A stretch of DNA of 64,000 nucleotides from positions 1 to 64,000 of the forward strand of contig CAMELV010000006.1 in the NCBI GenBank assembly GCA_945925985.1, read 5' to 3'. Source of the stretch: Comamonas sp. lk. GTDB lineage: Bacteria; Pseudomonadota; Gammaproteobacteria; Burkholderiales; Burkholderiaceae_C. A program made the translations under genes and the position numbers. This document shows, one piece after another, positions 1 through 64,000 of the stretch. The notes beneath the pieces were generated by a model that made no database searches, was not told where the DNA came from, and saw only the letters and a list, made by a program, of their open reading frames with translations. The number at the start of each line of letters is the position of its first letter. Within the stretch, counting starts at the first letter, position 1.

Positions 1-1
1 T

Positions 2-82
2 ATCTCAGCGCAGGACAGCCAGGTATTCAAGGCACTGAAGGTCAAGCCACCCAGTCAAACCCAGCAGATGAGCCTCTTGTAG
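2..82 (+). CDS. possible 3' end of an upstream gene (partial)
   Basis: A frame open from the window edge ends at a TAG 24 bases before the photolyase start codon. The 26 visible residues end in SQTQQMSLL, which reads like an ordinary protein C-terminus. A second plus-strand frame is also open here, so the choice rests only on the stop position and residue make-up. No family can be recognised from so little. If real, it would lie just upstream of the photolyase on the same strand. Confidence 0.3.
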   Translation: MSAQDSQVFKALKVKPPSQTQQMSLL

Positions 83-106
83 GGGCACGTTTTAACTCCG
101 AGTCCA

Positions 107-1684
107 ATGAAATCAGCCACTTGCGCGCGTAACTGTCGAAGACCGGTGGTCTGGTTCAAACGCGACTTGCGGGTTCACGACCATGCGCCGCTGGCCGCTG
201 CACTGGCGCATGCCGACGCGCTGGCCCTGTTTATTGTTGAGCCCGAATGGCTGCAAAGTCCCGAGTGCGATGGCAGCCACGTCGATTTTGCGTTGGCCTG
301 CTTGACTGAGCTGCGCGGCGATCTGGCTGCGCGCGGCCTGCCGCTGTTGGTGCGCGTCGGCTCTGCCGTGCCCGTGCTGGCGCAATTGCACGCCGAATTG
401 GCCTTCACCCACCTGCTCAGTCACGAAGAAACCGGTCCAGGATGGTCGTATGCGCGCGATCTGCGGGTTGCATCCTGGTGCAAAGCTAAGCGCATCCTGT
501 GGCAAGAGTTCACCCAGACCGGGGTGGTGCGTCGCCTGCGCAGCCGCACCGGCTGGGCACAACGTTGGCAAGCGCGCATGGATGCGCCTTTGCAGTTGCT
601 GAACGGCACATTTACCCCCGCTGTGCCCCTAGATCAACCTGAGTTACCCACACTGGCCGGCTTGGGGCTTTCACCACACGGCAAAGCCCTGCAAACGGCC
701 GGCGAGAAGGCTGCACGGCAGATGCTGAAGAGTTTTTTGCAAGTGCGCGGCTACGACTACCGCAAGACACTCTCGAGCCCCTTGAGCGCCGAAGAAGGCT
801 GTAGCCGCCTGAGCCCTCACCTGGCCTTTGGCAGCTTGTCGATGCGCACCGTGCACCAGGCCACCGAAGTGGCCATTGGCAACACGCCCGACCGCGCACT
901 GGCCTATGCGTTACGCGGCTTTGCAGGGCGGCTGCGCTGGCACTGCCATTTCATGCAGAAGCTTGAAGACGAACCCAGCATTGAGTTTCGCAACTTTGCC
1001 CGTGTGTGCGACGGCCTGCGCGAGAACGACTTCAACGACGCCACCTTCACCGCTTGGTGCGAGGGTCGTACTGGCTACCCCATGGTGGACGCGTGCATGC
1101 GATCGCTGGTTGCGACCGGCTGGCTCAACTTCCGAATGCGGGCCATGCTCGTGAGCTTTGCCAGCTACCACCTGTGGCTGCACTGGCGGCAAACAGGCTT
1201 GTTTCTGGCGCGTCAGTTTCTGGACTACGAGCCCGGCATCCATTGGAGCCAGATGCAAATGCAAAGCGGCACCACCGGCATCAACACGCTGCGCATGTAT
1301 TCGCCCACCAAACAGGCCCAAGACCAGGATCCTGAGGGCCTGTTTATTCGCCGCTGGGTGCCCGAGCTCTCTAAAGTACCCCTGCCGTACCTTGCGACAC
1401 CGTGGAAGATGGACGAGTCTGTGCAGCGCGTAGCAGCTTGCGAGATCGGCGTGGACTACCCGCAGCCCATCGTCGATGACAAGGCAGCGATGAAGGCAGC
1501 CAAAGACCGCATGTATGGCCTGCGTCAAACACAACAATCGCGTGAAGAAGCCGGTGCCGTGCTCGCCCGCCATGGCTCCCGAAAAAGCGGCTTGCCACCC
1601 TCAGGCCAACGGCGTAAAGCAGCGCCCAAGCGCAAGGTGGAAGCACCACCCACCCCGTCTGGGCAAGGCGACCTGTTTGCCTGA
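107..1684 (+). CDS. photolyase/cryptochrome family flavoprotein (FAD-binding)
   Basis: A 525-residue protein of the deoxyribodipyrimidine photolyase/cryptochrome family, which uses light and reduced FAD to split pyrimidine dimers or to sense light. The N-terminal alpha/beta domain opens with [16 protein letters not shown] (about residues 14-29). The helical FAD domain shows [11 protein letters not shown] (232-242), [13 protein letters not shown] (320-332), [10 protein letters not shown] (338-347) and IRRWVPEL (414-421), all typical of the family. The C-terminal 45 residues are basic and look disordered. A small DUF2256 gene follows 17 bases later, probably in the same transcript. Whether it repairs DNA or acts as a cryptochrome cannot be decided from these motifs. 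Confidence 0.9.
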
Positions 1685-1701
1685 ACCGCAAAACCGAACC
1701 T

Positions 1702-1878
1702 ATGAAAAGCGACTTCAAAGGCAATAAACAAGTGCTGCCCAGCAAGCTCTGCGCAGTGTGCGGGCGCACCATGACGTGGCGCAAGGCATGGGCTAAGAAT
1801 TGGGAATCGGTGTTGTACTGCTCCGATGCCTGCCGAGCGAAGAAAGACAAACGCAGCCAAGCGATTGAGGCCCCTTGA
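1702..1878 (+). CDS. DUF2256 family small zinc-ribbon-like protein
   Basis: A 58-residue protein ([10 protein letters not shown] start, ending RSQAIEAP). It has two cysteine pairs, CAVC near residues 17-20 and CSDAC near residues 40-44, with tryptophan-rich [12 protein letters not shown] between them. This is the DUF2256 pattern, probably a small metal-binding fold. The family is known to sit beside photolyase/cryptochrome genes, and here it begins 17 bases after the photolyase stop. Its function is unknown; a role as accessory to the flavoprotein is inferred from position only. It is easily missed because of its size. Confidence 0.85.
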
Positions 1879-1902
1879 CTGTGCGGGTTACTCAAAAAAA
1901 GA

Positions 1903-3051
1903 TCAGGTGCGCCACAGCGCATGGCGGGTAGCGACCGCGCCCGGTAATATGTTGGACTGAATCTGCGACGGGTCCAGTCCAAACTGGCGCTGCACGATGG
2001 GGACCATGACCGATCGCAGGTCAATGGTGGGTTTCAGGTCGCGCCCCTCAAACAATTGCCCGCCGGCCAGTCCCGGCCAGTCGGTAAGAACCGTGCCGCC
2101 CGCGACGCGACCACCGGCAATGAAAGCAACGCCGCCCGTACCGTGGTCAGTGCCACCTGAGCCATTGAAACGCGCCGAACGGCCAAACTCGGTCATGACC
2201 AGCACGGTGGTGTTTGACCATTGGGCTCCCAAGCCGTCGCGTAACGCCGCCAGCGTGTCATCGAGCCCAACCAGCAAGCGCCCCAGCCTGGCGTGCTGGT
2301 TGACATGGGTGTCCCAGCCGCCGGCCTCCAGCCAGGCCACGCGTGGCCCTTTGGGGTCGGCCAGGAAGGCGCCGGCCTGTCGGGCTTGGCTGGCAAATGC
2401 GGGGCCGCCGTCCGCGCCCATGGCCATATCTTCCTGGACAGCGGCCTCGCCGAATGCGGCAGACAGTTGGGCGTCACCGCGGTACATCTGCGCCACCCGC
2501 GACATGAGGTCCTGGTCCACCGGCCGTCGCCGGTCTGGCGTCCAGGTGCTCGCGCCGTCGGCGCCGCGCAGTGCCAGCGGCATCGCGGCGGTGATGGCTA
2601 TCGCTCGCTTATCACTGGCCTGCAAAGCGCGGCCCAACCAGCCGGTACTTAGGACAAACGGCCGCTCGCCGCCACTTTCTAGCAATTGCTGAGCATCGAA
2701 ATGCGAGCGCTCTCGGTACGGGCTGGCGGTGGCATGCACCACCAGGAGCTCCTTGCGGGTGTACCAGCGGTGCAGATTTGACAGTGCTGGGTGCATGGAG
2801 AAGGTGGCGTCTAATGGCAGCGCCGCAGCGGCAGCGTCCTCGTCGGTCCGCAGCGCCGCCCAGGCCGGGTCGCCCTGAGCCGGAACCGCCGCCAGGCCGT
2901 CTAGCGCGCCGCGCAGCATCACCACAACAAGGCGTGGGCCCGCATCTTCACGGGTTGACGCAGGTGCGGCAAACACCATCCGGAGCGGGAGCAAGGCACC
3001 TGCCGCGCCCAGCAAGCGCAATCCAGCGCGACGGGTCAGCGTTGTCTGCAT
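1903..3051 (-). CDS. DUF1501 family secreted protein
   Basis: A 382-residue DUF1501 protein. The N-terminus has paired arginines (TRRAGLRLLG, residues 6-15) followed by a hydrophobic stretch ending FAAPAS, a Tat-like export signal. Inside are features common in the family: MLRGALDGL, SHFDAQQLLESG, a GGWDTHVNQH block and MTEFGRSARFNGSGGTDHG, which recall the alkaline phosphatase/sulfatase fold. It follows a DUF1800 gene by 4 bases, the usual partner. No enzymatic role is firmly known for the pair. The tight spacing places both at the tail of the gntR-led catabolic operon. Confidence 0.85.
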   Translation of the reverse strand: MQTTLTRRAGLRLLGAAGALLPLRMVFAAPASTREDAGPRLVVVMLRGALDGLAAVPAQGDPAWAALRTDEDAAAAALPLDATFSMHPALSNLHRWYTRKELLVVHATASPYRERSHFDAQQLLESGGERPFVLSTGWLGRALQASDKRAIAITAAMPLALRGADGASTWTPDRRRPVDQDLMSRVAQMYRGDAQLSAAFGEAAVQEDMAMGADGGPAFASQARQAGAFLADPKGPRVAWLEAGGWDTHVNQHARLGRLLVGLDDTLAALRDGLGAQWSNTTVLVMTEFGRSARFNGSGGTDHGTGGVAFIAGGRVAGGTVLTDWPGLAGGQLFEGRDLKPTIDLRSVMVPIVQRQFGLDPSQIQSNILPGAVATRHALWRT

Positions 3052-3055
3052 TCGC

Positions 3056-4402
3056 TTATCTCCTTTGAAACTCGGGACTCGCCAACGCCAATGCCAGTGC
3101 CTGTGCGCTGCTGTCTGCGTTGTCGATCTGTGTGCGCGAACTCTGACTCAGGTCTTCACCCCAGGCCAGACGCGCCAGGCCGCGGGCATCTGCAGCATGA
3201 CGGTTGAGGTCGCCAAAGCGGTCCGCCCACTGGACTCGCTTTCGCAGGGCATCAGCAGACAACCAGTCCTCGGCGCGGTCGGGCCAGCCCTGAGGGGATG
3301 GCGCCTGCGCGACCGCCTGACCCATGCTTTTTAATTCAACAACCGCACGCTCTACCGAGCCCAACGGTATTTTGAGCATGCGGTGGGCCGACAGCACCAG
3401 TTCATCGGGCCGCTTGAACTTGGGCGGGTTCGATGGGCTCCAGGCCAGGTCATGGCCGAACAGCGCCGAGGCTAACGCCATCAGATCACCACTGCTGTCG
3501 CGAAATCGACGTGCTACCCATTCCACCAAGGCGGCGGGCGGATCATCGGTCACAAAATGTCGCGCCAGCTTGGTCGCCACAAAACTGGCGCACGCTGGGT
3601 GGCGGCTCAGGTCATCGAGCAGTTGGTCGAGTGCCTGTGGCCCTTCGGCGTACCGTTTGCCAAGAATGGTCTTAGGGCCCGGCTGGTGCAGTGCCGGAAC
3701 GAACCCGGCCTTCCCGGCGGTTTGGGGGTTGACCGTCCAGCCAGTGAGCAGGTGTGCCGTCTGCGTCACATCCTGCTGCGTGTAACCACTGTTGACACCC
3801 AGGGTGTGCAGCTCAAGCAGCTCGCGCGCCAAGTTCTCATTCAGTCCTTTTTCGCGTAATTTGCCAGCGCGCGATTGCGGGCCGATCGACTGCGCATTGT
3901 CCAGATAAAGCAACATGGCGGGATGCACAACAGCGGCGCGCAAGAGCTCCTTGAAACTGCCAAAGGCATGGGGCCGGATCGCCTCGTATTCGTGCGGCCA
4001 AACCAGGGCGATCATGGTGCCCTTGGTCGACGCCACACAAAAATGGTTGGCCCAGAAGTTCACCCAACGCTCGGCGACGGGGGTGGGCGTCGCAATGGCG
4101 TGCTGCCAGCGCCGATGCAAGCCCCTCACATTGGTCTTGCGCAGCGTCAGTCGGGATGGCGTCATTGGCCCCAGGTCATCGTCTGCTTTACCGCCAGGCT
4201 CAACCGGCTTGGCCGCCAGCGCGGTCTTGAGAACTTCGCGTGTCAACTGGAGTGCCGCCACGCTGTCAATCAGACCGCCAGTATCCATTGCCACCGGCTG
4301 CTTGAACTGCTCGAGCACCCAGCCGCGGGGGTCGGACTGTAAGGCGCTCAGGCTGGACTCTGAGTAACCGAAGCGGTGGGACGCGATGGCAGCAGCTTTC
4401 AT
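3056..4402 (-). CDS. DUF1800 family protein
   Basis: A 448-residue DUF1800 protein, the standard partner of DUF1501. Family hallmarks are visible: RWVNFWANHFCV, LNENLARELLELHTLGV and YTQQDVTQTAHLLTGWTV. There is no clear cleavable signal peptide at MKAAAIASHRFGYSESSLSA. The start codon lies 4 bases after the deacylase stop and the stop lies 4 bases before the DUF1501 start, so the three genes are very likely co-translated. Function is unknown; a cell-envelope or secreted complex with DUF1501 is the usual guess. Confidence 0.85.
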   Translation of the reverse strand: MKAAAIASHRFGYSESSLSALQSDPRGWVLEQFKQPVAMDTGGLIDSVAALQLTREVLKTALAAKPVEPGGKADDDLGPMTPSRLTLRKTNVRGLHRRWQHAIATPTPVAERWVNFWANHFCVASTKGTMIALVWPHEYEAIRPHAFGSFKELLRAAVVHPAMLLYLDNAQSIGPQSRAGKLREKGLNENLARELLELHTLGVNSGYTQQDVTQTAHLLTGWTVNPQTAGKAGFVPALHQPGPKTILGKRYAEGPQALDQLLDDLSRHPACASFVATKLARHFVTDDPPAALVEWVARRFRDSSGDLMALASALFGHDLAWSPSNPPKFKRPDELVLSAHRMLKIPLGSVERAVVELKSMGQAVAQAPSPQGWPDRAEDWLSADALRKRVQWADRFGDLNRHAADARGLARLAWGEDLSQSSRTQIDNADSSAQALALALASPEFQRR

Positions 4403-4406
4403 ACCG

Positions 4407-5429
4407 CTACAGCAAGCTAGCGCGGTCTATCGGTGTACCCACCACGAACACGCAGTCACCCTGTTCAGTAATGGGTATCGCCTTGGTCACCACCACAAAG
4501 CCGTCGGTAGGGGAGCGCAGCAGCTCGGCCGGGCGGTCGGGGCGGTCCATGAACCAGAGTCGGCCCACCGGCTGGCCAGCCACCACAGGGTCACCGGGCT
4601 CCAACATGGCCTCAAACATACCGTCTTCGGGCGACACCACAATGTTGCGCGCGTCGCGCCCGTCGATGATGACCGCCGGTGGCAGGCCCATGCCGGCACG
4701 GGTCTGGACCTGGCCTTTCTGCACACCCACGTGGCGAAGTACGTTGTTCAGGCCATCCCAGGCCAGCCGGTGGATGGGCGCCGGGGTACGGCCGCCACCA
4801 CCCAGCTCGGTGGTGATCACCAGCTTGCCCTGGTTTTCGGCTTCCACCGGCAGCAGGCCGTTGCCGTTGATGTCAATGTAGAGGTAATGGTGGTCTGAGC
4901 ACCAGGCCTCCATGGCTTCCAGCATGGCTTTGCGCTGGGCCGGGTTGTCAACCACGTGCATGTGCGAGCAGGGCAGGAAATAAGCGCTTCGGCCACCCGA
5001 GTGCATGTCAATCACCACATCGGCCATGGGAAACAGCGCGCGGGTCAGGTAGTCAGCCAGCTGCTCATGCGGCGGGCCGTCGGGGCGGCCTGGGAAGGAG
5101 CGGTTGAAGTTGGCGCCCGAGGGCCAATTGCGGGTGTTGCCCTTGGAAGCAGTCGGTGACAACACCGGGATGACGATCACCCGGCCCGTCACCTGGTCCG
5201 GCTGCAACTCTTGGAGCAGGCGCATGGCGGCGACCTGGCCTTCGTACTCGTCGCCATGGTTGCCGGCCAGCACCAGCACGGTGGGCCCGTCGCCCTGCGC
5301 AATGCAGCCGATGTGGATGAAGGTACTGGCCCAACCGGCGGTGTTGGTGATCTTGTTGATGCGCAGGTGGCCGATCTGCTTGCCGGGGGCGTGCAGATCG
5401 ATGCTGCAGGAAACCGTAGAGGGGCTCAT
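4407..5429 (-). CDS. succinylglutamate desuccinylase/aspartoacylase family deacylase (copy 1)
   Basis: A zinc-dependent amidohydrolase of the AstE/aspartoacylase family (M14-like fold) that removes an acyl group from an N-acyl amine. It has 340 residues from the chosen start. The zinc triad is visible: H58 and E61 in GNHGDEYEG, and H143 in DMHSGG. The start at MSPSTVSC is preferred over one 10 codons upstream because GGAGG lies 7 bases before it. A paralogue with the same motifs lies at 12493-13515. It sits between a CocE hydrolase and the DUF1800 gene. The exact acyl group and amine are unknown. Confidence 0.88.
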   Translation of the reverse strand: MSPSTVSCSIDLHAPGKQIGHLRINKITNTAGWASTFIHIGCIAQGDGPTVLVLAGNHGDEYEGQVAAMRLLQELQPDQVTGRVIVIPVLSPTASKGNTRNWPSGANFNRSFPGRPDGPPHEQLADYLTRALFPMADVVIDMHSGGRSAYFLPCSHMHVVDNPAQRKAMLEAMEAWCSDHHYLYIDINGNGLLPVEAENQGKLVITTELGGGGRTPAPIHRLAWDGLNNVLRHVGVQKGQVQTRAGMGLPPAVIIDGRDARNIVVSPEDGMFEAMLEPGDPVVAGQPVGRLWFMDRPDRPAELLRSPTDGFVVVTKAIPITEQGDCVFVVGTPIDRASLL

Positions 5430-5549
5430 GGGGTTGCCTCCAATTGGCGCATCGGACACTCGTGGGTCACATTCATGAGATTGTTTGACATTTGCTTATT
5501 CAAGAGATTTTTCATTTTATACAGACTGGTTGGCCATTGAGAACATCAC
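5430..5549 (-). other. AT-rich gap inside the minus-strand operon
   Basis: About 120 bases between the first CocE hydrolase and the deacylase. Positions 5470-5530 are clearly richer in A and T than the flanking genes (for example TATAAAATGAAAAATC on the minus strand). A GGAGG ribosome-binding site for the deacylase lies at the far end. An internal promoter is plausible, but no clean -35/-10 pair was found. Confidence 0.4.
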
Positions 5550-7472
5550 TCATGCCGACGCGCCGTGGTCGGCCTTCGGAATCACCGGCAACATGATGTG
5601 GGACGGGTGCGCAGCGTCGGAATACACCCGCTGCTCGGCTGGGACCGTGTGGGTATGGCGCCCCATGGGTTCGCCGGTGTTGGGGTTGAGGTCAAGTCGC
5701 GGCCAGTTCGAAGAAGAAATGTCGACCCGGATACGATGGCCCCGGTCAAAGAGATTACTGGTAGGCGGCAGCACGATGGTCACCGGCACCACCTCACCCG
5801 GGCTGAGAAACACTTCTTTGTCATAGCCCTCACGGTAACGGCAACGGATGATGGAGTCATTGATCAGCATGTCAAAACCCGCCGGGTAGTCTTCATTGGC
5901 AGGGTGCACATCGATCAGCTTGGCGGTGAAGTCCGTGTCGAGTGCACTCGAGGAGATCCAAAGGTGCACCGTCATCGGTCCTGTCACCTCCACCGCGTCT
6001 GTGAGTGGCGGCGTCTGGAACACGAGCACATCGGCGCGGTCGGCCAGGCGCGGGTAGGGCGCCTCTGAGCCAAAAAACTCGGGCGCCTCCTTTTGGTCTA
6101 CCGGACCGGGGGACAGCAGGTCGCGCAGGCGCAGCACCGGGCTCAGCAGTCGAGCCCAGGCCTGCTCCATGCCAGCGCCGCCAGCCGGCAACTCACCGAT
6201 GGCGCAGTACAGGCCGCCCAATGTGGGGACCGGGTGCGCCGGGTCATAGGTAAATTGGCGTGCTGCTTCATCCGGTCCCGGCCCCTGGGTCGACAGGCTA
6301 CCGTCGCCCCGCAGGAAATAGGGGGTCGGCACAGCACGGTCTAAGGGCCAGGCCTGTTCATCACGCCAGCAGCCGCCGTGGTCAAGCTTGCCCTGGGGCG
6401 TCTTGCGGCCCGAGCCGCCACCCATCACGAAAATCCGAACCGGCGCCTCATCGGCCGGCTGGCCGGTGGCATCGTCGGGCAACCAGCGCGAAAAGTACGC
6501 CAATTGCTCTTCAAAGTACCGATTCACGCCCCACACACTCTGCGGCCCGAAGTCGACCTGGTGGCAATAGCTGGCCTCGCCTCGCATGCCAACATGGCTC
6601 CAGGGGCCGACGATCAGGCGCATCGGTGACTTTTTCAGGCGCGTCATGGCCGTGAAGTATTCGGTGTCGGCAGCCGGAAACGGGTCATACCAACCCGTCG
6701 ACATCGTGACCGGAATATCGGCGTGTTGCTCCCAAAACTTGGTGTAGTTGTGTTCGACCCGATCCCAGTAGCTGTCGTAACCGCCCCGCGTGTAGTAGTC
6801 CAGCAGCGAGGCCTCCAGCTCCGGCGTATGCCGCAGCGCCGTCTGGCCGGCTTTCCAAGGGGTCGCCCGAAACATTTGACGCAGGTTGCGCAGGTTGTCC
6901 CACACCTCAGCTGACTTGACTGGATCGTCCCGCACCCGCTGGTCATCCTGCGCGTGGATGAACAAGGCCCAGAACATGTGCTGCTGCATGGCGCCGCCCT
7001 CACGGCACTGGTTCTGGAAACTGTTGGTGGGCACCACATCGGGCCAGATGGCGGTCAGGTTTTTCGGCGCTTCAATGGCCGTGCGCACCTGCGTGATGGC
7101 CGCATAGGAACTGCCCACCGTACCGATACGGCCGTTGCTCCAGGGCTGGCTGCCGATCCAGTCACAAATGTCCGCCCCGTCGCGCCCGGTATGGGGCGTG
7201 GCCGCGTGGTAGTACACGCCTGAGGCGTCCGACCGGTAACGGTCGCGCAGGTCGATCAGCACTACGTTGTAACCTTTAGGCACAAAATAGTCTGCGATCT
7301 CACTGTAGCGCCGGTCGGTCTTGTCATAGGGCGTGTGCAACATGATCGTCGGAAAGCGACTCTCTACAAAGGCGCCGTGTCTCGCTGGTCGGTAGATGTC
7401 AAACGCGAGCCGGACGCCATCCCGCATCGGGACCATGACATCCTTGGAAAGGTTGACGCCGTAGGTACTCAT
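5550..7472 (-). CDS. CocE/NonD family hydrolase (copy 1)
   Basis: A 640-residue alpha/beta hydrolase of the X-Pro dipeptidyl-peptidase S15 / cocaine esterase / alpha-amino-acid ester hydrolase group, which cleaves esters or amides. The N-terminal part has MRDGVRLAFDIYRP and TPYDKTDRR. The nucleophile is S122 in GTVGSSYAAITQ. The C-terminal part (from about residue 440) fits the family jelly-roll domain, with PLTDAVEVTGPMTVHLWISS and FDRGHRIRVDISSSNWPR. No signal peptide is seen, so it probably acts in the cytoplasm. A second family member lies at 10353-12341. Placement beside deacylase, SDR and enolase-superfamily genes suggests an early hydrolytic step. Confidence 0.88.
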   Translation of the reverse strand: MSTYGVNLSKDVMVPMRDGVRLAFDIYRPARHGAFVESRFPTIMLHTPYDKTDRRYSEIADYFVPKGYNVVLIDLRDRYRSDASGVYYHAATPHTGRDGADICDWIGSQPWSNGRIGTVGSSYAAITQVRTAIEAPKNLTAIWPDVVPTNSFQNQCREGGAMQQHMFWALFIHAQDDQRVRDDPVKSAEVWDNLRNLRQMFRATPWKAGQTALRHTPELEASLLDYYTRGGYDSYWDRVEHNYTKFWEQHADIPVTMSTGWYDPFPAADTEYFTAMTRLKKSPMRLIVGPWSHVGMRGEASYCHQVDFGPQSVWGVNRYFEEQLAYFSRWLPDDATGQPADEAPVRIFVMGGGSGRKTPQGKLDHGGCWRDEQAWPLDRAVPTPYFLRGDGSLSTQGPGPDEAARQFTYDPAHPVPTLGGLYCAIGELPAGGAGMEQAWARLLSPVLRLRDLLSPGPVDQKEAPEFFGSEAPYPRLADRADVLVFQTPPLTDAVEVTGPMTVHLWISSSALDTDFTAKLIDVHPANEDYPAGFDMLINDSIIRCRYREGYDKEVFLSPGEVVPVTIVLPPTSNLFDRGHRIRVDISSSNWPRLDLNPNTGEPMGRHTHTVPAEQRVYSDAAHPSHIMLPVIPKADHGASA

Positions 7473-7494
7473 AAAACCCCTTACTGCATTGCGT

Positions 7495-8259
7495 TCAGAT
7501 GGCGATGGTCATGCCACCGTCGATCACCATCACCTGCCCGGTCATGAAAGCCGAGGCCTCGCTGGCCAGAAAAACAGCGGCGCCCATCAGGTCCTCCGGT
7601 GAACCCCAGCGCTTCATAGGGGTGCGGTTGCTTATCCAGTCGTACTTGCCTGGCTGCGCCCGGAACACGGTGTTGATGTCCGTGGCCATGTAGCCCGGCG
7701 CGATGCAGTTGACCGTGACGCCCTGCGTCGCCAATTCAGAGGCCATGCCACGGGCGAGTCCTTCCAAGCCGGCCTTGGCCGTGATGTAGGGCGTGTTGGT
7801 GCCGCGGCCAATGCGGGCATTGACGGATGAGATCATCACGATGCGGCCCCAGCCCTGCGCCGCCATACCGACGGCCGCCTTGCGCGACAGGCGAAAACAT
7901 GAATCGAGCGCCACGTTCATTGACAGTCGCCAGTCATCGTCAGAGATATCGAAAAAGTCACGCGGCACGCCAAAGGCGGCATTGTTGATCAGGATGTCAA
8001 GCTTGCCGTAACGAGCGACGATGTCGTCGATGGCTGCATCAGCGGTCGGCCGGTCGCACACATCGAAGGCAGCGATGGCCGCCCGGCCCCCTGCCGCCTC
8101 GATCTCAGCGCACCGGGCCGCCAGTGTGGCGGCGTCGCGGCCGTTCAGAACGACCAAAGCCCCGGCATCCGCCAGGGCCCGGGCCATGGCGAAGCCCAAG
8201 CCACGTGATGCACCAGTCACCAGCGCAACGCGCCCCTTCAGAGAAAAAAGCGGACTCAT
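7495..8259 (-). CDS. SDR family oxidoreductase (copy 1)
   Basis: A 254-residue short-chain dehydrogenase/reductase. The nucleotide-binding loop TGASRGLG is at residues 15-22, the NNAAFG motif near 92-97, the catalytic serine at 144-145, and Y158-x3-K162. These are the classical SDR elements. It lies 22 bases from the CocE gene and 47 bases from the enolase-superfamily gene on the same strand. By analogy with sugar-acid pathways it may oxidise the product of that dehydratase or racemase. Substrate and cofactor preference are not determined. Confidence 0.88.
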   Translation of the reverse strand: MSPLFSLKGRVALVTGASRGLGFAMARALADAGALVVLNGRDAATLAARCAEIEAAGGRAAIAAFDVCDRPTADAAIDDIVARYGKLDILINNAAFGVPRDFFDISDDDWRLSMNVALDSCFRLSRKAAVGMAAQGWGRIVMISSVNARIGRGTNTPYITAKAGLEGLARGMASELATQGVTVNCIAPGYMATDINTVFRAQPGKYDWISNRTPMKRWGSPEDLMGAAVFLASEASAFMTGQVMVIDGGMTIAI

Positions 8260-8306
8260 CAGACGCCACCTCCGGTTTTGGTCAAGGGCCTTGTTCAGTG
8301 TCCTGT

Positions 8307-9491
8307 TCAGGCGGCAAAAAATGGTGCGGCATCTGGCGTGTAGCGGGCCACGCCAGCCGGATCAAGTTCTATCCCGAGCCCTGGCTTATTGGGGATTGGC
8401 AGCATGCCATCGGCGTCAAGCACAAAGGGTTCACGCAGAATGCCGTCCACGTAGGGGCTGCCTCCAATGAACTCCACCAGGTCTACACCTGGGAAGGCGG
8501 TAGCCAATTGCAGGTCGGCAGCAACGCCCAGGGCGGTGTTCCAGCCGTGGCCCACATAACGCACGCCATGGTCCTGTGCCATCCAGACAATGCGGCGCTG
8601 TTCGCTGATGCCGCCGACCTTGGTGACATCGGGTTGCACGATGTCAAAGGCGCCGCGCTCTAGCCAGGGCAGAAATGACTGGCGTCGCGTCAGCACCTCT
8701 CCGCCCGCAATCGGCACCGGGCTGGCGCGTCGGAGGATACAAAAATCTTCCAGCGCGTCGGGCTTGAGGGCCTCTTCGAACCAGCCCACTTGGTAGTCGG
8801 CCAGCATCTCGGCCGAGCGCAGCGCCCATTTAAGGCCCTGCGGCCAGTGGGCGTCGCTGGCGCCAGGGTCTACAAACAGCTGGACATCTGGGCCCAGAGC
8901 GTCCCGGGTAGCGGCAATGATGGCGCGGTCCAGGCCCGCGTCATTCGTCCTGCCGAACGGGCCCCAACCCACCTTGAAGGCCTTGAAGCCCCGGGCCTTG
9001 TAGGGCGCCACGACGTCGTGCATGCGTTCGGGCATCTCCATCAACAGCGAGCAATAGGGGCGAACACGCTCAATGTAGCGGCCGCCCAGCAAGCTACCCA
9101 CCGACAAGCCGGTCGCCTTGCCAAGAATGTCCCACAGTGCGATGTCGATACCGCTGATGGTGTGCGTCAAGGTGCCGCCACGCCCCATCCAGAAGGTGTT
9201 CTGGTGCAGTTTTTCCGTCACCCGCTCCGGTTGCAGTGCGTTTTCACCTAAAAACAAGGGCTCAAGCACTTTCAGTGCGGCCTGCACCAGCCGGCCGTCG
9301 GTAAAGACACTGCCATAGCCCGTGATGCCGGCGTCCGTGTGGACCGCGATGAGCGCGTGAATGGAGTCCTCCGGCCTGATTTCGGCGGACCAACCCCCTT
9401 TGGGGCTCTCGCCAAACAGGGACGCCGCCACGATCGAACGAATCCGCACTGGCGGCAGAGTGGTCGATGGGGGTTGGCTCGATGGCACCAT
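8307..9491 (-). CDS. mandelate racemase/muconate lactonizing enzyme family protein (copy 1)
   Basis: A 394-residue enolase-superfamily enzyme, which abstracts a proton alpha to a carboxylate and then racemises or dehydrates. Visible active-site candidates are K173 in AFKVGWGP, the metal-ligand series D208 (FVDPG), the EE pair at 239-240 (WFEEAL) and E265 (GGEVLT), and H315 (VGHGWN). The usual WxEEP motif reads WFEEA here. The KVGWGPFGR segment resembles KFGWGPIGR of the paralogue at 20589. It lies 14 bases downstream of gntR. Sugar-acid dehydratase is the favoured guess. Confidence 0.86.
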   Translation of the reverse strand: MVPSSQPPSTTLPPVRIRSIVAASLFGESPKGGWSAEIRPEDSIHALIAVHTDAGITGYGSVFTDGRLVQAALKVLEPLFLGENALQPERVTEKLHQNTFWMGRGGTLTHTISGIDIALWDILGKATGLSVGSLLGGRYIERVRPYCSLLMEMPERMHDVVAPYKARGFKAFKVGWGPFGRTNDAGLDRAIIAATRDALGPDVQLFVDPGASDAHWPQGLKWALRSAEMLADYQVGWFEEALKPDALEDFCILRRASPVPIAGGEVLTRRQSFLPWLERGAFDIVQPDVTKVGGISEQRRIVWMAQDHGVRYVGHGWNTALGVAADLQLATAFPGVDLVEFIGGSPYVDGILREPFVLDADGMLPIPNKPGLGIELDPAGVARYTPDAAPFFAA

Positions 9492-9505
9492 TGGGACTCC
9501 TTATC

Positions 9506-10267
9506 CTATGAGGGGGTTTGTGCTAGTGTTTCAGACCGGCGACGGGCGATGATGTTCTCCAGATCGACCTTGTGAATTTCGACGTCAATATGGTCACTAA
9601 TGGCCTGGGCCATGTCAGCCAAATGGCCCGACTGGAAAACCGTGATCAAGGTGTTGTGTTCCTCGACAATGTCGAGCATGGGCTTGCCCAATGCCGACAA
9701 TCCGAAAATGATGGTCATCTGGCGGGACAGCATTTCCCACATGTCACTCAGCACGGCGTTGCCAGCAAAATTGGTCAGAACCCGATGAAACTGAGTGTCG
9801 GCAGTGGCAAATCCGTAGACATCATTGGCAGCGGCACGCGCCTTCATGTCGTCCACAATGGACTGCAAGGCGTCGATGCTGGCCCTGTCATTTCGCCCGA
9901 GGCGGATGGCCCGGGTCAGCGCGGCCGTCTCAAGCGCCACCCGAACCTCGATCAGCTGGTCGATGCGCTCTGCCGTCACTGGCGTCAGCCGTATGCCCTT
10001 GTAGGGCTCATTGACGACAATGCCCTGACTTTCAAGGACTCGCAGCGCCTCACGAACGGGCACCCTGCTGACGCCCAGCCTCTGCGCCAACTCGGTCTCG
10101 ATAATCCGGTCTCCGGGAAGGATCAAGCCCTCGGCGGCAGCGCTAACCAGCGCCTCAATCACTTGCTGCGCCAAAGTACGCGGCTGCAATTTGGTCAGCG
10201 CCGACTTTTGAACGTCCTGCGAGCCAGAAGGGGTAAGCGATGGATGCTCCAGGACGAGATGTGCCAT
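9506..10267 (-). CDS. GntR family (FadR/FCD) transcriptional regulator
   Basis: A 253-residue regulator. A winged helix (about residues 30-95, with LPGDRIIETELAQRLGVSRVPVREALRVLE) is followed by an all-helical FCD ligand-binding domain (about 105-235, with VRVALETAALTRA and HNTLITVFQSG). It is first in a minus-strand operon with the enolase-superfamily, SDR, CocE and deacylase genes. A palindromic site lies 8 bases upstream of the start codon and a near-identical one in the divergent gap at 12419-12442. It probably controls itself and both catabolic blocks, with a sugar-acid-like ligand as effector. No Shine-Dalgarno sequence is visible before the ATG. Confidence 0.9.
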   Translation of the reverse strand: MAHLVLEHPSLTPSGSQDVQKSALTKLQPRTLAQQVIEALVSAAAEGLILPGDRIIETELAQRLGVSRVPVREALRVLESQGIVVNEPYKGIRLTPVTAERIDQLIEVRVALETAALTRAIRLGRNDRASIDALQSIVDDMKARAAANDVYGFATADTQFHRVLTNFAGNAVLSDMWEMLSRQMTIIFGLSALGKPMLDIVEEHNTLITVFQSGHLADMAQAISDHIDVEIHKVDLENIIARRRSETLAQTPS

Positions 10268-10274
10268 ATTGGAT

Positions 10275-10298
10275 ATTGTATACTATTATAAAGTATGC
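10275..10298 (-). promoter_or_regulatory. candidate GntR operator 1, overlapping a -10 box
   Basis: The core ATACTAT-TAT-AAAGTAT (10280-10296) is an inverted repeat with one mismatch. It matches the perfect palindrome of operator 2 at 12424-12440, and similarity extends outward to ATTG on the left and GC on the right. On the minus strand it contains TATAAT (10290-10285), a consensus -10 box 17 bases before the gntR ATG. Binding here would block gntR transcription. No convincing -35 box was seen. Confidence 0.7.
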
Positions 10299-10352
10299 GG
10301 TGAAAGTGGGGGTGGACGCCGGGCAGGATTGTCGGGCATCGTTACCCCGCCC

Positions 10353-12341
10353 TCACCACCCCAAGCGCGGGACCCAGGTCGACCACGCCTTGTTCCAGTA
10401 CGGCTGTCCATTGACCGTGATGCTGGTTTCTACGCTGTGGTGCATCCCAGTTGCATCGCTGCGCGTGGTGCACTGCGCGTAGACCCGGCACATCCAGTCG
10501 GGTCGGCTCATGTCATAACTAAAGTCGCTGACGACACTGGCCTGAGCAGGGCGATGCAAGTCGACGGTATAGCGCGACCGATTGACACCCACACCCGAAT
10601 TGGTCCGGTAGCTGCAAGCCAATGTACCGGCAATCAGGTCTCGGGTGACTGCATACTCCGGCGCCGGAATCTGATCCTGGGGCAGGGGTTCGAACTGACT
10701 GGGCAAAAACTCAGGGGGCGGTAGCGCTGCGGGCTGAACCACCGGTAGCTCCAGCCGCGACGGTTGCGTGTTTCCACGGTGAAGATAGGCCACGTAATGT
10801 TGCGGTGTGGGCCAGGCATTGAGTACATCGGCGCCACTCACCATCAGGCAGATACGGTGCCCCGGGGCAAACCGATAGGCGGCAGCCTGCAGTGGCACGT
10901 CCAACGGGTAGACCCGACCCGGAATCAAAGCCTCGGGCTCGCTGTGTGAGTTCAGATGTGTCAGGTTGAGCACCGCTTTGGTGACCAGAACGCTGGTGCC
11001 ATCGGGCGCCACGTCACACAGCTTCAGACTCAAAAATGCGCTCTCCGCGCCGGCCTGGTAGTACAACACCGCGCGTGGAACACCGACCACTTCCAGGGCG
11101 CCAGACAAGGGCTCGCCGATGTAGCCCAGTGACAAACCCAAGTCAATGCGCTGATCGTCTGCCATGCCCCAGCCGGGGCTAAATTGACCTATCGCGTAGC
11201 GGCCCGCTGCGACGCCTGCGTCGGGTCGGTACTGTAATTTGTCGACGCCGGGCAGATCGGTCTGCGGCACGCTCTCGGCGTCAAGACGGCCTCCCGCACC
11301 CAGCCGAAACGACACCTTGCTGGCCGGCGGTGGCCATGCCGGCTCGTTGCGAAAATAACCCGGGTCTTCCCGGCGCAACGGTGCCGGCGCCACGTAATCT
11401 CTCACGAACACCGTGACCGGCGGCTCAAGGTCGACGGGTCGGGCGGGATCGGTATCCAGTCCTTTAAGGTATTTGTCAAACCAGCGCAGGCACTCGAACC
11501 GGTCACTCATACGCGGCAAAGGCCACGCATTCTCAGGGTAGTTGTGCGTCCAGGGGCCAACGATCACCCTTTTGGGGCAGCTCAGACGTTCAAACGTGTG
11601 CAGCAGATCATCGCCATACCAGTCGGCCCACCCGCCAATCAGGAACGTGGCCGCTTTGACCTTGTCGTGCTCGTCCCGGAGCAGCCTGGACTGCCAAAAT
11701 GGCCCGTCCAACAGGTTCTCCACATAGGCCAGGCTCCAGGGCGACGAACGCTCAAGGCGCTCGCGCCAAACGGCCTCCCACCGATCTCCCAAAAGCTCTG
11801 GGGCAGGCGGGGCGTAGTTGTACGCGGCCATCAATGGCGCAAAGTTTTCCATCGCAAAAAGGCGCAGCGTGCCGCCCGGGCAGGCCATGCCTTGGTACCA
11901 GTCGGAACACATTTGGCACAACACCACCGCCTTCAAGGCCGGCGGGGCCTGACGCGCTGCGTCAAAACAAACCCCCGCGGTGTAACTGATGCCGATCATG
12001 CCGACATTGCCATCACACCAGGGTTGTTCGGCGCACCACTGAATCACCTCCACACCATCTTGCACCTCGGACTCGCTCGTCGGCGAACTGCTAAAGCCAT
12101 CGGAATCACCCGTGCCCCGTATGTCGACATTGACGAAGACATAGCCCTGAGACGCGAAAAAAGGGTAGCGGGTGGCGCGAGGCCCGTATGCGCTGTTGTT
12201 GACCTTGTGGTAAGGCGTGTACTCGATGATGGCCGGTACCCGCTGCCCCGCAACTTCGGGCAGATACAGATCGGCTGCCAGAGTGATGCCATCAGGCATT
12301 GGGATGCGGGCGTTGCGGATTACTTTGACTGCGTACGTCAT
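10353..12341 (-). CDS. CocE/NonD family hydrolase (copy 2)
   Basis: A 662-residue alpha/beta hydrolase of the CocE/S15 esterase-amidase group. It has MPDGITLAADLYLPE (15-29), the conserved RGTGDSDG (75-82), nucleophile S119 in GMIGISYTAG, and a C-terminal domain with FAPGHRICLMVSGADVLN. There is no signal peptide. It diverges from the plus-strand deacylase/ABC block across a 151-base gap that holds a candidate GntR operator. Together with the copy at 5550 it gives the locus two hydrolases, presumably for different linkages or stereoisomers. Confidence 0.88.
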   Translation of the reverse strand: MTYAVKVIRNARIPMPDGITLAADLYLPEVAGQRVPAIIEYTPYHKVNNSAYGPRATRYPFFASQGYVFVNVDIRGTGDSDGFSSSPTSESEVQDGVEVIQWCAEQPWCDGNVGMIGISYTAGVCFDAARQAPPALKAVVLCQMCSDWYQGMACPGGTLRLFAMENFAPLMAAYNYAPPAPELLGDRWEAVWRERLERSSPWSLAYVENLLDGPFWQSRLLRDEHDKVKAATFLIGGWADWYGDDLLHTFERLSCPKRVIVGPWTHNYPENAWPLPRMSDRFECLRWFDKYLKGLDTDPARPVDLEPPVTVFVRDYVAPAPLRREDPGYFRNEPAWPPPASKVSFRLGAGGRLDAESVPQTDLPGVDKLQYRPDAGVAAGRYAIGQFSPGWGMADDQRIDLGLSLGYIGEPLSGALEVVGVPRAVLYYQAGAESAFLSLKLCDVAPDGTSVLVTKAVLNLTHLNSHSEPEALIPGRVYPLDVPLQAAAYRFAPGHRICLMVSGADVLNAWPTPQHYVAYLHRGNTQPSRLELPVVQPAALPPPEFLPSQFEPLPQDQIPAPEYAVTRDLIAGTLACSYRTNSGVGVNRSRYTVDLHRPAQASVVSDFSYDMSRPDWMCRVYAQCTTRSDATGMHHSVETSITVNGQPYWNKAWSTWVPRLGW

Positions 12342-12492
12342 GTGTCCTCCCTAAGGGCCAGCGCCTGCTGTCAGACCGTCGTTGTCAGCGTTTTAACTAA
12401 CAAGGCAAGCGGATGAACATTGTATACTTTTAGAAAGTATGCTATTGTCCTCGTGACAGTGTTCTTCCGTCTTTGATTCTGGAGCCCGTCTG
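12342..12492. other. divergent intergenic region between the two catabolic blocks
   Basis: This gap separates the start of the second CocE hydrolase (minus) from the start of the second deacylase (plus), so it must hold promoters for both directions. Its most striking element is the palindrome at 12419-12442. TATACT at 12423-12428 could be a plus-strand -10 box lying inside that operator, but no good -35 box pairs with it. Confidence 0.6.
12419..12442. promoter_or_regulatory. candidate GntR operator 2
   Basis: A perfect inverted repeat, ATACTTT-TAG-AAAGTAT (12424-12440), inside a 24-base block that differs at only a few central positions from the block at 10275-10298. It lies in the divergent gap between the CocE hydrolase and the deacylase/ABC block. 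FCD-type GntR regulators commonly bind short AT-rich palindromes like this. Assignment to the neighbouring GntR protein is inference from the matched pair. Confidence 0.7.
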
Positions 12493-13515
12493 ATGCCACT
12501 TGTGAAAAGTCGAGTCCAATGCGACATCGATTTCGACCGTCCGGGACGGCAAGCGGCTTTTCTGCGTGCGCCTAACTCCACCAATACCTCGGGCTGGGGT
12601 ACGGTCCAAATTCCGATTTTTGTCCTCAAGAATGGCGTCGGTCCAACGCTGCTGCTCACAGGTGGGGTGCACGGCGACGAGTACGAAGGCCAGATCGCCA
12701 TTTCGCGCCTGGCCCAAACGATCAAACCAGAGGATATATCTGGACGGCTGATCCTGATGCCCTCGGTGAACCAGCCAGCGGCGCTCAACCAAAACGGCAC
12801 CAGGATGTCCCCCATTGACGGGCGCGACCTGAACCGCTGTTTCCCGGGCAACCCAACGGGCACGTTCAGCGACATGCTGGCGCACTTTATAGACAGCGCT
12901 ATTCTTCCGCACGTCGACGTCGCGGTGGACATGCATACTGGCGGTCACTCGGCCGAGTTCGCTTTGTGCACCGTCATGCACGCCATCGAAGACCTCGAAC
13001 TGCGCCGCAAAACTCTGGCGGCCGCCACAGCATTTGGGGCACCATTTAACGTGATTTTTTCGGGTGTTGACGAAGGTTCTACCTTGACTTCGGCGATCGA
13101 GCGGCGAAAAATTCTGTGCATTGGCACCGAAATCGGCGGCTGGGGCAGGGTCAGCTTGGAGGCCCTGCGCATCGGAGAGCGGGGTATACGAAACTTGATG
13201 CAGCACCTGGGCATGACAGCGGGAACGCCTGACACCACTCAAAAAAGTGGTGGCCCAGGGACCCGGCACATGGTGGTACCCAACCCAAGCTGTTACAGCT
13301 TCGCACCGAGCGGCGGCCTGTTTGAGCCGTGTCAGCTGGCAGGAGACGCGGTGGAAGCAGGCCAGGTTGCCGGCTTTCTTCATTTTGTCGAGGATCTTGA
13401 CCGAGCGCCGGTCGCCTTGCATTACCAAGCCAGCGGCCTGCTCTGGGCAGCCTGCGGCCCCGGGCGAGTACTGCGCGGTGACTGCGTCGCGGTGGTGATG
13501 CAATCTTATGAGTAA
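12493..13515 (+). CDS. succinylglutamate desuccinylase/aspartoacylase family deacylase (copy 2)
   Basis: A 340-residue zinc deacylase paralogous to the one at 4407. The triad is visible: H60 and E63 in GGVHGDEYEG, and H148 in VDMHTGGHSAEF. RDLNRCFPG (111-119) matches the substrate-arginine region of aspartoacylase-like enzymes. It is the first gene of the plus-strand block, just after the divergent operator region, and precedes the ABC transporter. It probably removes an acyl group, or opens an amide, in the imported compound. The substrate is unknown. Confidence 0.88.
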   Translation: MPLVKSRVQCDIDFDRPGRQAAFLRAPNSTNTSGWGTVQIPIFVLKNGVGPTLLLTGGVHGDEYEGQIAISRLAQTIKPEDISGRLILMPSVNQPAALNQNGTRMSPIDGRDLNRCFPGNPTGTFSDMLAHFIDSAILPHVDVAVDMHTGGHSAEFALCTVMHAIEDLELRRKTLAAATAFGAPFNVIFSGVDEGSTLTSAIERRKILCIGTEIGGWGRVSLEALRIGERGIRNLMQHLGMTAGTPDTTQKSGGPGTRHMVVPNPSCYSFAPSGGLFEPCQLAGDAVEAGQVAGFLHFVEDLDRAPVALHYQASGLLWAACGPGRVLRGDCVAVVMQSYE

Positions 13516-13589
13516 ACCAAAGCCTGAGGCAGGCAATGCCAACGTGTCCGTCACGGACTTCCATGATCCAACCCTAGGAGACTGATGTG

Positions 13590-15116
13590 ATGAAAAAAAC
13601 CTACCTTACTCTTGCAATGTCCGCATTGCTTGTCCTGACAAGCGCTGGGCCGGCGCACGCACAGAAAAAAGGAGGCGATGTGGTGATCGGGATGACGGCA
13701 GCGCCGCCCTCTCTGGACCCGCACGCCACCTCGGCGCAAGTGGCACGCAATGTCAATTTGCACATTTTCGAAACCCTGTACGCGCGGGACGAAGGTGCTC
13801 GGCCCGTGCCTGACTTGGCAGAAGGGGTCACCATTTCTGCCGATGGCCTGACCTACTTGTTCAAGCTGCGCACGGGCGTCAAGTTTCACAACGGCAAAGA
13901 CATGACTTCGGCCGACGTCGTGGCCTCATTGGAGCGCTATCGCAAGTCGGGCGCCTCGGCCAGTCTGATCGGTGCCATCGACTCGGTCAGCGCCAGCGGA
14001 CCGAATCAGGTCACCATCAAGCTGAAAACCGTGCAGTCCACCTTCCTTGGCAATTTGTCGAGCCCAAGGGCACCGATCGCCATCATGCCCTCCGAAGAAG
14101 CCGCCAAGGATATGGGCAAAGCCAGCTCCATTGGCACCGGGCCGTACAAGTTTGTTGAGTACAAGCCTGATAGCCACATCAAGATCACGCGATTTGACGG
14201 CTACAAGCCCAACCCAGCCTACAAAGAGCGTGACGGCTTTGCTGGCGCCAAGATTGCCTACATCGACAACGTAACCTTCCGCTTCATGCCCGAGACCAGT
14301 GCGCGTGATGCGGCTGTCGAGACCGGTCAAATCCAGCTGAACGAGACAACCGATGGTCCAACCGCCAAGCGCCTGAAAGGTAACCCCAACTTCCAGGTGA
14401 TTCCCGTGCTGCCCTTTGCCGCCATGATTCTCAAGTTCAACATGGCGCAGGGCGCTGGCACTGACCTGAACTTCCGCCGTGCGGTGGCACAGTCCCTTGA
14501 CCTTGAAGAAATCATGGCAGTGGCTTACCCCGATATTTACCGCATCGACACCAGCTGGGTCTATGGGGGTTCGGCCTACCACTCAGCCCGCAAGACCCCC
14601 AAGCAAGACCTTGCCGCTGCCAAAGCGACATTGGCCAAGTCTGGCTACAAGGGTGAGAAGCTGACCTTTATCGTGCACAACGACCGCCCCACGGTCGATA
14701 CGGCCACCGTTATTCAGCAACAGGTATCGCAAATTGGCGTCAACATGGAGGTGAAGGTAGCTGACTGGCCCACCACATCCAACCTGGGCCTCAAGAGCGA
14801 CACCGGCTGGAACCTCTGGACTCATGGCTTCGGGATTGAGCCCTACGAGGGACCCGCCTCTGCCATGTCACATTGGGTGAAAGGGCAAGGTCAGCGCAAG
14901 GCAGACCCCGTCATCGACGGCTTGTTCGAAAAGTTCAATAGCGAAATGAACGTTGACGTTCAGAAAAAATTGTTCGTCGATTTCGAGAATCAGATGAACG
15001 ACCAGGCCATTGCCGTAAATATGGGGAACTATGGCCTGTTTCAGGTCGCTACCTCCAAGCTGAAAAACTTCAAGGCCTACCGTATCCCACGCATGTGGGG
15101 TGTTTGGCTGGATTGA
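13590..15116 (+). CDS. ABC transporter substrate-binding protein, peptide/nickel (SBP_bac_5) family
   Basis: A periplasmic binding protein of about 508 residues. A lysine-rich N-terminus and hydrophobic core ending AHAQ form a Sec signal peptide (about residues 1-25). The mature start, KGGDVVIGMTAAPPSLDPH, is typical of the DppA/OppA family. AGGAG lies 9 bases before this ATG; a GTG three bases upstream is also possible. It heads a complete transporter with two permeases and two ATPases. The family takes up oligopeptides, glycosides and similar medium-sized ligands, so the substrate may be a conjugate rather than a free acid. Confidence 0.92.
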   Translation: MKKTYLTLAMSALLVLTSAGPAHAQKKGGDVVIGMTAAPPSLDPHATSAQVARNVNLHIFETLYARDEGARPVPDLAEGVTISADGLTYLFKLRTGVKFHNGKDMTSADVVASLERYRKSGASASLIGAIDSVSASGPNQVTIKLKTVQSTFLGNLSSPRAPIAIMPSEEAAKDMGKASSIGTGPYKFVEYKPDSHIKITRFDGYKPNPAYKERDGFAGAKIAYIDNVTFRFMPETSARDAAVETGQIQLNETTDGPTAKRLKGNPNFQVIPVLPFAAMILKFNMAQGAGTDLNFRRAVAQSLDLEEIMAVAYPDIYRIDTSWVYGGSAYHSARKTPKQDLAAAKATLAKSGYKGEKLTFIVHNDRPTVDTATVIQQQVSQIGVNMEVKVADWPTTSNLGLKSDTGWNLWTHGFGIEPYEGPASAMSHWVKGQGQRKADPVIDGLFEKFNSEMNVDVQKKLFVDFENQMNDQAIAVNMGNYGLFQVATSKLKNFKAYRIPRMWGVWLD

Positions 15117-15134
15117 TCTTCAAGTCAAAACGAT

Positions 15135-16079
15135 ATGGGACGCTTCATCATCCGCCGCCTTCTGGCGTCGATCCCGGTGTTGTTTTTGGTGTCCCTGATC
15201 ACGTTTGGCCTGTTGTGGCTGGTGCCGGGTGACCCGGCATCCATCTTTCTAGACGCCAGCGCCACTGCCGAGGCGCTGGACCGTGTTCGTCGGGAGCTCG
15301 GGCTTGACCGGCCCTTTCTGGTTCGCATGGGTGAGTGGTACATCCGGTTGTTGCAGGGTGATCTGGGAACCTCTCTGTTGCTTAACCGCAGTGTCACGGA
15401 GGCCATCTTGGAGCGGCTGCCCATCACGCTGTCGCTGACCGCCATGGCCTTTGTGGTATCCGTGCTGCTCGGCGTGACGGCAGGGGTGATGGCGGCAGTG
15501 CGCCATGGGCGCGCCGCTGACCAGAGCCTGATGAGCCTGGCGCTGCTTGGCCTGTCGATCCCCGAGTTCTGGCTGGGTCTGGTGCTGGTCTGGCTGGTGG
15601 CTGTGCTGGTGCCTATTTTTCCTGCTGGCGACTATGTCGCCTTTGCCAAAGACCCCTTGCAATGGGCCCGCCATCTGGCGCTACCCACCTTTACACTGGC
15701 CTGCATCCAGATGGGATTTGTCGCCCGCATGACGCGCTCTAGCATGCTCGAAGTGTTAAGCCAAGACTTCGTGCGCACTGCCCGCGCCAAAGGCCTTCCC
15801 GAGCCTTATGTGGTGCTACGGCACGGCTTGGTCAACGCCATGGTGCCGATCGTCACCGTGATGGGCATCATGGTCGGCGCGCTCCTTGGCGGTGCTGTGG
15901 TCACCGAGCAGGTTTTCTCCATTCCCGGCTTGGGGCGTCTGATCATTGGCGCCGTGTTGTCGCGCGATTTCCCGGTGATTCAGGGGGGGTTGTTGTTCCT
16001 CGCACTGATTTACCTCAGTGTCAATCTGGCGGTTGATCTCCTGTACGCGGTGATAGACCCGCGGGTCAGACTGGGCTAA
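15135..16079 (+). CDS. ABC transporter permease, DppB family
   Basis: A 314-residue inner-membrane permease of the dipeptide/oligopeptide transporter family. It begins MGRFIIRRLLASIPVLFLVS and has the usual six hydrophobic segments. The cytoplasmic coupling region RTARAKGLPEPYVVLRHGL matches the family EAA motif. It starts 18 bases after the binding-protein stop and ends 3 bases before the second permease. It forms the channel with the DppC-type partner. Confidence 0.92.
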   Translation: MGRFIIRRLLASIPVLFLVSLITFGLLWLVPGDPASIFLDASATAEALDRVRRELGLDRPFLVRMGEWYIRLLQGDLGTSLLLNRSVTEAILERLPITLSLTAMAFVVSVLLGVTAGVMAAVRHGRAADQSLMSLALLGLSIPEFWLGLVLVWLVAVLVPIFPAGDYVAFAKDPLQWARHLALPTFTLACIQMGFVARMTRSSMLEVLSQDFVRTARAKGLPEPYVVLRHGLVNAMVPIVTVMGIMVGALLGGAVVTEQVFSIPGLGRLIIGAVLSRDFPVIQGGLLFLALIYLSVNLAVDLLYAVIDPRVRLG

Positions 16080-16082
16080 GCC

Positions 16083-16928
16083 ATGACACAGCGAGCCAGT
16101 TTTGTGCGCCGACTGCTGTCCAACCGCTCATTCACCATCGGAGCGTCCCTGGTCGGGCTGGTACTGCTGCTGGCTTTGCTGGCGGGTGTCATCGCCCCGT
16201 TTGACCCACTCAAGGGCAACTTCCGAGCGCGCATGATGGCCCCTAGTCTGGAGCATTGGATGGGCACCGATCAATTCGGCCGCGACATCCTGTCGCGGGT
16301 GCTGCATGGCGCACGCATTTCTTTGCAGATCGGGTTCATGGTGGCCATCATCACGGCCTTGGCTGGCGTGCTGATCGGCGCGAGTTCGGGTTACTTCCGG
16401 CGCCTGGACGGCCCCCTCATGCGGCTGATGGACGCCTTTATGGCTTTCCCCTCCATCATTCTGGCGATCGCCGTGAGCTCTGTCCTGGGCGCATCGGTGA
16501 TCAATGTGATTTTTGCGCTGGCCATCGCGGCAACGCCACATACGGCGCGTATCGTCCGCGCCTCGGTGATGGTGGTGCGCGAAATGGAATTTGTCGAGGC
16601 CGCTCGCGCCCTTGGCGCCGGACATGCGCGCATCTTGTTTCGCCACATCATGGCCAACGCCATGGCGCCGCTGATGGTGCGCATCACCTATGTGTTTGCG
16701 GTTGCAATTCTGAACGAGGCTGTACTTTCGTTCATCGGTGTCGGCCCGCCGCCGCCAGCACCCACCTTTGGCGCCATCATCGCCAACGGCCGAGACTTTA
16801 TCGTGGCGGCCCCCTGGATCACGGTGGCCCCCGGGCTTGCAATTCTGGTCAGTGTGTTGGGCCTGAATTTGCTGGGCGACGGCTTGCGTGACGTCCTCGA
16901 CCCGCGCATGTCGGTGAATACCCGATGA
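16083..16928 (+). CDS. ABC transporter permease, DppC family
   Basis: A 281-residue partner permease. It has the N-terminal short arm of the DppC family (GVIAPFDPLKG, HWMGTDQFGRDILSRVLHGAR), hydrophobic helices, and the coupling segment EAARALGAGHARILFRHI. The stop overlaps the next gene's start by 4 bases, which indicates translational coupling. It forms a heterodimeric channel with the preceding permease. Confidence 0.92.
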   Translation: MTQRASFVRRLLSNRSFTIGASLVGLVLLLALLAGVIAPFDPLKGNFRARMMAPSLEHWMGTDQFGRDILSRVLHGARISLQIGFMVAIITALAGVLIGASSGYFRRLDGPLMRLMDAFMAFPSIILAIAVSSVLGASVINVIFALAIAATPHTARIVRASVMVVREMEFVEAARALGAGHARILFRHIMANAMAPLMVRITYVFAVAILNEAVLSFIGVGPPPPAPTFGAIIANGRDFIVAAPWITVAPGLAILVSVLGLNLLGDGLRDVLDPRMSVNTR

Positions 16929-17920
16929 GTCACGCTACACCCATGCTGCAGGTGCAACAGGTCACCACCACGCTGGGGACCGGCGGCCCAGAAATCCTGA
17001 GCGCGGTGGACATCAGCCTCAACAGCGGCGAGGTGCTCGGTGTCGTCGGTGAGTCAGGGTCGGGCAAGAGCATGCTGGCGCTGTCGATCATGGGGCTGCT
17101 GCCCCGGCCAATCGCCGTCAGCGGCGGCGAAATCCTGCTCCAGGGCCGCAACCTGCTGCAATTGCAGGCGCAAGAATTGCGCACCCTGCGCGGCAAAGAC
17201 ATGGCCATGATTTTCCAGGAGCCCATGACCTCGCTCAACCCGGTCATGCGCGTGGGTCAACAAATCGGTGAGGTGCTCCGCTGGCATAGGTCAATGCAGG
17301 GGGAGGCTGCGCGCCAAGAGGGCATTGCCCTGCTAAAGCGGGTGGAGATGCCAGACCCACAACGCCAGATCGACGCGTACCCCCACGAACTCTCAGGCGG
17401 CATGCGGCAGCGGGTGATGATTGCCATTGCCCTGGCCGGTCGGCCCAAGCTATTGATCGCCGACGAGCCCACCACCGCGTTGGATGTGACGATTCAAGCC
17501 CAGATCCTGGAGCTGATACGCAACATCCAGCGCGATGACGGTATGTCTGTGTTGTTGATCACGCATGACCTGGGCGTGATCGCCGAAATGTGCGACCGGG
17601 TCGCCGTCATGTATGCAGGGCGGGTCGTCGAGCAGGGTGCGGTTCTGGACATCTTTGACCGTCCCGCTCACCCCTATACCCGGGGTCTGCTCGCGTCACG
17701 CCCCAAGATTTCCGCCGGCGCCAACTGGCTCAGCACCATTGAGGGCACGGTGCCTGCGGTTGGGCAAATGGGTACCGGTTGCAGCTTTGCACCGCGCTGT
17801 GCACTTGCCGGGCAGGACTGTGCGCAACGGCCACCTTTGCGAGAAGTCGGCGTGGCACACCAAGCGGCCTGTGTTCGCCCGTTTGAAGGCGCGGCTGAGC
17901 CAAAGGCAGAGACAGCATGA
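16925..17920 (+). CDS. ABC transporter ATP-binding protein, DppD family
   Basis: A 331-residue ATPase. Walker [10 protein letters not shown]-loop [10 protein letters not shown], signature LSGGMRQR, Walker [13 protein letters not shown] and the switch HDLG are all present. The C-terminal oligopeptide-transporter extension has [15 protein letters not shown], a cysteine pattern seen in DppD-type subunits. It overlaps both neighbours by 4 bases. It works with the DppF-type ATPase to drive import. Confidence 0.92.
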
Positions 17921-18909
17921 GCAGCGTCATCCCCTTGATCGAGGCGCGCGGACTGAGCAAGTATTTTGAGCGGCCTCGGCGCTTTTTGGCCCCTGCAGAG
18001 CCCCCATTGCGCGCGGTGGACGGCGTTGACCTCAGCATTGCACCGGGCGAGACGCTGGGTCTGGTGGGCGAGTCGGGCTGTGGCAAATCCACCACCGGCC
18101 GCTTGCTGTTGCGCCTGATAGAACCCAGTGGCGGCACCATCCTGCACCATGGTGAGGACATCACACGGCTGGACGCCGCCGGCATGCGCAGCAAGCGACG
18201 CGCGATGCAGATCGTGTTTCAGGACCCCTATGGTTCTCTGAACCCGCGCATGCGGGTGTCTGAACTCATCGCCGAGCCACTGGTGATCCATAGCGTGGGC
18301 GACAACGCCAGCCGGGTCGCCCGGGTGCAACGCCTGCTGGACCTGGTGAGCCTGCCCGCCAGCGCCCTGCAGCGCTATCCCCATGAATTTTCTGGCGGCC
18401 AGCGGCAGCGGATTGGTATCGCCCGGGCCTTGGCACTGGAACCTGAGTTCATCATCGCGGATGAGGCCGTCTCAGCACTCGACGTGTCGGTGCAAGCCCA
18501 GGTGATTAACCTGCTGCGTGAGCTGCAACGCGACCTGAAGCTCACCTACCTGTTCATCTCGCACAACCTGGCCGTGGTACGCAACATCAGCGACCGCGTG
18601 GCGGTAATGTACCTGGGCCGCATCGTTGAAGTGGCGCCGGCCAACGCGCTGTTTGCGCGCCCACAGCACCCCTACACCCAGGCCCTGTTGGCGGCCTTGC
18701 CGACCGACCATCCTTCGCAACGCCGAACCCATGCCGTCATCAAAGGTGACCTGCCCAAGCCGGACACCGCCAGCGTGGGTTGCAGATTTGCCAACCGTTG
18801 CCCCCATGCCCAATCCCAGTGTTTGACCCAAGACCCCGCTTTCCACGAGACCGCACCCAGCCACCAGGTGGCCTGTTTGCGGATCGCTGATGGCAGCCTG
18901 AAGCTTTGA
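17917..18909 (+). CDS. ABC transporter ATP-binding protein, DppF family
   Basis: A 330-residue second ATPase of the transporter. Walker [14 protein letters not shown]-loop [12 protein letters not shown], signature [10 protein letters not shown], Walker [12 protein letters not shown] and switch HNLAVV are visible. The C-terminus has the cysteine pattern [15 protein letters not shown]. Walker B carries EAVSALD rather than the more common EPVSALD. It overlaps the upstream ATPase by 4 bases and lies 11 bases before the M81 peptidase gene. Confidence 0.92.
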
Positions 18910-18920
18910 AAGGTGACCCT

Positions 18921-20417
18921 ATGACCACACGCCCCCGCATCCTGATTGCCGAGTGCATGCAGGAGATTTCCTCCTTTAACCCGCTTGCCGGCGACTACGA
19001 CAACTTCCATATCGAGCGCGGCGACGACATGCTGGCACAGGACGGCATCAACTCATCGCTGGGCGGTGCCCTCGCCGTGTTTCGCGAAACTGGCATGGAT
19101 CCGGTGTTAACTATCAGCGCTCGCTCCGGCTCGGCCGGGATTCTGATGGCACAGGCCTGGCAGCGTCTGGCGGGGGAGGTGCTGGCGGCAATCGCAGCCC
19201 AAGCCGGCAGTGGCATTGACGGCGCCTATTTCTCGCTTCATGGCGCCATGGCGGCTGAGGGTGAGCTCGACCCGGAAGGCTATTTGCTGGCTGAAACCCG
19301 CAAATTGCTTGGGCCAGACGTTCCCATCGTCATCTCGCTCGACCTGCACGGCATTCTGACCGACCGCATGCTCAAGCAAATCAACGGTGTCACGATCTAC
19401 CACACCTACCCACATGTGGACTTTGCCTCCACTGGCCAGCGGGCGGCCCGCGTACTGCACCGACTTGTCACGGAGAAGATCCGGCCAACCATCGCACGTG
19501 TGGTAATCCCGGCGCTGGTGCGGGGCGACGAACTGATCACCAAGTCCGGCTGCTATGGCGAGTTGATCCGCGAAGCACGGCGGCTAGAGCTTGAGGGCGT
19601 GGCCATGTCCGCCGGCATCATGATCGGCAACCCGTTTACCGACGTGCCCGAGCTGTGCTGCCAAGTGTTGGTGGCCACTGCGGGTGATGCTGCCGTGGCC
19701 GAGCGAGAGGCGCTCAGACTGGCTCGCGAATTCTGGCCACTGCGTCACCGCATGCAGGGTAAGCTGATCTCGTTGGACCGTGCCATTGCCCAGGCCAGCA
19801 GCATTGCGGGCCCAGTTATTTTCACCGACGCGGCAGACGCCACCTCCTCCGGTGCCACCGGCGACTCCAACCTGATCATCCGGGGCTTGCGCGATGCCGG
19901 TTATCGCAAAAAGGTGTTGGCCCAGATTGTCGACCCGATGGCGGCTGCAGCCGCGCATCGGGCCGGTGTCGGCGCACAAATCGACGTCAGTCTGGGCGGC
20001 GCCATAGACGCCAAGCGCTTTGCGCCGATGCAGGTCTCAGCCCGGGTGCGCCTGCTGTCAGATGGCAAGGCGCAACTGGAAACCATGAAGCTCGGTTTGG
20101 ATGCCGGACCCACCGCCGTGCTGGAGTTTGACAACTTTACCGTGGTGGTGTTCAGCCGGACGCTGACCTTGCTGGACCGCGCCATGTATTACGCCAATGG
20201 CCTGGACCCGACGGACTTTGACCTGACGGTGGTGAAGTCACCCCACACCGAGCACCACATGTACGACGCCTGGGTGGACAACAACTTCAATGTGGACGTG
20301 CCGGGCGCCACTTCCGCTAACCTGAAAACCTTGGGCCACACCATTTGTGCCCGGCCCATGTACCCGCTGGATGCGGATGCTGGCTTTGAGCCGCGGGCCG
20401 TTATCTACCGCAGCTGA
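18921..20417 (+). CDS. M81 family metallopeptidase (MlrC-like)
   Basis: A 498-residue member of the M81 family, named after MlrC of the microcystin-degradation pathway, which hydrolyses linearised peptides. Motifs are IAECMQEISSFNP at the N-terminus, SLHGAMAAEGELDPEG, SLDLHGILTDRM and YHTYPHVDFASTG, which carry the likely metal-binding Asp/His residues, and TDAADATSSGATGDS further on. ATG 18921 is preferred over an in-frame start 15 bases upstream because AAAGGTGA precedes it. It is translated directly after a peptide-type ABC transporter. A peptide or amide bond in the imported compound is a reasonable inference; microcystin itself is not implied. Confidence 0.88.
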   Translation: MTTRPRILIAECMQEISSFNPLAGDYDNFHIERGDDMLAQDGINSSLGGALAVFRETGMDPVLTISARSGSAGILMAQAWQRLAGEVLAAIAAQAGSGIDGAYFSLHGAMAAEGELDPEGYLLAETRKLLGPDVPIVISLDLHGILTDRMLKQINGVTIYHTYPHVDFASTGQRAARVLHRLVTEKIRPTIARVVIPALVRGDELITKSGCYGELIREARRLELEGVAMSAGIMIGNPFTDVPELCCQVLVATAGDAAVAEREALRLAREFWPLRHRMQGKLISLDRAIAQASSIAGPVIFTDAADATSSGATGDSNLIIRGLRDAGYRKKVLAQIVDPMAAAAAHRAGVGAQIDVSLGGAIDAKRFAPMQVSARVRLLSDGKAQLETMKLGLDAGPTAVLEFDNFTVVVFSRTLTLLDRAMYYANGLDPTDFDLTVVKSPHTEHHMYDAWVDNNFNVDVPGATSANLKTLGHTICARPMYPLDADAGFEPRAVIYRS

Positions 20418-20588
20418 GCCGATGCGGGTCATCCATTGGTGGGATCAGGGCGGCGGCGCATTCGGCTCCGCGGCTGTCCCCCGCCCTGCGGGCTCCTCCT
20501 TGATGCCGCTGCGCCGAACGCACCACCACCCTGATCTGGCGAGGTGTTTGGTGCGCAGCTTGCCAACGAAAGAAAAGACCCCTTGAGC
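20418..20588 (+). other. intergenic region with GC-rich hairpin
   Basis: About 170 bases between the M81 gene and the next enolase-superfamily gene, the largest gap in the plus-strand block. It contains CCCGC-CCT-GCGGG near 20479-20493, a short GC hairpin without a following T run, so not a convincing intrinsic terminator. GC-rich degenerate inverted sequence surrounds it and may be an old intergenic repeat. No promoter is evident. Confidence 0.4.
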
Positions 20589-21764
20589 ATGAAGATTGAC
20601 GCCGTTGATTTCTTTTACCTGTCCATGCCCGAGGTCACCACCGAGGCCGATGGCAGCCAGGATGCTTTGTTGGTGCGCGTTGCCGTCGGTGGGCTGACTG
20701 GCTTCGGCGAGTGCGAGGCGGCGCCGCTGCCCTCGATCGCGGCCTTTGTCTGCCCGATGTCGCACGGCGCTTGTCAGCCGGTCAGTGCCTCGGTGCTGGG
20801 CCGCACCCTGAATGAGCCGCAAGACATCGCCGCCATCGCGGCCGACGTGGCTTACAACAGCATGGACGTGCTGCAAGCTGCGCACACCTGGTCCGGCATT
20901 GAGATGGCGCTGTGGGACCTGTTGGGCAAGGCGCGTGGCGAGCCAGTTTGGAAGCTGCTGGGCTACCCGTCTGCGCACCCCAAAACACCTTATGCCTCGC
21001 TGCTGTTTGGCGACACCGCACAGGAGACACTGGCCCGCGGGCAAGATGCCCTACGCCGCGGCTTCAAGGCGGCCAAGTTTGGCTGGGGACCGATCGGCCG
21101 GGGCACGGCGGACCAAGACGCCGATCACTTCTTTGCAGCGCGCGAGGCGCTGGGGGCCGACGGTATCCTGCTGGTCGACGTGGGCCAGATCTTTGGCGAA
21201 GACGTCGCCCGTGCCTCGGCCCGTCTGGGCGCCTTGGAACAGGCGCGGGCCTTGTGGCTGGAGGAGCCGTTTCACGCTAATGCGCTGCAACAATACGGCG
21301 AACTGGCCAAGCGCTGCAAAAGCGTCAAGCTGGCTGGCGGCGAGGGCGCCCACAATGCCGCCATGGCGCAGCACTTGATCGATTACGGCGGCATTGGCTA
21401 TGTTCAGATCGACTGCGGGCGCATCGGCGGCATCGGGCCGGCCAAACAGGTGGCCGACTACGCCGCTGCGCGGGGTGTCACCTATGTGAACCACACCTTC
21501 ACTTCGCATCTGGCCTTGAGTGCTTCACTCCAGCCCTATGCCGGCTTAGCCGGGCACACCATTTGTGAGTACCCGGCGGCGCCCAAGGCCCTGGCGGTGG
21601 CGATGACGCAGAACCACCTGACACCCGACGCAATGGGGCAGATCAGCGCGCCAAACGCGCCTGGCCTGGGTATGGCGATCGACGCGCAGGCGGTGCAACA
21701 CTATCAAATTGACGTCGAGATCCGCATCGCGGGTCGCACGCTGTATGCTTCCCCGCAGTTTTAA
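20589..21764 (+). CDS. mandelate racemase/muconate lactonizing enzyme family protein (copy 2)
   Basis: A 391-residue enolase-superfamily enzyme. Active-site candidates are K163 in AAKFGWGP, metal ligands D197 (LVDVG), the EE pair 225-226 (WLEEPF) and E252 (GGEGAH), and H302 (VNHTFTS). The start MKIDAVDFF is chosen because it aligns with the family N-terminus; a start 15 codons upstream adds an untypical extension. It is followed by an SDR and an FAH-family hydrolase, the gene order of non-phosphorylative fuconate/rhamnonate-type pathways. Its likely job is therefore dehydration of a sugar acid to a 2-keto-3-deoxy acid. Confidence 0.88.
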   Translation: MKIDAVDFFYLSMPEVTTEADGSQDALLVRVAVGGLTGFGECEAAPLPSIAAFVCPMSHGACQPVSASVLGRTLNEPQDIAAIAADVAYNSMDVLQAAHTWSGIEMALWDLLGKARGEPVWKLLGYPSAHPKTPYASLLFGDTAQETLARGQDALRRGFKAAKFGWGPIGRGTADQDADHFFAAREALGADGILLVDVGQIFGEDVARASARLGALEQARALWLEEPFHANALQQYGELAKRCKSVKLAGGEGAHNAAMAQHLIDYGGIGYVQIDCGRIGGIGPAKQVADYAAARGVTYVNHTFTSHLALSASLQPYAGLAGHTICEYPAAPKALAVAMTQNHLTPDAMGQISAPNAPGLGMAIDAQAVQHYQIDVEIRIAGRTLYASPQF

Positions 21765-21776
21765 AAGGACACCCCC

Positions 21777-22523
21777 ATGAACCAACTTGACATGAAGGGC
21801 CGCCACGCGGTCATCACCGGTGGCGCCACCGGGCTGGGCTATGCCATTGCCCAGCGCATGCTGGCCTCGGGTGCCAACGTCACGCTGTGGGACCGCGACA
21901 CTCAGGCACTGACCAAGGCCCGCGCCGAATTAGGCAGCCAGGCCCATGGCGTCACGGTGGATGTGGCCGAGCACGCCTCGGTGGTGGCCGCAGTGGGCCA
22001 GACCCTGGCGCATTCGCCGGCCATTGATGCACTGGTCAATTGTGCTGGCATCACCGGCCCCAATACGAAAGTCTGGAGCTATCCCGTGGCGGACTGGCAG
22101 CAGGTGATGCAGGTGAACCTGAACGGCCTGTTTTACTGCTGCCGCGAAATCACGCCGCACATGCGTGAGCGCAACTACGGCCGCATAGTCAACATCGCCT
22201 CGGTAGCTGGCAAGGACGGCAACCCCAACGCCAGCGCCTACAGCGCCAGCAAAGCTGCAGTGATGGCACTCACCAAATCGCTGGGCAAGGAGCTGGCCGA
22301 CACCGGCATCCGCGTTAACTGCGTCACGCCAGCGGCCGTCAAGACCGCCATATTCGACCAGATGACGCCCGAGCACATCGCCTTCATGTTGTCCAAGATT
22401 CCGATGGGGCGCTTTGGCACGCCAGAGGAAGTGGCCGCCATGGTAAGCTGGCTGTGCACCGAAGACTGCTCGTTTTCGACTGGCGCGGTGTTTGATCTCT
22501 CGGGTGGCAGATCCACCTACTGA
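21777..22523 (+). CDS. SDR family oxidoreductase (copy 2), probable keto-deoxy sugar-acid dehydrogenase
   Basis: A 248-residue short-chain dehydrogenase. TGGATGLG lies at residues 14-21, NCAGITG at 88-94, catalytic S142, and Y155-x3-K159. AAAGGACA precedes the ATG. Between an enolase-superfamily dehydratase and an FAH-family hydrolase, it fits the dehydrogenase that converts a 2-keto-3-deoxy acid to a 2,4-diketo-3-deoxy acid. This role is inferred from context and family resemblance, not from specificity residues. Confidence 0.88.
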   Translation: MNQLDMKGRHAVITGGATGLGYAIAQRMLASGANVTLWDRDTQALTKARAELGSQAHGVTVDVAEHASVVAAVGQTLAHSPAIDALVNCAGITGPNTKVWSYPVADWQQVMQVNLNGLFYCCREITPHMRERNYGRIVNIASVAGKDGNPNASAYSASKAAVMALTKSLGKELADTGIRVNCVTPAAVKTAIFDQMTPEHIAFMLSKIPMGRFGTPEEVAAMVSWLCTEDCSFSTGAVFDLSGGRSTY

Positions 22524-22559
22524 CAATAAAAATCCTCTTATTCTGCTGAAAGGCGACAC

Positions 22560-23408
22560 ATGAAACTGGTACGTTATGGCAACCCCGGCAAGGAAAAACC
22601 CGGCCTGATTGACGCGGGCGGTAAGCTGCGCGACCTCAGCGCCATCGTGCCCGACATCGGCCCGGCGCAACTTGACGCCGCCGTATTGGCCAAACTGGCC
22701 AAGCTTGACACTGACAAGCTGCCCGCCGTGCGCGGTACGCCTCGCATGGGCTGCCCGGTGGCTGGCGTTGGCAAGTTCATCGCCATCGGCCTGAACTACG
22801 CCGATCATGCCGCTGAGTCGGGTGCGCCAATCCCCAAAGAGCCAATCGTGTTCATGAAGGCCACCACCTGCATTCAGGGCGCGAACGACCCGGTCATGCT
22901 GCCCAAAGGCTCGGTCAAGTCCGACTGGGAAGTAGAGCTGGGCATTGTTATCGGCACGCGTGCACGCTACGTGACGCAGAAAGCCGCACTGGACCATGTG
23001 GCCGGCTACTGCACCATCAACGATGTGAGTGAGCGCGAATACCAGATCGAACGCGGCCCACAGTGGGACAAGGGCAAGGGTTGCGACACCTTCGGCCCAA
23101 TCGGCCCCTGGCTGGTCACGCGCGACGAGATTGCCAACGTGCAGAAATTGTCAATGTGGCTGGATCTGAACGGCAAACGCATGCAAACCGGTAGCACCAA
23201 GACCATGATTTTTGGCGTGGCCAAGCTGGTGAGCTATGTCAGCCAGTTCATGACCTTGATGCCGGGCGACGTCATCACCACCGGCACTCCACCCGGCGTC
23301 GGTCTGGGCATGAAGCCGCCGCTCTACCTCAAAAAGGGCGACGTCATGACCCTGGGCATTGAAGGCCTGGGCGAGCAACGACAGGTGGTGGTGCCCTTCA
23401 AGCTATAG
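22560..23408 (+). CDS. fumarylacetoacetate hydrolase family protein, probable diketo-deoxy-acid hydrolase
   Basis: A 282-residue FAH-fold hydrolase. GLNYADHAAESG (78-89) and the metal ligands E124, E126 (DWEVELG) and D155 (TINDVSERE) are present, as is the C-terminal MPGDVITTGTPPGVG. The N-terminus MKLVRYGNPGKEKPGLID resembles enzymes that cleave 2,4-diketo-3-deoxy sugar acids to pyruvate and a hydroxy acid. It ends the plus-strand catabolic block. A toxin-antitoxin pair begins 8 bases later. Confidence 0.9.
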   Translation: MKLVRYGNPGKEKPGLIDAGGKLRDLSAIVPDIGPAQLDAAVLAKLAKLDTDKLPAVRGTPRMGCPVAGVGKFIAIGLNYADHAAESGAPIPKEPIVFMKATTCIQGANDPVMLPKGSVKSDWEVELGIVIGTRARYVTQKAALDHVAGYCTINDVSEREYQIERGPQWDKGKGCDTFGPIGPWLVTRDEIANVQKLSMWLDLNGKRMQTGSTKTMIFGVAKLVSYVSQFMTLMPGDVITTGTPPGVGLGMKPPLYLKKGDVMTLGIEGLGEQRQVVVPFKL

Positions 23409-23416
23409 GCTGGCGG

Positions 23417-23836
23417 GTGACGCCTATTGATCAGGCCTTGGCACCGGATGGTCCTGTCGTGGCGATGTTGCGGCAGGCCTTTCCGAAGCTGTTGGCGGTC
23501 TATGCCTTCGGCAGCCATGTTCAAGAAAACTGGCGGCCAGACAGCGATGTTGATCTGGCTGTTCTGGTCGGCGGCTATGCCGAACCCCAGCAACTGTGGG
23601 ATGAAGCCGGCGTCCTGGCCGAGCGGCTCGGTTGCCCGGTGGATCTTCTTGATTTGCGTGCCGCCAGCACTGTGATGCAGCATCAAGTGCTCACTCGGGG
23701 ACGGCGGCTTTGGGCCCAGGAACCCGACGCCAGCTTGTTTGAATGTTTTGTAATGAGCGAAAAGAACCGCTTGGATGTGGCACGCCAGGCTTTGCTGACA
23801 GATATTGGGCAACGGGGTTCGGTCTATGGTCGATGA
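23417..23836 (+). CDS. mntA: MntA-type nucleotidyltransferase antitoxin (type VII TA)
   Basis: A 139-residue minimal nucleotidyltransferase. The catalytic pattern is FGSHVQENWRPDSDVDLAV, with G32-S33 and the D44-x-D46 pair. MntA proteins add AMP units to the partner HepT toxin and so neutralise it. The start codon is GTG, 8 bases after the FAH gene stop. It overlaps the hepT-like gene by 11 bases, the usual coupling. The module is unrelated in function to the catabolic block and lies at its downstream edge next to gene scars. Confidence 0.88.
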   Translation: MTPIDQALAPDGPVVAMLRQAFPKLLAVYAFGSHVQENWRPDSDVDLAVLVGGYAEPQQLWDEAGVLAERLGCPVDLLDLRAASTVMQHQVLTRGRRLWAQEPDASLFECFVMSEKNRLDVARQALLTDIGQRGSVYGR

Positions 23837-24248
23837 CGTCGTGCTCAACAAGGCTGCCACGATTGAGCGTTGTTTCGCGCGCGCACGGGAAGAGTACGCT
23901 GCCGCAGGTGAGACCTTCTCCACGAATTTTTCTCGTCAAGACGCCGCCATCCTGAATATTCAGCGCGCCTGTGAAGCGGCGCTTGATCTCCGACACCATC
24001 TGATCCGCCGCGAAAGACTAGGTGTTCCACAGAGTGCCCGGAACGTCTTCGACCTGTTAACCCTGTCTGGTTGGATTGAAAAACCCCTGGCTGAGGCCCT
24101 CAAAAAAATGGTGGGCTATCGCAACATCGCCGTGCATGACTACCAAAGCCTGTTGTTGCCAATCACCGTCAACATCATTGCGGATCATCTTGGGGAATTT
24201 TTGCAATTCACCTCTGCCTTGCTCAATAAAGAGCACAACCCCGACTGA
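23826..24248 (+). CDS. hepT: HepT-type HEPN ribonuclease toxin (type VII TA)
   Basis: A 140-residue HEPN protein (DUF86 family). The RNase motif R-x4-H is R99-N-I-A-V-H104 followed by D-Y106; this tyrosine corresponds to the residue AMPylated by MntA in studied systems. The start ATG at 23826, inside the antitoxin 3' end, is preferred to a start 7 codons upstream because it gives the normal family length. Without antitoxin it would cleave RNA. The motif is intact, so the toxin may be active. Confidence 0.88.
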   Translation: MVDDVVLNKAATIERCFARAREEYAAAGETFSTNFSRQDAAILNIQRACEAALDLRHHLIRRERLGVPQSARNVFDLLTLSGWIEKPLAEALKKMVGYRNIAVHDYQSLLLPITVNIIADHLGEFLQFTSALLNKEHNPD

Positions 24249-24265
24249 CATCGAATGTTAAAGCC

Positions 24266-24305
24266 ATGAGCCTGCTCTTCTCCCCCCTACACCTACCTTC
24301 GCCTC
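24266..24305 (+). repeat. 40-bp direct repeat, left copy (copy of the OYE gene start)
   Basis: Forty bases from ATGAGCCTGCTC to TTCGCCTC match 35430-35469, the first 13 codons of the old yellow enzyme gene, with one mismatch (C for T at the 15th base). Similarity stops abruptly on both sides. Here the frame runs into a stop after 16 codons, so nothing is expressed. The two copies flank an 11-kb segment containing the thiolase remnant and the whole CoA/TRAP catabolic operon. Confidence 0.85.
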
Positions 24306-24492
24306 TGGCGGCCTGAAGGCCAAGGGGCACCCGATAGGCGCCACCGGCGTGTCCATGCACGTGCTGGCTTGCATGCAGCTCCACGGCAGCGCCGGCGGCA
24401 TCCAAGTCCCCGGGGCTGAACTGGTGGGCGTTTTCAACATGGGTGGCGCCGCCGTGACGCACTACGTGAGCTTGCTGGAGCGGCTGCACTGA
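24304..24492 (+). pseudogene. thiolase C-terminal remnant
   Basis: The frame ending at TGA 24490-24492 encodes about 62 residues that match the end of an acetyl-CoA acetyltransferase/thiolase. GGLKAKGHPIGATG is thiolase signature 3, followed later by VFNMGGAAVTHYVSLLERLH. The rest of the gene (about 300 residues) is absent; the 5' side is replaced by a copy of the OYE gene start in another frame. This is a deletion or recombination scar, not a working gene. No other thiolase gene is present in the window. Confidence 0.88.
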
Positions 24493-24546
24493 GCCGCCGC
24501 CGCCCTTGGTGGGGCGCCCTACCCCCTGAATTGGCCTGGCTGAGGC

Positions 24547-24990
24547 CTAAGGCCTGCACTGGACCATGTAGATGTGCTCGCAAGCCAATACCACCTCGCT
24601 GCGCTGGTTGAGCACCTCAGTCAGCTCCCAAACCCGGCCAAAACCTGCGCGCTTGGGGTCGAGGGCTTTTCTCGCAATCGTCAACCGCGTCCGAATGGTG
24701 TCACCAATAAAGACCGGTTTGACAAACCGCAGCTTGTCGTAGCCATAGCTGAACGCCACCGGGTTGATCTTGGAGGCCGTCAACCCGACGCCAATCGCAA
24801 AGACCATGGTGCCGTGGGCAATGCGTTGGCCGAATTCCTGTGTTTTCATGAATTCAGCATCCAGGTGATGCGGGTAAAAGTCACCTGTGTGCCCAGCGTG
24901 TACCACGATATCAGTTTCAGTCATGGTCCGTCCGTAGGTGGTACGGGTGGTCCCGATGTCATAGTCTTCAAAATAAGTGTGGTCACTCAC
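24547..24990 (-). CDS. MaoC family hydratase (copy 1)
   Basis: A 147-residue hot-dog-fold protein of the MaoC/(R)-specific enoyl-CoA hydratase family, which adds water to unsaturated CoA thioesters. [33 protein letters not shown] carries the Asp/His catalytic region, broken here as DxxxH-like DFYPHHLD and IAHGTM. The GTG start ([11 protein letters not shown]) is preferred over an in-frame ATG 27 codons upstream because AGGAG lies 7 bases before it. It is last in the minus-strand operon; a second MaoC gene is at 32175. Confidence 0.86.
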
Positions 24991-25057
24991 AGCGTGTCTC
25001 CTGAATTTATCTTGGCCCTGACCAGTGCAGTGGGAGCTGCACTCGGGGTACCCCGGT

Positions 25058-25735
25058 TCAAAATTTGCCAAATTTCAGATAGGCCTGTTGCGGGTCGGCA
25101 CCTGACAGAATGGCTTTTCGAACCAAGCTCTCGGTCGTCATGGCACGCTCCGACTCATCGATCACTTGCTCCAACAGGTGCGCAGGCACGCGAATCATGC
25201 CGTCGCGGTCACCCACCAGATAGTCCCCGGGCGTGATGTCCACATCACCGATGCGAATCTCGACCTGTGTGGCATCAGGCAGCCAATGGCCGACCACGTC
25301 GCGGGGCGTAAAACCACGGCCCCAAGTCTGGAACCCGATAGCCAGCAGGAAATTGCTGTCGCGCACAAATCCATCCACCACACAGCCTCTAACGCCTTTG
25401 TTCTTGAGTGTCTCGGCTGACAACTCGCCCATGTGTGCCACGATGCGATCGTTGGGCTGCGTGGTCCAAATCGTGCCCGATGGGGCTTGAGACAGCAGCC
25501 CGGTCCAGGCCAGCAAAGTTTGGTGCGCATCCGCACCCTTATCCACCTTGCCTCGTATCGTGAAGGCCGGCCCCGCCATGGCGGTTTCAGGCATCAGCGG
25601 CCGCAGTTCTGGAGGGAGCGTGAAGTCGCGCAGACCCATGCCGCGCATGACGTCGTGAACAACGCCGGTGTAGCAGCGCTCAAGCCGAAGGGTCAGTGTT
25701 TCTGATGCAGGATGTTTGTCGTGTTGGGAAGACAT
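25058..25735 (-). CDS. RraA family protein (HMG aldolase/oxaloacetate decarboxylase-like)
   Basis: A 225-residue RraA-fold protein. Many members are 4-hydroxy-4-methyl-2-oxoglutarate aldolases or decarboxylases that yield pyruvate; others lack known enzyme activity. [25 protein letters not shown] contains the D-G-x-x-R-D region where substrate and metal bind, and [18 protein letters not shown] is the conserved second motif. The start overlaps the UxaA-type gene by 43 bases, with AAAGG 8 bases upstream. In this operon it most likely performs a terminal carbon-carbon cleavage. Confidence 0.85.
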
Positions 25736-26940
25736 GCAGGACCTTTCGCAGTAAAGCTTTTGTAAGTAAGGATGAACTCTTGGTGACCGAGCCCTTCGGA
25801 CTTGCTCGGCTCACCTTGTGCAACCTGCAGCACAAGATTGAAGATCTCTTCGCCCACATCATCGAGCGTGGCTTGTGCGCGCAATATGCGTCCCGCATTG
25901 ACGTCCATGTCATCGGGCAGTCTTTCATACGTGTGCGGGTTCGCACACACCTTAATCACCGGGCTGATAGCCGAACCTACGACCGAGCCTCGACCCGTGG
26001 TGAACAGCGTCAGGTGAGCCCCACAACTGATCAACTCAACGATCTCCGCATTGTCTGAAATGTTGGGGAAACCAAACCTCACTTCGCCATCTGGCACCAT
26101 ATCGAGCAGGTAAAGCCCTCCGGTTGGCGCCAAATCACCGGGCTTGAGAATGCCCTGGATCGCCGAAGCGCCACTTTTGGCGTAAGCACCCAGTGATTTT
26201 TCCTCCTGGGTGGTCAATCCGCCGTCGGCATTGCCTGGCGCAAAACTACCGTGGCCCAGCACACTGTAGTAATGGGCTGCCTTGGCAACACAAGCCACCA
26301 GTTCTTGTCCCAGTTCAGGTGTCGCAGCACGGTCCTGCATATGGTATTCACAGCCCACCAGTTCGCCCGTTTCTTCAAAGATGCAGGTGGCCCCATGGTC
26401 TACCAACGAGTCGAAGGCCCGACCAACCGCCGGGTTGGCTGTGATGCCGCTGGTGCCGTCTGATCCGCCGCAAACCGTTCCAATGACCAGCTCATCGATC
26501 CCCATTGGCACGCGTACGGCATCCTTGATACTTAACAATGCGTCACGTACCCAGGCCTCGCCTTGGGCGATAGTGGTCTTGGTGCCACCAGTCTGTTGAA
26601 TGGTTAGCGTCTGCACCAACCTACCTGACGATCGAACCGCCTGCTCCAGCCCGTGTTTGTCGAAGCTCTCACAACCCAAAGAAACCAACAGCACAGCCCC
26701 AACATTGGGGTGGGTGGTGAGCTGACGCATCATTTTGTCGGCATAGTCATTGGGATAACAGCCAGGGAAGCCCAGCAGGTGCACGGGTCGATGGCGAAAG
26801 GCCCCAGTAATTTCACGGGCAACGTGGTGGGCGCACTCAACCAGATAGGCAACCAGGACCAGGTTACGGATGCCTTTACGGCCATCGCTGCGAAGGTAGC
26901 CGGTCAGCATGGGTTCAGTGGGTGTAGTGGGTGTAGTCAT
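25693..26940 (-). CDS. UxaA family dehydratase, large subunit
   Basis: A 415-residue protein of the altronate/galactarate dehydratase family (UxaA/GarD C-terminal part), iron-dependent lyases that remove water from hexarates or related hydroxy acids. GRKGIRNLVLVAYLVECA, the HLLGFPGCYPNDYA segment with its cysteine, SLGCESF, and GTVCGGSDGTSGITANPAVG are family hallmarks. The N-terminal SAF domain is a separate gene just upstream, overlapping by 4 bases. Together they should form a two-subunit dehydratase. Confidence 0.88.
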   Translation of the reverse strand: MTTPTTPTEPMLTGYLRSDGRKGIRNLVLVAYLVECAHHVAREITGAFRHRPVHLLGFPGCYPNDYADKMMRQLTTHPNVGAVLLVSLGCESFDKHGLEQAVRSSGRLVQTLTIQQTGGTKTTIAQGEAWVRDALLSIKDAVRVPMGIDELVIGTVCGGSDGTSGITANPAVGRAFDSLVDHGATCIFEETGELVGCEYHMQDRAATPELGQELVACVAKAAHYYSVLGHGSFAPGNADGGLTTQEEKSLGAYAKSGASAIQGILKPGDLAPTGGLYLLDMVPDGEVRFGFPNISDNAEIVELISCGAHLTLFTTGRGSVVGSAISPVIKVCANPHTYERLPDDMDVNAGRILRAQATLDDVGEEIFNLVLQVAQGEPSKSEGLGHQEFILTYKSFTAKGPACLPNTTNILHQKH

Positions 26941-27275
26941 TTTTGATCGCTTGGCCGTGACGCTTTAGTTAGAAATTGCTGCCCCGCGTTCAGGGTGAAG
27001 GTTGGCAGATAGTCACTCTTGAGGTTGTGCGTGTGGACATGCTCACCCGCCAGCACCGCCCGTGTGGTCGAGCCAATGACTGCGCCATAGCGCAAAACTT
27101 TGGTGCCCGCACTCATTGAGAGACGTGCAATTTTGTGGCCCAATGCCACCGGTTGCAACACGGTGATTTCGTCGAGGCCGACCCGCAAGCAGACGCCCGC
27201 CGGCACCGAAACACAGGCAATCAGGCAATTGTCCTCGGGCCTCAACAGCAGCACACGTCCATCGATCTCATTCAC
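26937..27275 (-). CDS. UxaA family dehydratase, small subunit (SAF domain)
   Basis: A 112-residue SAF-domain protein corresponding to the N-terminal part of altronate dehydratase. DNCLIACVSVPAG, ALGHKIARLSM and GAVIGSTTRAVLAGEHVHTHNL are the conserved segments. It overlaps the large-subunit gene by 4 bases. The IclR regulator gene lies 12 bases upstream on the same strand. Split dehydratases of this kind occur in several catabolic operons; the sugar acid is unknown. Confidence 0.87.
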   Translation of the reverse strand: MNEIDGRVLLLRPEDNCLIACVSVPAGVCLRVGLDEITVLQPVALGHKIARLSMSAGTKVLRYGAVIGSTTRAVLAGEHVHTHNLKSDYLPTFTLNAGQQFLTKASRPSDQK

Positions 27276-27287
27276 TTAAAGCACTCC

Positions 27288-28142
27288 TCAGGACAGTTGA
27301 TAACCTAAAGCACGGGACACCTCAGCCGCACTGGCTTTCAATATGTCACGCACCCCCTCCACTGTAGGTCCGCGCTGCACGCCTCGATTTTCCAGATAAG
27401 GCACCACCAGCGCACCTGCGCAACGACCATTACGGTCCCATACTGGGCACCCGATGTCGGTCACCCCAAGCGTCTGATAACTTGGTGCACAAGCATACGC
27501 GTCGCGCGCCACCGTCTCGACAACTGCACGCCATTCGGTCTGACTAACCGGGGGATCGCCAAATAGCAGCAAATTGTCAGCAACCAATTTTGTACGCTCT
27601 TCCGGTGTGCGAAAGGCCAGCAAAATCTGCCCTGAGGCTGTGGTGAACAGGTTAACGACCGAGCCGGTACGAACGCTCAAAGACACCGTGCCGGGTGCCT
27701 CCACGTGGGCGATGACCAAGACGCGGCCGCTGTCGGCTATGGAGACATGGCAGGACTGCAGCGTCTGCCGCACGATGGCCTGCATGGCCGGCAATGCCGC
27801 CTCAACCAGGGTACGTACAGGCCGGTTTCGATGAGCCAGCTCAAACATCCTGGATGACAGGTGGTAACGGTCACCATGGTCGGTCGTGACCCACCCGCGA
27901 CGCTCCAGGGTAATGACCATTCGGAATATCTCGCTCATGCTGCGCTGCAACTGTTGCGCGATTTCGGCCATGCTAAGGCCATGCTCTGCATCGGTCAGCG
28001 CCTCGAGAATATCGAGCCCCTTATCCAGTGCGGGGGCAACGTACTGCGGGCCATCGGCGACGGCCTTAGCCGGGACAGATTTACGGCTGGCTCGCGCTCG
28101 TTGAGCGAGTGGGGGCGTCAAATTACCCGTGGGTTTGGCCAT
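27288..28142 (-). CDS. IclR family transcriptional regulator
   Basis: A 284-residue IclR-type regulator. The N-terminal winged helix (about residues 35-95) contains KGLDILEALTDAEHGLSMAEIAQQL and the recognition region QRSMSEIFRMVITLERRGWV. The effector domain includes CHVSIADSGRVLVIAHVEAPG and DIGCPVWDRNGRCAGALVVPYL. It lies between the enolase-superfamily gene and the dehydratase genes on the same strand, so it is probably co-transcribed with the operon it regulates. No IclR operator was identified with confidence. Confidence 0.9.
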   Translation of the reverse strand: MAKPTGNLTPPLAQRARASRKSVPAKAVADGPQYVAPALDKGLDILEALTDAEHGLSMAEIAQQLQRSMSEIFRMVITLERRGWVTTDHGDRYHLSSRMFELAHRNRPVRTLVEAALPAMQAIVRQTLQSCHVSIADSGRVLVIAHVEAPGTVSLSVRTGSVVNLFTTASGQILLAFRTPEERTKLVADNLLLFGDPPVSQTEWRAVVETVARDAYACAPSYQTLGVTDIGCPVWDRNGRCAGALVVPYLENRGVQRGPTVEGVRDILKASAAEVSRALGYQLS

Positions 28143-28172
28143 TTGGGTCGCTACTCGACGGTGTCCGCTGCA

Positions 28173-29288
28173 TTAAAGCTTGGCCAATGTGCAGCGTTCA
28201 ATCTCGTCCCAATCCAGCTCGATGCCAAGCCCGGGCCCCGAGGGCAGGTAAGCCCGCCCATCTTTGATAGGGAAGGGTTCGGCCAGGCCAAAGTTGAAAC
28301 TGTCCGTCGGCCCCAGCATTTCGAAAAATTCGCAGTTGTTGACTGCAGCGGCAACGTGCAGGTTGGCCAGCTCCAAGGGCAAAAAGATAGTGGTGTGCAA
28401 TTCACAGTTCATACCGAAGGCCTCTGCCAAGTGCGCCGTCTTCATGGTACCAGTCACACCGCCGCTCCATGACACGTCAGCCCGCACCCGATCAACCACA
28501 CGCTGCGACACGCATTCGGCAACACTGTATGGGTGCTTGGCAAGCACCTCTGTGCCCACAACCGGGATATCCAGGACTCGGCTCAGTTCGCGCAGGGCAT
28601 GCGTATGCTCATCCGCCAAGGGTTCTTCCAGCCAATGGTAGTCAAGTTGCTCCAACGCACGGCCAAATTTAACGGCCTGCTCCAAGTTGAAATTACCAAC
28701 CGGGTCTGACATCAGACTGAAGTCTGGGTCCGTACCTATCGCCTCGCGAACCAGGCGATGCGCCAGCAAGTCCTGCGTGAAGGATTTACCTGGCGTGTGC
28801 AACTTGTACCCCTTAAAACCGGCAGCGCGGGCTGCTAAGGCCTCCAGCGCGTAGTCTTGCACCTCCGGCAAGACCATCGAGGACACGTAGGTAGGCAGCG
28901 ATGACCGCGCCGCACCCAGATACTGGTAAAGAGGTTGGTTGGCTGCCAAAGCGCCCAACAACCATAGGCAAACATCAAACGGGCCATACGCGTAAATGGG
29001 TTGATGTGCCCACCAGCGATCTGCAACACGGAAGTCGTGCCACAGGCGCTCCCGCTCCATGGGGTCACGCCCCATAAAAAACGGCCGCAGCACATCGGCA
29101 GCTTGGTGCGCCGCACCCATGGCAGATCGGCCCGCAAATCCAAACATTGAGGCCGAAAGGCCTGTGTCAGTTTTGAGGGTAATCACAAGAAAATCAAAAC
29201 CGCGAAAGTTCCCGCCTCGTAACGCAGACGCAGGAAACCGGTCCGCAGAACGGTGACAGGCCCGAATGTCGACCGCTGTTATTTTCAT
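28173..29288 (-). CDS. enolase-superfamily enzyme (MR/MLE family, copy 3)
   Basis: A 371-residue mandelate racemase/muconate lactonizing family enzyme. Candidates are K162 in GYKLHTPGK, metal ligands D195 (MSDPVG), the EE pair 221-222 (WLEEPL) and E247 (GTEVLA), and H298 (ELHTTI). It is clearly different from copies 1 and 2 (no GWGP segment). The start overlaps the TRAP large permease by 4 bases. It may dehydrate or racemise the acid brought in by the TRAP transporter. Confidence 0.88.
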   Translation of the reverse strand: MKITAVDIRACHRSADRFPASALRGGNFRGFDFLVITLKTDTGLSASMFGFAGRSAMGAAHQAADVLRPFFMGRDPMERERLWHDFRVADRWWAHQPIYAYGPFDVCLWLLGALAANQPLYQYLGAARSSLPTYVSSMVLPEVQDYALEALAARAAGFKGYKLHTPGKSFTQDLLAHRLVREAIGTDPDFSLMSDPVGNFNLEQAVKFGRALEQLDYHWLEEPLADEHTHALRELSRVLDIPVVGTEVLAKHPYSVAECVSQRVVDRVRADVSWSGGVTGTMKTAHLAEAFGMNCELHTTIFLPLELANLHVAAAVNNCEFFEMLGPTDSFNFGLAEPFPIKDGRAYLPSGPGLGIELDWDEIERCTLAKL

Positions 29289-30592
29289 GTGTTGAACAGC
29301 GCGTTAGGCAGCCACAGCGTGAATCCCGGGACCGCGCTGAGCAGGACCAGCAAACAGCTCATGGCCAGCAGGAAAGGCATCACTTCTATCGCGTAATCCC
29401 GCATGGGTACCTTGAGCACACGCGACGCGATATACATCATGCCGCCGACTGGCGGCGTAACACCAGCGATGGTGAGGTTAGCGACCATGACGACGCCAAA
29501 GTGAACCGGATCAATGCCTGCCTTTTGAATCACAGGCAGCAGTACCGGGGTCAAAATGATGAGCGCAGACGAGCCCTCGATGGCTGTACCAATAATAATC
29601 AGCAAAGCGTTGATGGTGAGCAACAGCATGAGAGGGTCCCAATGTCCGGTCAGCCCGGCAGCAAGCTTCTGTGGAACCTGCTCCCAGGCCAGGTAGAAGC
29701 CAAAGGCAGAGGCTGCACAAATCATGATCATCACCGCACCCGTATCAAGCACAGCCTCTTGAATGATGGCGGGCAAACGCTTCCAGGAAAAGGCCCGGTA
29801 AACCACCATCCCGATGAACAGGGTGTAAACCACGATCACCGCTCCCGATTCTGTGGTGGTAAAAATGCCGTAACGGGTGCCCATCAGAATCACGATCGGG
29901 ATCGAGATCGCCCATAACCCGTCCATCAATGCCTTTCGAACCTCGGCGGCAGAGGCACGGGTCGTTCGTTGCGGCGCGTAACCGCGACGGACGGACACAA
30001 AATAGGTTGTGATCATTAGTACCGCCGCCAGCATCAGGCCGGGTACAACGCCCGCGGCAAACAGTCGTCCGACCGAGGTATCGGTCAAATAACCATAGAT
30101 GATGAGTCCGATCGAGGGGGGAATCAACGCTGCGATGATGGATGAGCATGACGTGATGACCGCCGCGAAAGCGCGCGAGTAGCCACGCTCTGTCATTTGT
30201 ATGCCCACTGTTTTCGACAAAATAGCCGCATCGGCATTGGACGAGGCTGTCAAGCCCCCGAGCATGGTGGCCAGCACAATGCACATTTGCGCCAACGCGC
30301 CCGTCATGTGCCCCACCAGAACCTCTGCCACATCCAACAGGCGGCGGGTAATTCCGGCCGCATTCATGATGCCGCCAGCGAGCACAAAGAAAGGCATCGC
30401 CAGCAGTGAGATCGACTGCGTTCCTTCGACCATTTCCTGCGAGAAGGTCGATAAGGGCACATCCTGACGGTTCAAGATGAAAAACAGCAGGGCCGAGATG
30501 GCCATAGCCCAGGTGATGGGTGTCCGCAGGGCAAACAACACGAACATTAGGAGAAAGGGCAACCAAGCGTAGAAGGCATTCAAGGAGTTCAT
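29285..30592 (-). CDS. TRAP transporter large permease (DctM family)
   Basis: A 435-residue integral membrane protein with about twelve hydrophobic segments. Family features include LLAMPFFVLAGGIMNAAGITRRLLDVAEVLVGHM, SNADAAILSK and TPPVGGMMYIASRVLKVP. It is the sodium-driven subunit of a tripartite periplasmic transporter for carboxylic or sugar acids. It overlaps the small permease and the enolase-superfamily gene by 4 bases each. Confidence 0.92.
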   Translation of the reverse strand: MNSLNAFYAWLPFLLMFVLFALRTPITWAMAISALLFFILNRQDVPLSTFSQEMVEGTQSISLLAMPFFVLAGGIMNAAGITRRLLDVAEVLVGHMTGALAQMCIVLATMLGGLTASSNADAAILSKTVGIQMTERGYSRAFAAVITSCSSIIAALIPPSIGLIIYGYLTDTSVGRLFAAGVVPGLMLAAVLMITTYFVSVRRGYAPQRTTRASAAEVRKALMDGLWAISIPIVILMGTRYGIFTTTESGAVIVVYTLFIGMVVYRAFSWKRLPAIIQEAVLDTGAVMIMICAASAFGFYLAWEQVPQKLAAGLTGHWDPLMLLLTINALLIIIGTAIEGSSALIILTPVLLPVIQKAGIDPVHFGVVMVANLTIAGVTPPVGGMMYIASRVLKVPMRDYAIEVMPFLLAMSCLLVLLSAVPGFTLWLPNALFNT

Positions 30593-31098
30593 GTGATGTT
30601 TGCCTCATAAACCGGCTCTGAGCCATCTGCCGGCCTAAGCCAAGCCTCTACATGACGCAGTAACATCATTAAGCAGGCGAGGCTGAGCGGCAAATGGATG
30701 ACTGACCGCGGCAAGTTCAAGGCAATAGTCACCGACTTGTGGGCATCCACTGCATGCACCGCAAAGAAGACCGTCAGTGCGGCAAAGAAACCTGCGATCA
30801 ACCAAAAGTTGAAGACCGCCACCACGCGCTGCCACCTTGGTGAAAACATCACGACCAATACGTCTACATCCGAGTGCATTCGGTAGCGCACGCCTGCCGC
30901 GGCGGCAAAAAACACCAGCCAAGCAAAACCGATGGTGGCCACCTCATAACTCCAGGGAGCCGGCTGCGCCAACAAATAGCGAGTAAAAACACCCCACAAC
31001 ACCGACCCGACGACAACCACCAAAGCGGTCCCGGCGATAGCGTCTTCAATCGGCGCCTCGCGCAATCGCCGCAGAAAATCTGTTTCCGTCGTCTTCAT
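30589..31098 (-). CDS. TRAP transporter small permease (DctQ family)
   Basis: A 169-residue membrane protein with four hydrophobic segments, typical of DctQ (VVVVGSVLWGVFTRYLLAQPAPWSYEVAT, then FAWLVFFAAAAGVRY). The start MKTTETDFLRRL is chosen over one 22 codons upstream because the added residues look non-natural for the family. It overlaps the large permease by 4 bases and lies 28 bases from the binding-protein stop. Confidence 0.88.
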   Translation of the reverse strand: MKTTETDFLRRLREAPIEDAIAGTALVVVVGSVLWGVFTRYLLAQPAPWSYEVATIGFAWLVFFAAAAGVRYRMHSDVDVLVVMFSPRWQRVVAVFNFWLIAGFFAALTVFFAVHAVDAHKSVTIALNLPRSVIHLPLSLACLMMLLRHVEAWLRPADGSEPVYEANIT

Positions 31099-31126
31099 AC
31101 GATGCTCGCGTGTTGTGGGTGGCGCA

Positions 31127-32134
31127 TCAGTTGCCCGCCATTGCGGCGCGCGCTTTATCGACAAAGCCGGGTGTCACGCCAGGCAGACTTTGATAGACGC
31201 CGGCGCTGGCCTTCTGGAACGCGGGCACATCCACGTCAGCAATCACCTGCACGCCGAGGGCACGCAGTTGGTCAGCGAATTTCTCATCTTCAGCAACCGT
31301 GGCCTTGGTCAGGTTTTCAGCGGACTTACGACCTTCCTCCATCAAAATTTGCTGCAAGTCAGCTGGCAATCCCTTGTAGAAGTTCGAACTGGTCACCCAG
31401 GTGGTGTACATGATCTGGTGATTGGTGCGCGAAATGACTTTGCGTACTTCGTGCAACTTGGAGCCCCAGATCGTGCCAAATGGTGATTCGGCACCATTCA
31501 CGACATTGGACTGCAACGCGTTGTAAAGCTCGGCAAAAGGGATCTCGGTAGGTCGGGCGCCAAAAGACTTGAAAGTCTCAACCATGATGGGTGACGGTGG
31601 AACCCGCATCGTCATGCCTTTAAGGTCGTCCGGTTTTCTGATTGGGCGATCTGCCAACATATGGCGCGCGCCAAACAGGCCGTCGGCCATGATCACCTTG
31701 ATGCCCTTTTGCTCCAAGCGGTCGGACACGTCTTTGAATACTGGCGAACGGAACAGCTTGCTGGCCTGGTCCATGCTGCCAAAGATATAAGGACCTGCCA
31801 AGACGCCGGCATCTGGGACAAACTGGCCCATCTGCCCATAGTCGGTCATATTCATGATGTTGGCGCCTGAGCTGATCATCTCATTGACCTTCTTTTGCGC
31901 CCCCAACTGCTCGCCCGGAAAGAGCTGGAGCTCCATCCGGCCTTTTGACCGCTCCTTCACCCGCTTAGCGAAGGCCTCCATCTCTTTGTAGGAGGCCTCC
32001 TGCGTACTTGCCACCGATGTGGCAAAACGCAGCTTGAACTCCTGCGCCACGGCGGTGTTCGCCATGGCGCTGAGCATCACGGCAATCGCCGTAGCGCCTG
32101 CGCGCAGCATATTCCTAGGGGCTTGCTTTTTCAT
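31127..32134 (-). CDS. TRAP transporter substrate-binding protein (DctP family)
   Basis: A 335-residue periplasmic binding protein. The signal peptide runs from MKKQAPRN to about TAVAQ (residue 31). The mature part has FKLRFATSVASTQE, GRMELQLFPGEQLG and the conserved IPFAELYNALQSNVVNGAE containing the family specificity region. AGGAG lies 8 bases before this ATG; the frame stays open far upstream but only by chance. It captures a carboxylate for the DctQM permease. Confidence 0.92.
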   Translation of the reverse strand: MKKQAPRNMLRAGATAIAVMLSAMANTAVAQEFKLRFATSVASTQEASYKEMEAFAKRVKERSKGRMELQLFPGEQLGAQKKVNEMISSGANIMNMTDYGQMGQFVPDAGVLAGPYIFGSMDQASKLFRSPVFKDVSDRLEQKGIKVIMADGLFGARHMLADRPIRKPDDLKGMTMRVPPSPIMVETFKSFGARPTEIPFAELYNALQSNVVNGAESPFGTIWGSKLHEVRKVISRTNHQIMYTTWVTSSNFYKGLPADLQQILMEEGRKSAENLTKATVAEDEKFADQLRALGVQVIADVDVPAFQKASAGVYQSLPGVTPGFVDKARAAMAGN

Positions 32135-32174
32135 CTGACTGACTCCTGGTTGGTGGGGAAAATCTGGATTGCTT

Positions 32175-32702
32175 TCAAACACGGTTCGATTGGGAGGGCT
32201 TTGGGTGTGATCGGTATTTGACCGTCTGGAGGTGCTCGCAATACAACACCAGCTCGCCATCGTTCTTGAACACCTCGTAGCTCGAACGGCACAGGCCCAT
32301 CTGCTCGTTTTTCGGGCCTTTGGCAAGATCAGTCTTGATGGTGTAAAGCGTATCGCCAATGAAAACAGGTGCAATAAACCTGAGCCGGTCATAGCCATAG
32401 CTGAAGGCATTGCGGCAATTTGTCGCCACCAAACCCAGTCCCACGCTAAATACCATGGCACCGGCAACCAGCCGGCGTCCGAAAATGCCCTGTTCACGCG
32501 CAAAAGGTTCGTCCGCCACATAGGGGTGCATGTCCAACACGAGTGCATTGAACTGCATGCTTTCTCCCTCGCTGAGGGTGCGACTGATGGAGCGGATCTG
32601 GGTACCCGGCACGATGTCTTCCCAATACCAGTCTTCGGCATTCCAGATACGAATATCCTGATGGCGCTCCTTTGGGGTTTTTTGCGGCTCCGTCTTTTCC
32701 AT
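32175..32702 (-). CDS. MaoC family hydratase (copy 2)
   Basis: A 175-residue hot-dog-fold protein related to the MaoC gene at 24547; both share the [14 protein letters not shown] block, [12 protein letters not shown] turn and a CEH ending. [27 protein letters not shown] aligns with the catalytic region, but the His of the usual IAHG motif is replaced (LVAGAM). That substitution makes a partner-subunit or altered-chemistry role possible. It lies between the CoA transferase and the TRAP genes. Confidence 0.85.
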
Positions 32703-32711
32703 AAACTACGT

Positions 32712-33869
32712 TCAGTTCGGTTGCAGGTAGGTGCGCTCAACCCAGTCGTTGTGCTCGCCGACCTTGGGTGAGCCCAGCTCTGATTCAGGCCTGACGCCAT
32801 CGATTCGGATCGGGCACCGCGTGGTTCTTACGCTGGCGCCATTGGCACGAACAACGTCTTGCAGCATGTCAAGCACTTTGAAGCCCTCATGCGCCAGTAG
32901 TTCAGGCCAGGTCATGACCGGCGCGCACCAATAATCAACCGGGACCAGTCGGTCCATCCAGTACTGCGTGGATTGATGCACCAGATGGTCAGCCAGCATT
33001 CTCTTGATGACGTCGCGGTCCGCAAACCAACGGTCTTGTGCGAAATACGGTGTCAAGGCCGGGCAGTCCAATGCCGCCGCAAGCTTGTCAAGACGCCCCA
33101 TTGCCAATGCCAGATGGCCATCAAGCGTTGCATAAATGCCATAGGGCGCGCCCAGATAGGCATGGGCACCATTCACGTCTGATCGTTGTGGCAACTTGCC
33201 GCCGTCATTCAGGTGTGTGGTCAGCACTTCAAATTGGAAATCGAGCGCAGACTCCAACAAGCTCACCTCCACACGGCCACCCTTGCCGCTTATGGACCGG
33301 CGGACCAGACAGGCTAGCAGGCCTTGTACCAGATGGGCGCCTGTCAAGATATCTGCCAGCGCAAGCCCGATGGGCACCGGGCCTTGAGAGGCGTCACCGG
33401 TTAGCCAAACCAAGCCACTGCGGCTTTGCGCCAACAGGTCCTGGCCAGGCAACTCGACCCATGGGCCAATACGCCCATAGCCCGTAACGCTGCCGTAGAC
33501 CAGCCTTGGATTGATTTGTCGTACGGCCTCGTAATCGAGTCCTATCCGCTCCATCACACCAGGGCGAAAATTTTCGATCATCACATCGGCACGGGCAATG
33601 AGTTGGCGCACTTTATCCAAATCAGCGGGATCTTTCAGGTCTGCCGCGTAGGATCGTTTGTTGCGATTGATGGTGTGAAACAGTGTGCTGTCACCATCAA
33701 TTTCAAGGTCAGAGATGTAGAGCTGCCTGCACAGATCACCGTCCACCGGTCGCTCCACTTTGATGACTGTGGCACCCATGTCGGCAAACCGCAGCGCGGC
33801 ACTTGGGCCAGCCAGGAACTGACTGAAATCCAACACCAGCAGCCCATGCAGGGGCTGTGCGTCGCTCAT
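32712..33869 (-). CDS. CaiB/BaiF family CoA transferase (class III)
   Basis: A 385-residue class III CoA transferase, which moves CoA between carboxylic acids. [31 protein letters not shown] at the N-terminus, [33 protein letters not shown] and [12 protein letters not shown] are the family blocks; the aspartate in the last is the expected catalytic residue. It probably activates the acid taken up by the TRAP system. It overlaps the solute-binding-fold gene upstream by 4 bases. Confidence 0.9.
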
Positions 33870-35056
33870 GGTGTCGCTCCAGACACCAGCCGATGGCGTT
33901 CATCAATGCGCCCTGCACGGTAATGGCCATCGAGTCGATTCAACTCAACCAGCGTCTCAGTCACCGTGCGATGGCCTTGCAGAAACTGGGAGATTACCTC
34001 GGGCGCGCGCTCCTGAAACTCAATGTACCCAGCGTAGCGGGGCCGCAGATAAGCGTCGTCAAGGGTTGGCAGTGTGTCTACAAAAAAATTGTAAGTGATG
34101 CGGTTGTTTTCAGCATCCAGCCAGGCCTGTCGATGCCCGGGTTGACCGCCCTGTGCGGTGTACAGGCCCCGTTGGGTTTCGGCGCTGGCCACAAAGCGCG
34201 CGTAGTCCACTGCCTGCGGCAATGCCTGGCAGCGGGCAGATATGGCCAATCCCGCGCCCCCCAGGGTGGATGTCAAGGTCTTGCCGTTACGTCTGACCAG
34301 GCCCCCGAATTTCAAGGGCTTCGCCACATAGGAGGCACGCGCGTAATTGGAATAGCCATAAGCAAACGGGCTGTAGCCAAATCGGTCAGTATTGGTCAGG
34401 AGCTCGTAGGTGGCAATCGGATTGCGCGTCAAGCATGCAGGGCCGCATGCGTCTGTCAAGGCCTTTAGCGCCAACAACGCGCGTGCACCTACCTCCTGCT
34501 CTACGATGCGATCCCCATGCAGAAACGGCTCCTGACCCTCATTGATGCAGAGCGCATACCATTGCATGAGGGAGTCAATTTTCAAGCCGGCAAGCGCCAC
34601 TAACCCGCCTCGCGCGAGGTCCATTAGTTCGTCCCAGGTCTGCGGTACGCCGCACCCATGGCGCGCAAGCACATCCAGACGCGCTGCAGAGACAGGGGTA
34701 GCAGCGTCGGAGGCCAACGTCCATTGATGCCCGCCCATGGCGTAGCTGATGTGCGACGCTCCCACACTATTGGCGGCTTGATCGGCCAGAAAATCTGCGC
34801 TCAAGTGCTCGTCGAGGGGAACAAACAGGCCGCGAGTCGCGGCCTCGCCACTCGATGGATGGTCTACCACCAGCAGGTCATAGCGCTGTGACAGCATCTC
34901 TACGGACTGGTCGGCAAAGTCTTGCAGTGAGCGCAGCTCCCACACGATACGCACATCCGGGTGCAGCTCTGCATAACGCTGGGCTGTCGCCACCATAGGC
35001 AAAAAGCCCCGCGTGTGGCCCCATGTGATACCACGCAGTATGGTAGGCAGCGTCAT
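33866..35056 (-). CDS. solute-binding-fold protein without signal peptide (SBP_bac_1-like)
   Basis: A 396-residue protein resembling family 1 extracellular solute-binding proteins ([20 protein letters not shown], then [15 protein letters not shown]). There is no signal peptide or lipobox: the recognisable mature domain begins within ten residues of the start. It is therefore probably cytoplasmic. No ABC permease or ATPase lies in the operon, whose uptake system is TRAP type. No Shine-Dalgarno sequence precedes its ATG; instead the stop of a 19-codon leader ORF overlaps it. Its role may be binding a pathway intermediate, but this is unknown. Confidence 0.8.
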
Positions 35057-35112
35057 GACGGGACGCCAACTCGGACTAGACCGGCCACTGTTTGATCAAC
35101 GTTCGCACCCAT
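35053..35112 (-). CDS. 19-codon leader ORF translationally coupled to the operon
   Basis: A short [22 protein letters not shown], starts 8 bases after a perfect AGGAGG (35121-35126). Its stop overlaps the next gene's ATG in the form ATGA. That Shine-Dalgarno is the only good one in front of the operon, so ribosomes probably enter here and reinitiate on the solute-binding-fold gene. It could be a regulatory leader peptide or simply a coupling device. It has no run of a single amino acid as in classic attenuators. Confidence 0.55.
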   Translation of the reverse strand: MGANVDQTVAGLVRVGVPS

Positions 35113-35239
35113 CAACTCAACCTCCTGAATGAGCCGATCCTATTATCGATAAAAATATATTCCATAGGGGGAAACCCGACTCAAGCAAACTCTTGGCAAG
35201 ATGACTTTTCAGGGTTTTTTATGGCGCATAAGCATTGAT

Positions 35240-35268
35240 TTGGCGCATATGTTTATGTCTTATAAAAT
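35240..35268 (+). promoter_or_regulatory. candidate promoter for the OYE gene
   Basis: TTGGCG (35240-35245) and TAAAAT (35263-35268) are separated by 17 bases, a reasonable sigma-70 pair with three mismatches in total. If used, the transcript would have a leader of about 150 bases that includes the pentanucleotide repeat. Confidence 0.3.
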
Positions 35269-35280
35269 AAGTTTTTGTAT

Positions 35281-35310
35281 TTGATTTGATTTGATTTGGC
35301 TTGGCTTGGC
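35281..35310 (+). repeat. pentanucleotide tandem repeat
   Basis: Three copies of TTGAT are followed directly by three copies of TTGGC, a 30-base run in a 5-base register. It lies between the candidate promoter and the OYE start codon. Such runs can change length by slipped-strand mispairing; whether this one varies is unknown. Confidence 0.85.
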
Positions 35311-35429
35311 TTTTAAACCCGTCAATTCACCAATGCAGTTGGAGCCATTCACAAGCATGTGCTGTGTGGTCACCATGGGCTATGCTGAGTCTTAAGCCTT
35401 AAACATTCATTTAGAAACGGAACCCCCGC

Positions 35430-35469
35430 ATGAGCCTGCTCTTTTCCCCCCTACACCTACCTTCGCCTC
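35430..35469 (+). repeat. 40-bp direct repeat, right copy
   Basis: The first 40 bases of the OYE coding region, repeated with one mismatch at 24266-24305. This copy is in its functional context, giving the normal family N-terminus MSLLFSPLHLPSP. It marks the right edge of the 11-kb segment. Confidence 0.85.
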
Positions 35470-36551
35470 GCGGGGGGCTGACCCTCCCCAACCGCATCGT
35501 GGTAGCCCCCATGTGCCAATACGCGGCGCAGGATGGCGCCGCCACCGACTGGCACCTGATGCACTGGGGCAACCTGCTCAACAGCGGTGCCGGGTTGTTC
35601 ACCATCGAGGCCACGGCGGTGCTGCCTGAAGGCCGCATCACGCCAGCCTGCCTAGGGCTTTGGGACGAACGTACCGAAGCTGCGCTGGCCGACACCCTGC
35701 AGCGGGCGCGTCGTCTGGCGCCGCCCACCCCGATCTGTATCCAGCTGGCGCACGCTGGCCGAAAGGCCTCCAGCGCCGTGCCCTGGCAGGGTGGGCAGTT
35801 GCTCAGCCCCGCCCAGGGCGGTTGGCAAACCGCTGGCCCTTCGGCCCTGCCGCAATTGCCCAGCGAGCCACCACCGACCGAGCTAAGCCTTGAGGCCATG
35901 GCCAACATCCGCACGGCGTTTGTGGTCGCTGCCCAGCGCTCGGCAGCCATGGGCATCGAGGCGATCGAACTGCACGCCGCCCACGGCTACCTGCTGCACG
36001 AGTTCATGTCGCCCATCGCCAACCAGCGCACCGACGCTTACGGCGGCTGTTTCGAGAACCGCATCCGTTTTCCACTGGAACTGTTTGCCGCCGTGCGTCA
36101 GGCTTTTGACGGCGTGCTCGGCATTCGCATTTCTGCCTCAGACTGGATTGAAGGCGGCTGGGACCTGACACAGAGCAGCGAGTTGGCACAGCGCCTGAAA
36201 GCCGCGGGTTGCGACTTCATCCACGTGTCGTCAGGTGGCGTGTCGCCGCAACAAAAAATTGCACTCGGCGCCGGCTACCAGGTGCCGTTTGCACGGGCCA
36301 TCCGCCAAAACAGCGGCATGGTGACCACCGCGGTTGGGATGATTACCGAGGCCGCACAGGCCGAAGCCATCCTGCAAGCCGGCGATGCCGACCTGATTGC
36401 GCTGGCGCGGGCCTTTTTGTACCAGCCACGCTGGGGCTGGCAGGCCGCCGCTGCGCTGGGCGGCACCGTGACGGCCACCTCAGCCTACTGGCGTTGCCTG
36501 CCGCGCGAGGCGCAGTCGGTGTTTGGCCAGGTGTCGGTCGGGGGGCGCTAA
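35430..36551 (+). CDS. NADH:flavin oxidoreductase, old yellow enzyme family
   Basis: A 373-residue FMN enzyme of the YqjM-like OYE group that reduces activated alkenes with NAD(P)H. VVAPMCQYAAQDG near the N-terminus carries the cysteine typical of the YqjM class, CIQLAHAGRKAS follows, and ELHAAHGYLLHEFMSPIANQRTDAYGG has the substrate-binding His pair region and FMN contacts. The C-terminus ends ALARAFLYQPRWGWQAA. Its first 40 bases recur at 24266. It converges on the hydrolase gene at 36619 across a tandem repeat. Confidence 0.92.
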   Translation: MSLLFSPLHLPSPRGGLTLPNRIVVAPMCQYAAQDGAATDWHLMHWGNLLNSGAGLFTIEATAVLPEGRITPACLGLWDERTEAALADTLQRARRLAPPTPICIQLAHAGRKASSAVPWQGGQLLSPAQGGWQTAGPSALPQLPSEPPPTELSLEAMANIRTAFVVAAQRSAAMGIEAIELHAAHGYLLHEFMSPIANQRTDAYGGCFENRIRFPLELFAAVRQAFDGVLGIRISASDWIEGGWDLTQSSELAQRLKAAGCDFIHVSSGGVSPQQKIALGAGYQVPFARAIRQNSGMVTTAVGMITEAAQAEAILQAGDADLIALARAFLYQPRWGWQAAAALGGTVTATSAYWRCLPREAQSVFGQVSVGGR

Positions 36552-36554
36552 ACA

Positions 36555-36617
36555 CGCCTGACCGCGCCTGACCGCGCCCGACCGCACCCGACCGCACCCG
36601 ACCGCACCCGACCGCAC
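36555..36617 (+). repeat. 10-bp tandem repeat between convergent genes
   Basis: Just over six copies of a 10-base unit ending ACCGC(A/G)CC(C/T)G fill the space between the OYE stop and the hydrolase stop. The later units are identical and the first two have G and T variants. Its position between two converging stops rules out coding function; no strong hairpin or T run makes it a terminator. Confidence 0.9.
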
Positions 36618-36618
36618 A

Positions 36619-37941
36619 TTAGGGCTTGCGCTGCTCCAGCTTCAGGCCCACGGCGGTACTGCGGCGGAAACCTTTCCAGTAGGTGTGGTCGCTTTTCAGT
36701 GTCCCATTGGCCTCGGCAGACCACTTGCCATCTTGCGCGTTCTCTACCAGGTTCAGGTAGCTGTCCATGGTGGCGTCGCTCTTGAGGTGCTTGGCCAGAA
36801 AGGCGGTGACAAAGTGCTGCGCAATGTTGTTCATGCGCACGTTGTCCCACACCGCATCGGTGTAGTGCTCGCCGCAGCCCCAGGAGCCGTCACCGCATTT
36901 GCGTGACTGCATTTCTTTGGGGGCGGGCATGGGCGCAGCCGCATTGTGGCCGGCGTTGTCGTAGGTCAGCAGGTAGCGCGGCGCGTTAACGCTGCCCTCA
37001 TAGATGTTGCGCACGCCCGGTGCATAGCCCGATGTACTGTCCACACTGCCGGCCACAAAAAACACCGGCGTCTTGATGCCGGCCAAACCGGCGGCGTCCC
37101 AGAAACCTGCGTTCCAACCCCAAGGAGCAAAGGCCACGGCCGCCTTGACGCGCGGGTCCATGGACGCGGCATGGGCCGGGTTGCCGGCCTGGCGCACAGC
37201 CAGGGCGCCGTTGGGCGTGCCCCAGCTGAAACCCACGCTGGCTGCGGTAAACCCGCCACCAATGGTGTTGACCACGCCGTAACCGCCCATCGAGTAACCA
37301 ATCAGGCCAGTTTGGTCTGCATTGACCATGCCCTTGAGGGTGCCAGATGGGTCATTGGCGCCTAAGCGCGCCATCTCGTTGAGCACAAACAGCTGGTCCA
37401 ACGGGCGGTTGAGCAGGGTGCTGCCAAAAGCGGTCTGGTTGTCGTACGTGCTGTCGGTATGGTCAATCGACGCCACCACATAACCCTTGCTGGCCAGGTT
37501 TTCGCCCAAATGACTCATCAGAAAGCGGTTGCCCGGGTAGCCGTGCGAAATGATCAGCAGTGGGTAGGGGCCGGTGCTGGCATCGGGCTGGGCGTCGCGC
37601 ACGGCGCGGCCGACCAACGTGACTTCGGTCTTGCCGTCGCGCGGCAGCACCTTGTACTGGCCGACCGGCGACTGGCCCGCCGCCAGCTTGGCGGGGTACC
37701 AGACCTCTACCGTCAGCGGCCTGTCATACATGGGCATGGGCTGGCCGGCCTTGAACTTGACGATGTCCTGCTGCGCCGGGTTGACCAAACTGAGGGTTTT
37801 GACACCCACATTCAGCTTGCCGTAGGGCGCCAGTTCAGGTGCGTCCGAGCGGATGGTGTCGATGCGGTTGTCTTGCGCCTGGACGGCGCCTGAGAGGGCC
37901 AACAGGGCGGTCAGGCCCGTGACGATGGCGTGTTTGATCAT
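36619..37941 (-). CDS. secreted alpha/beta hydrolase (PAF-acetylhydrolase/dienelactone hydrolase-like)
   Basis: A hydrolase of about 440 residues. A signal peptide is clear from MIKHAIVTGLTALLALSG to AVQAQ. The core has LTVEVWYPAK, the oxyanion-hole type LLIISHGYPGNRF, and nucleophile motif GLIGYSMGGYG. These fit periplasmic lipase-like hydrolases related to platelet-activating-factor acetylhydrolase. Starts 4 and 10 codons upstream are also possible. It stands alone between a tandem repeat and an MFS gene. The substrate is unknown. Confidence 0.82.
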   Translation of the reverse strand: MIKHAIVTGLTALLALSGAVQAQDNRIDTIRSDAPELAPYGKLNVGVKTLSLVNPAQQDIVKFKAGQPMPMYDRPLTVEVWYPAKLAAGQSPVGQYKVLPRDGKTEVTLVGRAVRDAQPDASTGPYPLLIISHGYPGNRFLMSHLGENLASKGYVVASIDHTDSTYDNQTAFGSTLLNRPLDQLFVLNEMARLGANDPSGTLKGMVNADQTGLIGYSMGGYGVVNTIGGGFTAASVGFSWGTPNGALAVRQAGNPAHAASMDPRVKAAVAFAPWGWNAGFWDAAGLAGIKTPVFFVAGSVDSTSGYAPGVRNIYEGSVNAPRYLLTYDNAGHNAAAPMPAPKEMQSRKCGDGSWGCGEHYTDAVWDNVRMNNIAQHFVTAFLAKHLKSDATMDSYLNLVENAQDGKWSAEANGTLKSDHTYWKGFRRSTAVGLKLEQRKP

Positions 37942-38055
37942 GGTTTGTCCCATAAGAATAAAAATCTGCAATCTGCGGACGGCAGCTTACCCGTGCGCCG
38001 TTAAAGGCGTCACCGCCAGATGTAACCTTTGGGACAACCCGGGCGCTGGTGGCGC

Positions 38056-39273
38056 TTATTCCCGCGCGGCATCCCCGGCGCGCGCCTGCGCACGTGGTAT
38101 CCAATAAGCCAACTGCCCCGCTGCAAGAAAAGACAGCAAGCCGGTCGCCGCGACACCTGCGCCCAGCGTCAACGTGGCTGCCAACAGCGACAGCAGTACC
38201 GGCCCGCACAAGGCGCCAACGTCCGCCATCAACCGCCATAGCCCCAGGAAATGCGCACGCCCCTGGCGCGGCGAATGATCGGCCCCGAGCGTCATCATCA
38301 TCCCCGAGCCGATACCGTTACCAAATGCGATGGCCATGGCCGCCAGCAGCAGGGTCTGTGCGTTGTGTGTGAGTGGCAGCGCCAGCAGCCCGGCGCCCAT
38401 AATGACCAAGGATGGCACCACCACCCAACGTCGGCCCATCTGGTCCATCACCTTGCCGGCCGGGTAAAACAGCAGCATTTCGATGCCGCTCGCCAGGCCG
38501 TAAATCACGGCGATCACCGAGGCTTCGAGCGCCAGGTGATCGGCCCAGAGCGGGATCACGGTTTGCCTGGTGGTCCGCACCGCGCTGACCAACAACATGC
38601 CCAAGCCAAGCGTGACGAAGACATGCCGATTGGCGCGCAGCGTCGTGAGAATCGTCAAAGTTCTGGGCTTGTCCCCAGTGGTATCTTGGCGCTGATTGGC
38701 GGCGTGTATTTTGAGATCGGGCAGGCGTGCGGCCAAGGCACCCGACGCCAAAAGCGCCGCCATGCCGACGCCGTAAGCGCCAGCCAGGCCGTAGAGGTGA
38801 ATGGCGGCGGCGGCAACAAAGGGGCCGATGAACATACCAATGCGCATGGTGCCGCCCAACGTGGACATGACCCTGGCCCGGTATTCGACCGGGACGACCT
38901 CGGTGAGGTAACTCTGCCGCGCGAGGGAAAAAATGGCCTGTGACATGCCAATCATGAAACTGCCCACAGCGAACACACCAAGGTTGCCCGACCAGCCACA
39001 CAGCGCCATGGCCACTGCGCACCAAATTGCACCAGCGACGATGGCCCAGCGTTCGCCATGGCGCATCGTGATCAGCGACGCCGGGATGTTGCTCAGTAGC
39101 GACCCCATGCCGATCAGGCCCACCAGCAGGGCCGTCACCGGCACCGAGGCCCCCAAAGCGCGCGCCGTCAGCGGAATCACCGGCAGAATCGCGCCCTCGC
39201 CCAGTCCAAACAGCAGGGAGGGCCCGAAAGCGGTGAGAGCAATTTGCCGGAGCGAGAAGGCAGCAGGGATCAT
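38056..39273 (-). CDS. MFS transporter
   Basis: A 405-residue major facilitator carrier with about twelve hydrophobic segments. It opens with LRQIALTAFGPSLLFGLGEGAILPVIPLTARALGAS, and the region after helix 2 has SLLSNIPASLITMRHGERW, the usual loop 2-3 position. A long cytoplasmic loop is near residues 195-215. Drug or metabolite export is typical of the group, but the substrate cannot be inferred. It has no close operon partner. Confidence 0.88.
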   Translation of the reverse strand: MIPAAFSLRQIALTAFGPSLLFGLGEGAILPVIPLTARALGASVPVTALLVGLIGMGSLLSNIPASLITMRHGERWAIVAGAIWCAVAMALCGWSGNLGVFAVGSFMIGMSQAIFSLARQSYLTEVVPVEYRARVMSTLGGTMRIGMFIGPFVAAAAIHLYGLAGAYGVGMAALLASGALAARLPDLKIHAANQRQDTTGDKPRTLTILTTLRANRHVFVTLGLGMLLVSAVRTTRQTVIPLWADHLALEASVIAVIYGLASGIEMLLFYPAGKVMDQMGRRWVVVPSLVIMGAGLLALPLTHNAQTLLLAAMAIAFGNGIGSGMMMTLGADHSPRQGRAHFLGLWRLMADVGALCGPVLLSLLAATLTLGAGVAATGLLSFLAAGQLAYWIPRAQARAGDAARE

Positions 39274-39373
39274 CGCTGCACTTTAAGGCATACGACGGGC
39301 CAAAGATGCGGTTGCGCGGCAATGTCAAGATCGCCAGCTGCGCGCCTGATGACGTTGACTTAAATGCTGCAGG

Positions 39374-40279
39374 CTAGGCAGGTAGCACTGCACCCTCACG
39401 TGGGTTGAGCAACTGCCAGGCTTCGGCCGGTGTCGCCACCTCCCGGCCGCACTCATGGGCAATCGACACAATGCGCCGAATCAGGTCGGCATTGGTGGGC
39501 ATTCCGAGTTCCTTGTACGGGTGGTCACCCAGCCCGATGGAAATATGTCCGCCCTGGGAAATGATCGCGGCGGCCAGCCCGAACAAATTACCGCCATAGC
39601 TCATGGCTGTCCACTCCACGCGCTTGCCTGGCGGCAGAAAGTCAAGGTGGGCCTGCAAGCCCTTGAGCGTGCCCGGGTGCCCGCCCAGGTACACGTTGTC
39701 GGTCATCACCAGGCACATGTAGAGCGGCTCATCCAGCAGACCCATGTCGGCGAAGGCATTCACATAACGCAGAAAGCCAATGTTGAAGCAAGTCAAATAC
39801 GGCTTGAGACCGGCCTCCCTGATGCGCTTGGCAAAGTACATCAGGTCGCCGGTCGGGTTGGCGTAAACCTGCGTCGTGGTTTCAAACTGCTTGGAGGCCG
39901 GGTTGTAACGGTCGACATTGATCGACCCCATGTCCATGGGCACGAAGTGCGGCGCCACCGACTTGTCCTTCGCCAGTTCCACAATATGCCGCAAGCGACC
40001 CTCCGCGCTGTGGTCATCCATGGTGTTGTACCCCAGTGTGGGATGCACCAGGATGTCCGATGCGCCACGGATACGGCGGATGATGTCCGAGTACGCCTCG
40101 GCACTGTGCTCTGGCGCGCCGTCTGGCTTGCGTGCATGGAAGTGCACAATCGCCGCCCCCGCATCCCGACAGGCCACGCTCTCGTTGGCGATCTCCTCCG
40201 GGGTGTAGGGCACATTGGTGTTGCCCGCTTCACGCATCATGTACTCGTTGATGCGTGCCTCAATGATCAGTTTCTTCAT
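39374..40279 (-). CDS. BKACE family protein (DUF849, 3-keto-5-aminohexanoate cleavage enzyme-like)
   Basis: A 301-residue beta-keto acid cleavage enzyme. The family takes a beta-keto acid and acetyl-CoA and forms acetoacetate and a new CoA ester, using zinc. IEARINEYMMREAGN, the metal-binding HFHAR and HPTLGYNTM are visible, as are HFVPMDMGSIN and ISIGLGDHPYKELG. GGAGG lies 6 bases before the chosen start, 8 codons inside the longest frame. It lies downstream of the P450 gene on the same strand. The beta-keto acid used is unknown. Confidence 0.88.
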   Translation of the reverse strand: MKKLIIEARINEYMMREAGNTNVPYTPEEIANESVACRDAGAAIVHFHARKPDGAPEHSAEAYSDIIRRIRGASDILVHPTLGYNTMDDHSAEGRLRHIVELAKDKSVAPHFVPMDMGSINVDRYNPASKQFETTTQVYANPTGDLMYFAKRIREAGLKPYLTCFNIGFLRYVNAFADMGLLDEPLYMCLVMTDNVYLGGHPGTLKGLQAHLDFLPPGKRVEWTAMSYGGNLFGLAAAIISQGGHISIGLGDHPYKELGMPTNADLIRRIVSIAHECGREVATPAEAWQLLNPREGAVLPA

Positions 40280-40406
40280 CGTATCCTCCGGTTGGTTCAG
40301 CACTCGCGACTGTCTGCCCGGATGATTGTTGAAGTAAAACCGGCCTTGGTCAAGCGCTATGGCCTGGCGGCGGACTTACCCTGTCGCTTAACGCTGTGGC
40401 TTCCCG

Positions 40407-41684
40407 TCAGAGGCGCCGGAACACGATCGGCAGGCTGGCAAAGGCGTCGTGGTAGCTGTCGGTATTGCGCTTCGGCGCGCTGGTCGGGTCCAGTTCAGCG
40501 CCGGCTCCGTACAGCGCGGTCAGCAGCCCGAGGATGGTGCCCAGCGTCGGATCGGTGTCGTCGTAGCTGTGTGAAAGTCCTGTCACCAGTGCACGACCAA
40601 TGCAGGTGTGCACGCCGGCACCAAAAGTCAGGCCCCAGGGCGGTGGCCGCCTGCTGAACGGCCGATGCGGATTGAACTGCAAGGCATCCGACCCGAACAG
40701 GGCGGTATCCCGATTGGCTTCTGAAAAGAACAGGGCGATGCGATCCCCCTTGCGGAAAAAGCGCCCACTGCAGGCCAGAGTGACATCCTTCAGGGCGATG
40801 CGCAGCAAGGCGGGCACGGGTTGGTGCAGGCGCAAGGACTCGCTGGCTGCCGCGCGCAGGAACTCAATGTCTGTGGCGCGTTCACGGTCCTCCGGGTGCG
40901 CGGCCCACCACTCGTCAAGGTGCCAAAGCACATGCGGCAGCGCATGGGCGGTGGTCTGCGTCCCCGCCACCAGAAACAGGGCGCACTCGCGCCAGACATA
41001 GGCGTCTTCGCCGCCGCAGCCGTCCTCACCGAGCTGGGCCAGCACGCTCAACAAGTCCATCGGCAGATCCGACTTTTGCAACTCCCCCGCTTTGCATCGA
41101 GCGGCCAGCGCCTGCCGACGCTCAAGCGCCGGTTGGAGAAAGTCACGGATCAATTCGCGCCGAGCTACAACGCCCTCTTCAAGGACCTCGGCATGATGTC
41201 GGGTGGACCACTCCACCCCCGAGGCCGCCTCGAGCTTGGCCACCAAGGCCTGTAAACGGCCTCGTCGGACAGGGTCGTCCACATCATCGACGCCGGTCAC
41301 ACCCGCCGAAACGCCAATCAGAAAGCCACGCAACAAGGGCACAAGGTCTGCACGCACCCAACCATCCTGGCTGCGTGTTCCCGTCAATGCATCCAGCGTC
41401 TGCGCAATAGCGGGAAGGAGTGCATCGCGTTCATTGCGCTTGAGTGCCTCGTGTGAAAACAGGGTCATCAGTGCGCGTCGACGCTGCCTATGTTCCTGGC
41501 CGTCGATGGTCACGAGGGAGCCGCCATACACCGGGCCGCTCTCTCGGTGAGAGCCTTGGTGGAAGTCTGCAGAGCGCAGGATTTCGTCAATCTCGGCAAA
41601 GGTCTCCACGCGCGGGAACTGTCCCAGGAACTCGGTCAGAGATCGCGGCGCCTGCTGCGGTGTACTTGAAACAGTTGTGCTCAT
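40407..41684 (-). CDS. cytochrome P450
   Basis: A 425-residue soluble P450. The I-helix oxygen-activation motif AGTQTT is at 240-245, the ExxR motif at E282-R285, and the heme ligand loop FGAGVHTCIG at 354-363 with C361. There is no membrane anchor, as expected for bacterial class I P450s. No ferredoxin or reductase gene is nearby, so electrons must come from elsewhere. It lies 42 bases downstream of the RutR-like regulator. The substrate is not predictable. Confidence 0.92.
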   Translation of the reverse strand: MSTTVSSTPQQAPRSLTEFLGQFPRVETFAEIDEILRSADFHQGSHRESGPVYGGSLVTIDGQEHRQRRRALMTLFSHEALKRNERDALLPAIAQTLDALTGTRSQDGWVRADLVPLLRGFLIGVSAGVTGVDDVDDPVRRGRLQALVAKLEAASGVEWSTRHHAEVLEEGVVARRELIRDFLQPALERRQALAARCKAGELQKSDLPMDLLSVLAQLGEDGCGGEDAYVWRECALFLVAGTQTTAHALPHVLWHLDEWWAAHPEDRERATDIEFLRAAASESLRLHQPVPALLRIALKDVTLACSGRFFRKGDRIALFFSEANRDTALFGSDALQFNPHRPFSRRPPPWGLTFGAGVHTCIGRALVTGLSHSYDDTDPTLGTILGLLTALYGAGAELDPTSAPKRNTDSYHDAFASLPIVFRRL

Positions 41685-41726
41685 CGTCGTGTCACTCCAA
41701 AGACTCTTGCCAGTGCGGGACGGCAG

Positions 41727-42398
41727 TCAGCGCAAATACAAGCCACAGCCCCGCAGCAGCAGCGTCACCACATGCTCGGTAGCGCGGGCCTGGTCGGCGG
41801 CGCTGAGCTCAGGGCGGCCAAGCACGGCGCAGACCTGCACATCAAAGTCGGCATAGGTCTGGGTCGCCGCCCAGATGGTAAAAAACAGATGCACCGGGTC
41901 GACTGGGGCCATGCGCCCGGCAGCGATCCAGCCCTCAATCACGGCGGCCTTGGCTTGCACCAGGTCGCGCAGCTCTGTGGCCAGCAGGGTCTTTAGCACC
42001 GGTGCGCCGTGCAGCAGCTCGTTGGCAAAGACCTTGGAGGCATGGGGGCGCTGGGCCGACAGCGACATTTTGTCGCGGATGTAACGCTCGATCGCCGTGC
42101 GCGGGTCAGCCTCGGGCACGATGCCAAGAGCGGGCTGCAGCCAGTCGCTCAGGATGCGCGCCAACACCGTGCGGTACAGCACCTGTTTGCTGCCAAAGTA
42201 ATAGTGCAGGTTGGCCTTGGGCAGGCCAGCAGCCTCGGCAATGGCGGCCATGGTGGCGCCGCCAAACCCAGCACCGGCAAACACCCGCTCGGCGGCAGCC
42301 ACGATCTGGGCTTCGTTGTTCTGCCGGATCTGGCCTTTGGCCAGGTCGTCGGCCGGCGCCAACGAGGAAGAAGAGGGGGAGTGCGTCATGTCAGCCAT
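41727..42398 (-). CDS. RutR-like TetR family transcriptional regulator
   Basis: A 223-residue TetR-type regulator close to RutR, the uracil/thymine-responsive repressor of pyrimidine use. The HTH spans about residues 30-75 (TMAAIAEAAGLPKANLHYYFGSK). The C-terminal region has VFANELLHGAPVL and IWAATQTYADFDVQV, which align well with RutR. A RutR-type palindrome lies at 46284-46299 upstream of the neighbouring ABC operon. The ATG directly follows the T run of an intrinsic terminator and has no Shine-Dalgarno; a start 3 codons later is possible. Confidence 0.85.
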   Translation of the reverse strand: MADMTHSPSSSSLAPADDLAKGQIRQNNEAQIVAAAERVFAGAGFGGATMAAIAEAAGLPKANLHYYFGSKQVLYRTVLARILSDWLQPALGIVPEADPRTAIERYIRDKMSLSAQRPHASKVFANELLHGAPVLKTLLATELRDLVQAKAAVIEGWIAAGRMAPVDPVHLFFTIWAATQTYADFDVQVCAVLGRPELSAADQARATEHVVTLLLRGCGLYLR

Positions 42399-42432
42399 AA
42401 AAAAGGGGCCCTACCCTTGAGGATAAGGCCCC
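42399..42432 (-). terminator. strong Rho-independent terminator
   Basis: On the minus strand, GGGGCCTTATCC and GGGTAGGGCCCC form a 12-bp stem (two G-U pairs) around a TCAA loop, followed by six T. It ends the ABC operon 27 bases after the binding-protein stop. The T run touches the ATG of the RutR-like gene, so that gene needs read-through or an unseen promoter inside the upstream sequence. Confidence 0.85.
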
Positions 42433-42458
42433 GGCGCGCCAGGGGCGCGGCAGCGTAT

Positions 42459-43466
42459 TTACTTCTTGCTGGCGGCTTCCCACACAGCGTGGGTGTAGGC
42501 TGCCTTGCCCGGGTCTTTCTTGATCACCGGCGAGCTGCCGCCGGCCAGCAGCACCTTGACGGTGCGCTCATAGGCGGCGGGCTCCAGGTAGCCGACCTTT
42601 GGCGTGCCAGCGTTGGTGATCAGCTTGGCCACGTTTTCCATCTGGCGCTTTTGCACCTTGAGCGTGGCGCTGCCCGATGCGTCGGCGGCCACCACCAGTT
42701 TGGCGGCTTCTTCAGGGTTTTTGACGGCGTCGTTCCAGCCTTTGAGGGTGGCCTTCAAAAACTTGCCCATGCGCGCCACAAAGGCTGGGTCCTTGAGCTT
42801 GGCTTCCATCACGTACAGGCCGTCTTCCAGGGTGGCCACGCCTTCTTTTTCATAGAAGAAGGTGATCAGGTCGCTCTCTTTGACACCTGCATCCACCACC
42901 TGCCAGTACTCGTTGTAGATCATGGTCGAGATGCAGGCCGCCTGGTTTTGCAGCAGCGGGTCGACATTAAAGCCCTGCTTCAGGATCTTGATGTCAGAGT
43001 CGGTTTTGTAGCCGAGCTTGGTCATCCAGTTGAGGAAGGGGTATTCATTGCCACCGTACCAGACGCCCAGGGTTTTGCCCTTGAAGTCTTTGGGGCTGGC
43101 CACGCCGCTGGCTTTTTTGCAGGTCAGCATGAGGCCCGACTGGTTGAACACCTGGGCGATGTTGACCAGCGGCACGCCGGCCTCACGGGAAGCGAGCGCT
43201 GAGGGCATCCAGTCCACCACCACATCGGCGCCGTTACCGGCAATCACCTGAGCAGGCGCCACGTCGGGGCCGCCGGGTTTGATAGTCACGTCCAGGCCTT
43301 CGGCCTTGTAGTAGCCCTTGCTCTGGGCCACGTAGTAGCCGGCAAACTGGGCCTGCGGCAGCCACTTGAGCTGCACCGTGACCTTGTCGGCCGCCTGGGC
43401 GGTGGCGCCGCAGGCGACGAGCACCGCCGCCAACAGGCTGCGGGTGAATTTGGAAGAACGTGTCAT
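42459..43466 (-). CDS. ABC transporter substrate-binding protein, NMT1/THI5-like
   Basis: A 335-residue binding protein. A signal peptide runs to about residue 26 (LLAAVLVACGATAQAA), then KVTVQLKWLPQAQFAGYYVAQSKGYY, the N-terminal motif of NMT1/THI5-like proteins. Members bind pyrimidines, riboflavin or related compounds. AAGGAG lies 7 bases before the ATG, which decides it over a TTG one codon upstream. With a RutR-like regulator and operator next to it, a pyrimidine-type ligand is the best guess. Confidence 0.9.
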   Translation of the reverse strand: MTRSSKFTRSLLAAVLVACGATAQAADKVTVQLKWLPQAQFAGYYVAQSKGYYKAEGLDVTIKPGGPDVAPAQVIAGNGADVVVDWMPSALASREAGVPLVNIAQVFNQSGLMLTCKKASGVASPKDFKGKTLGVWYGGNEYPFLNWMTKLGYKTDSDIKILKQGFNVDPLLQNQAACISTMIYNEYWQVVDAGVKESDLITFFYEKEGVATLEDGLYVMEAKLKDPAFVARMGKFLKATLKGWNDAVKNPEEAAKLVVAADASGSATLKVQKRQMENVAKLITNAGTPKVGYLEPAAYERTVKVLLAGGSSPVIKKDPGKAAYTHAVWEAASKK

Positions 43467-43562
43467 CAAAAGCTCCTTGGGGTTGAGGAAAAAAAGTTGG
43501 CCGGCTAAGGCCGCGTACGGGACAGGGAAACAGCTTGGGCTGCGGCAGGGGTGCGCATCATG

Positions 43563-44519
43563 TCAGGTGCCCACCGCTTCGCGCACCGAGGGGTGCCAAA
43601 ACGCAAACCGCCGCTCAAGCCGCAGCAGTAGGGTGTAGGCCAGCGAGCCAGTAACGGCAGCCACCACAATCGCGCCCCACACCAGGGGCATGTTCATGCG
43701 AGACGCCTCGGTGGAAATGCGAAAGCCCAGGCCAGAGGTGGGCGAGCCAAAAAATTCGGCGACGATGGCGCCAATCAGGGCCAACGAGGCATTGATCTTG
43801 AGCGCGCCAAACATGAAGGGCAAGGCCACCGGCAGGCGCAGTGCCAAGAGGGTGCCGCCGTAGGTTGCGGCATAGCTGTGCATCAGCTCACGCTCCAGCT
43901 TGCCCGAGGCCTGCAGGCCAGCCAGGGTAGACACCAGCATCGGAAAAAATGTCATCAGCACCACCACCGCCGCCTTGGACGGCCACTCAAAGCCAAACCA
44001 CATCACGGCGATCGGCGCCACCGCGACCAGCGGGATGGTGCTGGTGAGCGAGGCCAAGGGCAGCAGACCGCGCTGCAAAAAGGGCTGCCGGTCAATGGCC
44101 AGCGCCACGCCAAAACCCAGGGCCGAGCCCAGTACCCAGCCCAGCACAACAGCTTTGAGCACTGTCTGTGTGAAATCGCGCCACAGCGTCGGCCAGTGCT
44201 CCAGCATGGACTGCAAGATCATGACCGGCGGCGGCAGCAACACACGCGGCACCTGAAAAGCCACCACCAGCACTTGCCAGAAGTACAGCAACCACAAGCC
44301 AAACAGGGCCGCGGTCAGCGTGCCCATCCAGCGAGGGCGGTTGAATGCCGCCAGGCTGCGCACCGACTGCGCCGCCAACAGCGCCTGCGCCGCGGTGGCC
44401 CACCAAAACAGGGCCGTGGGTGGCGCTGCCCCCTGGGCCGCGGGCAGCTGCACCAGCAACAGTGCTCCCAGTAAAGCAGCGCCAACCGTGGCTACAGCAG
44501 ATTTGACCTGGGTTGTCAT
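43563..44519 (-). CDS. ABC transporter permease (SsuC/ThiX-like), subunit 2
   Basis: A 318-residue permease of the nitrate/sulfonate/pyrimidine transporter class. The coupling motif is ELMHSYAATYGGTLLALRLPVALPFMF, and the C-terminus has AEFFGSPTSGLGFRIS. The N-terminal 90 residues hold two extra hydrophobic segments. It overlaps the upstream permease by 4 bases. It forms a heterodimer with that protein. Confidence 0.9.
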   Translation of the reverse strand: MTTQVKSAVATVGAALLGALLLVQLPAAQGAAPPTALFWWATAAQALLAAQSVRSLAAFNRPRWMGTLTAALFGLWLLYFWQVLVVAFQVPRVLLPPPVMILQSMLEHWPTLWRDFTQTVLKAVVLGWVLGSALGFGVALAIDRQPFLQRGLLPLASLTSTIPLVAVAPIAVMWFGFEWPSKAAVVVLMTFFPMLVSTLAGLQASGKLERELMHSYAATYGGTLLALRLPVALPFMFGALKINASLALIGAIVAEFFGSPTSGLGFRISTEASRMNMPLVWGAIVVAAVTGSLAYTLLLRLERRFAFWHPSVREAVGT

Positions 44520-45412
44520 GCCTGCCTTCGCTGGCGCAAGGCCAGGTGCTCCAGAGCGGCCACGATACTGGTCAGCACCAGGCCTAGTAACGCCGACATC
44601 AACAACGCAGACCAGATCTGCACCGTGTTGCCATAGTAAGAGCCGGTCAGCAGGCGTGCGCCCAAGCCGGCCTGGGCGCCGGTTGGCAGCTCAGCCACCA
44701 TGGCGCCCACCAGGCCGGCAGCGATACCCACCCTCAGCGCCGGGAACAAAAACGGCAACGAGGCGGGCAGCCGCAACAACCACAGGGCCTGCCAGCGGCT
44801 AGCAGCATAGGTGTGCAGCATTTCGGTCTCGATGCGCATGGGGGAGCGCAGGCCCTGCACCATGGCCACTGTGACCGGGAAAAAACACAGGTACATCGCG
44901 ATCACCGCCTTGGGCGCCACGCCGGCAAAGCCCAGGCTGCCCAAAATAACTAGCACAATCGGCGCAATCGCCAGCACCGGCACGCTTTGAGACGCCACGA
45001 TCCAGGGCAGCAGTGCGCGGTCCAGCGTGCGCGAGTGCACGATGCAGACCGCCAGCAGCAAGCCCAACAGACTGCCCAGCACAAAGCCCCACAGGGTGGA
45101 CTCGGCGGTGACAGCCACATGAAACAGCAGGTTGCGTGGCGAATCAAGTGGCCAGTCCACCAAGCTAGACCAAAAGTCTGCCGCCACTTGGTGCGGGGCG
45201 GGCAACACCGGGCGCTCCATGGCCATGGTGGCGGTGAACAGGTCCTGCCAACCCCAGGGTTGGTCACGCAACACACGCTCAATCGCACCCGGCGCATTGA
45301 GCAGCCAGGTGCCGCCATACCAGAGCAGCAGCACCAGCAGAACCACAGACGCCACGGGGAGGCCGTGCAGCCGAAGCCGCTCCCCCAGCGCCAGTGGCAG
45401 GGTGTCAGCCAT
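44516..45412 (-). CDS. ABC transporter permease (SsuC/ThiX-like), subunit 1
   Basis: A 298-residue permease from the chosen start MADTLPLALGERL, which overlaps the ATPase stop by 8 bases; the longer open frame upstream is inside the ATPase gene and is discarded. The coupling segment is EMLHTYAASRWQALWLLRLPASLPFLF, followed by AELPTGAQAGLGARL. It pairs with the permease downstream. Confidence 0.9.
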   Translation of the reverse strand: MADTLPLALGERLRLHGLPVASVVLLVLLLWYGGTWLLNAPGAIERVLRDQPWGWQDLFTATMAMERPVLPAPHQVAADFWSSLVDWPLDSPRNLLFHVAVTAESTLWGFVLGSLLGLLLAVCIVHSRTLDRALLPWIVASQSVPVLAIAPIVLVILGSLGFAGVAPKAVIAMYLCFFPVTVAMVQGLRSPMRIETEMLHTYAASRWQALWLLRLPASLPFLFPALRVGIAAGLVGAMVAELPTGAQAGLGARLLTGSYYGNTVQIWSALLMSALLGLVLTSIVAALEHLALRQRRQA

Positions 45413-46235
45413 GGTGGCCGTCGGCCAGCGCCAGCCGAACCGCGTGCGCCAGGGCAATGAACTCGGGGCTGTCGCGCAGCCCCAGGTGGCGCTCATCGGG
45501 CAGGGTGGAATCAATCACCTGCACGATCCGCCCCGGGCGGGGCGACATCACCACGATGCGGGTCGACAAATACACCGCCTCGGCAATGGAGTGGGTCACA
45601 AACACCACGGTGCGGCGTTCGCGTTGCCAGAGCTGCTGCAGCTGCTCATTGAGCCGGTCGCGGGTGATCTCGTCGAGCGCACCAAAGGGCTCGTCCATCA
45701 TCAGAATTCGCGGCTCGAACGACAGGGCGCGGGCAATTGACACCCGCTGCTGCATGCCGCCCGACAGCTGCCAGGGGTACTTGCCCTCAAACCCGGTGAG
45801 GCCAACGCGGGCCAGTTGCTCGAGCGCGATGCGGCGGCACTCGTCACGCGGGCGACCCTGAATTTGCAGCGGCAGGGTCACATTGGCCAGCACGGTACGC
45901 CATGGAAACAACGCCGGGGCCTGGAACACATAGCCATAGGCCCGATCCAGCCGTGCCTGGTGCGGGCTGACCCCGTTCACCAGCACCTCGCCTGCGCTGA
46001 TGCGCTCCAGGTCGGCAATCACCCGCATCAGGGTGGTCTTGCCACAGCCTGACGGCCCTATGAGCGCGACAAACTCACCCTCGCGTATGTCTAAGTCAAT
46101 CTCGCTGAGAGCGTGCACGGGTGTGTCGGCGGTCTGGTAGACCACGCTGGCCTGGCGCACCTGCACGGCCAAGCGGTCGCTGCTGGGCGTAGCAGCAATA
46201 GAGGCAGGCGACGCAGCAGAAAGGTTCATGGGCAT
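45405..46235 (-). CDS. ABC transporter ATP-binding protein (SsuB/ThiZ-like)
   Basis: A 276-residue ATPase. Walker A GPSGCGKTT, Q-loop VFQAPALFPW, signature LSGGMQQRVS, Walker B ILMMDEPFGALDE and switch HSIAEA are present. It is the first gene of the ABC operon, 49 bases downstream of the RutR-like operator. ATGs at 46235 and 46229 are both possible and neither has a strong ribosome-binding site. Confidence 0.92.
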   Translation of the reverse strand: MPMNLSAASPASIAATPSSDRLAVQVRQASVVYQTADTPVHALSEIDLDIREGEFVALIGPSGCGKTTLMRVIADLERISAGEVLVNGVSPHQARLDRAYGYVFQAPALFPWRTVLANVTLPLQIQGRPRDECRRIALEQLARVGLTGFEGKYPWQLSGGMQQRVSIARALSFEPRILMMDEPFGALDEITRDRLNEQLQQLWQRERRTVVFVTHSIAEAVYLSTRIVVMSPRPGRIVQVIDSTLPDERHLGLRDSPEFIALAHAVRLALADGHHG

Positions 46236-46283
46236 GCAAGCATCAGGGGAGCCGCACCATGATGCGGCAAGGCTCCGGGGAAG

Positions 46284-46299
46284 TTAACCGAATGGTCAA
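46284..46299 (-). promoter_or_regulatory. RutR-like operator
   Basis: On the minus strand, TTGACCA-TT-CGGTTAA. The RutR palindrome known from E. coli is TTGACCA-NN-TGGTCAA, so 12 of 14 specified bases match. It lies about 50 bases upstream of the first gene of an ABC operon whose neighbour is a RutR-like regulator. The fit of regulator and site is the argument; binding has not been shown. Confidence 0.7.
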
Positions 46300-46341
46300 C
46301 TTATTCTAGCCAAGCAAGCCAGTTTCATGCCATGATTTTTG

Positions 46342-48636
46342 TCAGGGTTTGTCCGGGCTACCGGCCCGCCGCGCCGCTAAGGCCACGTACCAGTCCAAGC
46401 AAGCCGGGTTGGCCATGGCCTCGCGGTTCACCACTTTTTGCAGCGGCTGGCCGAGCAGCAGCTTCTTAATCGGCAGCTCCTGCTTTTTGCCCGATAAGGT
46501 GCGCGGGATCTCGGCCACTTGAAAAATCTCGTTGGGCACAAAACGCGGTGACAGCGCAGTCTTGATGGCGTCCACCAGCCTTTTGTGCAGTGCGGCGTCC
46601 AGCGTCAGGCCGTCACGCAGCACCACAAACAGCGGCATATAGCTGTCGCGGCCCAGGTATTCCAGATCAACCACCATCGAGTCCAACACTTCGGGCAGGG
46701 CCTCGACCGCGCTGTAAAGCTCGCTGGTACCCATGCGCAGGCCGTGCCGGTTGATGGTGGCGTCAGACCGGCCATAAATGATGCAGCCGCCGTTGGTGCC
46801 CACCTTGAGCCAGTCGCCATGCCGCCAGACACCGGGGTACATGTCAAAGTAGCTCGACAGGTAACGCTGGTGCCCCACGTCCCCCCAAAAATACAAGGGC
46901 ATGCTGGGCATGGGCTGGCTGCACACCAGCTCACCCACCTCACCGACCACCGGATCTCCCCGCTCGTTCCAGGCCTCCACCGCGCAGCCCAGCAGCCGGC
47001 ACTGCATCTCGCCCGGCACCTGCGGCAGCTCACGGTTGCCACCGATGAACGCGCCAGCAAAGTCGGTGCCGCCGGAGATGTTGCACCACCAAATATCGCC
47101 CCCACGCTCCCGCACGTCGTGTCGGTCGCTGCCCCCCGGGGGGGCTAATTTTCCTTGGGGCGGCCCGGCGGAAAATTGTTCCCCTTCGCCTGCCACTTCG
47201 TGTGCGGCACTGTCCTGCTCCGTCATTCCCGCGGAGGCGGGAATCCAGGACTGCGTGGATTCCCGCTTTCGCGGGAATGACGGGGAAATAGGCGGGAATG
47301 ACGAGTTAGGGGCCGGGTGTGACGATGCAAAAGGTTGGGCATGCATGTTCCGGAACTGGCGGGTGCCCCAATTTTGGGCATCTGAGCTCAAGGGTGAGCC
47401 GGTGGTGCCCAAGGCGCGCACTTGGCGCAGTTCGCCACAGGTGCTCAGGTCCAGCCCGGCTTTTTGGCAGTTGGCAAAGAAGGCCGCACCCGCACCAAAA
47501 AAGGTGGCGCCGACGTCGGCACCAAAACGCCACAGCGTGCCCCAGTCGGGTGCAAGCTTGTTACCGGCTTCGTCCACAGTTCGGCCGGCTGGGTTGCCGT
47601 CGTAGATGCAGCAGGTGGTGCCGTTGAGCAGGCCGCTCATCTGTGCATTCCACATCACCCAGCCGGTGGAGCTGTACCAGTGGTAGCGCTCGCCCAGCGA
47701 GTTGGCGGCGTAGCTGCTGCCAATGTCGTTGTGCAGCACCTTGAGCGCCAGTGCGACGATGACCGTGCCGCCGTGGCCATGCACGATGGGCTTGGGCAGG
47801 CCGGTGGTGCCACTGGAGTAGACGATCCACAGCGGGTGGTCAAACGGCAGCCAGAGCGGCTCAAATTGCGCAACTTCAGAGTCAAATCGGGCTGTAGCCC
47901 TTGTCAGGTCTAGATAGTTTGCTATTATTTTAGTAGTATTTGCCAAGCCGGCCCGGTGCACCAGCACATGCTGAACCGTGGGCAAGGCCGCCAGCAGCTC
48001 GGCCACCACGGCGCTGCGGTCCAGCGCACGACCGCCGTAACGCACGCCGTCACAGGCGATCAGCACCCTCGGCTCGATCTGCTTGAAACGGTCCAGCACG
48101 GCCTGGGTTCCCATGTCGGGGGCGCAGATGCTCCAGACACCGCCGATGCTGACGGTGGCCAAAAAGGCCACCATGGCCTCGGGAATATTGGGCAGGTAGG
48201 CGGCCACCCGGTCACCGGGCTGCACCCCTTGCGCGCGCAGGTGCAGGGCCAGCGCCGCCACCTGCTGCTGCAATTGAGGCCAAGACAGTTCACTGGCGTC
48301 GCGCTGACCCAGACTGTCCTCGTTGTGGCTGACGATGGCGGGCAAACCGGCAGCAGTGGCCGGCGCCACATGGCGCATCACCTGGCGCGCATAGTTCACC
48401 TGGGCGCCGGTGAACCAACGGGTGTGGGGCATGGCCACACCATCACACACCTGGGTGTGGGGCGTGGGCGACTGCAGGTCAAAGTAGTCCCAGACACTTT
48501 GCCAGAAGGCATCCAGGTCGGTGGTGGACCAGCGCCACAGCGCGTCGTAGTTGTCAAAGGACAGGCCGCGCTCACGCGCCAGCCATTGCCGATACAAAGT
48601 GATCTGGGGAATGAAGAGGGCTTGCATGGACGCCAT
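46342..48636 (-). CDS. acetoacetyl-CoA synthetase with repeat-derived in-frame insertions
   Basis: Acetoacetate-CoA ligase of the ANL superfamily, which makes acetoacetyl-CoA from acetoacetate, ATP and CoA. The N-terminus LYRQWLARERGL, phosphate loop YSSGTTGLPKPIVHG, core SGGTDFAGAFIGGN and C-terminal SELYSAVEALPEVLDSMVV and LSGKKQELPIKKLL fit the family. The predicted length is 764 residues, about 100 more than usual. The excess lies at residues about 432-513 (repeats at 47098-47340) and about 232-252 (repeat at 47881-47942). The frame is intact, so the protein may still be made; activity is uncertain. Confidence 0.88.
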   Translation of the reverse strand: MASMQALFIPQITLYRQWLARERGLSFDNYDALWRWSTTDLDAFWQSVWDYFDLQSPTPHTQVCDGVAMPHTRWFTGAQVNYARQVMRHVAPATAAGLPAIVSHNEDSLGQRDASELSWPQLQQQVAALALHLRAQGVQPGDRVAAYLPNIPEAMVAFLATVSIGGVWSICAPDMGTQAVLDRFKQIEPRVLIACDGVRYGGRALDRSAVVAELLAALPTVQHVLVHRAGLANTTKIIANYLDLTRATARFDSEVAQFEPLWLPFDHPLWIVYSSGTTGLPKPIVHGHGGTVIVALALKVLHNDIGSSYAANSLGERYHWYSSTGWVMWNAQMSGLLNGTTCCIYDGNPAGRTVDEAGNKLAPDWGTLWRFGADVGATFFGAGAAFFANCQKAGLDLSTCGELRQVRALGTTGSPLSSDAQNWGTRQFRNMHAQPFASSHPAPNSSFPPISPSFPRKRESTQSWIPASAGMTEQDSAAHEVAGEGEQFSAGPPQGKLAPPGGSDRHDVRERGGDIWWCNISGGTDFAGAFIGGNRELPQVPGEMQCRLLGCAVEAWNERGDPVVGEVGELVCSQPMPSMPLYFWGDVGHQRYLSSYFDMYPGVWRHGDWLKVGTNGGCIIYGRSDATINRHGLRMGTSELYSAVEALPEVLDSMVVDLEYLGRDSYMPLFVVLRDGLTLDAALHKRLVDAIKTALSPRFVPNEIFQVAEIPRTLSGKKQELPIKKLLLGQPLQKVVNREAMANPACLDWYVALAARRAGSPDKP
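47098..47340 (-). repeat. composite repeat insertion inside the acetoacetyl-CoA synthetase gene
   Basis: An insertion of about 243 bases between the conserved TGSPLS and ISGGTD segments of the enzyme. It holds a 62-base double-hairpin repeat (47221-47282), a partial extra copy of its end (47291-47303), and a GC-rich block with a GCCCCCCGGGGGGGC palindrome (47131-47145). It adds roughly 80 codons without a stop. Edges are estimated from the expected spacing of the protein motifs. Confidence 0.75.
47221..47282. repeat. 62-bp double-hairpin repeat, copy 1
   Basis: Two perfect 8-bp hairpins, ATTCCCGC-GGAG-GCGGGAAT and ATTCCCGC-TTTC-GCGGGAAT, are joined by GACTGC-type spacer sequence, and the outer ends CGTCATTCCC and GGGAATGACG are also complementary. 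A second, diverged copy is at 58957-59018. It resembles short palindromic intergenic repeats common in betaproteobacteria. Confidence 0.88.
47881..47942 (-). repeat. ATAGCAAA-type dispersed repeat, copy 1 (inside coding sequence)
   Basis: On the minus strand the element contains ATAGCAAACTATC and ends AGCCCGATTTGAC. A related copy is at 54491-54544 between parA and the hydrolase gene. Here it codes for residues about 232-252 of the acetoacetyl-CoA synthetase (NTTKIIANYLDLTR region), a stretch that does not look like the family. Confidence 0.65.
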
Positions 48637-48741
48637 GATGGCATGAAGCGCCGCACCCCTTCAACTCGTGTGAACCCTGAGTCCGGCGCTTGGGTTAGCC
48701 AAACCGTATAGTCAAGGCCAATTTGACTGATCGGACTATTG

Positions 48742-49164
48742 ATGCGCATCTGGAAAAAACCAGTTTCCGTGGCGGAACTGACCGCCATTCACCACGACAC
48801 CGCTGTCGCCCACCTGGGCATCGAGTTCCTAGAGGTCGGTGACGACTTCATCAGCGCCCGTGTACCGGTCGACACCCGCACCAAACAGCCCTACGGCCTG
48901 CTGCATGGCGGTGTGAGTGTGGTGCTGGCCGAAACCCTAGGCTCTTGCGGCGCGGCTTTCAGTTGCCCCGAGGGTCACCGCGCGGTGGGCCTGGACATCA
49001 ACGCCAATCACCTGAAAAGCGCCATCAGCGGCTGGGTCACCGGCGTGGCGCGCTCAGTGCATATTGGCCGCACCACCCAGGTCTGGCAGATTGACCTGCG
49101 CAACGAGGCCGGCGAGCTGACCTGCGTCTCGCGCATCACCATGGCGGTGCTGGCGCCGCGTTGA
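48742..49164 (+). CDS. PaaI/YdiI family hot-dog thioesterase
   Basis: A 140-residue hot-dog-fold acyl-CoA thioesterase. YGLLHGGVSVVLAETLGS carries the conserved HGG and the glutamate that serves as catalytic base in the YdiI/PaaI group, and GLDINANHLKS is the substrate-loop motif. A TTG one codon upstream is in frame, but ATG is preferred. It diverges from the acetoacetyl-CoA synthetase gene. It may hydrolyse aromatic or short acyl-CoA esters. Confidence 0.88.
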   Translation: MRIWKKPVSVAELTAIHHDTAVAHLGIEFLEVGDDFISARVPVDTRTKQPYGLLHGGVSVVLAETLGSCGAAFSCPEGHRAVGLDINANHLKSAISGWVTGVARSVHIGRTTQVWQIDLRNEAGELTCVSRITMAVLAPR

Positions 49165-49186
49165 AGCCAGCCCCGCTGCGAAGAGG

Positions 49187-49762
49187 CTAGTTTGCCGCTT
49201 TGGCCATGCGCTCGCTCTTCCAATAAATGTCATCGCCGACCGAGCCATCACCGCGGTGGCGGTTCAGCACCCGGGCCAGCACAAACATCAGGTCGGACAG
49301 GCGGTTGAGGTACTGGCGCGGCGTGTCTTTCAAGGCCTCTTCATTGCCCAGCGCCACCACGGCCCGCTCGGCCCGCCGCGCCACGGTGCGGCAGACGTGG
49401 GCCACCGAGGCGGCGCGGGTGCCGGCCGGCAAGATGAACTCGGCCAATGGCGGTAAGGTGGCGTTGTGCTCGGCCAGCGCCTCGTCCAGCGCAATCACCG
49501 CCTCGGGCTTGAGGAGCTCGAAACCAGGGATCGACAACTCGCCCCCCAGGTTAAAGAGCTGGTGCTGGATCTCCACCAGCAACACCCGCACACCGCCGGG
49601 CATGTCCTCGCACAGCAGCACGCCAAGGTTGGAGTTGAGCTCGTCCACATCGCCCATGGCGTGCACGCGCAAGCTGTTTTTCGAGACCCGGGTGTTGTCG
49701 CCCAAGCCGGTGGTGCCGCCGTCGCCGGTGCGGGTGGCAATTTGTGTCAGTCGTTGTCCCAT
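49187..49762 (-). CDS. cob(I)yrinic acid a,c-diamide adenosyltransferase, PduO type
   Basis: A 191-residue ATP:cob(I)alamin adenosyltransferase that makes adenosylcobalamin. The N-terminal TRTGDGGTTGLGDNTRVSK is the ATP-binding motif, GDVDELNSNLG follows, and the C-terminal RTVARRAERAV and YLNRLSDLMFVLAR are diagnostic. AAGGA precedes the ATG. It diverges from the GlcD-type gene and has no other B12 gene beside it. Confidence 0.94.
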   Translation of the reverse strand: MGQRLTQIATRTGDGGTTGLGDNTRVSKNSLRVHAMGDVDELNSNLGVLLCEDMPGGVRVLLVEIQHQLFNLGGELSIPGFELLKPEAVIALDEALAEHNATLPPLAEFILPAGTRAASVAHVCRTVARRAERAVVALGNEEALKDTPRQYLNRLSDLMFVLARVLNRHRGDGSVGDDIYWKSERMAKAAN

Positions 49763-49833
49763 GATGGTTTTCCTTTGAGTCGGGCGATTGTTGCAGCAAA
49801 ATGCAAACCTTACGCTTTTGAAAGCCCACTCTC

Positions 49834-51261
49834 ATGAACGCCCCCACCCCCTCCACCCACCTGGCCCCCGCGATTCTGCAGCGTGAGGTGCCCGACGCCC
49901 TGCTGACAACCCTGAAGTCCCGTTTTGCCGAGCGCTGCTCCACCGCACTGGTGGTGCGTGAACAGCATGGCCGGGATGAATCGGCGTTCACCACCGTGCC
50001 ACCGCCGGCCGCCGTGGTGTATGCGCTGAGTACGCAGGAGGTGGCTGAGGTGGTGACACTGGCCAGCCAGTACCGGGTGCCCGTGATCCCGTTTGGCGTC
50101 GGCTCATCGCTGGAGGGTCACCTGCTGGCGGTGCAAGGTGGTATCAGCATCGATGTAAGTCGCATGAACCAGGTGCTGGCCATCAACGCCGAAGACCTGA
50201 CCGTGACCGTGCAGCCAGGCGTGACCCGCAAGCAGCTCAACGGAGCCGTCAAAAGCACCGGGCTGTTCTTTCCGATCGACCCCGGCGCCGACGCCACCCT
50301 GGGCGGCATGAGCGCCACCCGTGCCAGCGGCACCAATGCCGTGCGCTACGGCACCATGCGTGAGAACGTGCTGGCGCTTGAAGTCGTCACCGCCAGTGGC
50401 GAGGTCATCCGCACCGGCACCCGCGCCAAAAAGTCATCCGCCGGCTACGACCTGACGCGCCTGATGGTGGGCAGCGAAGGCACGCTGGGCGTGATCACCG
50501 AGGTCACGGTCAAGCTCTACCCGCTGCCCGAGGCGATTTCAGCCGCGGTCTGCTCTTTCCCCAGCATCGAGGCGGCGGTGCGGACCACCATCCAGATCAT
50601 CCAGATGGGCATTCCGATTGCCCGGGTGGAGCTGATCGACGCCAACACCGTCAGAATGGTCAACGCCCACTCCAAACTGACCCTGCGCGAAGAGCCGCAG
50701 TTGCTGATGGAGTTTCATGGCTCACCGGCGTCGGTGAAAGAGCAGGCCGAGACGGTACAAGAGATCGCAGCCGAACTCGGTGGCAATGCCTTTGAATGGG
50801 CCACCACGCCCGAAGCCCGTACCCGGTTGTGGACCGCCCGGCACAACGCCTACTTTGCCGCCATCCAGTCCAAGCCTGGTTGCCGCGCCATCTCCACCGA
50901 CACCTGTGTACCGATCAGCCGGCTGGCCGATTGCTTGCTGGATTCCGTGGCCGAGGCCGACGCCAGCGGGCTGGCCTATTTTCTGGTCGGTCATGTGGGC
51001 GATGGCAATTTCCATTTCGGCTACCTGCTCGACCCCAACATCCCGAGCGAGCGGGCCACCGCCGAGCAGCTCAACCACGCGCTGGTAACGCGCGCCCTGC
51101 GGCTGGAGGGCACCTGCAGCGGCGAACACGGTGTGGGCCTGCACAAGATGGACTTCTTGCTGTCCGAGGCTGGCAGCGGCGCGGTGGCCATGATGCGGAC
51201 CATCAAGCAGGCGCTGGACCCGCACAACATCATGAACCCGGGAAAGATTTTTACGCTTTAA
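49834..51261 (+). CDS. FAD-binding oxidoreductase, GlcD/D-lactate dehydrogenase family
   Basis: A 475-residue flavoprotein that oxidises D-2-hydroxy acids such as D-lactate or glycolate. The FAD-binding type 4 domain has VIPFGVGSSLEGHLL, DPGADATLGGMSATRASGTNAVRYG and GSEGTLGVITEVTVKLYP. The C-terminal cap has GHVGDGNFHFG and CSGEHGVGLHKMDFL. It is 475 residues, the usual length for a single-subunit D-lactate dehydrogenase. An MBL-fold gene follows after 29 bases on the same strand. Confidence 0.92.
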   Translation: MNAPTPSTHLAPAILQREVPDALLTTLKSRFAERCSTALVVREQHGRDESAFTTVPPPAAVVYALSTQEVAEVVTLASQYRVPVIPFGVGSSLEGHLLAVQGGISIDVSRMNQVLAINAEDLTVTVQPGVTRKQLNGAVKSTGLFFPIDPGADATLGGMSATRASGTNAVRYGTMRENVLALEVVTASGEVIRTGTRAKKSSAGYDLTRLMVGSEGTLGVITEVTVKLYPLPEAISAAVCSFPSIEAAVRTTIQIIQMGIPIARVELIDANTVRMVNAHSKLTLREEPQLLMEFHGSPASVKEQAETVQEIAAELGGNAFEWATTPEARTRLWTARHNAYFAAIQSKPGCRAISTDTCVPISRLADCLLDSVAEADASGLAYFLVGHVGDGNFHFGYLLDPNIPSERATAEQLNHALVTRALRLEGTCSGEHGVGLHKMDFLLSEAGSGAVAMMRTIKQALDPHNIMNPGKIFTL

Positions 51262-51290
51262 GCATCGGTACAGCCACCACAGAGCGGTCC

Positions 51291-52214
51291 GTGCCATCAA
51301 ACCTGCTGCCCCAAGACATCCGCGTGTTCGAGCGCGGCTGGTTGTCGTCCAACAATGTTCTGCTGCTCGGGCGGGACAACACCGCCCTGGTCGACAGCGG
51401 TTATGTCACCCATGCGCCGCAAACCCTGGCCCTGGTCCAGTCGGCCCTGGGCGACCGGGTGCTGGACCAGTTGCTCAACACCCACTTACACAGCGACCAC
51501 TGCGGCGGCAACGCAGCCTTGCAAGCCCGTTACCCAGCCCTGCGGACCGCGATACCCCCGGGGTTGGCAGAGGCCGTGCAAAAGTGGGATATGGACGCGC
51601 TCACCTACGCGCCCACCGGCCAAAACTGTCAGCAATACCGGTTTGATACCTTGATGCAGCCGGGTACAGAAGTTCGGCTGGGCGATCGGCTATGGCAAAT
51701 CCACGCGGCCCCCGGCCATGACACCCACTCCGTGGTGCTGTTTGAGCCGGCATCACGGGTGCTGCTGTCGGCCGACGCCTTGTGGGAACGGGGTTTTGGC
51801 GTTGTCTTTCCTGAGCTCGAAGGCGTGCAGGCCTTTGAGGCCGTGGCTCGCACACTGGATGTGATCGAGGCCCTCAACCCGGCTGTGGTGATCCCGGGCC
51901 ATGGTTCTGTGTTTTCTGACGCTGCCATAGCCCTGGCTTACGCCCGGTCACGGCTTGAAAGCTTTGTCGCAGACCCAGCGCGGCACCTGCGCCATGGTGT
52001 CAAGGTCTTGCTGAAATTCAAGCTGCTCGAATTGCAGACCATAGACACCACCGCCCTGGTTCACTGGGCCCGGACCACGCCCTACTTTGCCCAAATCTAC
52101 GAGCAGCATTTTTCAAACCTAGATTTTTCGCGCTGGGTAGACGCACTGCTGGACGACCTGGTGCGCGCCCGCGCAGCCGCACGAGTGGGTCAGAAGGTTC
52201 ACAATCTGGGCTGA
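51291..52214 (+). CDS. MBL-fold metallohydrolase
   Basis: A 307-residue metallo-beta-lactamase-fold hydrolase. The zinc motif HLHSDH is at residues 65-70, and later ligands appear in PGHDTHSV, SADALWERG and PGHGSVF. The GTG start at VPSNLLPQDI is chosen because the frame upstream lies within the GlcD-type gene and AGAGCGG precedes it. Thioesterase, lactonase or glyoxalase II-like activity is possible; the substrate is unknown. Confidence 0.85.
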   Translation: MPSNLLPQDIRVFERGWLSSNNVLLLGRDNTALVDSGYVTHAPQTLALVQSALGDRVLDQLLNTHLHSDHCGGNAALQARYPALRTAIPPGLAEAVQKWDMDALTYAPTGQNCQQYRFDTLMQPGTEVRLGDRLWQIHAAPGHDTHSVVLFEPASRVLLSADALWERGFGVVFPELEGVQAFEAVARTLDVIEALNPAVVIPGHGSVFSDAAIALAYARSRLESFVADPARHLRHGVKVLLKFKLLELQTIDTTALVHWARTTPYFAQIYEQHFSNLDFSRWVDALLDDLVRARAAARVGQKVHNLG

Positions 52215-52233
52215 GTCAGGGCCTGCCCTGCAA

Positions 52234-52953
52234 CTACGTCATCTGGTAGAGCCAAACCGGCCGACCCTGCACGCCATTGAGTCGGCCCGTCGGCGGCACA
52301 CCGTCCACCGCAAACTCCAAGCTGACCAACCAGGCACCGGGCTGCAGCTCAGCGCGGGCTTTGGCCATTGCACGCGCCATGCTCTCGGGGCGCTGAAACA
52401 GATAAATGAGCTGGTAGCCAGACCAGTCGGCACGCCAGATGTCGCCCTGTGTCACTTTGGCCCAAGGGCAGCGCCAGGCACACAGCAGCTGCAGCGGCCG
52501 GCTCCACTCCAGACCATGCAGCTCAGCCAGCGGGTAGGCCCGGCGTAGCGCCTGCAGGCCCTGGCCTAGGCCGCAGCCCGCATCGAGCACGCGCGCGCCG
52601 GGTGGGAGGGGCGCCAAATCGGGCAGGTGGTCCAGCGCGCCCTCGGGCGTGGGGAACAGGGGTGCATCCCGCCAGGCGTTGATCGGGTAGACCAGCAGCA
52701 GCAGCGCCAGCGGCAACAGCCAAGCCCAGGCCGGCACCGCCAACGCGCCAGACAACGCCAGCGACAGCGGAAAACCGCAGCCGATCACAGCGCGGCGCCA
52801 CCAGCTGCCACCCCAAACGCTACCTACCACACCCAGCAGCGTGCCACCCAGCAATGCCAGCAATGCAGGAGCACCGGTCATGCGCAGCCCGAGGAACAGG
52901 GCCCAAGCCACCGCCCAGGCCAACAAGGCCGGCAATGGCCAGCGCAAGCTCAC
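52234..52953 (-). CDS. membrane-anchored SAM-dependent methyltransferase
   Basis: A 239-residue protein. The N-terminal 90 residues contain about four hydrophobic segments (for example LLAWAVAWALFLGL and LLPLALLLLVYPI). A class I methyltransferase domain follows, with GARVLDAGCGLGQGLQAL as the SAM-binding motif I. The start overlaps the parB stop as ATGA. A membrane methyltransferase coupled to parB is unexpected. The target is unknown; the acceptor could be a lipid, quinone-like or envelope molecule. Confidence 0.82.
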   Translation of the reverse strand: MSLRWPLPALLAWAVAWALFLGLRMTGAPALLALLGGTLLGVVGSVWGGSWWRRAVIGCGFPLSLALSGALAVPAWAWLLPLALLLLVYPINAWRDAPLFPTPEGALDHLPDLAPLPPGARVLDAGCGLGQGLQALRRAYPLAELHGLEWSRPLQLLCAWRCPWAKVTQGDIWRADWSGYQLIYLFQRPESMARAMAKARAELQPGAWLVSLEFAVDGVPPTGRLNGVQGRPVWLYQMT

Positions 52954-53888
52954 GTTGCGCGGCTCCCGCGCAAACGATCGATCAGCCCATTGAGCTCATC
53001 GAGTGAGCCAAACTGGATGCTGAGCTCTCCCATCTCCTCCATGCGGCCGGCGCGTTTGACACGCTTTTTCACCCGCACCTCAACTTGCGCAGCCAGCAGG
53101 TCTGACAACTCGTCCTCCACCCGCTTCAGGTCACGCGATTTTTCTTTTTTGGGTTTGGTCGAGGTCAGGGTGAACTCAGCACTGAGTTTTTTCACCAGGC
53201 TCTCGGCCTCTCGCACCGACATCTTGCGCGCGCTGATCTGGCTGGCGGCGGTGATCTGGGTCGCACGGTCCAGCGCCAACAGCGCGCGCGCATGGCCCAT
53301 GTCCAGGTCACCGGCCATCAGCATGGTCTGCACCGGCTCGGCCAAGTTAAGCAGACGCAAGAGGTTGGAGGCGGCGCTGCGCGAGCGGCCAACCGCTTGG
53401 GCAGCGAGTTCGTGCGTAAGCCCAAACTCTTTGATCAGGCGTTGCAAACCCTGGGCTTCTTCCAGAGGGTTGAGGTCTTCGCGCTGGATATTCTCGATCA
53501 ACGCCATGGCGGCGGCGGCTTCATTGGGCACGTCACGCACCAGCACGGGTACGCTGTCTAGCCCAGCCAGACGCGCGGCGCGAAACCGCCGTTCACCTGC
53601 GATGATTTCGTACAGACCCTGATTGGGGCCCTCCTTGAGTTGGCGCACCAAGATAGGCTGCATGATGCCCTGGGCCTTGATCGACTCGGCCAGCTCGTAC
53701 AAAGCGCCCTCGTCCATATGGGTGCGGGGCTGGTACATGCCCGGCACCAGATCGACCAGCCGCAATGAGGCCGGCAAGCCCGGGCTGGCGCTGCTGGTGG
53801 CAGAGTCGTCGGCCGCGTTTTCGCTGACCTTGGGGCCGAGCAAAGCCTCCAGGCCTCGGCCCAGACCTTTGAGTTTCTTAGTTGCCAT
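52950..53888 (-). CDS. parB: chromosome-partitioning protein ParB
   Basis: A 312-residue CTP-dependent DNA clamp that loads at parS and spreads. The N-terminus KKLKGLGRGLEALLG binds ParA, the CTP motif GERRFRAARLAG is at 98-109, IENIQREDLNPLEEA follows, and the parS-binding HTH is around 155-180 (LTHELAAQAVGRSRSAASNLLRLL). The start is inside the open frame, 11 bases within the upstream hydrolase gene. Three parS-like sites are present 2.2-3.4 kb upstream. Confidence 0.95.
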   Translation of the reverse strand: MATKKLKGLGRGLEALLGPKVSENAADDSATSSASPGLPASLRLVDLVPGMYQPRTHMDEGALYELAESIKAQGIMQPILVRQLKEGPNQGLYEIIAGERRFRAARLAGLDSVPVLVRDVPNEAAAAMALIENIQREDLNPLEEAQGLQRLIKEFGLTHELAAQAVGRSRSAASNLLRLLNLAEPVQTMLMAGDLDMGHARALLALDRATQITAASQISARKMSVREAESLVKKLSAEFTLTSTKPKKEKSRDLKRVEDELSDLLAAQVEVRVKKRVKRAGRMEEMGELSIQFGSLDELNGLIDRLRGSRAT

Positions 53889-54489
53889 GGGCGCGTTCCT
53901 TGTCGAAGATGTGGGCGGGTGTGAAGGTGGGAAATACTGCGTCTGGCGGTTCAGCCTGAAGCTGACCCAGCCATCGGTGGCCTTCGGGCCAGTCGCCCAG
54001 GCCAGAATCGGCATTGAGATGCCCGCGCGCGCCCAGCGACACAAAGCCGGCACCCCAGTCGCGGCCAAATTGCTGGGCACGGGCCAGACTGCAATAGGGG
54101 TCATTGCTGCTGCCCACCAGCAGCGCTGGGAAAGGAAGGCGCACCTGCTGCATTGGCGCCCAGCTGCGCAGCGTCGATCGCAGCGCCGGTAACTCGGGGT
54201 CACCAGGCGCCACCAACAAAGCGCCCGCCACCCGGGTAGTCTGCTGTGAATGGGCGGCCCAGGCCGCCACCAACAGACAGCCCAGGCTGTGCCCGACCAG
54301 CCACACGGGCGCAGCTCGCGCCAGCAACACCTCTTCCAGCCGGGCGATCCAGTCGCCACGCAGCGGCCGCATCCAGTCGTGCTGTTCCACCCGCTGGTAG
54401 CCGTAAAGGGTTTCCCAGCGGCTCTGCCAGTGCTGTGGGCCAGAGTTCTGCCATCCGGGCAGGATCAGAACGTCCGTATCGGCAATCAT
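53878..54489 (-). CDS. RBBP9/YdeN family alpha/beta hydrolase
   Basis: A 203-residue small serine hydrolase. VLILPGWQNSGPQHWQSRWE and DWIARLEEVL are family features, the nucleophile motif is VGHSLGCLL, and GHLNADSGLGDWPEG near the C-terminus has the catalytic His. It lies between parA and parB, overlapping the parB start by 11 bases, so its translation is tied to partition genes. Its substrate and any link to partitioning are unknown. Confidence 0.9.
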   Translation of the reverse strand: MIADTDVLILPGWQNSGPQHWQSRWETLYGYQRVEQHDWMRPLRGDWIARLEEVLLARAAPVWLVGHSLGCLLVAAWAAHSQQTTRVAGALLVAPGDPELPALRSTLRSWAPMQQVRLPFPALLVGSSNDPYCSLARAQQFGRDWGAGFVSLGARGHLNADSGLGDWPEGHRWLGQLQAEPPDAVFPTFTPAHIFDKERAHGN

Positions 54490-54490
54490 C

Positions 54491-54544
54491 GTATTTTTGA
54501 TAGCAAAGTAAGCAAGCTGGACCTGGGCTGGAGCCTGATTTGAC
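54491..54544 (+). repeat. ATAGCAAA-type dispersed repeat, copy 2
   Basis: Contains GATAGCAAAGTAAGCAAGC and ends AGCCTGATTTGAC. It aligns with the minus-strand element at 47881-47942 across ATAGCAAA, the GGGCT and AGCC segments and the GATTTGAC end. It fills the gap between parA and the hydrolase gene and includes the parA stop. Confidence 0.65.
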
Positions 54545-55329
54545 TACATGGTTTTGACGCGTGCCACCATCTCCTGAGCAAAGCTGACAAAGGCCTGCGC
54601 GCCCTTGCTGGAGGGGTCAAACACCACGCCCGGCAAGCCGTAGCTCGGCGCCTCGGCCAAGCGCACATTGCGCGGGATGACGGTATCAAACACCTTGTCG
54701 CCAAAGCGGGCCTTGAGTTGCTCGCCGACCTGCTGCTGCAGCATGATGCGGGGGTCAAACATGACGCGCAACAGGCCAATAATGGCCAGGTCGCGGTTCA
54801 GGTTAGCGTGCACCTGTTTGATGGTGTTAACCAAATCGGCCAGCCCCTCCAGCGCAAAATACTCGCACTGCATGGGCACGATCACCCCATGCGCACAGCA
54901 CAGACCATTGAGCGTGAGCATGGACAGCGAGGGCGGGCAGTCGATCAGGATGAAATCATAATCTTCGCCCACGGCGCCCAAGGCTTGTTTGAGCCGCTTT
55001 TCACGCCGCTCCACGTCCACCAGTTCGACCTCGGCCCCGGCCAGTTCTCGGTTGGCGCCCAGGATGTCATAGCTGCAACCAGCGGCCGCCAGCTTGTCAC
55101 TTTTCACCCGAGCCTCGGCCACGGTAGCCGACTCCAGCAGCACATCGTAGATCGACAGCTCAAGCTGGCGCTTGTCCACACCCGAGCCCATGGTGGCATT
55201 GCCCTGGGGGTCAAGATCAACCATCAGCACCCGCTGGCCAACCTTGGCCAGTCCTGCCGCCAGGTTGACGGTCGTTGTGGTTTTGCCCACCCCACCCTTT
55301 TGGTTGGCAACACAGAATATTTTGGCCAT
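54544..55329 (-). CDS. parA: chromosome-partitioning ATPase ParA
   Basis: A 261-residue ParA/Soj ATPase. The deviant Walker A KGGVGKTTT (11-19), Walker A' MVDLDPQGNAT and Walker B LIDCPPSLSML are present. There is no N-terminal HTH, so it is the small chromosomal type. It moves ParB-parS complexes over the nucleoid. It follows lysE and precedes the RBBP9-type hydrolase on the same strand. Confidence 0.95.
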   Translation of the reverse strand: MAKIFCVANQKGGVGKTTTTVNLAAGLAKVGQRVLMVDLDPQGNATMGSGVDKRQLELSIYDVLLESATVAEARVKSDKLAAAGCSYDILGANRELAGAEVELVDVERREKRLKQALGAVGEDYDFILIDCPPSLSMLTLNGLCCAHGVIVPMQCEYFALEGLADLVNTIKQVHANLNRDLAIIGLLRVMFDPRIMLQQQVGEQLKARFGDKVFDTVIPRNVRLAEAPSYGLPGVVFDPSSKGAQAFVSFAQEMVARVKTM

Positions 55330-55369
55330 AAGCGGATCTCTGAGAAAAAAGGGGCGTGGACTCTAGCCG

Positions 55370-55987
55370 TCAGCGAGAAACCACCAGCTTGAACCCAAAG
55401 CCTATTAGAAAAACACCGGCAAGTTTTTCTAACGCTGTGGTGATCAGTGGGTTAGCGCGCAGTCGTTCTGCCAGGTTGTGCGTCAATGTGACCAGCACCA
55501 GGCAGTAGGAGAAGCCCAGCACGGCAATGGTTAGCGCCATGACAGCAAAGGTGAGCAAGCCCTGGTGGTGCGCTGGATCGACAAACAAGGGAAAGAACGC
55601 CATGTAAAACACGATGGCCTTGGGATTGAGCAGGGTGATGCCCATGGCCTGCCTCAGGTAATGACGCGGCTTAATGTTGAGGACCGGTGGCGCACCTGGC
55701 TTGGCGGTGAGCATGCGCCAGCCCAGCCAAGCCAAATAAGCGGCACCCAGCCACTGTATGGCAGCAAACGCCGTCGGGTAAGTGGTCAACACGGTGGCGA
55801 CCCCAGCCACCGCCAGCCATAACAAAATCTGATCACCCAGAATAATCCCCAAGCCAGCAGCCAGGCCGCCGCGTATGCCGCCTTTGCCCGTGGAGGTGAC
55901 CAAGGCCAGGTTGCCTGGGCCCGGGATCAGCAAAAAAATCAGGATGGCAGCCGCAAAGGCGGGATAGTCGGCGATACCAAAAAACAT
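55370..55987 (-). CDS. LysE family translocator
   Basis: A 205-residue inner-membrane exporter of the LysE/RhtB family, with about six hydrophobic segments. The N-terminal LIPGPGNLALVTSTGKGGIRGG is the conserved motif, and TLLNPKAIVFYMAFFPLFVDP follows. Members export amino acids or derivatives. It lies between rsmG and parA on the same strand, an arrangement I associate with Comamonadaceae. Confidence 0.92.
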   Translation of the reverse strand: MFFGIADYPAFAAAILIFLLIPGPGNLALVTSTGKGGIRGGLAAGLGIILGDQILLWLAVAGVATVLTTYPTAFAAIQWLGAAYLAWLGWRMLTAKPGAPPVLNIKPRHYLRQAMGITLLNPKAIVFYMAFFPLFVDPAHHQGLLTFAVMALTIAVLGFSYCLVLVTLTHNLAERLRANPLITTALEKLAGVFLIGFGFKLVVSR

Positions 55988-56072
55988 GGGAAACTTCTTT
56001 CAGGCGAGGGCCTGAGTTTACGTGACGCTTTTGCCGCACCCTAAGGAGGCCAACGTCGCCGGGCAAAACCGC

Positions 56073-56714
56073 TCATTGCCGCTTGAGCCAGACCAGGCAG
56101 CGTTCAGCGTTCAGGCCAGGCACGACCAGCGGTTCCACGTGAAACACATGCACAGGCGGCGCCAGCTGAGCGATCTCGTCAGCGGGGTGCTTGCCCTTCA
56201 TTGCCACCCATACTCCGTCTTCGGCCAGTGCTTGGGCAGACCATTGGGTGAAGTCGGCCAAGGAGGCAAAGGCGCGTGACGTCACCAAGGGATAGCGGTC
56301 CGTCAGTTGCTCCACCCGGGCATGGCGGCCGCGCAAATTAGGCAGTCGCAGACTGACGGCCACCTGCTGGACAAAGGCGGCCTTCTTCGCCACGGCATCC
56401 ACACACGCCACCTGCCAGTCGGGGCAACAAATAGCCAGAACGACACCGGGAAGCCCAGCGCCAGCCCCCACATCAAGCACACTCGATGGCCCACTTGGGC
56501 ATCGCCTACGCAGCGGCATAACCATCGCCAAGCTGTCCAACAAGTGGTGGGTCAGCATCTCGGCGGGTTCGAGCCGGGCTGTCAGGTTGTAGACACGGCC
56601 CCATTTGGCCAATAACACCAAGTAATCAAGCAGCATCTGAACCTGCTCATCGCTCAGGCTCAAGCCCAGCAGACCCAGGCCGCTTCTCAGCGGCACCTCC
56701 AACTCACGCATCAC
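56073..56714 (-). CDS. rsmG: 16S rRNA (guanine(527)-N7)-methyltransferase RsmG
   Basis: A 213-residue methyltransferase that modifies G527 of 16S rRNA. The SAM motif [18 protein letters not shown] and the family segments [22 protein letters not shown] and [15 protein letters not shown] are clear. It overlaps mnmG by 4 bases, the classical gidA-gidB arrangement. One parS-like site lies in its 3' coding part at 56131. Confidence 0.96.
56131..56146 (+). promoter_or_regulatory. parS: parS-like ParB binding site 1
   Basis: GGTTCCACGTGAAACA. The widely shared parS consensus is TGTTNCACGTGAAACA, so only the first base differs. It lies inside rsmG. With the two sites in mnmG it forms a cluster upstream of parAB. 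Confidence 0.85.
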
Positions 56715-58735
56715 GCCACCAAGGGATTTGCATCAGCTGCAGCCATGCCGGCGTCACGTGCCGCAGCAAAGCCCTTGAAGTTGCTCTTTTTCAGGTGAAT
56801 CAGCAGCAGCGAGATTGCCGCCGGCGTGACCCCGGACATGCGCGAAGCCTGCCCCAGCGTCTCCGGCCGGTGCCGCGCCAACTGCTGTCTAACCTCATAG
56901 CTCAGCGCGGCGACTTGCAAATAATCCAAGCTGGCAGGCAGGCGCAGGCTCTCAAAATGGGCGGCGCGGTCGACCTCCCCTTTTTGCCTGTCAATATAGC
57001 CCGAATACTTGGCGGCTATCTCCACCTGCTCGATGACCGCCGCCTGGAAAAGCACCTCTTCGTCGTCTGACGTTTCACGTGGAACCATGTGCTGTTGGGC
57101 GCCGCTGAAACGCCCGCCATCAAGCGACATGAGGTCTGCGTGGCGGATGCCCGGCCGACGCAACAACTCGGCCAAGCTGTACTCATGGTCAATGGCCTTG
57201 CCCAAAACACGCTCGGACTCCACAGCCGGCAGGTTTTTTGGACTGACCCACAGCCCGCGCAGGCGCTCTGTTTCACGTGAAACCGCGTCACGCTTGCGGC
57301 AAAAGGCATCCCAACGAACATCGTCCACAAGACCCAACTGTCGACCGGTTTCGGTCAGGCGGCTATCCGCGTTGTCTTCGCGAAGCTGCAGCCGAAACTC
57401 GGCGCGGCTGGTAAACATGCGGTAAGGCTCTGTGACCCCTTTGGTGATGAGGTCGTCCACCAGCACGCCCAGATAGGCCTCATCACGCCCAGGAAGCCAG
57501 TGGTCACCAGAACATGCGGTCTGCGCGCCCGCCTGCAGTGCGGCATTGACACCTGCAAACAAGCCCTGCGCCGCAGCCTCCTCATAGCCGGTGGTGCCGT
57601 TGATCTGACCGGCAAAAAATAGCCCTCCCAGGGCCCGGGTTTCAAACGTGCTTTTGAGTTGTTGCGGGTCAAAGTAATCGTACTCAATCGCATAGCCGGG
57701 CCGCAGAATATGCGCGTTTTCCAGACCGGCCATAGAGCGCACCAACTGGTACTGAATATCGAACGGCAAGCTGGTGGAAATGCCATTAGGGTAGTACTCG
57801 TGGGTGGTCAGGCCTTCGGGCTCCAAAAAGATTTGGTGGCTATCCTTGTCTGCAAACCGATTAACCTTGTCCTCAACGCTTGGGCAGTAACGTGGCCCTA
57901 CCCCTTCAATCTTGCCGGTGAACATCGGGCTGCGGTCAAAACCACTGCGGATGATCTCGTGTGTACGGGCGTTGGTGTGGGTCATCCAGCAGGACATCTG
58001 AGCCGGGTGCTGTGCCGCCCGACCAAGAAAGCTAAACACCGGCATCTGCTCACTCATACCGCCCGGCATGCCATCACCCGGCTGCGCCTCACAGCGGCTG
58101 AAGTCAATAGAGCGGCCATCCAACCGAGGCGGCGTGCCGGTCTTCAGGCGACCCTGGCCCAGCTTGAGCTCCTTAAGCCTAGCGCTGAGCGTTACCGCGG
58201 GCGGATCACCTGCCCGACCGGCCGCGTAGTTGTTCAAGCCAACGTGAATCTTTCCGTCCAAAAACGTCCCCGCGGTCAGCACCACGGTACTGGCCGAAAA
58301 ACGAATGCCCACCTGAGTCACCGCGCCCACCACCCGGTCACCCACCACCAGCAGGTCGTCCACGGCCTGCTGAAACAACCACAAATTGGCCTGGTTCTCC
58401 AAACGCTGCCGAATGGCGGCCTTGTACAACACCCGGTCAGCTTGAGCGCGGGTGGCTCGCACGGCCGGGCCCTTGGACGAGTTAAGAATGCGAAATTGAA
58501 TGCCCGCCTCATCGGTAGCCGCCGCCATGGCGCCGCCCAAGGCATCGATTTCTTTGACCAAGTGCCCCTTGCCGATGCCACCAATCGACGGGTTGCAGCT
58601 CATCTGACCCAAAGTTTCAATGTTGTGCGTCAGCAGCAGGGTCTTGCAGCCCATGCGCGCCGAAGCCAACGCCGCCTCCGTGCCAGCATGGCCGCCGCCG
58701 ACGACGATCACGTCAAAGTGTTGTGGGTAAAGCAT
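56711..58735 (-). CDS. mnmG: tRNA uridine-5-carboxymethylaminomethyl modification enzyme MnmG (GidA)
   Basis: A 674-residue FAD enzyme that, with MnmE, modifies U34 of certain tRNAs. The start [23 protein letters not shown] gives the usual N-terminus with the FAD-binding GGGHAG; an in-frame extension of 21 codons is discarded. [43 protein letters not shown] and [12 protein letters not shown] are family blocks. It is the first of the mnmG-rsmG-lysE-parA-hydrolase-parB string. Two parS-like sites lie within it. Confidence 0.96.
57071..57086 (-). promoter_or_regulatory. parS: parS-like ParB binding site 2
   Basis: On the minus strand GGTTCCACGTGAAACG, identical to site 1 except for the last base and two end mismatches from the TGTTNCACGTGAAACA consensus. 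It lies in the mnmG coding sequence. Confidence 0.75.
57269..57284 (+). promoter_or_regulatory. parS: parS-like ParB binding site 3
   Basis: TGTTTCACGTGAAACC, one mismatch (last base) from the parS consensus and containing the complete 14-base palindrome GTTTCACGTGAAAC. It lies in the mnmG coding sequence, 198 bases from site 2. Confidence 0.9.
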
Positions 58736-59199
58736 GGCTATGGGTCTTTTCATCGGGCGCAAAACCAGAGCGCGCGCCCAGCGCTTGTCGAATGACAAGT
58801 GAGTTGATTTTACGATGCAGCATAAATCAGACGCTAGCCCCCGTGTTTATTGGGGTTATAGCTATGTTTTTTGTAGCGATAGGCGCCTGCCGTTGAGGTG
58901 ATGGCAGGCTGAGTGACTGCGCCCGATTCTGGCGCACCGGTCAAGGCAAACCCTGTCGTCCCCAGCTCGAAAGGGGACCCATGACTGCCTGGATTCCCGG
59001 TCGCGGCCGGGAATGACGGGGCGCGGGGGGAATGACGGGCAGCAGCGTGCCGGCGTGACGTCTTGCCCGGCCAGCCCCACCAACGCCAACAGCCAACTGG
59101 CCCTGTCATCTGTTTGACTCTTGTCGTAAGCGCACTGGCGTATTCTGCGACCATGACGCGTCCGGCATCGGGTCGAAAGCGTCGGTTAAGGACACCACC
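58736..59199. other. divergent intergenic region with repeat
   Basis: About 464 bases between the mnmG start (minus) and the class II aldolase-like start (plus). It should hold promoters for both genes, but no clear -35/-10 pair was found. Contents seen are a CCCC-GGGG hairpin near 58841-58856 followed by T-rich sequence, a diverged 62-base double-hairpin repeat at 58957-59018 with a partial extra copy to about 59038, and AAGGACA before the aldolase ATG. No ORF here looks real. Confidence 0.6.
58957..59018. repeat. 62-bp double-hairpin repeat, copy 2
   Basis: The right hairpin is ATTCCCGG-TCGCGG-CCGGGAAT and the left is GTCCCC-AGCTCGAAA-GGGGAC. Total length equals copy 1 at 47221, and the right half matches it closely (GACTGC, TGGATTCCCG and GGGAATGACG). 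The innermost pair of the right stem is G-C here and C-G in copy 1, so both sides changed together. A further GGGAATGACGGG follows at 59028-59039. Confidence 0.85.
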
Positions 59200-59955
59200 A
59201 TGAACATCCCCTCCCTTCACGACAAGGTCAGCGCCGAGGAATGGCAATTACGCTGTGATCTGGCGGCCTGCTACCGGCTGGTGGCCGCCTACGGCTGGAG
59301 CGACCTGGTGTTCACCCATGTCAGCGCCCGCATCCCGGGGCACGAACATCAATTTCTGATTAATCCCTACGGGCTAATGTTCGACGAGATCACCGCTTCC
59401 AGCTTGGTGAAGGTCGACCAGCACTGCAACAAGCTCAGCGACTCGCCGTTTCCGGTCAACCCGGCCGGTTTTACCATCCACAGTTGCATCCACCAAGTGC
59501 GCGAAGACGCGGGCTGTGTGCTGCACACCCATACCCGGGCGGGCATCGCCGTCAGCGCCCAAAAATGTGGCGTTTTACCGATCAGCCAGCAATCCACCTT
59601 TGTCCTCGGCTCCCTGGCCTACCATGATTACGAGGGTGTGGCGCTGCGGGACGACGAAAAACCGCGCCTGCAAGCCGACTTGGGCGAGGCCAACTACCTG
59701 ATGCTGCGTAACCACGGCCTGCTGACGGTGGGCAAAACCATTGCCGATGCCTTTCTGGCCATGTACACCTTTGAAAACACCTGCCGCATCCAGATCGATG
59801 CGCAGGCCGGCGGCGAGCTGACCCAGGTCAACCCGGCCATCGTGACCGGCATCGCCAGTGTGCTCAAGGTCGTCACCGCCGGGCTAGGCTCGGGCCTGGT
59901 CTGGCCAGCGCTGCTGCGCAAGCTAGATCGCACTGACCCCAGCTACCGCACCTAA
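59200..59955 (+). CDS. class II aldolase/adducin family protein
   Basis: A 251-residue protein of the class II aldolase/adducin fold, zinc enzymes related to fuculose-phosphate aldolase. DLVFTHVSARIPG, VLHTHTRAGIAVSAQ (zinc His pair) and NYLMLRNHGLLTVGKTIADAF (third His) are visible. AAGGACA precedes the ATG. A GMC oxidoreductase follows after 8 bases. Many members of this branch near oxidoreductases have unknown substrates. Confidence 0.88.
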   Translation: MNIPSLHDKVSAEEWQLRCDLAACYRLVAAYGWSDLVFTHVSARIPGHEHQFLINPYGLMFDEITASSLVKVDQHCNKLSDSPFPVNPAGFTIHSCIHQVREDAGCVLHTHTRAGIAVSAQKCGVLPISQQSTFVLGSLAYHDYEGVALRDDEKPRLQADLGEANYLMLRNHGLLTVGKTIADAFLAMYTFENTCRIQIDAQAGGELTQVNPAIVTGIASVLKVVTAGLGSGLVWPALLRKLDRTDPSYRT

Positions 59956-59963
59956 GCTGCGGC

Positions 59964-61568
59964 ATGGCAGCGTTTGACTACATCGTGGTTGGTGGTGGCT
60001 CCGCCGGTTGCGTACTGGCCGGGCGACTGTCCGAAAACCCCAACATCAGCGTCTGCCTGCTAGAGGCCGGCGGCCCGGATGACTCCGTCTTCATCCGCGC
60101 GCCCCTGGGTTTTGCCGCCACCGCCGCAGTGGGACTTAACAACTGGCGCTATGAGACCGTGCCACAGGCCGGCCTGAACGGCCGCAGGGGCTACCAGCCG
60201 CGGGGCAAAGTGCTGGGTGGCAGCAGCTCCATCAATGCCATGGTCTACACCCGCGGCAACCGCTTTGATTACGACCACTGGGCCTCACTCGGCAACCCGG
60301 GCTGGGACTTTGACGCCGTACTCCCCTACTTCAAACGCGCCGAACACAGCGAATGCTTCGGGGCCACCGAACACCATGGCAGCGGTGGCCCGCTCAACAT
60401 CAGCTACCTGCGCAGCCCGAGTGTGTTGAACCAGGCCTTCGCGGCCGCCTGTGCCGAACAGGGCATGTCCGCCAACCCCGACTACAACGGTGCCGGACAG
60501 CTCGGCTACAGCCCATCGCAGGTAACCCAAAAGGGCGGCGAGCGCTGGAACGCCGCCCGGGCCTATCTGACGCCGCACCTGGGCCGGCCCAACCTGCAGG
60601 TCATTACCCGGGCCCATACCCAACGCCTGCTGTTCGAGGGCCGCCAGGCTGTCGGCGCTGAATACCTGCAGGGCGGCACGCTGCGGCAGGTGCGGGCCCG
60701 GCGTGAAGTGCTGCTGGCCGGTGGCGCCTTTGGCTCCCCGCAGCTACTGATGCTGTCTGGCATCGGGCCGGCGGCGGCGCTTCAGGCGCTGGGCCTGCCG
60801 GTGGTGCACGGCCTGAATGGGGTAGGGCAAAACCTGCATGACCACCTCACCACAGTGCTGATCTACCGCACCCCGCGCCAGGACGCCACTTTCGGGCTGT
60901 CGGCTGCCGGATTTGGTGCCATCGTGCGCGGCATTTTTGAATGGCGCCGCCAGCGCAGCGGTCTTATCACCAGCAATGTGGCCGAAACCCAGGGCTTTTT
61001 ACAAACGGATCCGACGGCACCAGCGCCGGATATCCAGTTAGCGCTGTGCACTGGCATCATGGACGACCACACCCGCAAAAACCATCTGGGCCACGGTTAC
61101 ACCCTGCACGTGACGCTGATGCGACCCAAAAGCCGCGGCCAGGTCACCCTGCAAACCGCCCGGGCACAGGATGCGCCTTTGATCGACCCGCAATTTCTGG
61201 CGCACCCGCACGATGTTGCCACCCTGGCGCAAGGCGCCCGCTTAGGCTATGACATCTTGCAAAGCCCGGCGCTGGCACCGTACCAGGGCGCCATGCTTTA
61301 CCCGTTTGTCCGCGACGACACAAAGGCCGTGGAAGCGTTCCTGCGCCAAAACTCAGACACCGAATACCACCCCTGTGGCAGTTGCAAAATGGGCCCGGCC
61401 AGTGACCCGATGGCCGTCGTAGACTGCGTTCTTCGGGTGCACGGTGTGGACCGGCTTCGGGTAGTCGATGCCTCGGTCATGCCCCAGGTCACCACAGGCA
61501 ACACCAACGCGCCCACCATCATGATTGCCGAAAAAGCGGTGGACCTGATCCTGGGCCGCAACGCCTGA
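59964..61568 (+). CDS. GMC family oxidoreductase (choline dehydrogenase-like)
   Basis: A 534-residue FAD alcohol dehydrogenase. The N-terminus [20 protein letters not shown] binds ADP of [24 protein letters not shown] sequence is signature 1, and [18 protein letters not shown] is signature 2. The C-terminal [11 protein letters not shown] and [17 protein letters not shown] hold the active-site His and the FAD region. It is probably cotranscribed with the class II aldolase-like gene. Primary alcohol oxidation is expected; the substrate is unknown. Confidence 0.92.
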
Positions 61569-61583
61569 GGCCCAATGGCTCGC

Positions 61584-62156
61584 TCAGCGCGCCTGCGGAA
61601 CCCAAAGGCTGATGCGAGGCAGCATCAGCCGATAAGGGGCGAGCAACAGCACCGCCATCAGCCACTTCATGGCCAAGTCACCAGCGGCCAGCATCAACCA
61701 GTTCATCTCGCTGGCGTAAAAGGCGATGGAGAAAAACACCAGGGTATCGACCACCGACGCCACCATCGAACCCATGAAAGGTGCCTTCCACCACGATTGG
61801 CCGCGCCAGCGGTTGAACACGGCGATGTCCATCCACTGCGACAACATGAACGCTGTGCCCGAAGCCAACGCGATGTGCCAGTTGGCAAACCAGGCCGACA
61901 GCAACACGGCCGGCAACAGCCCAAGCCAAGCCACCCGCCGTGCCGCCTGGGCGCCCACGGCCCGGTTGGTCAGGTCAGCCACCAGGAACACAAAAGGATA
62001 GGTAAAGGCACCCCAGGTCAGCCACTCATTGATGGGAAACTGCACCGCTATGTTGGATACCACGATCACCAGGATCATGGCGACCAGCGGGCGCCACAGC
62101 TGGCTGAGGGCGGGGGATTCGAATGGGGACGTGTCGGGAGGGAGGGACGGGGTCAT
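61584..62156 (-). CDS. queuosine precursor transporter (YhhQ/VUT family)
   Basis: A 190-residue membrane protein with about five to six hydrophobic segments. [42 protein letters not shown], and [18 protein letters not shown] are the conserved blocks of the VUT family, which imports queuosine precursors for tRNA modification. It converges on the GMC gene across 15 bases. Start at MTPSLPPD is accepted as given by the open frame. Confidence 0.92.
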
Positions 62157-62243
62157 GGATGGAATCTGCCGAAGTCGGTCAGTAGTCGGGCGTTAGAGGC
62201 TTGATTATCTCAGCGTCCGCACAGAATCCGGTAGCATCCGCTT

Positions 62244-62544
62244 ATGAAGATCTACTACTCCCCTGGCGCCTGTTCCCTATCCCCCCCATATTACCCTGCA
62301 CGAAGCTGGCCTGGCATTCGAGGCAATTGCCGCGCCGACCAAGACCCACAAGCTGGCCGAAAGGCCTTATCTGATGGGGCAACAATTCACGGTGGCCGAC
62401 GCTTACCTGTTCACCGTGGTCGGCTGGAGCCGGCTGGTGCGCTTGGACATCTCTGCCCTGCCCCGCCTGGGGGAATTCATGGCGAGGATGCGGGCGCGCC
62501 CGGCGGTACAGGCGGCACTGCGCGCTGAAGGGCTGCTGAACTGA
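62244..62544 (+). pseudogene. decayed glutathione S-transferase gene
   Basis: The start MKIYYSPGACSLS is the GST thioredoxin-like N-terminus. A run of seven C (62281-62287) then shifts the frame; with six C it would read on as SPHITLHEAGLAFEAI. The sequence jumps to the C-terminal domain (LAERPYLMGQQFTVADAYLFTVVGW through LRAEGLLN and TGA). About 100 residues of the middle are missing compared with normal GSTs of ~200. Its 3' end overlaps the convergent MFS gene by 68 bases. Frameshift plus deletion make it non-functional. Confidence 0.88.
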
Positions 62545-63748
62545 CCAGGGGACGCTGGCGCCAGGCCAAAATGGCGCCCAACCACAGCGCCAGAGCGGAG
62601 AACACCATCCCGCGTGGGAGCCCACCCGGCCCATCGGCGATCCAGCCCACCACGGTCGGTCCGACGATCTGGCCAAACGCAAACACGATGGTGAAGGCGC
62701 TGATGCCATTGCCCCATGCAGCCGGCAGCAAGTTGTGCCGAACCAACGTAGTGGTGGACGCAACCAAAGACAAAAACACAGCGCCAAACAGCAGTCCAGA
62801 CGCCAAAATCACGGCCCAATGGGCGCTCAAGGTTGGCAACAGTGTGGCCAAACCCAGCAAGGCATTGAGCAGTGCCAGCACCTGACCACCCTTGTAACGG
62901 TCCAACAGACTGGCCCAAATGCGCGACGAGGCTACCACCGCCAGCCCCAACAGCGCGTAAAACACCGTGATGGACGTCGCCCCGGCACCCTGCTCCCGCA
63001 GCAAAGCAATCACAAAGGTCATATAGCCGATATAACCCACCCCAAACATGCCGTAACCAGCCAGGGCAAAAGCAAACCAACGCCACTGAAATAGGTTTGT
63101 GGGGTTAAAGTCCGCCGTCACCGGGGGCGCCAGGCATTGCAGCACACGGGCCGGCCACAGCAGCAGCAGTGTGGCCACCATGCAAACCAGGGCCAGCACC
63201 CACCAGGCCCAGGCCCAGCTGTGTGCTTGTTGGCCAGCCCAGCCCAGCACCTGTGGCACCAGCAGAGCAGACACCACGATACCAAACCCGGTACCCCCGT
63301 AATACAAACCGATAACCAGCCCGCTGTGCTGTGGCTGTACAGTACCCAGACGCGCCGCCAGCAAGCCTCCCGCTATGAAGACCAGGGCACTGGCCGCACC
63401 TGCCAGCAAGCGTTGCAATAACAAGGCCCATGCGTCGGTGAAAAAACCACTAAAACCCATGAAGCTGCTGGCTAACACCGCCCCCAGCCACAGCAGGCGG
63501 GAGGGGCCGTATATCTGCATCAGGCGCGGCATCAGGAGGGCACCTAACAGGTAGCCCAGCGCATTCACGGTATTCATGGCGCCTGCCAAGGTGTAGGACC
63601 AACCCAGATCAGCCCGCATGGTGGGCAGCAACAGGCCATAGGCAAACCGGGTTATGCCCAAAGACAAGGCAGCGCCGGCAGACAATGCCAACGCCAAGCG
63701 CAGCACCTGCTGCTCAGACCATGGCGGTTGAAAGGGGGGCGATGTCAT
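62477..63748 (-). CDS. YbfB/YjiJ family MFS transporter
   Basis: A carrier of 423 residues with about twelve hydrophobic segments. LALSAGAALSLGITRFAYGLLLPTMRADLGWSYTLAGAMNT is the typical N-terminal helix region of the YbfB/YjiJ family. ATG 63748 (MTSPPFQPP) is chosen; a GTG 9 codons upstream is the alternative. Its C-terminus runs over the decayed GST gene. The transported compound is unknown. Confidence 0.87.
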   Translation of the reverse strand: MTSPPFQPPWSEQQVLRLALALSAGAALSLGITRFAYGLLLPTMRADLGWSYTLAGAMNTVNALGYLLGALLMPRLMQIYGPSRLLWLGAVLASSFMGFSGFFTDAWALLLQRLLAGAASALVFIAGGLLAARLGTVQPQHSGLVIGLYYGGTGFGIVVSALLVPQVLGWAGQQAHSWAWAWWVLALVCMVATLLLLWPARVLQCLAPPVTADFNPTNLFQWRWFAFALAGYGMFGVGYIGYMTFVIALLREQGAGATSITVFYALLGLAVVASSRIWASLLDRYKGGQVLALLNALLGLATLLPTLSAHWAVILASGLLFGAVFLSLVASTTTLVRHNLLPAAWGNGISAFTIVFAFGQIVGPTVVGWIADGPGGLPRGMVFSALALWLGAILAWRQRPLVSSAALQRAVPPVPPGAPASSP

Positions 63749-63853
63749 AAGCGCCCCATTTTGTGTCGTGTCCACGCTCTGTCTAACTTCCCAATCAAAA
63801 CAATTTCAAAACTTGGGCGTGATCACAGCAACTTCACCATCAAGGATTCACCA

Positions 63854-64000
63854 TCAAGCATCCGCCAGGCCGATAGGCGAGGGCGCCTGCATCACAATCC
63901 GGCTAAACAGCAAGTCAAAACTTGGATCTCGCATGCTCTTCTGAACCAGAGGATCAGCATTCAACGTAAAGGCTTCATCCAAAGCGTGCCAATCGGCATC
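63854..64000 (-). CDS. 3' end of an unrecognised gene (partial)
   Basis: On the minus strand a frame open from the window edge ends at TGA 63856-63854, giving 48 residues that finish SRIVMQAPSPIGLADA. The composition looks protein-like, with no low-complexity runs. It would lie upstream of the MFS gene on the same strand, about 105 bases away. No family was recognised and the start is outside the window. Confidence 0.45.
   Translation of the reverse strand, partial: DADWHALDEAFTLNADPLVQKSMRDPSFDLLFSRIVMQAPSPIGLADA

Follow-up and report, generated by a model that had tools for sequence, protein, structure and literature searches.

Between positions 4407 and 23408 of a 64,000-nucleotide stretch of Comamonas sp. 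lk DNA (the window) lie pairs of genes for CocE hydrolases, AstE/AspA-type deacylases, enolase-superfamily enzymes and SDRs, and this locus raises the question of whether they form two parallel gene sets or a single system. The first-pass annotation had proposed twin sets, with one member of each family on either side. Pfam and NCBIfam scans confirmed that each of the four families is present twice, with all eight genes lying where they had been placed. The operons lie back-to-back as two diverging arms, with a GntR regulator between them. The genes are listed below; core and accessory refer to the conserved locus described later.

4407..5459, minus strand: M_deac, AstE/AspA-type Zn deacylase, DoeB-like; accessory to the core (PF24827, AstE_AspA_cat, 122 bits)
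5550..7472, minus strand: M_CocE, CocE/NonD hydrolase; accessory (TIGR00976, 338 bits; cocaine esterase, 236 bits)
7495..8259, minus strand: M_SDR, SDR oxidoreductase, gluconate-5-dehydrogenase-like (NF004778, 276 bits, below the cut-off of 303)
8307..9491, minus strand: M_enol, enolase superfamily, MR-like, probable dehydratase; core (PF13378/PF02746; KxGWG; Asp288-His315)
9506..10267, minus strand: GntR/FCD regulator between both arms; core (PF00392 and PF07729)
10353..12341, minus strand: F_CocE, CocE/NonD hydrolase, between GntR and F_deac in this genome; accessory (TIGR00976, 280 bits)
12493..13515, plus strand: F_deac, AstE/AspA-type Zn deacylase; core (PF24827, AstE_AspA_cat, 126 bits; PDB 3cdx, 483 bits)
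13587..15116, plus strand: Opp-type solute-binding protein, likely start ATG 13590 (PF00496)
15135..16079, plus strand: Opp permease B (PF00528 and PF19300)
16083..16928, plus strand: Opp permease C (PF00528 and PF12911)
16925..17920, plus strand: Opp ATPase D (PF00005 and PF08352)
17917..18909, plus strand: Opp ATPase F (PF00005 and PF08352)
18906..20417, plus strand: M81 (MlrC-like) metallohydrolase; core (PF07364 and PF07171)
20544..21764, plus strand: F_enol, enolase superfamily; core; true start probably 20589 (PF13378; PDB 2hzg, 575 bits)
21777..22523, plus strand: F_SDR, L-2-keto-3-deoxyrhamnonate 4-dehydrogenase-like (6d9y, 311 bits; Lys207 and Arg245 kept)
22560..23408, plus strand: FAH-family hydrolase, 2,4-diketo-3-deoxy sugar-acid hydrolase-like (NF053535, 469 bits, cut-off 500; 8gsr, 353 bits)

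Identities within the four pairs span 25-35%: 25.0% over 609 aa for the CocEs, 31.3% over 246 aa for the SDRs, 34.6% over 289 aa for the enolases and 34.7% over 334 aa for the deacylases. F_deac is closer to a third copy in its own genome (39%) than to M_deac (35%). Both CocEs belong to the CocE/NonD class by TIGR00976 (338 and 280 bits against a cut-off of 66.3) and by their S15 and PepX_C domains, and F_CocE scored 277 and 270 bits to two other CocEs of its own genome versus 107 bits to M_CocE. In the deacylase tree (77 of 98 rows kept), M_deac and F_deac fell in separate supported groups. Similarly, M_CocE and F_CocE fell in separate supported groups, two divergent clades, of a tree with 10 rows (9 of 15 sampled and L189); the rows dropped from both trees were repeats, near-copies or short pieces. 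A block duplication giving twin operons was rejected, as neither the deacylases nor the CocEs are sisters in their family trees. The shared deacylase motifs cited by the first-pass annotation, HGDEYEG and DMH(S/T)GG, do occur in both window proteins, but HGDEYEG is general in the family, being present in 91 of 98 sampled rows; DMH[ST]GG was found in 9 and NR.FPG in 96 of the 98 rows.

The partners of these genes also differ elsewhere. Four relatives of M_deac were found, three of which (67-89%; genomes G379, G552 and G673, with 82% and 89% in G379 and G673) are on contigs other than that of the core; both contigs are long in G379 only, and the deacylase contigs of G552 and G673 are 22 and 10 kb, so that distant linkage is possible there. 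The fourth relative, in Devosia (L024, 52%), adjoins the core. A shared operon for M_deac in its relatives was rejected, since eight neighboring ORFs (L131, L133 and L137) had unrelated Pfam matches or none. A relative of M_CocE (60%) adjoins the Opp arm in G552, and the GxS[YW] pattern was unmatched in this protein (L132). The F_CocE matches at E 1e-60 in 10 core-enolase genomes were only 31-36% identical. A relative of M_SDR (72%) adjoins M_enol in G379 (L129). Unrelated clades with unrelated partners, the outcome that had been named in advance as refuting the twin sets, is thus what was seen for the deacylases and CocEs; the SDR pair (31% identity) is consistent with it, and the enolases instead look like a loose old pair. 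The block-duplication reading is largely refuted.

The proximity of the paired genes was compared with a random scatter over the 4.29 Mb genome, using rounded distances. Some 1.8 enolase pairs at such a spacing would be expected by chance (26 genomic enolases over the cut-off), and the enolase pair is therefore unremarkable by number. On the other hand, the expectation was 0.02-0.08 for the deacylases (4 strong or all 7 genomic rows) and 0.01-0.03 for the CocEs (4 strong or all 6 over the cut-off). The deacylase and CocE pairs exceed random placement, though catabolic genes cluster anyway.

The KxGWGPxGR motif is common to both window enolases, as had been noted. Among 83 sampled enolase rows, K.GWGP.GR was found in 44, of which 23 best matched M_enol and 21 F_enol; both sets include repeat copies of the window's own genes. 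In the enolase tree (65 of 83 rows kept after repeats, near-copies and short pieces were dropped, with a few near-copies cut at locus ends remaining), M_enol and F_enol fell in one KxGWG group with a support of 91/82, which was not starred and had one outside row inside. The two thus have the look of an old pair inside this group. Both have the three acidic metal ligands and the His-Asp dyad of the MR subgroup. M_enol D208, E239/E240, E265, D288 and H315 and their F_enol counterparts, among which the metal ligands are presumptively assigned, are conserved in at least 95% of the rows compared (22 M and 25 F). In the MR subgroup, two-base racemases are marked by KxK on the second strand; M_enol (K173/G175) and F_enol (K178/G180) have KxG at this site, and it is conserved in both families. 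The metal ligands and the His-Asp dyad together with KxG suggest that both enzymes are dehydratases. L-Rhamnonate dehydratase was rejected as an assignment, the scores on NF011968 being 112 and 65 bits against a cut-off of 393. The annotated C. sphaeroides relative of F_enol begins at residue 16 of the window frame, hence the probable start at 20589. This C. sphaeroides F_enol, which belongs to the core cluster, matched PDB 2hzg with 865 bits over all 391 aa; judged by sequence, 2hzg is the Cereibacter sphaeroides enolase of this cluster. No paper on the function of 2HZG was found in the literature searched, which included few subscription journals.

To define the conserved locus, F_deac was used as the query recruiting loci, the best 80 of 549 loci were kept, and a locus with either enolase at at least 55% was counted as a core locus. 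One divergent core was found in 20 of these 80 loci: an enolase-GntR arm facing a deacylase, usually with Opp, M81 and an enolase. Several near-identical Bosea loci are counted separately among the 20, and L008 and L135, both on 20,826-base contigs, are probably one record. M_enol and F_enol were each present at at least 55% in 19/20 core loci, both enolases in 18/20, and GntR at at least 45% in 16/20. M81 at at least 55% was found in 19/20 core loci versus 0/60 other loci. OppB was found in 15/20, and also beside the F_deac homologue in 22/60 loci without core enolases. At the thresholds used, neither CocE (40%) nor M_SDR was found in any of the 20 core loci, and M_deac (45%) was found in one. 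At 50%, F_SDR was present in 5/20 and FAH in 1/20 core loci, counted on the stretches fetched, some of which stop short. Four same-family relatives have the F_SDR-FAH pair on a contig other than that of the core, and in two of these, G673 and G497, it was beside a different enolase. FAH was present in 10/10 core-enolase genomes, a count without a matched control and hence no proof. No conserved gene was found after F_enol; an EamA transporter was present in L134, and the other chosen ORFs, several of which had been selected on length alone and are not certain to be genes, mostly had no Pfam match.

Recruitment by M_enol gave three other close relatives (61-75%), in G1042, G997 and G778. G1042 and G997 have deacylase and Opp-type genes, those of the Opp type in G997 being only 26-53% alike. 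G778 carries M_enol-FAH-F_SDR and, in addition, F_enol, accompanied by GntR, an SMP-30 lactonase and other ABC transporters; in the 32 kb fetched, neither a deacylase nor M81, an Opp set or a CocE was recognized. The core is also carried by C. sphaeroides 2.4.1 plasmid pA and by Martelella NC18. M_enol occurs without F_enol in Streptomyces and on Klebsiella pneumoniae plasmids, where it is beside GntR, an SDR and a sugar MFS porter (2 of 6 records viewed), and F_enol occurs without M_enol in Skermanella, Sinorhizobium (49%), G065 and L023. The cluster is patchily spread and plasmid-borne in some hosts.

F_SDR resembles L-2-keto-3-deoxyrhamnonate (L-KDR) dehydrogenase, with 311 bits to 6d9y, and M_SDR is only 31% identical to F_SDR. 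F_SDR has K207 and R245, equivalent to Lys209 and Arg247 of 6D9Y by an offset counted by hand from the alignment, and a YSASK motif (Ser-Tyr-Lys triad). According to PMC11199699, Lys209 and Arg247 of 6D9Y are ligands and 6D9Y itself is only a putative L-KDRDH. L-2-Keto-3-deoxyfuconate dehydrogenase was rejected for F_SDR: by eye, an Ala occupies the Arg148 position of the published R-T-R-R pattern. Because of this Ala, three residues before the catalytic Tyr, F_SDR fits the rhamnonate type better. The score of FAH on NF053535 was close to the cut-off (469 versus 500 bits), and by that rule it is not a member.

These observations are best explained by one system of two divergent arms around GntR, patchily distributed and with three functional layers, which would constitute a putative sugar-acid pathway; the "twin" deacylase and CocE pairs would be separate acquisitions rather than duplicated halves. 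We assign this explanation as a whole a probability of roughly 0.5. At entry, the Opp-type ABC importer would bring in a sugar acid joined to another group through an amide or ester linkage, and F_deac and M81 would cut the linkages, to which this strain would add two CocEs and a second deacylase. The deacylase, M81, Opp and CocE genes look like an entry module for a conjugate because G778 keeps the enolases, SDR and FAH with none of them recognized in 32 kb. In the core chemistry, M_enol and F_enol, well placed at family level, would each dehydrate an aldonate. In our preferred version, their substrates would be a pair of epimers, or of related acids, that give the same 2-keto-3-deoxy acid, and convergence of two epimers on one product is possible. 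Of the earlier suggestions, an old duplication and the processing of two epimers, or of one compound in two steps, may still hold for the enolases alone, because these look like an old pair and both are in 18/20 core loci; for the deacylases and CocEs they were not upheld. As a finish, going by the family matches, F_SDR would oxidize C4 and FAH would split the 2,4-diketo acid into pyruvate and lactate or glycolate, in the manner of the L-rhamnonate diketo pathway. A more specific version is tentative: a widely moved pathway for amide- or ester-conjugated sugar acids with Opp uptake, an exchangeable plug-in entry of deacylase, M81 and CocE, and two KxGWG enolases, products of an ancient duplication, each dehydrating one of two C2 epimers so that both yield a single 2-keto-3-deoxy acid. 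We know of no pathway for such conjugates (aldonoyl amides). In agreement with the first-pass annotation, no described pathway of this composition was met in literature searches, in which most subscription journals were not covered; within the same coverage, M81 with enolase and Opp gave nothing relevant. The combined gene sets also gave nothing relevant, FAH with enolase gave known sugar routes only, and deoxyrhamnonate gave mostly fungal or other sugar routes among the papers listed.

Since the ligands of Opp binding proteins include peptides and metals as well, the substrate may be a peptide without a sugar part. A system degrading N-acylated or modified peptides or amino acids, in which the enolases act on a hydroxy-acid part and SDR and FAH finish that part, would suit the Opp importer, the DoeB-like deacylases and M81, all of peptide- or amide-type families, and the OppB genes beside F_deac homologues where core enolases are missing. 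We consider it rather unlikely: the enolases, SDR and FAH persist in the G778 stretch without Opp, deacylase and M81, and M_enol is beside a sugar MFS porter in Klebsiella. It is also unlikely that one enolase is a lactone cycloisomerase (D-galactarolactone cycloisomerase-like) and the other dehydrates the hydrolyzed acid, so that the first handles the lactone and the second the open form of a single compound. The second-best PDB match of M_enol (178 bits) is 4ggb/4hpn, which we take to be the Agrobacterium galactarolactone cycloisomerase, 5xd7, named 3,6-anhydro-L-galactonate cycloisomerase, was also matched, and the lactonase gene adjoins F_enol in G778; however, the alignment shows KxK in 4ggb at the site of KxG in both window enolases, and the best match of M_enol, 3sjn, is a structure without a named function. 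Finally, two duplicated or parallel four-enzyme sets handling two linkages or epimers are very improbable, for although the family-level parallel is real, the enolases share a loose group, Devosia 67-54 (L024) holds both deacylase types near each other and the core, and G552 has a CocE on each of two contigs bearing core enolases, neither the deacylases nor the CocEs are mutual closest relatives, their partners differ elsewhere, and the core loci almost always keep both enolases and seldom or never the duplicate deacylase and the CocEs.

The analysis puts a structure without a named function, 2hzg, together with a deacylase and an M81 hydrolase in a conserved cluster, and its function is therefore testable in C. 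sphaeroides, a laboratory organism. The distribution also provides a natural experiment, the same two enolases occurring, depending on the genome, with an Opp/amidase entry module or with a lactonase and other transporters. If the conjugate proposal is true, it would add a new nutrient class for proteobacteria; if it is false, the "duplicated operon" account is still corrected.

Among known systems, cocaine esterase and alpha-amino acid ester hydrolase share the S15 and PepX_C domains and the GxSY motif with both window CocEs, whereas against cocaine esterase itself the latter reach approximately 136 and 236 bits. DoeB, the N-acetyl-diaminobutanoate deacetylase of ectoine degradation, belongs to the same AstE/AspA family as the window deacylases and shares with them the family-wide HGDEYEG and NRxFPG motifs, and F_deac matched the DoeB structure 6twm with 230 bits. 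However, M_deac scored 252 bits on TIGR02994, below the curated cut-off of 402.7, by which ectoine degradation was ruled out, and the scan of genes in this region named no further ectoine-degradation gene. The window M81 is in the family of the microcystinase MlrC (7ylq, 120 bits), but reached only 128 bits on NF041767 against a curated cut-off of 999, by which microcystin degradation was ruled out; no other Mlr proteins were named among its scanned neighbors. The C. sphaeroides 2.4.1 plasmid pA cluster has the same core genes as the window under family names only, and in the stretch shown, for which the gene table is incomplete, the annotation gives neither a CocE nor a second deacylase. The non-phosphorylative diketo-hydrolase pathway of L-rhamnose differs in that the window enolases are not rhamnonate dehydratases by NCBIfam, and Opp, deacylase and M81 were not met in the available parts of PMC11199699 and PMC6336799. 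On the other hand, F_SDR matches 6d9y (putative L-KDRDH) with both basic ligands kept, and the window FAH matches 8gsr and NF053535 (L-2,4-diketo-3-deoxyrhamnonate hydrolase).

The genome of Comamonas sp. lk comprises 4.29 Mb in 72 contigs, and the window covers the initial 64 kb of one of them, C6. The genes named in the first-pass annotation were present with intact open reading frames, and the two arms are composed as follows.

Genes of the two arms
1903-3051, minus: DUF1501, minus arm, after DUF1800
3056-4402, minus: DUF1800, minus arm, after M_deac
4407-5459, minus: deacylase (M_deac), minus arm
5550-7472, minus: CocE (M_CocE), minus arm
7495-8259, minus: SDR (M_SDR), minus arm
8307-9491, minus: enolase (M_enol), minus arm
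9506-10267, minus: GntR, minus arm
10353-12341, minus: CocE (F_CocE), immediately upstream of GntR
12493-13515, plus: deacylase (F_deac), plus arm
between F_deac and M81, plus: Opp binding protein and OppBCDF, plus arm
18906-20417, plus: M81/MlrC-like, plus arm
20544-21764, plus: enolase (F_enol), plus arm
21777-22523, plus: SDR (F_SDR), plus arm
22560-23408, plus: FAH, plus arm

Neighbors in the minus arm are separated by 4 to 90 bases, and four junctions in the plus arm consist of a 3-base spacing or a 4-base overlap. F_enol likely starts at 20589, where an annotated relative begins, instead of 20544; the likely starts of M81 and the Opp binding protein are the first ATGs at 18921 and 13590, instead of 18906 and 13587. 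The DUF1501-DUF1800 pair (1903-4402) abuts M_deac with 4-base gaps, and similar pairs were seen near the plus-deacylase cluster of Mesorhizobium 65-26 (locus L023; 41% each) and near another CocE gene of the own genome (L143; 31-36%).

The arms had been taken for twin catabolic sets, each with its own CocE, deacylase, enolase, and SDR. This view was largely not borne out, because the four pairs share only 25 to 35% identity and the deacylases and CocEs fall into separate groups. In a 77-row deacylase tree built by a quick method, in which F_deac is row L002_2420, the minus type formed its own group (SH-aLRT 100) separate from the plus type, and M_CocE and F_CocE were deeply split (100/100) in a 10-row tree. 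In own-genome searches, F_deac had its nearest relative on contig C27, where a third such deacylase is encoded (39%, 227 bits), followed by M_deac (35%, 195 bits), and the nearest relative of M_deac was F_deac (194 bits). Two other CocEs of the genome matched F_CocE at 277 and 270 bits, compared with 107 for M_CocE. The nearest relative of F_enol was M_enol (125 bits), whereas two other enolases (158 and 144 bits) were nearer to M_enol than F_enol was. A genuine doubling was seen in an alphaproteobacterial MAG (L025, VGDO01000001.1), where two tandem plus-type deacylases lie between two Opp gene sets and a CocE gene (31%) flanks the arrangement on both sides.

In a 65-row enolase tree, the M_enol and F_enol families were each solid (100/100) and joined at 91/82 with one outside row (L045) inside, and L044 joined at 94/90; the remaining 23 rows from the own genome, near-copies among them, lay on the opposite side. 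A KxGWG motif was present in 49 of 83 enolase rows, all best matching M_enol or F_enol, and the 34 rows without it include the plus-type L023 and L024. This distribution supports a common origin of the two enolases, which is favored rather than shown because the joins are unstarred and long branches were flagged. In L044 and L045, which are from alphaproteobacterial and Rhodospirillales MAGs, KxGWG enolases adjoin distant deacylase homologs (41%), suggesting that the deacylase-enolase link predates the core of this cluster. Adjacent enolases are common in the own genome, since three occur in about 4 kb (C2:126785-130836) and 26 superfamily genes exceed the cut-off in 4.29 Mb.

A single contig scan with F_deac was performed, and the best 80 of 549 loci were retained. 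Among these 80, 20 core loci, defined by either enolase at at least 55%, carried M_enol in 19, F_enol in 19, and both in 18. M81 was found at 55% in 19 of these 20 versus none of the other 60. At 45%, GntR was found in 16 core loci, OppB and OppC in 15 each, OppD and OppF in 11 each, and M_deac in one, Devosia 67-54. Neither CocE was detected at 40% in the 20. At 50%, F_SDR was found in five, FAH in one, and M_SDR in none, and some of these loci stop soon after the enolase. A second run of minus-strand genes (25058-33869) encodes an RraA-like aldolase, a galactarate/altronate-dehydratase C-terminal protein, an IclR regulator, and a third enolase-superfamily protein, as well as the TRAP components DctM and DctP and a class III CoA-transferase; the 20 core loci from the best 80 of 549 contained none of the first four at 40%.

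In whole-genome searches, F_enol was present in 3 of 300 genomes at order level and 6 of 399 at family level, counting the own genome, and in none of the four other genus members in the sample; the corresponding figures for M_deac were 1 of 300 and 4 of 399. The distribution of the cluster is therefore patchy. Among same-family relatives, G379 has SDR-enolase-GntR facing Opp-M81-enolase, with no F_deac at that place and an M_deac relative on a separate contig. In G673, the M_deac relative and the Opp arm are on different contigs. In G552, a 60% CocE gene adjoins a binding-protein gene, and a second (41%) lies on a small contig with M_enol.

A search of 398 genomes of the phylum with M_enol gave 11 matches including its own, of which three others were close (75, 75, and 61%) and the remaining seven showed 35-39%; two of the three close relatives carry deacylase and Opp-type genes. 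In the third, genome G778, the order is SMP-30 lactonase, F_enol, a binding-protein ABC set, GntR, a family-3 binding protein and permease, M_enol, FAH (68% to that of the window), and SDR (58%). The 32 kb fetched, in which two ORFs had no Pfam match, contained nothing recognizable as an Opp set or as a deacylase, M81, or CocE gene; the search of the rest of that genome covered CocE and FAH. Named plasmids agree with G778: in these records, where this putative entry module is missing, its place is occupied by genes of sugar-acid type. On pSM-1 of Skermanella mucosa, F_enol occurs with TRAP transporters and a DHDPS-family enzyme, the adjoining enolase is not minus-type, and an SDR-FAH pair lies about 7 kb away. 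A 49% F_enol relative in Sinorhizobium mexicanum accompanies a GMC oxidoreductase, an aldehyde dehydrogenase, and an aldolase/citrate-lyase-family gene. Klebsiella pneumoniae plasmids L195 and L196 (two of six matching records viewed) carry an M_enol type (72-73%), GntR, a non-orthologous SDR, and a sugar MFS porter; both are conjugative, and transposase genes lie near this small cassette.

In a family-level sequence comparison, both enolases retained the metal ligands and the His-Asp dyad, with KxG versus KxK on the second strand. In the MR subgroup, an enzyme that has lost the second lysine retains a single base, an arrangement suited to dehydration but not racemization. Lys209 and Arg247 are indicated for the rhamnonate-type dehydrogenase (PMC11199699), and F_SDR, similar over its full length to PDB entry 6d9y, retains both. 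FAH scored 469 bits against a diketo-rhamnonate hydrolase model, below the cut-off of 500. The SDR-FAH pair (80-88%) is on a contig other than that of the core in four same-family relatives (G379, G673, G552, and G497), and in G673 and G497 its neighbors are a second SDR and an enolase resembling talarate/galactarate dehydratase (277 and 290 bits, below the cut-off of 500). These locations suggest that the pair is a general finishing module that has become joined to the core in the own genome.

The products of the Opp, deacylase, M81, and CocE genes would free an acid from a conjugate. With a single SDR and a single FAH alongside them, as in G778 and in the plus arm here, the two enolases may then converge on one 2-keto-3-deoxy acid, and the enolase substrates would most simply be two C2 epimers. 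No description of the cluster was found in the literature searched; it is proposed to be a new variation on known non-phosphorylative sugar-acid pathways, with putative entry from a conjugate. The core is also present on plasmid pA of Cereibacter sphaeroides 2.4.1 and in Martelella, with a 56-58% match to F_SDR. The plus-type enolase of C. sphaeroides is PDB entry 2hzg, and the solved deacylase structure nearest to F_deac is 3cdx (483 bits), presumably from the same species.
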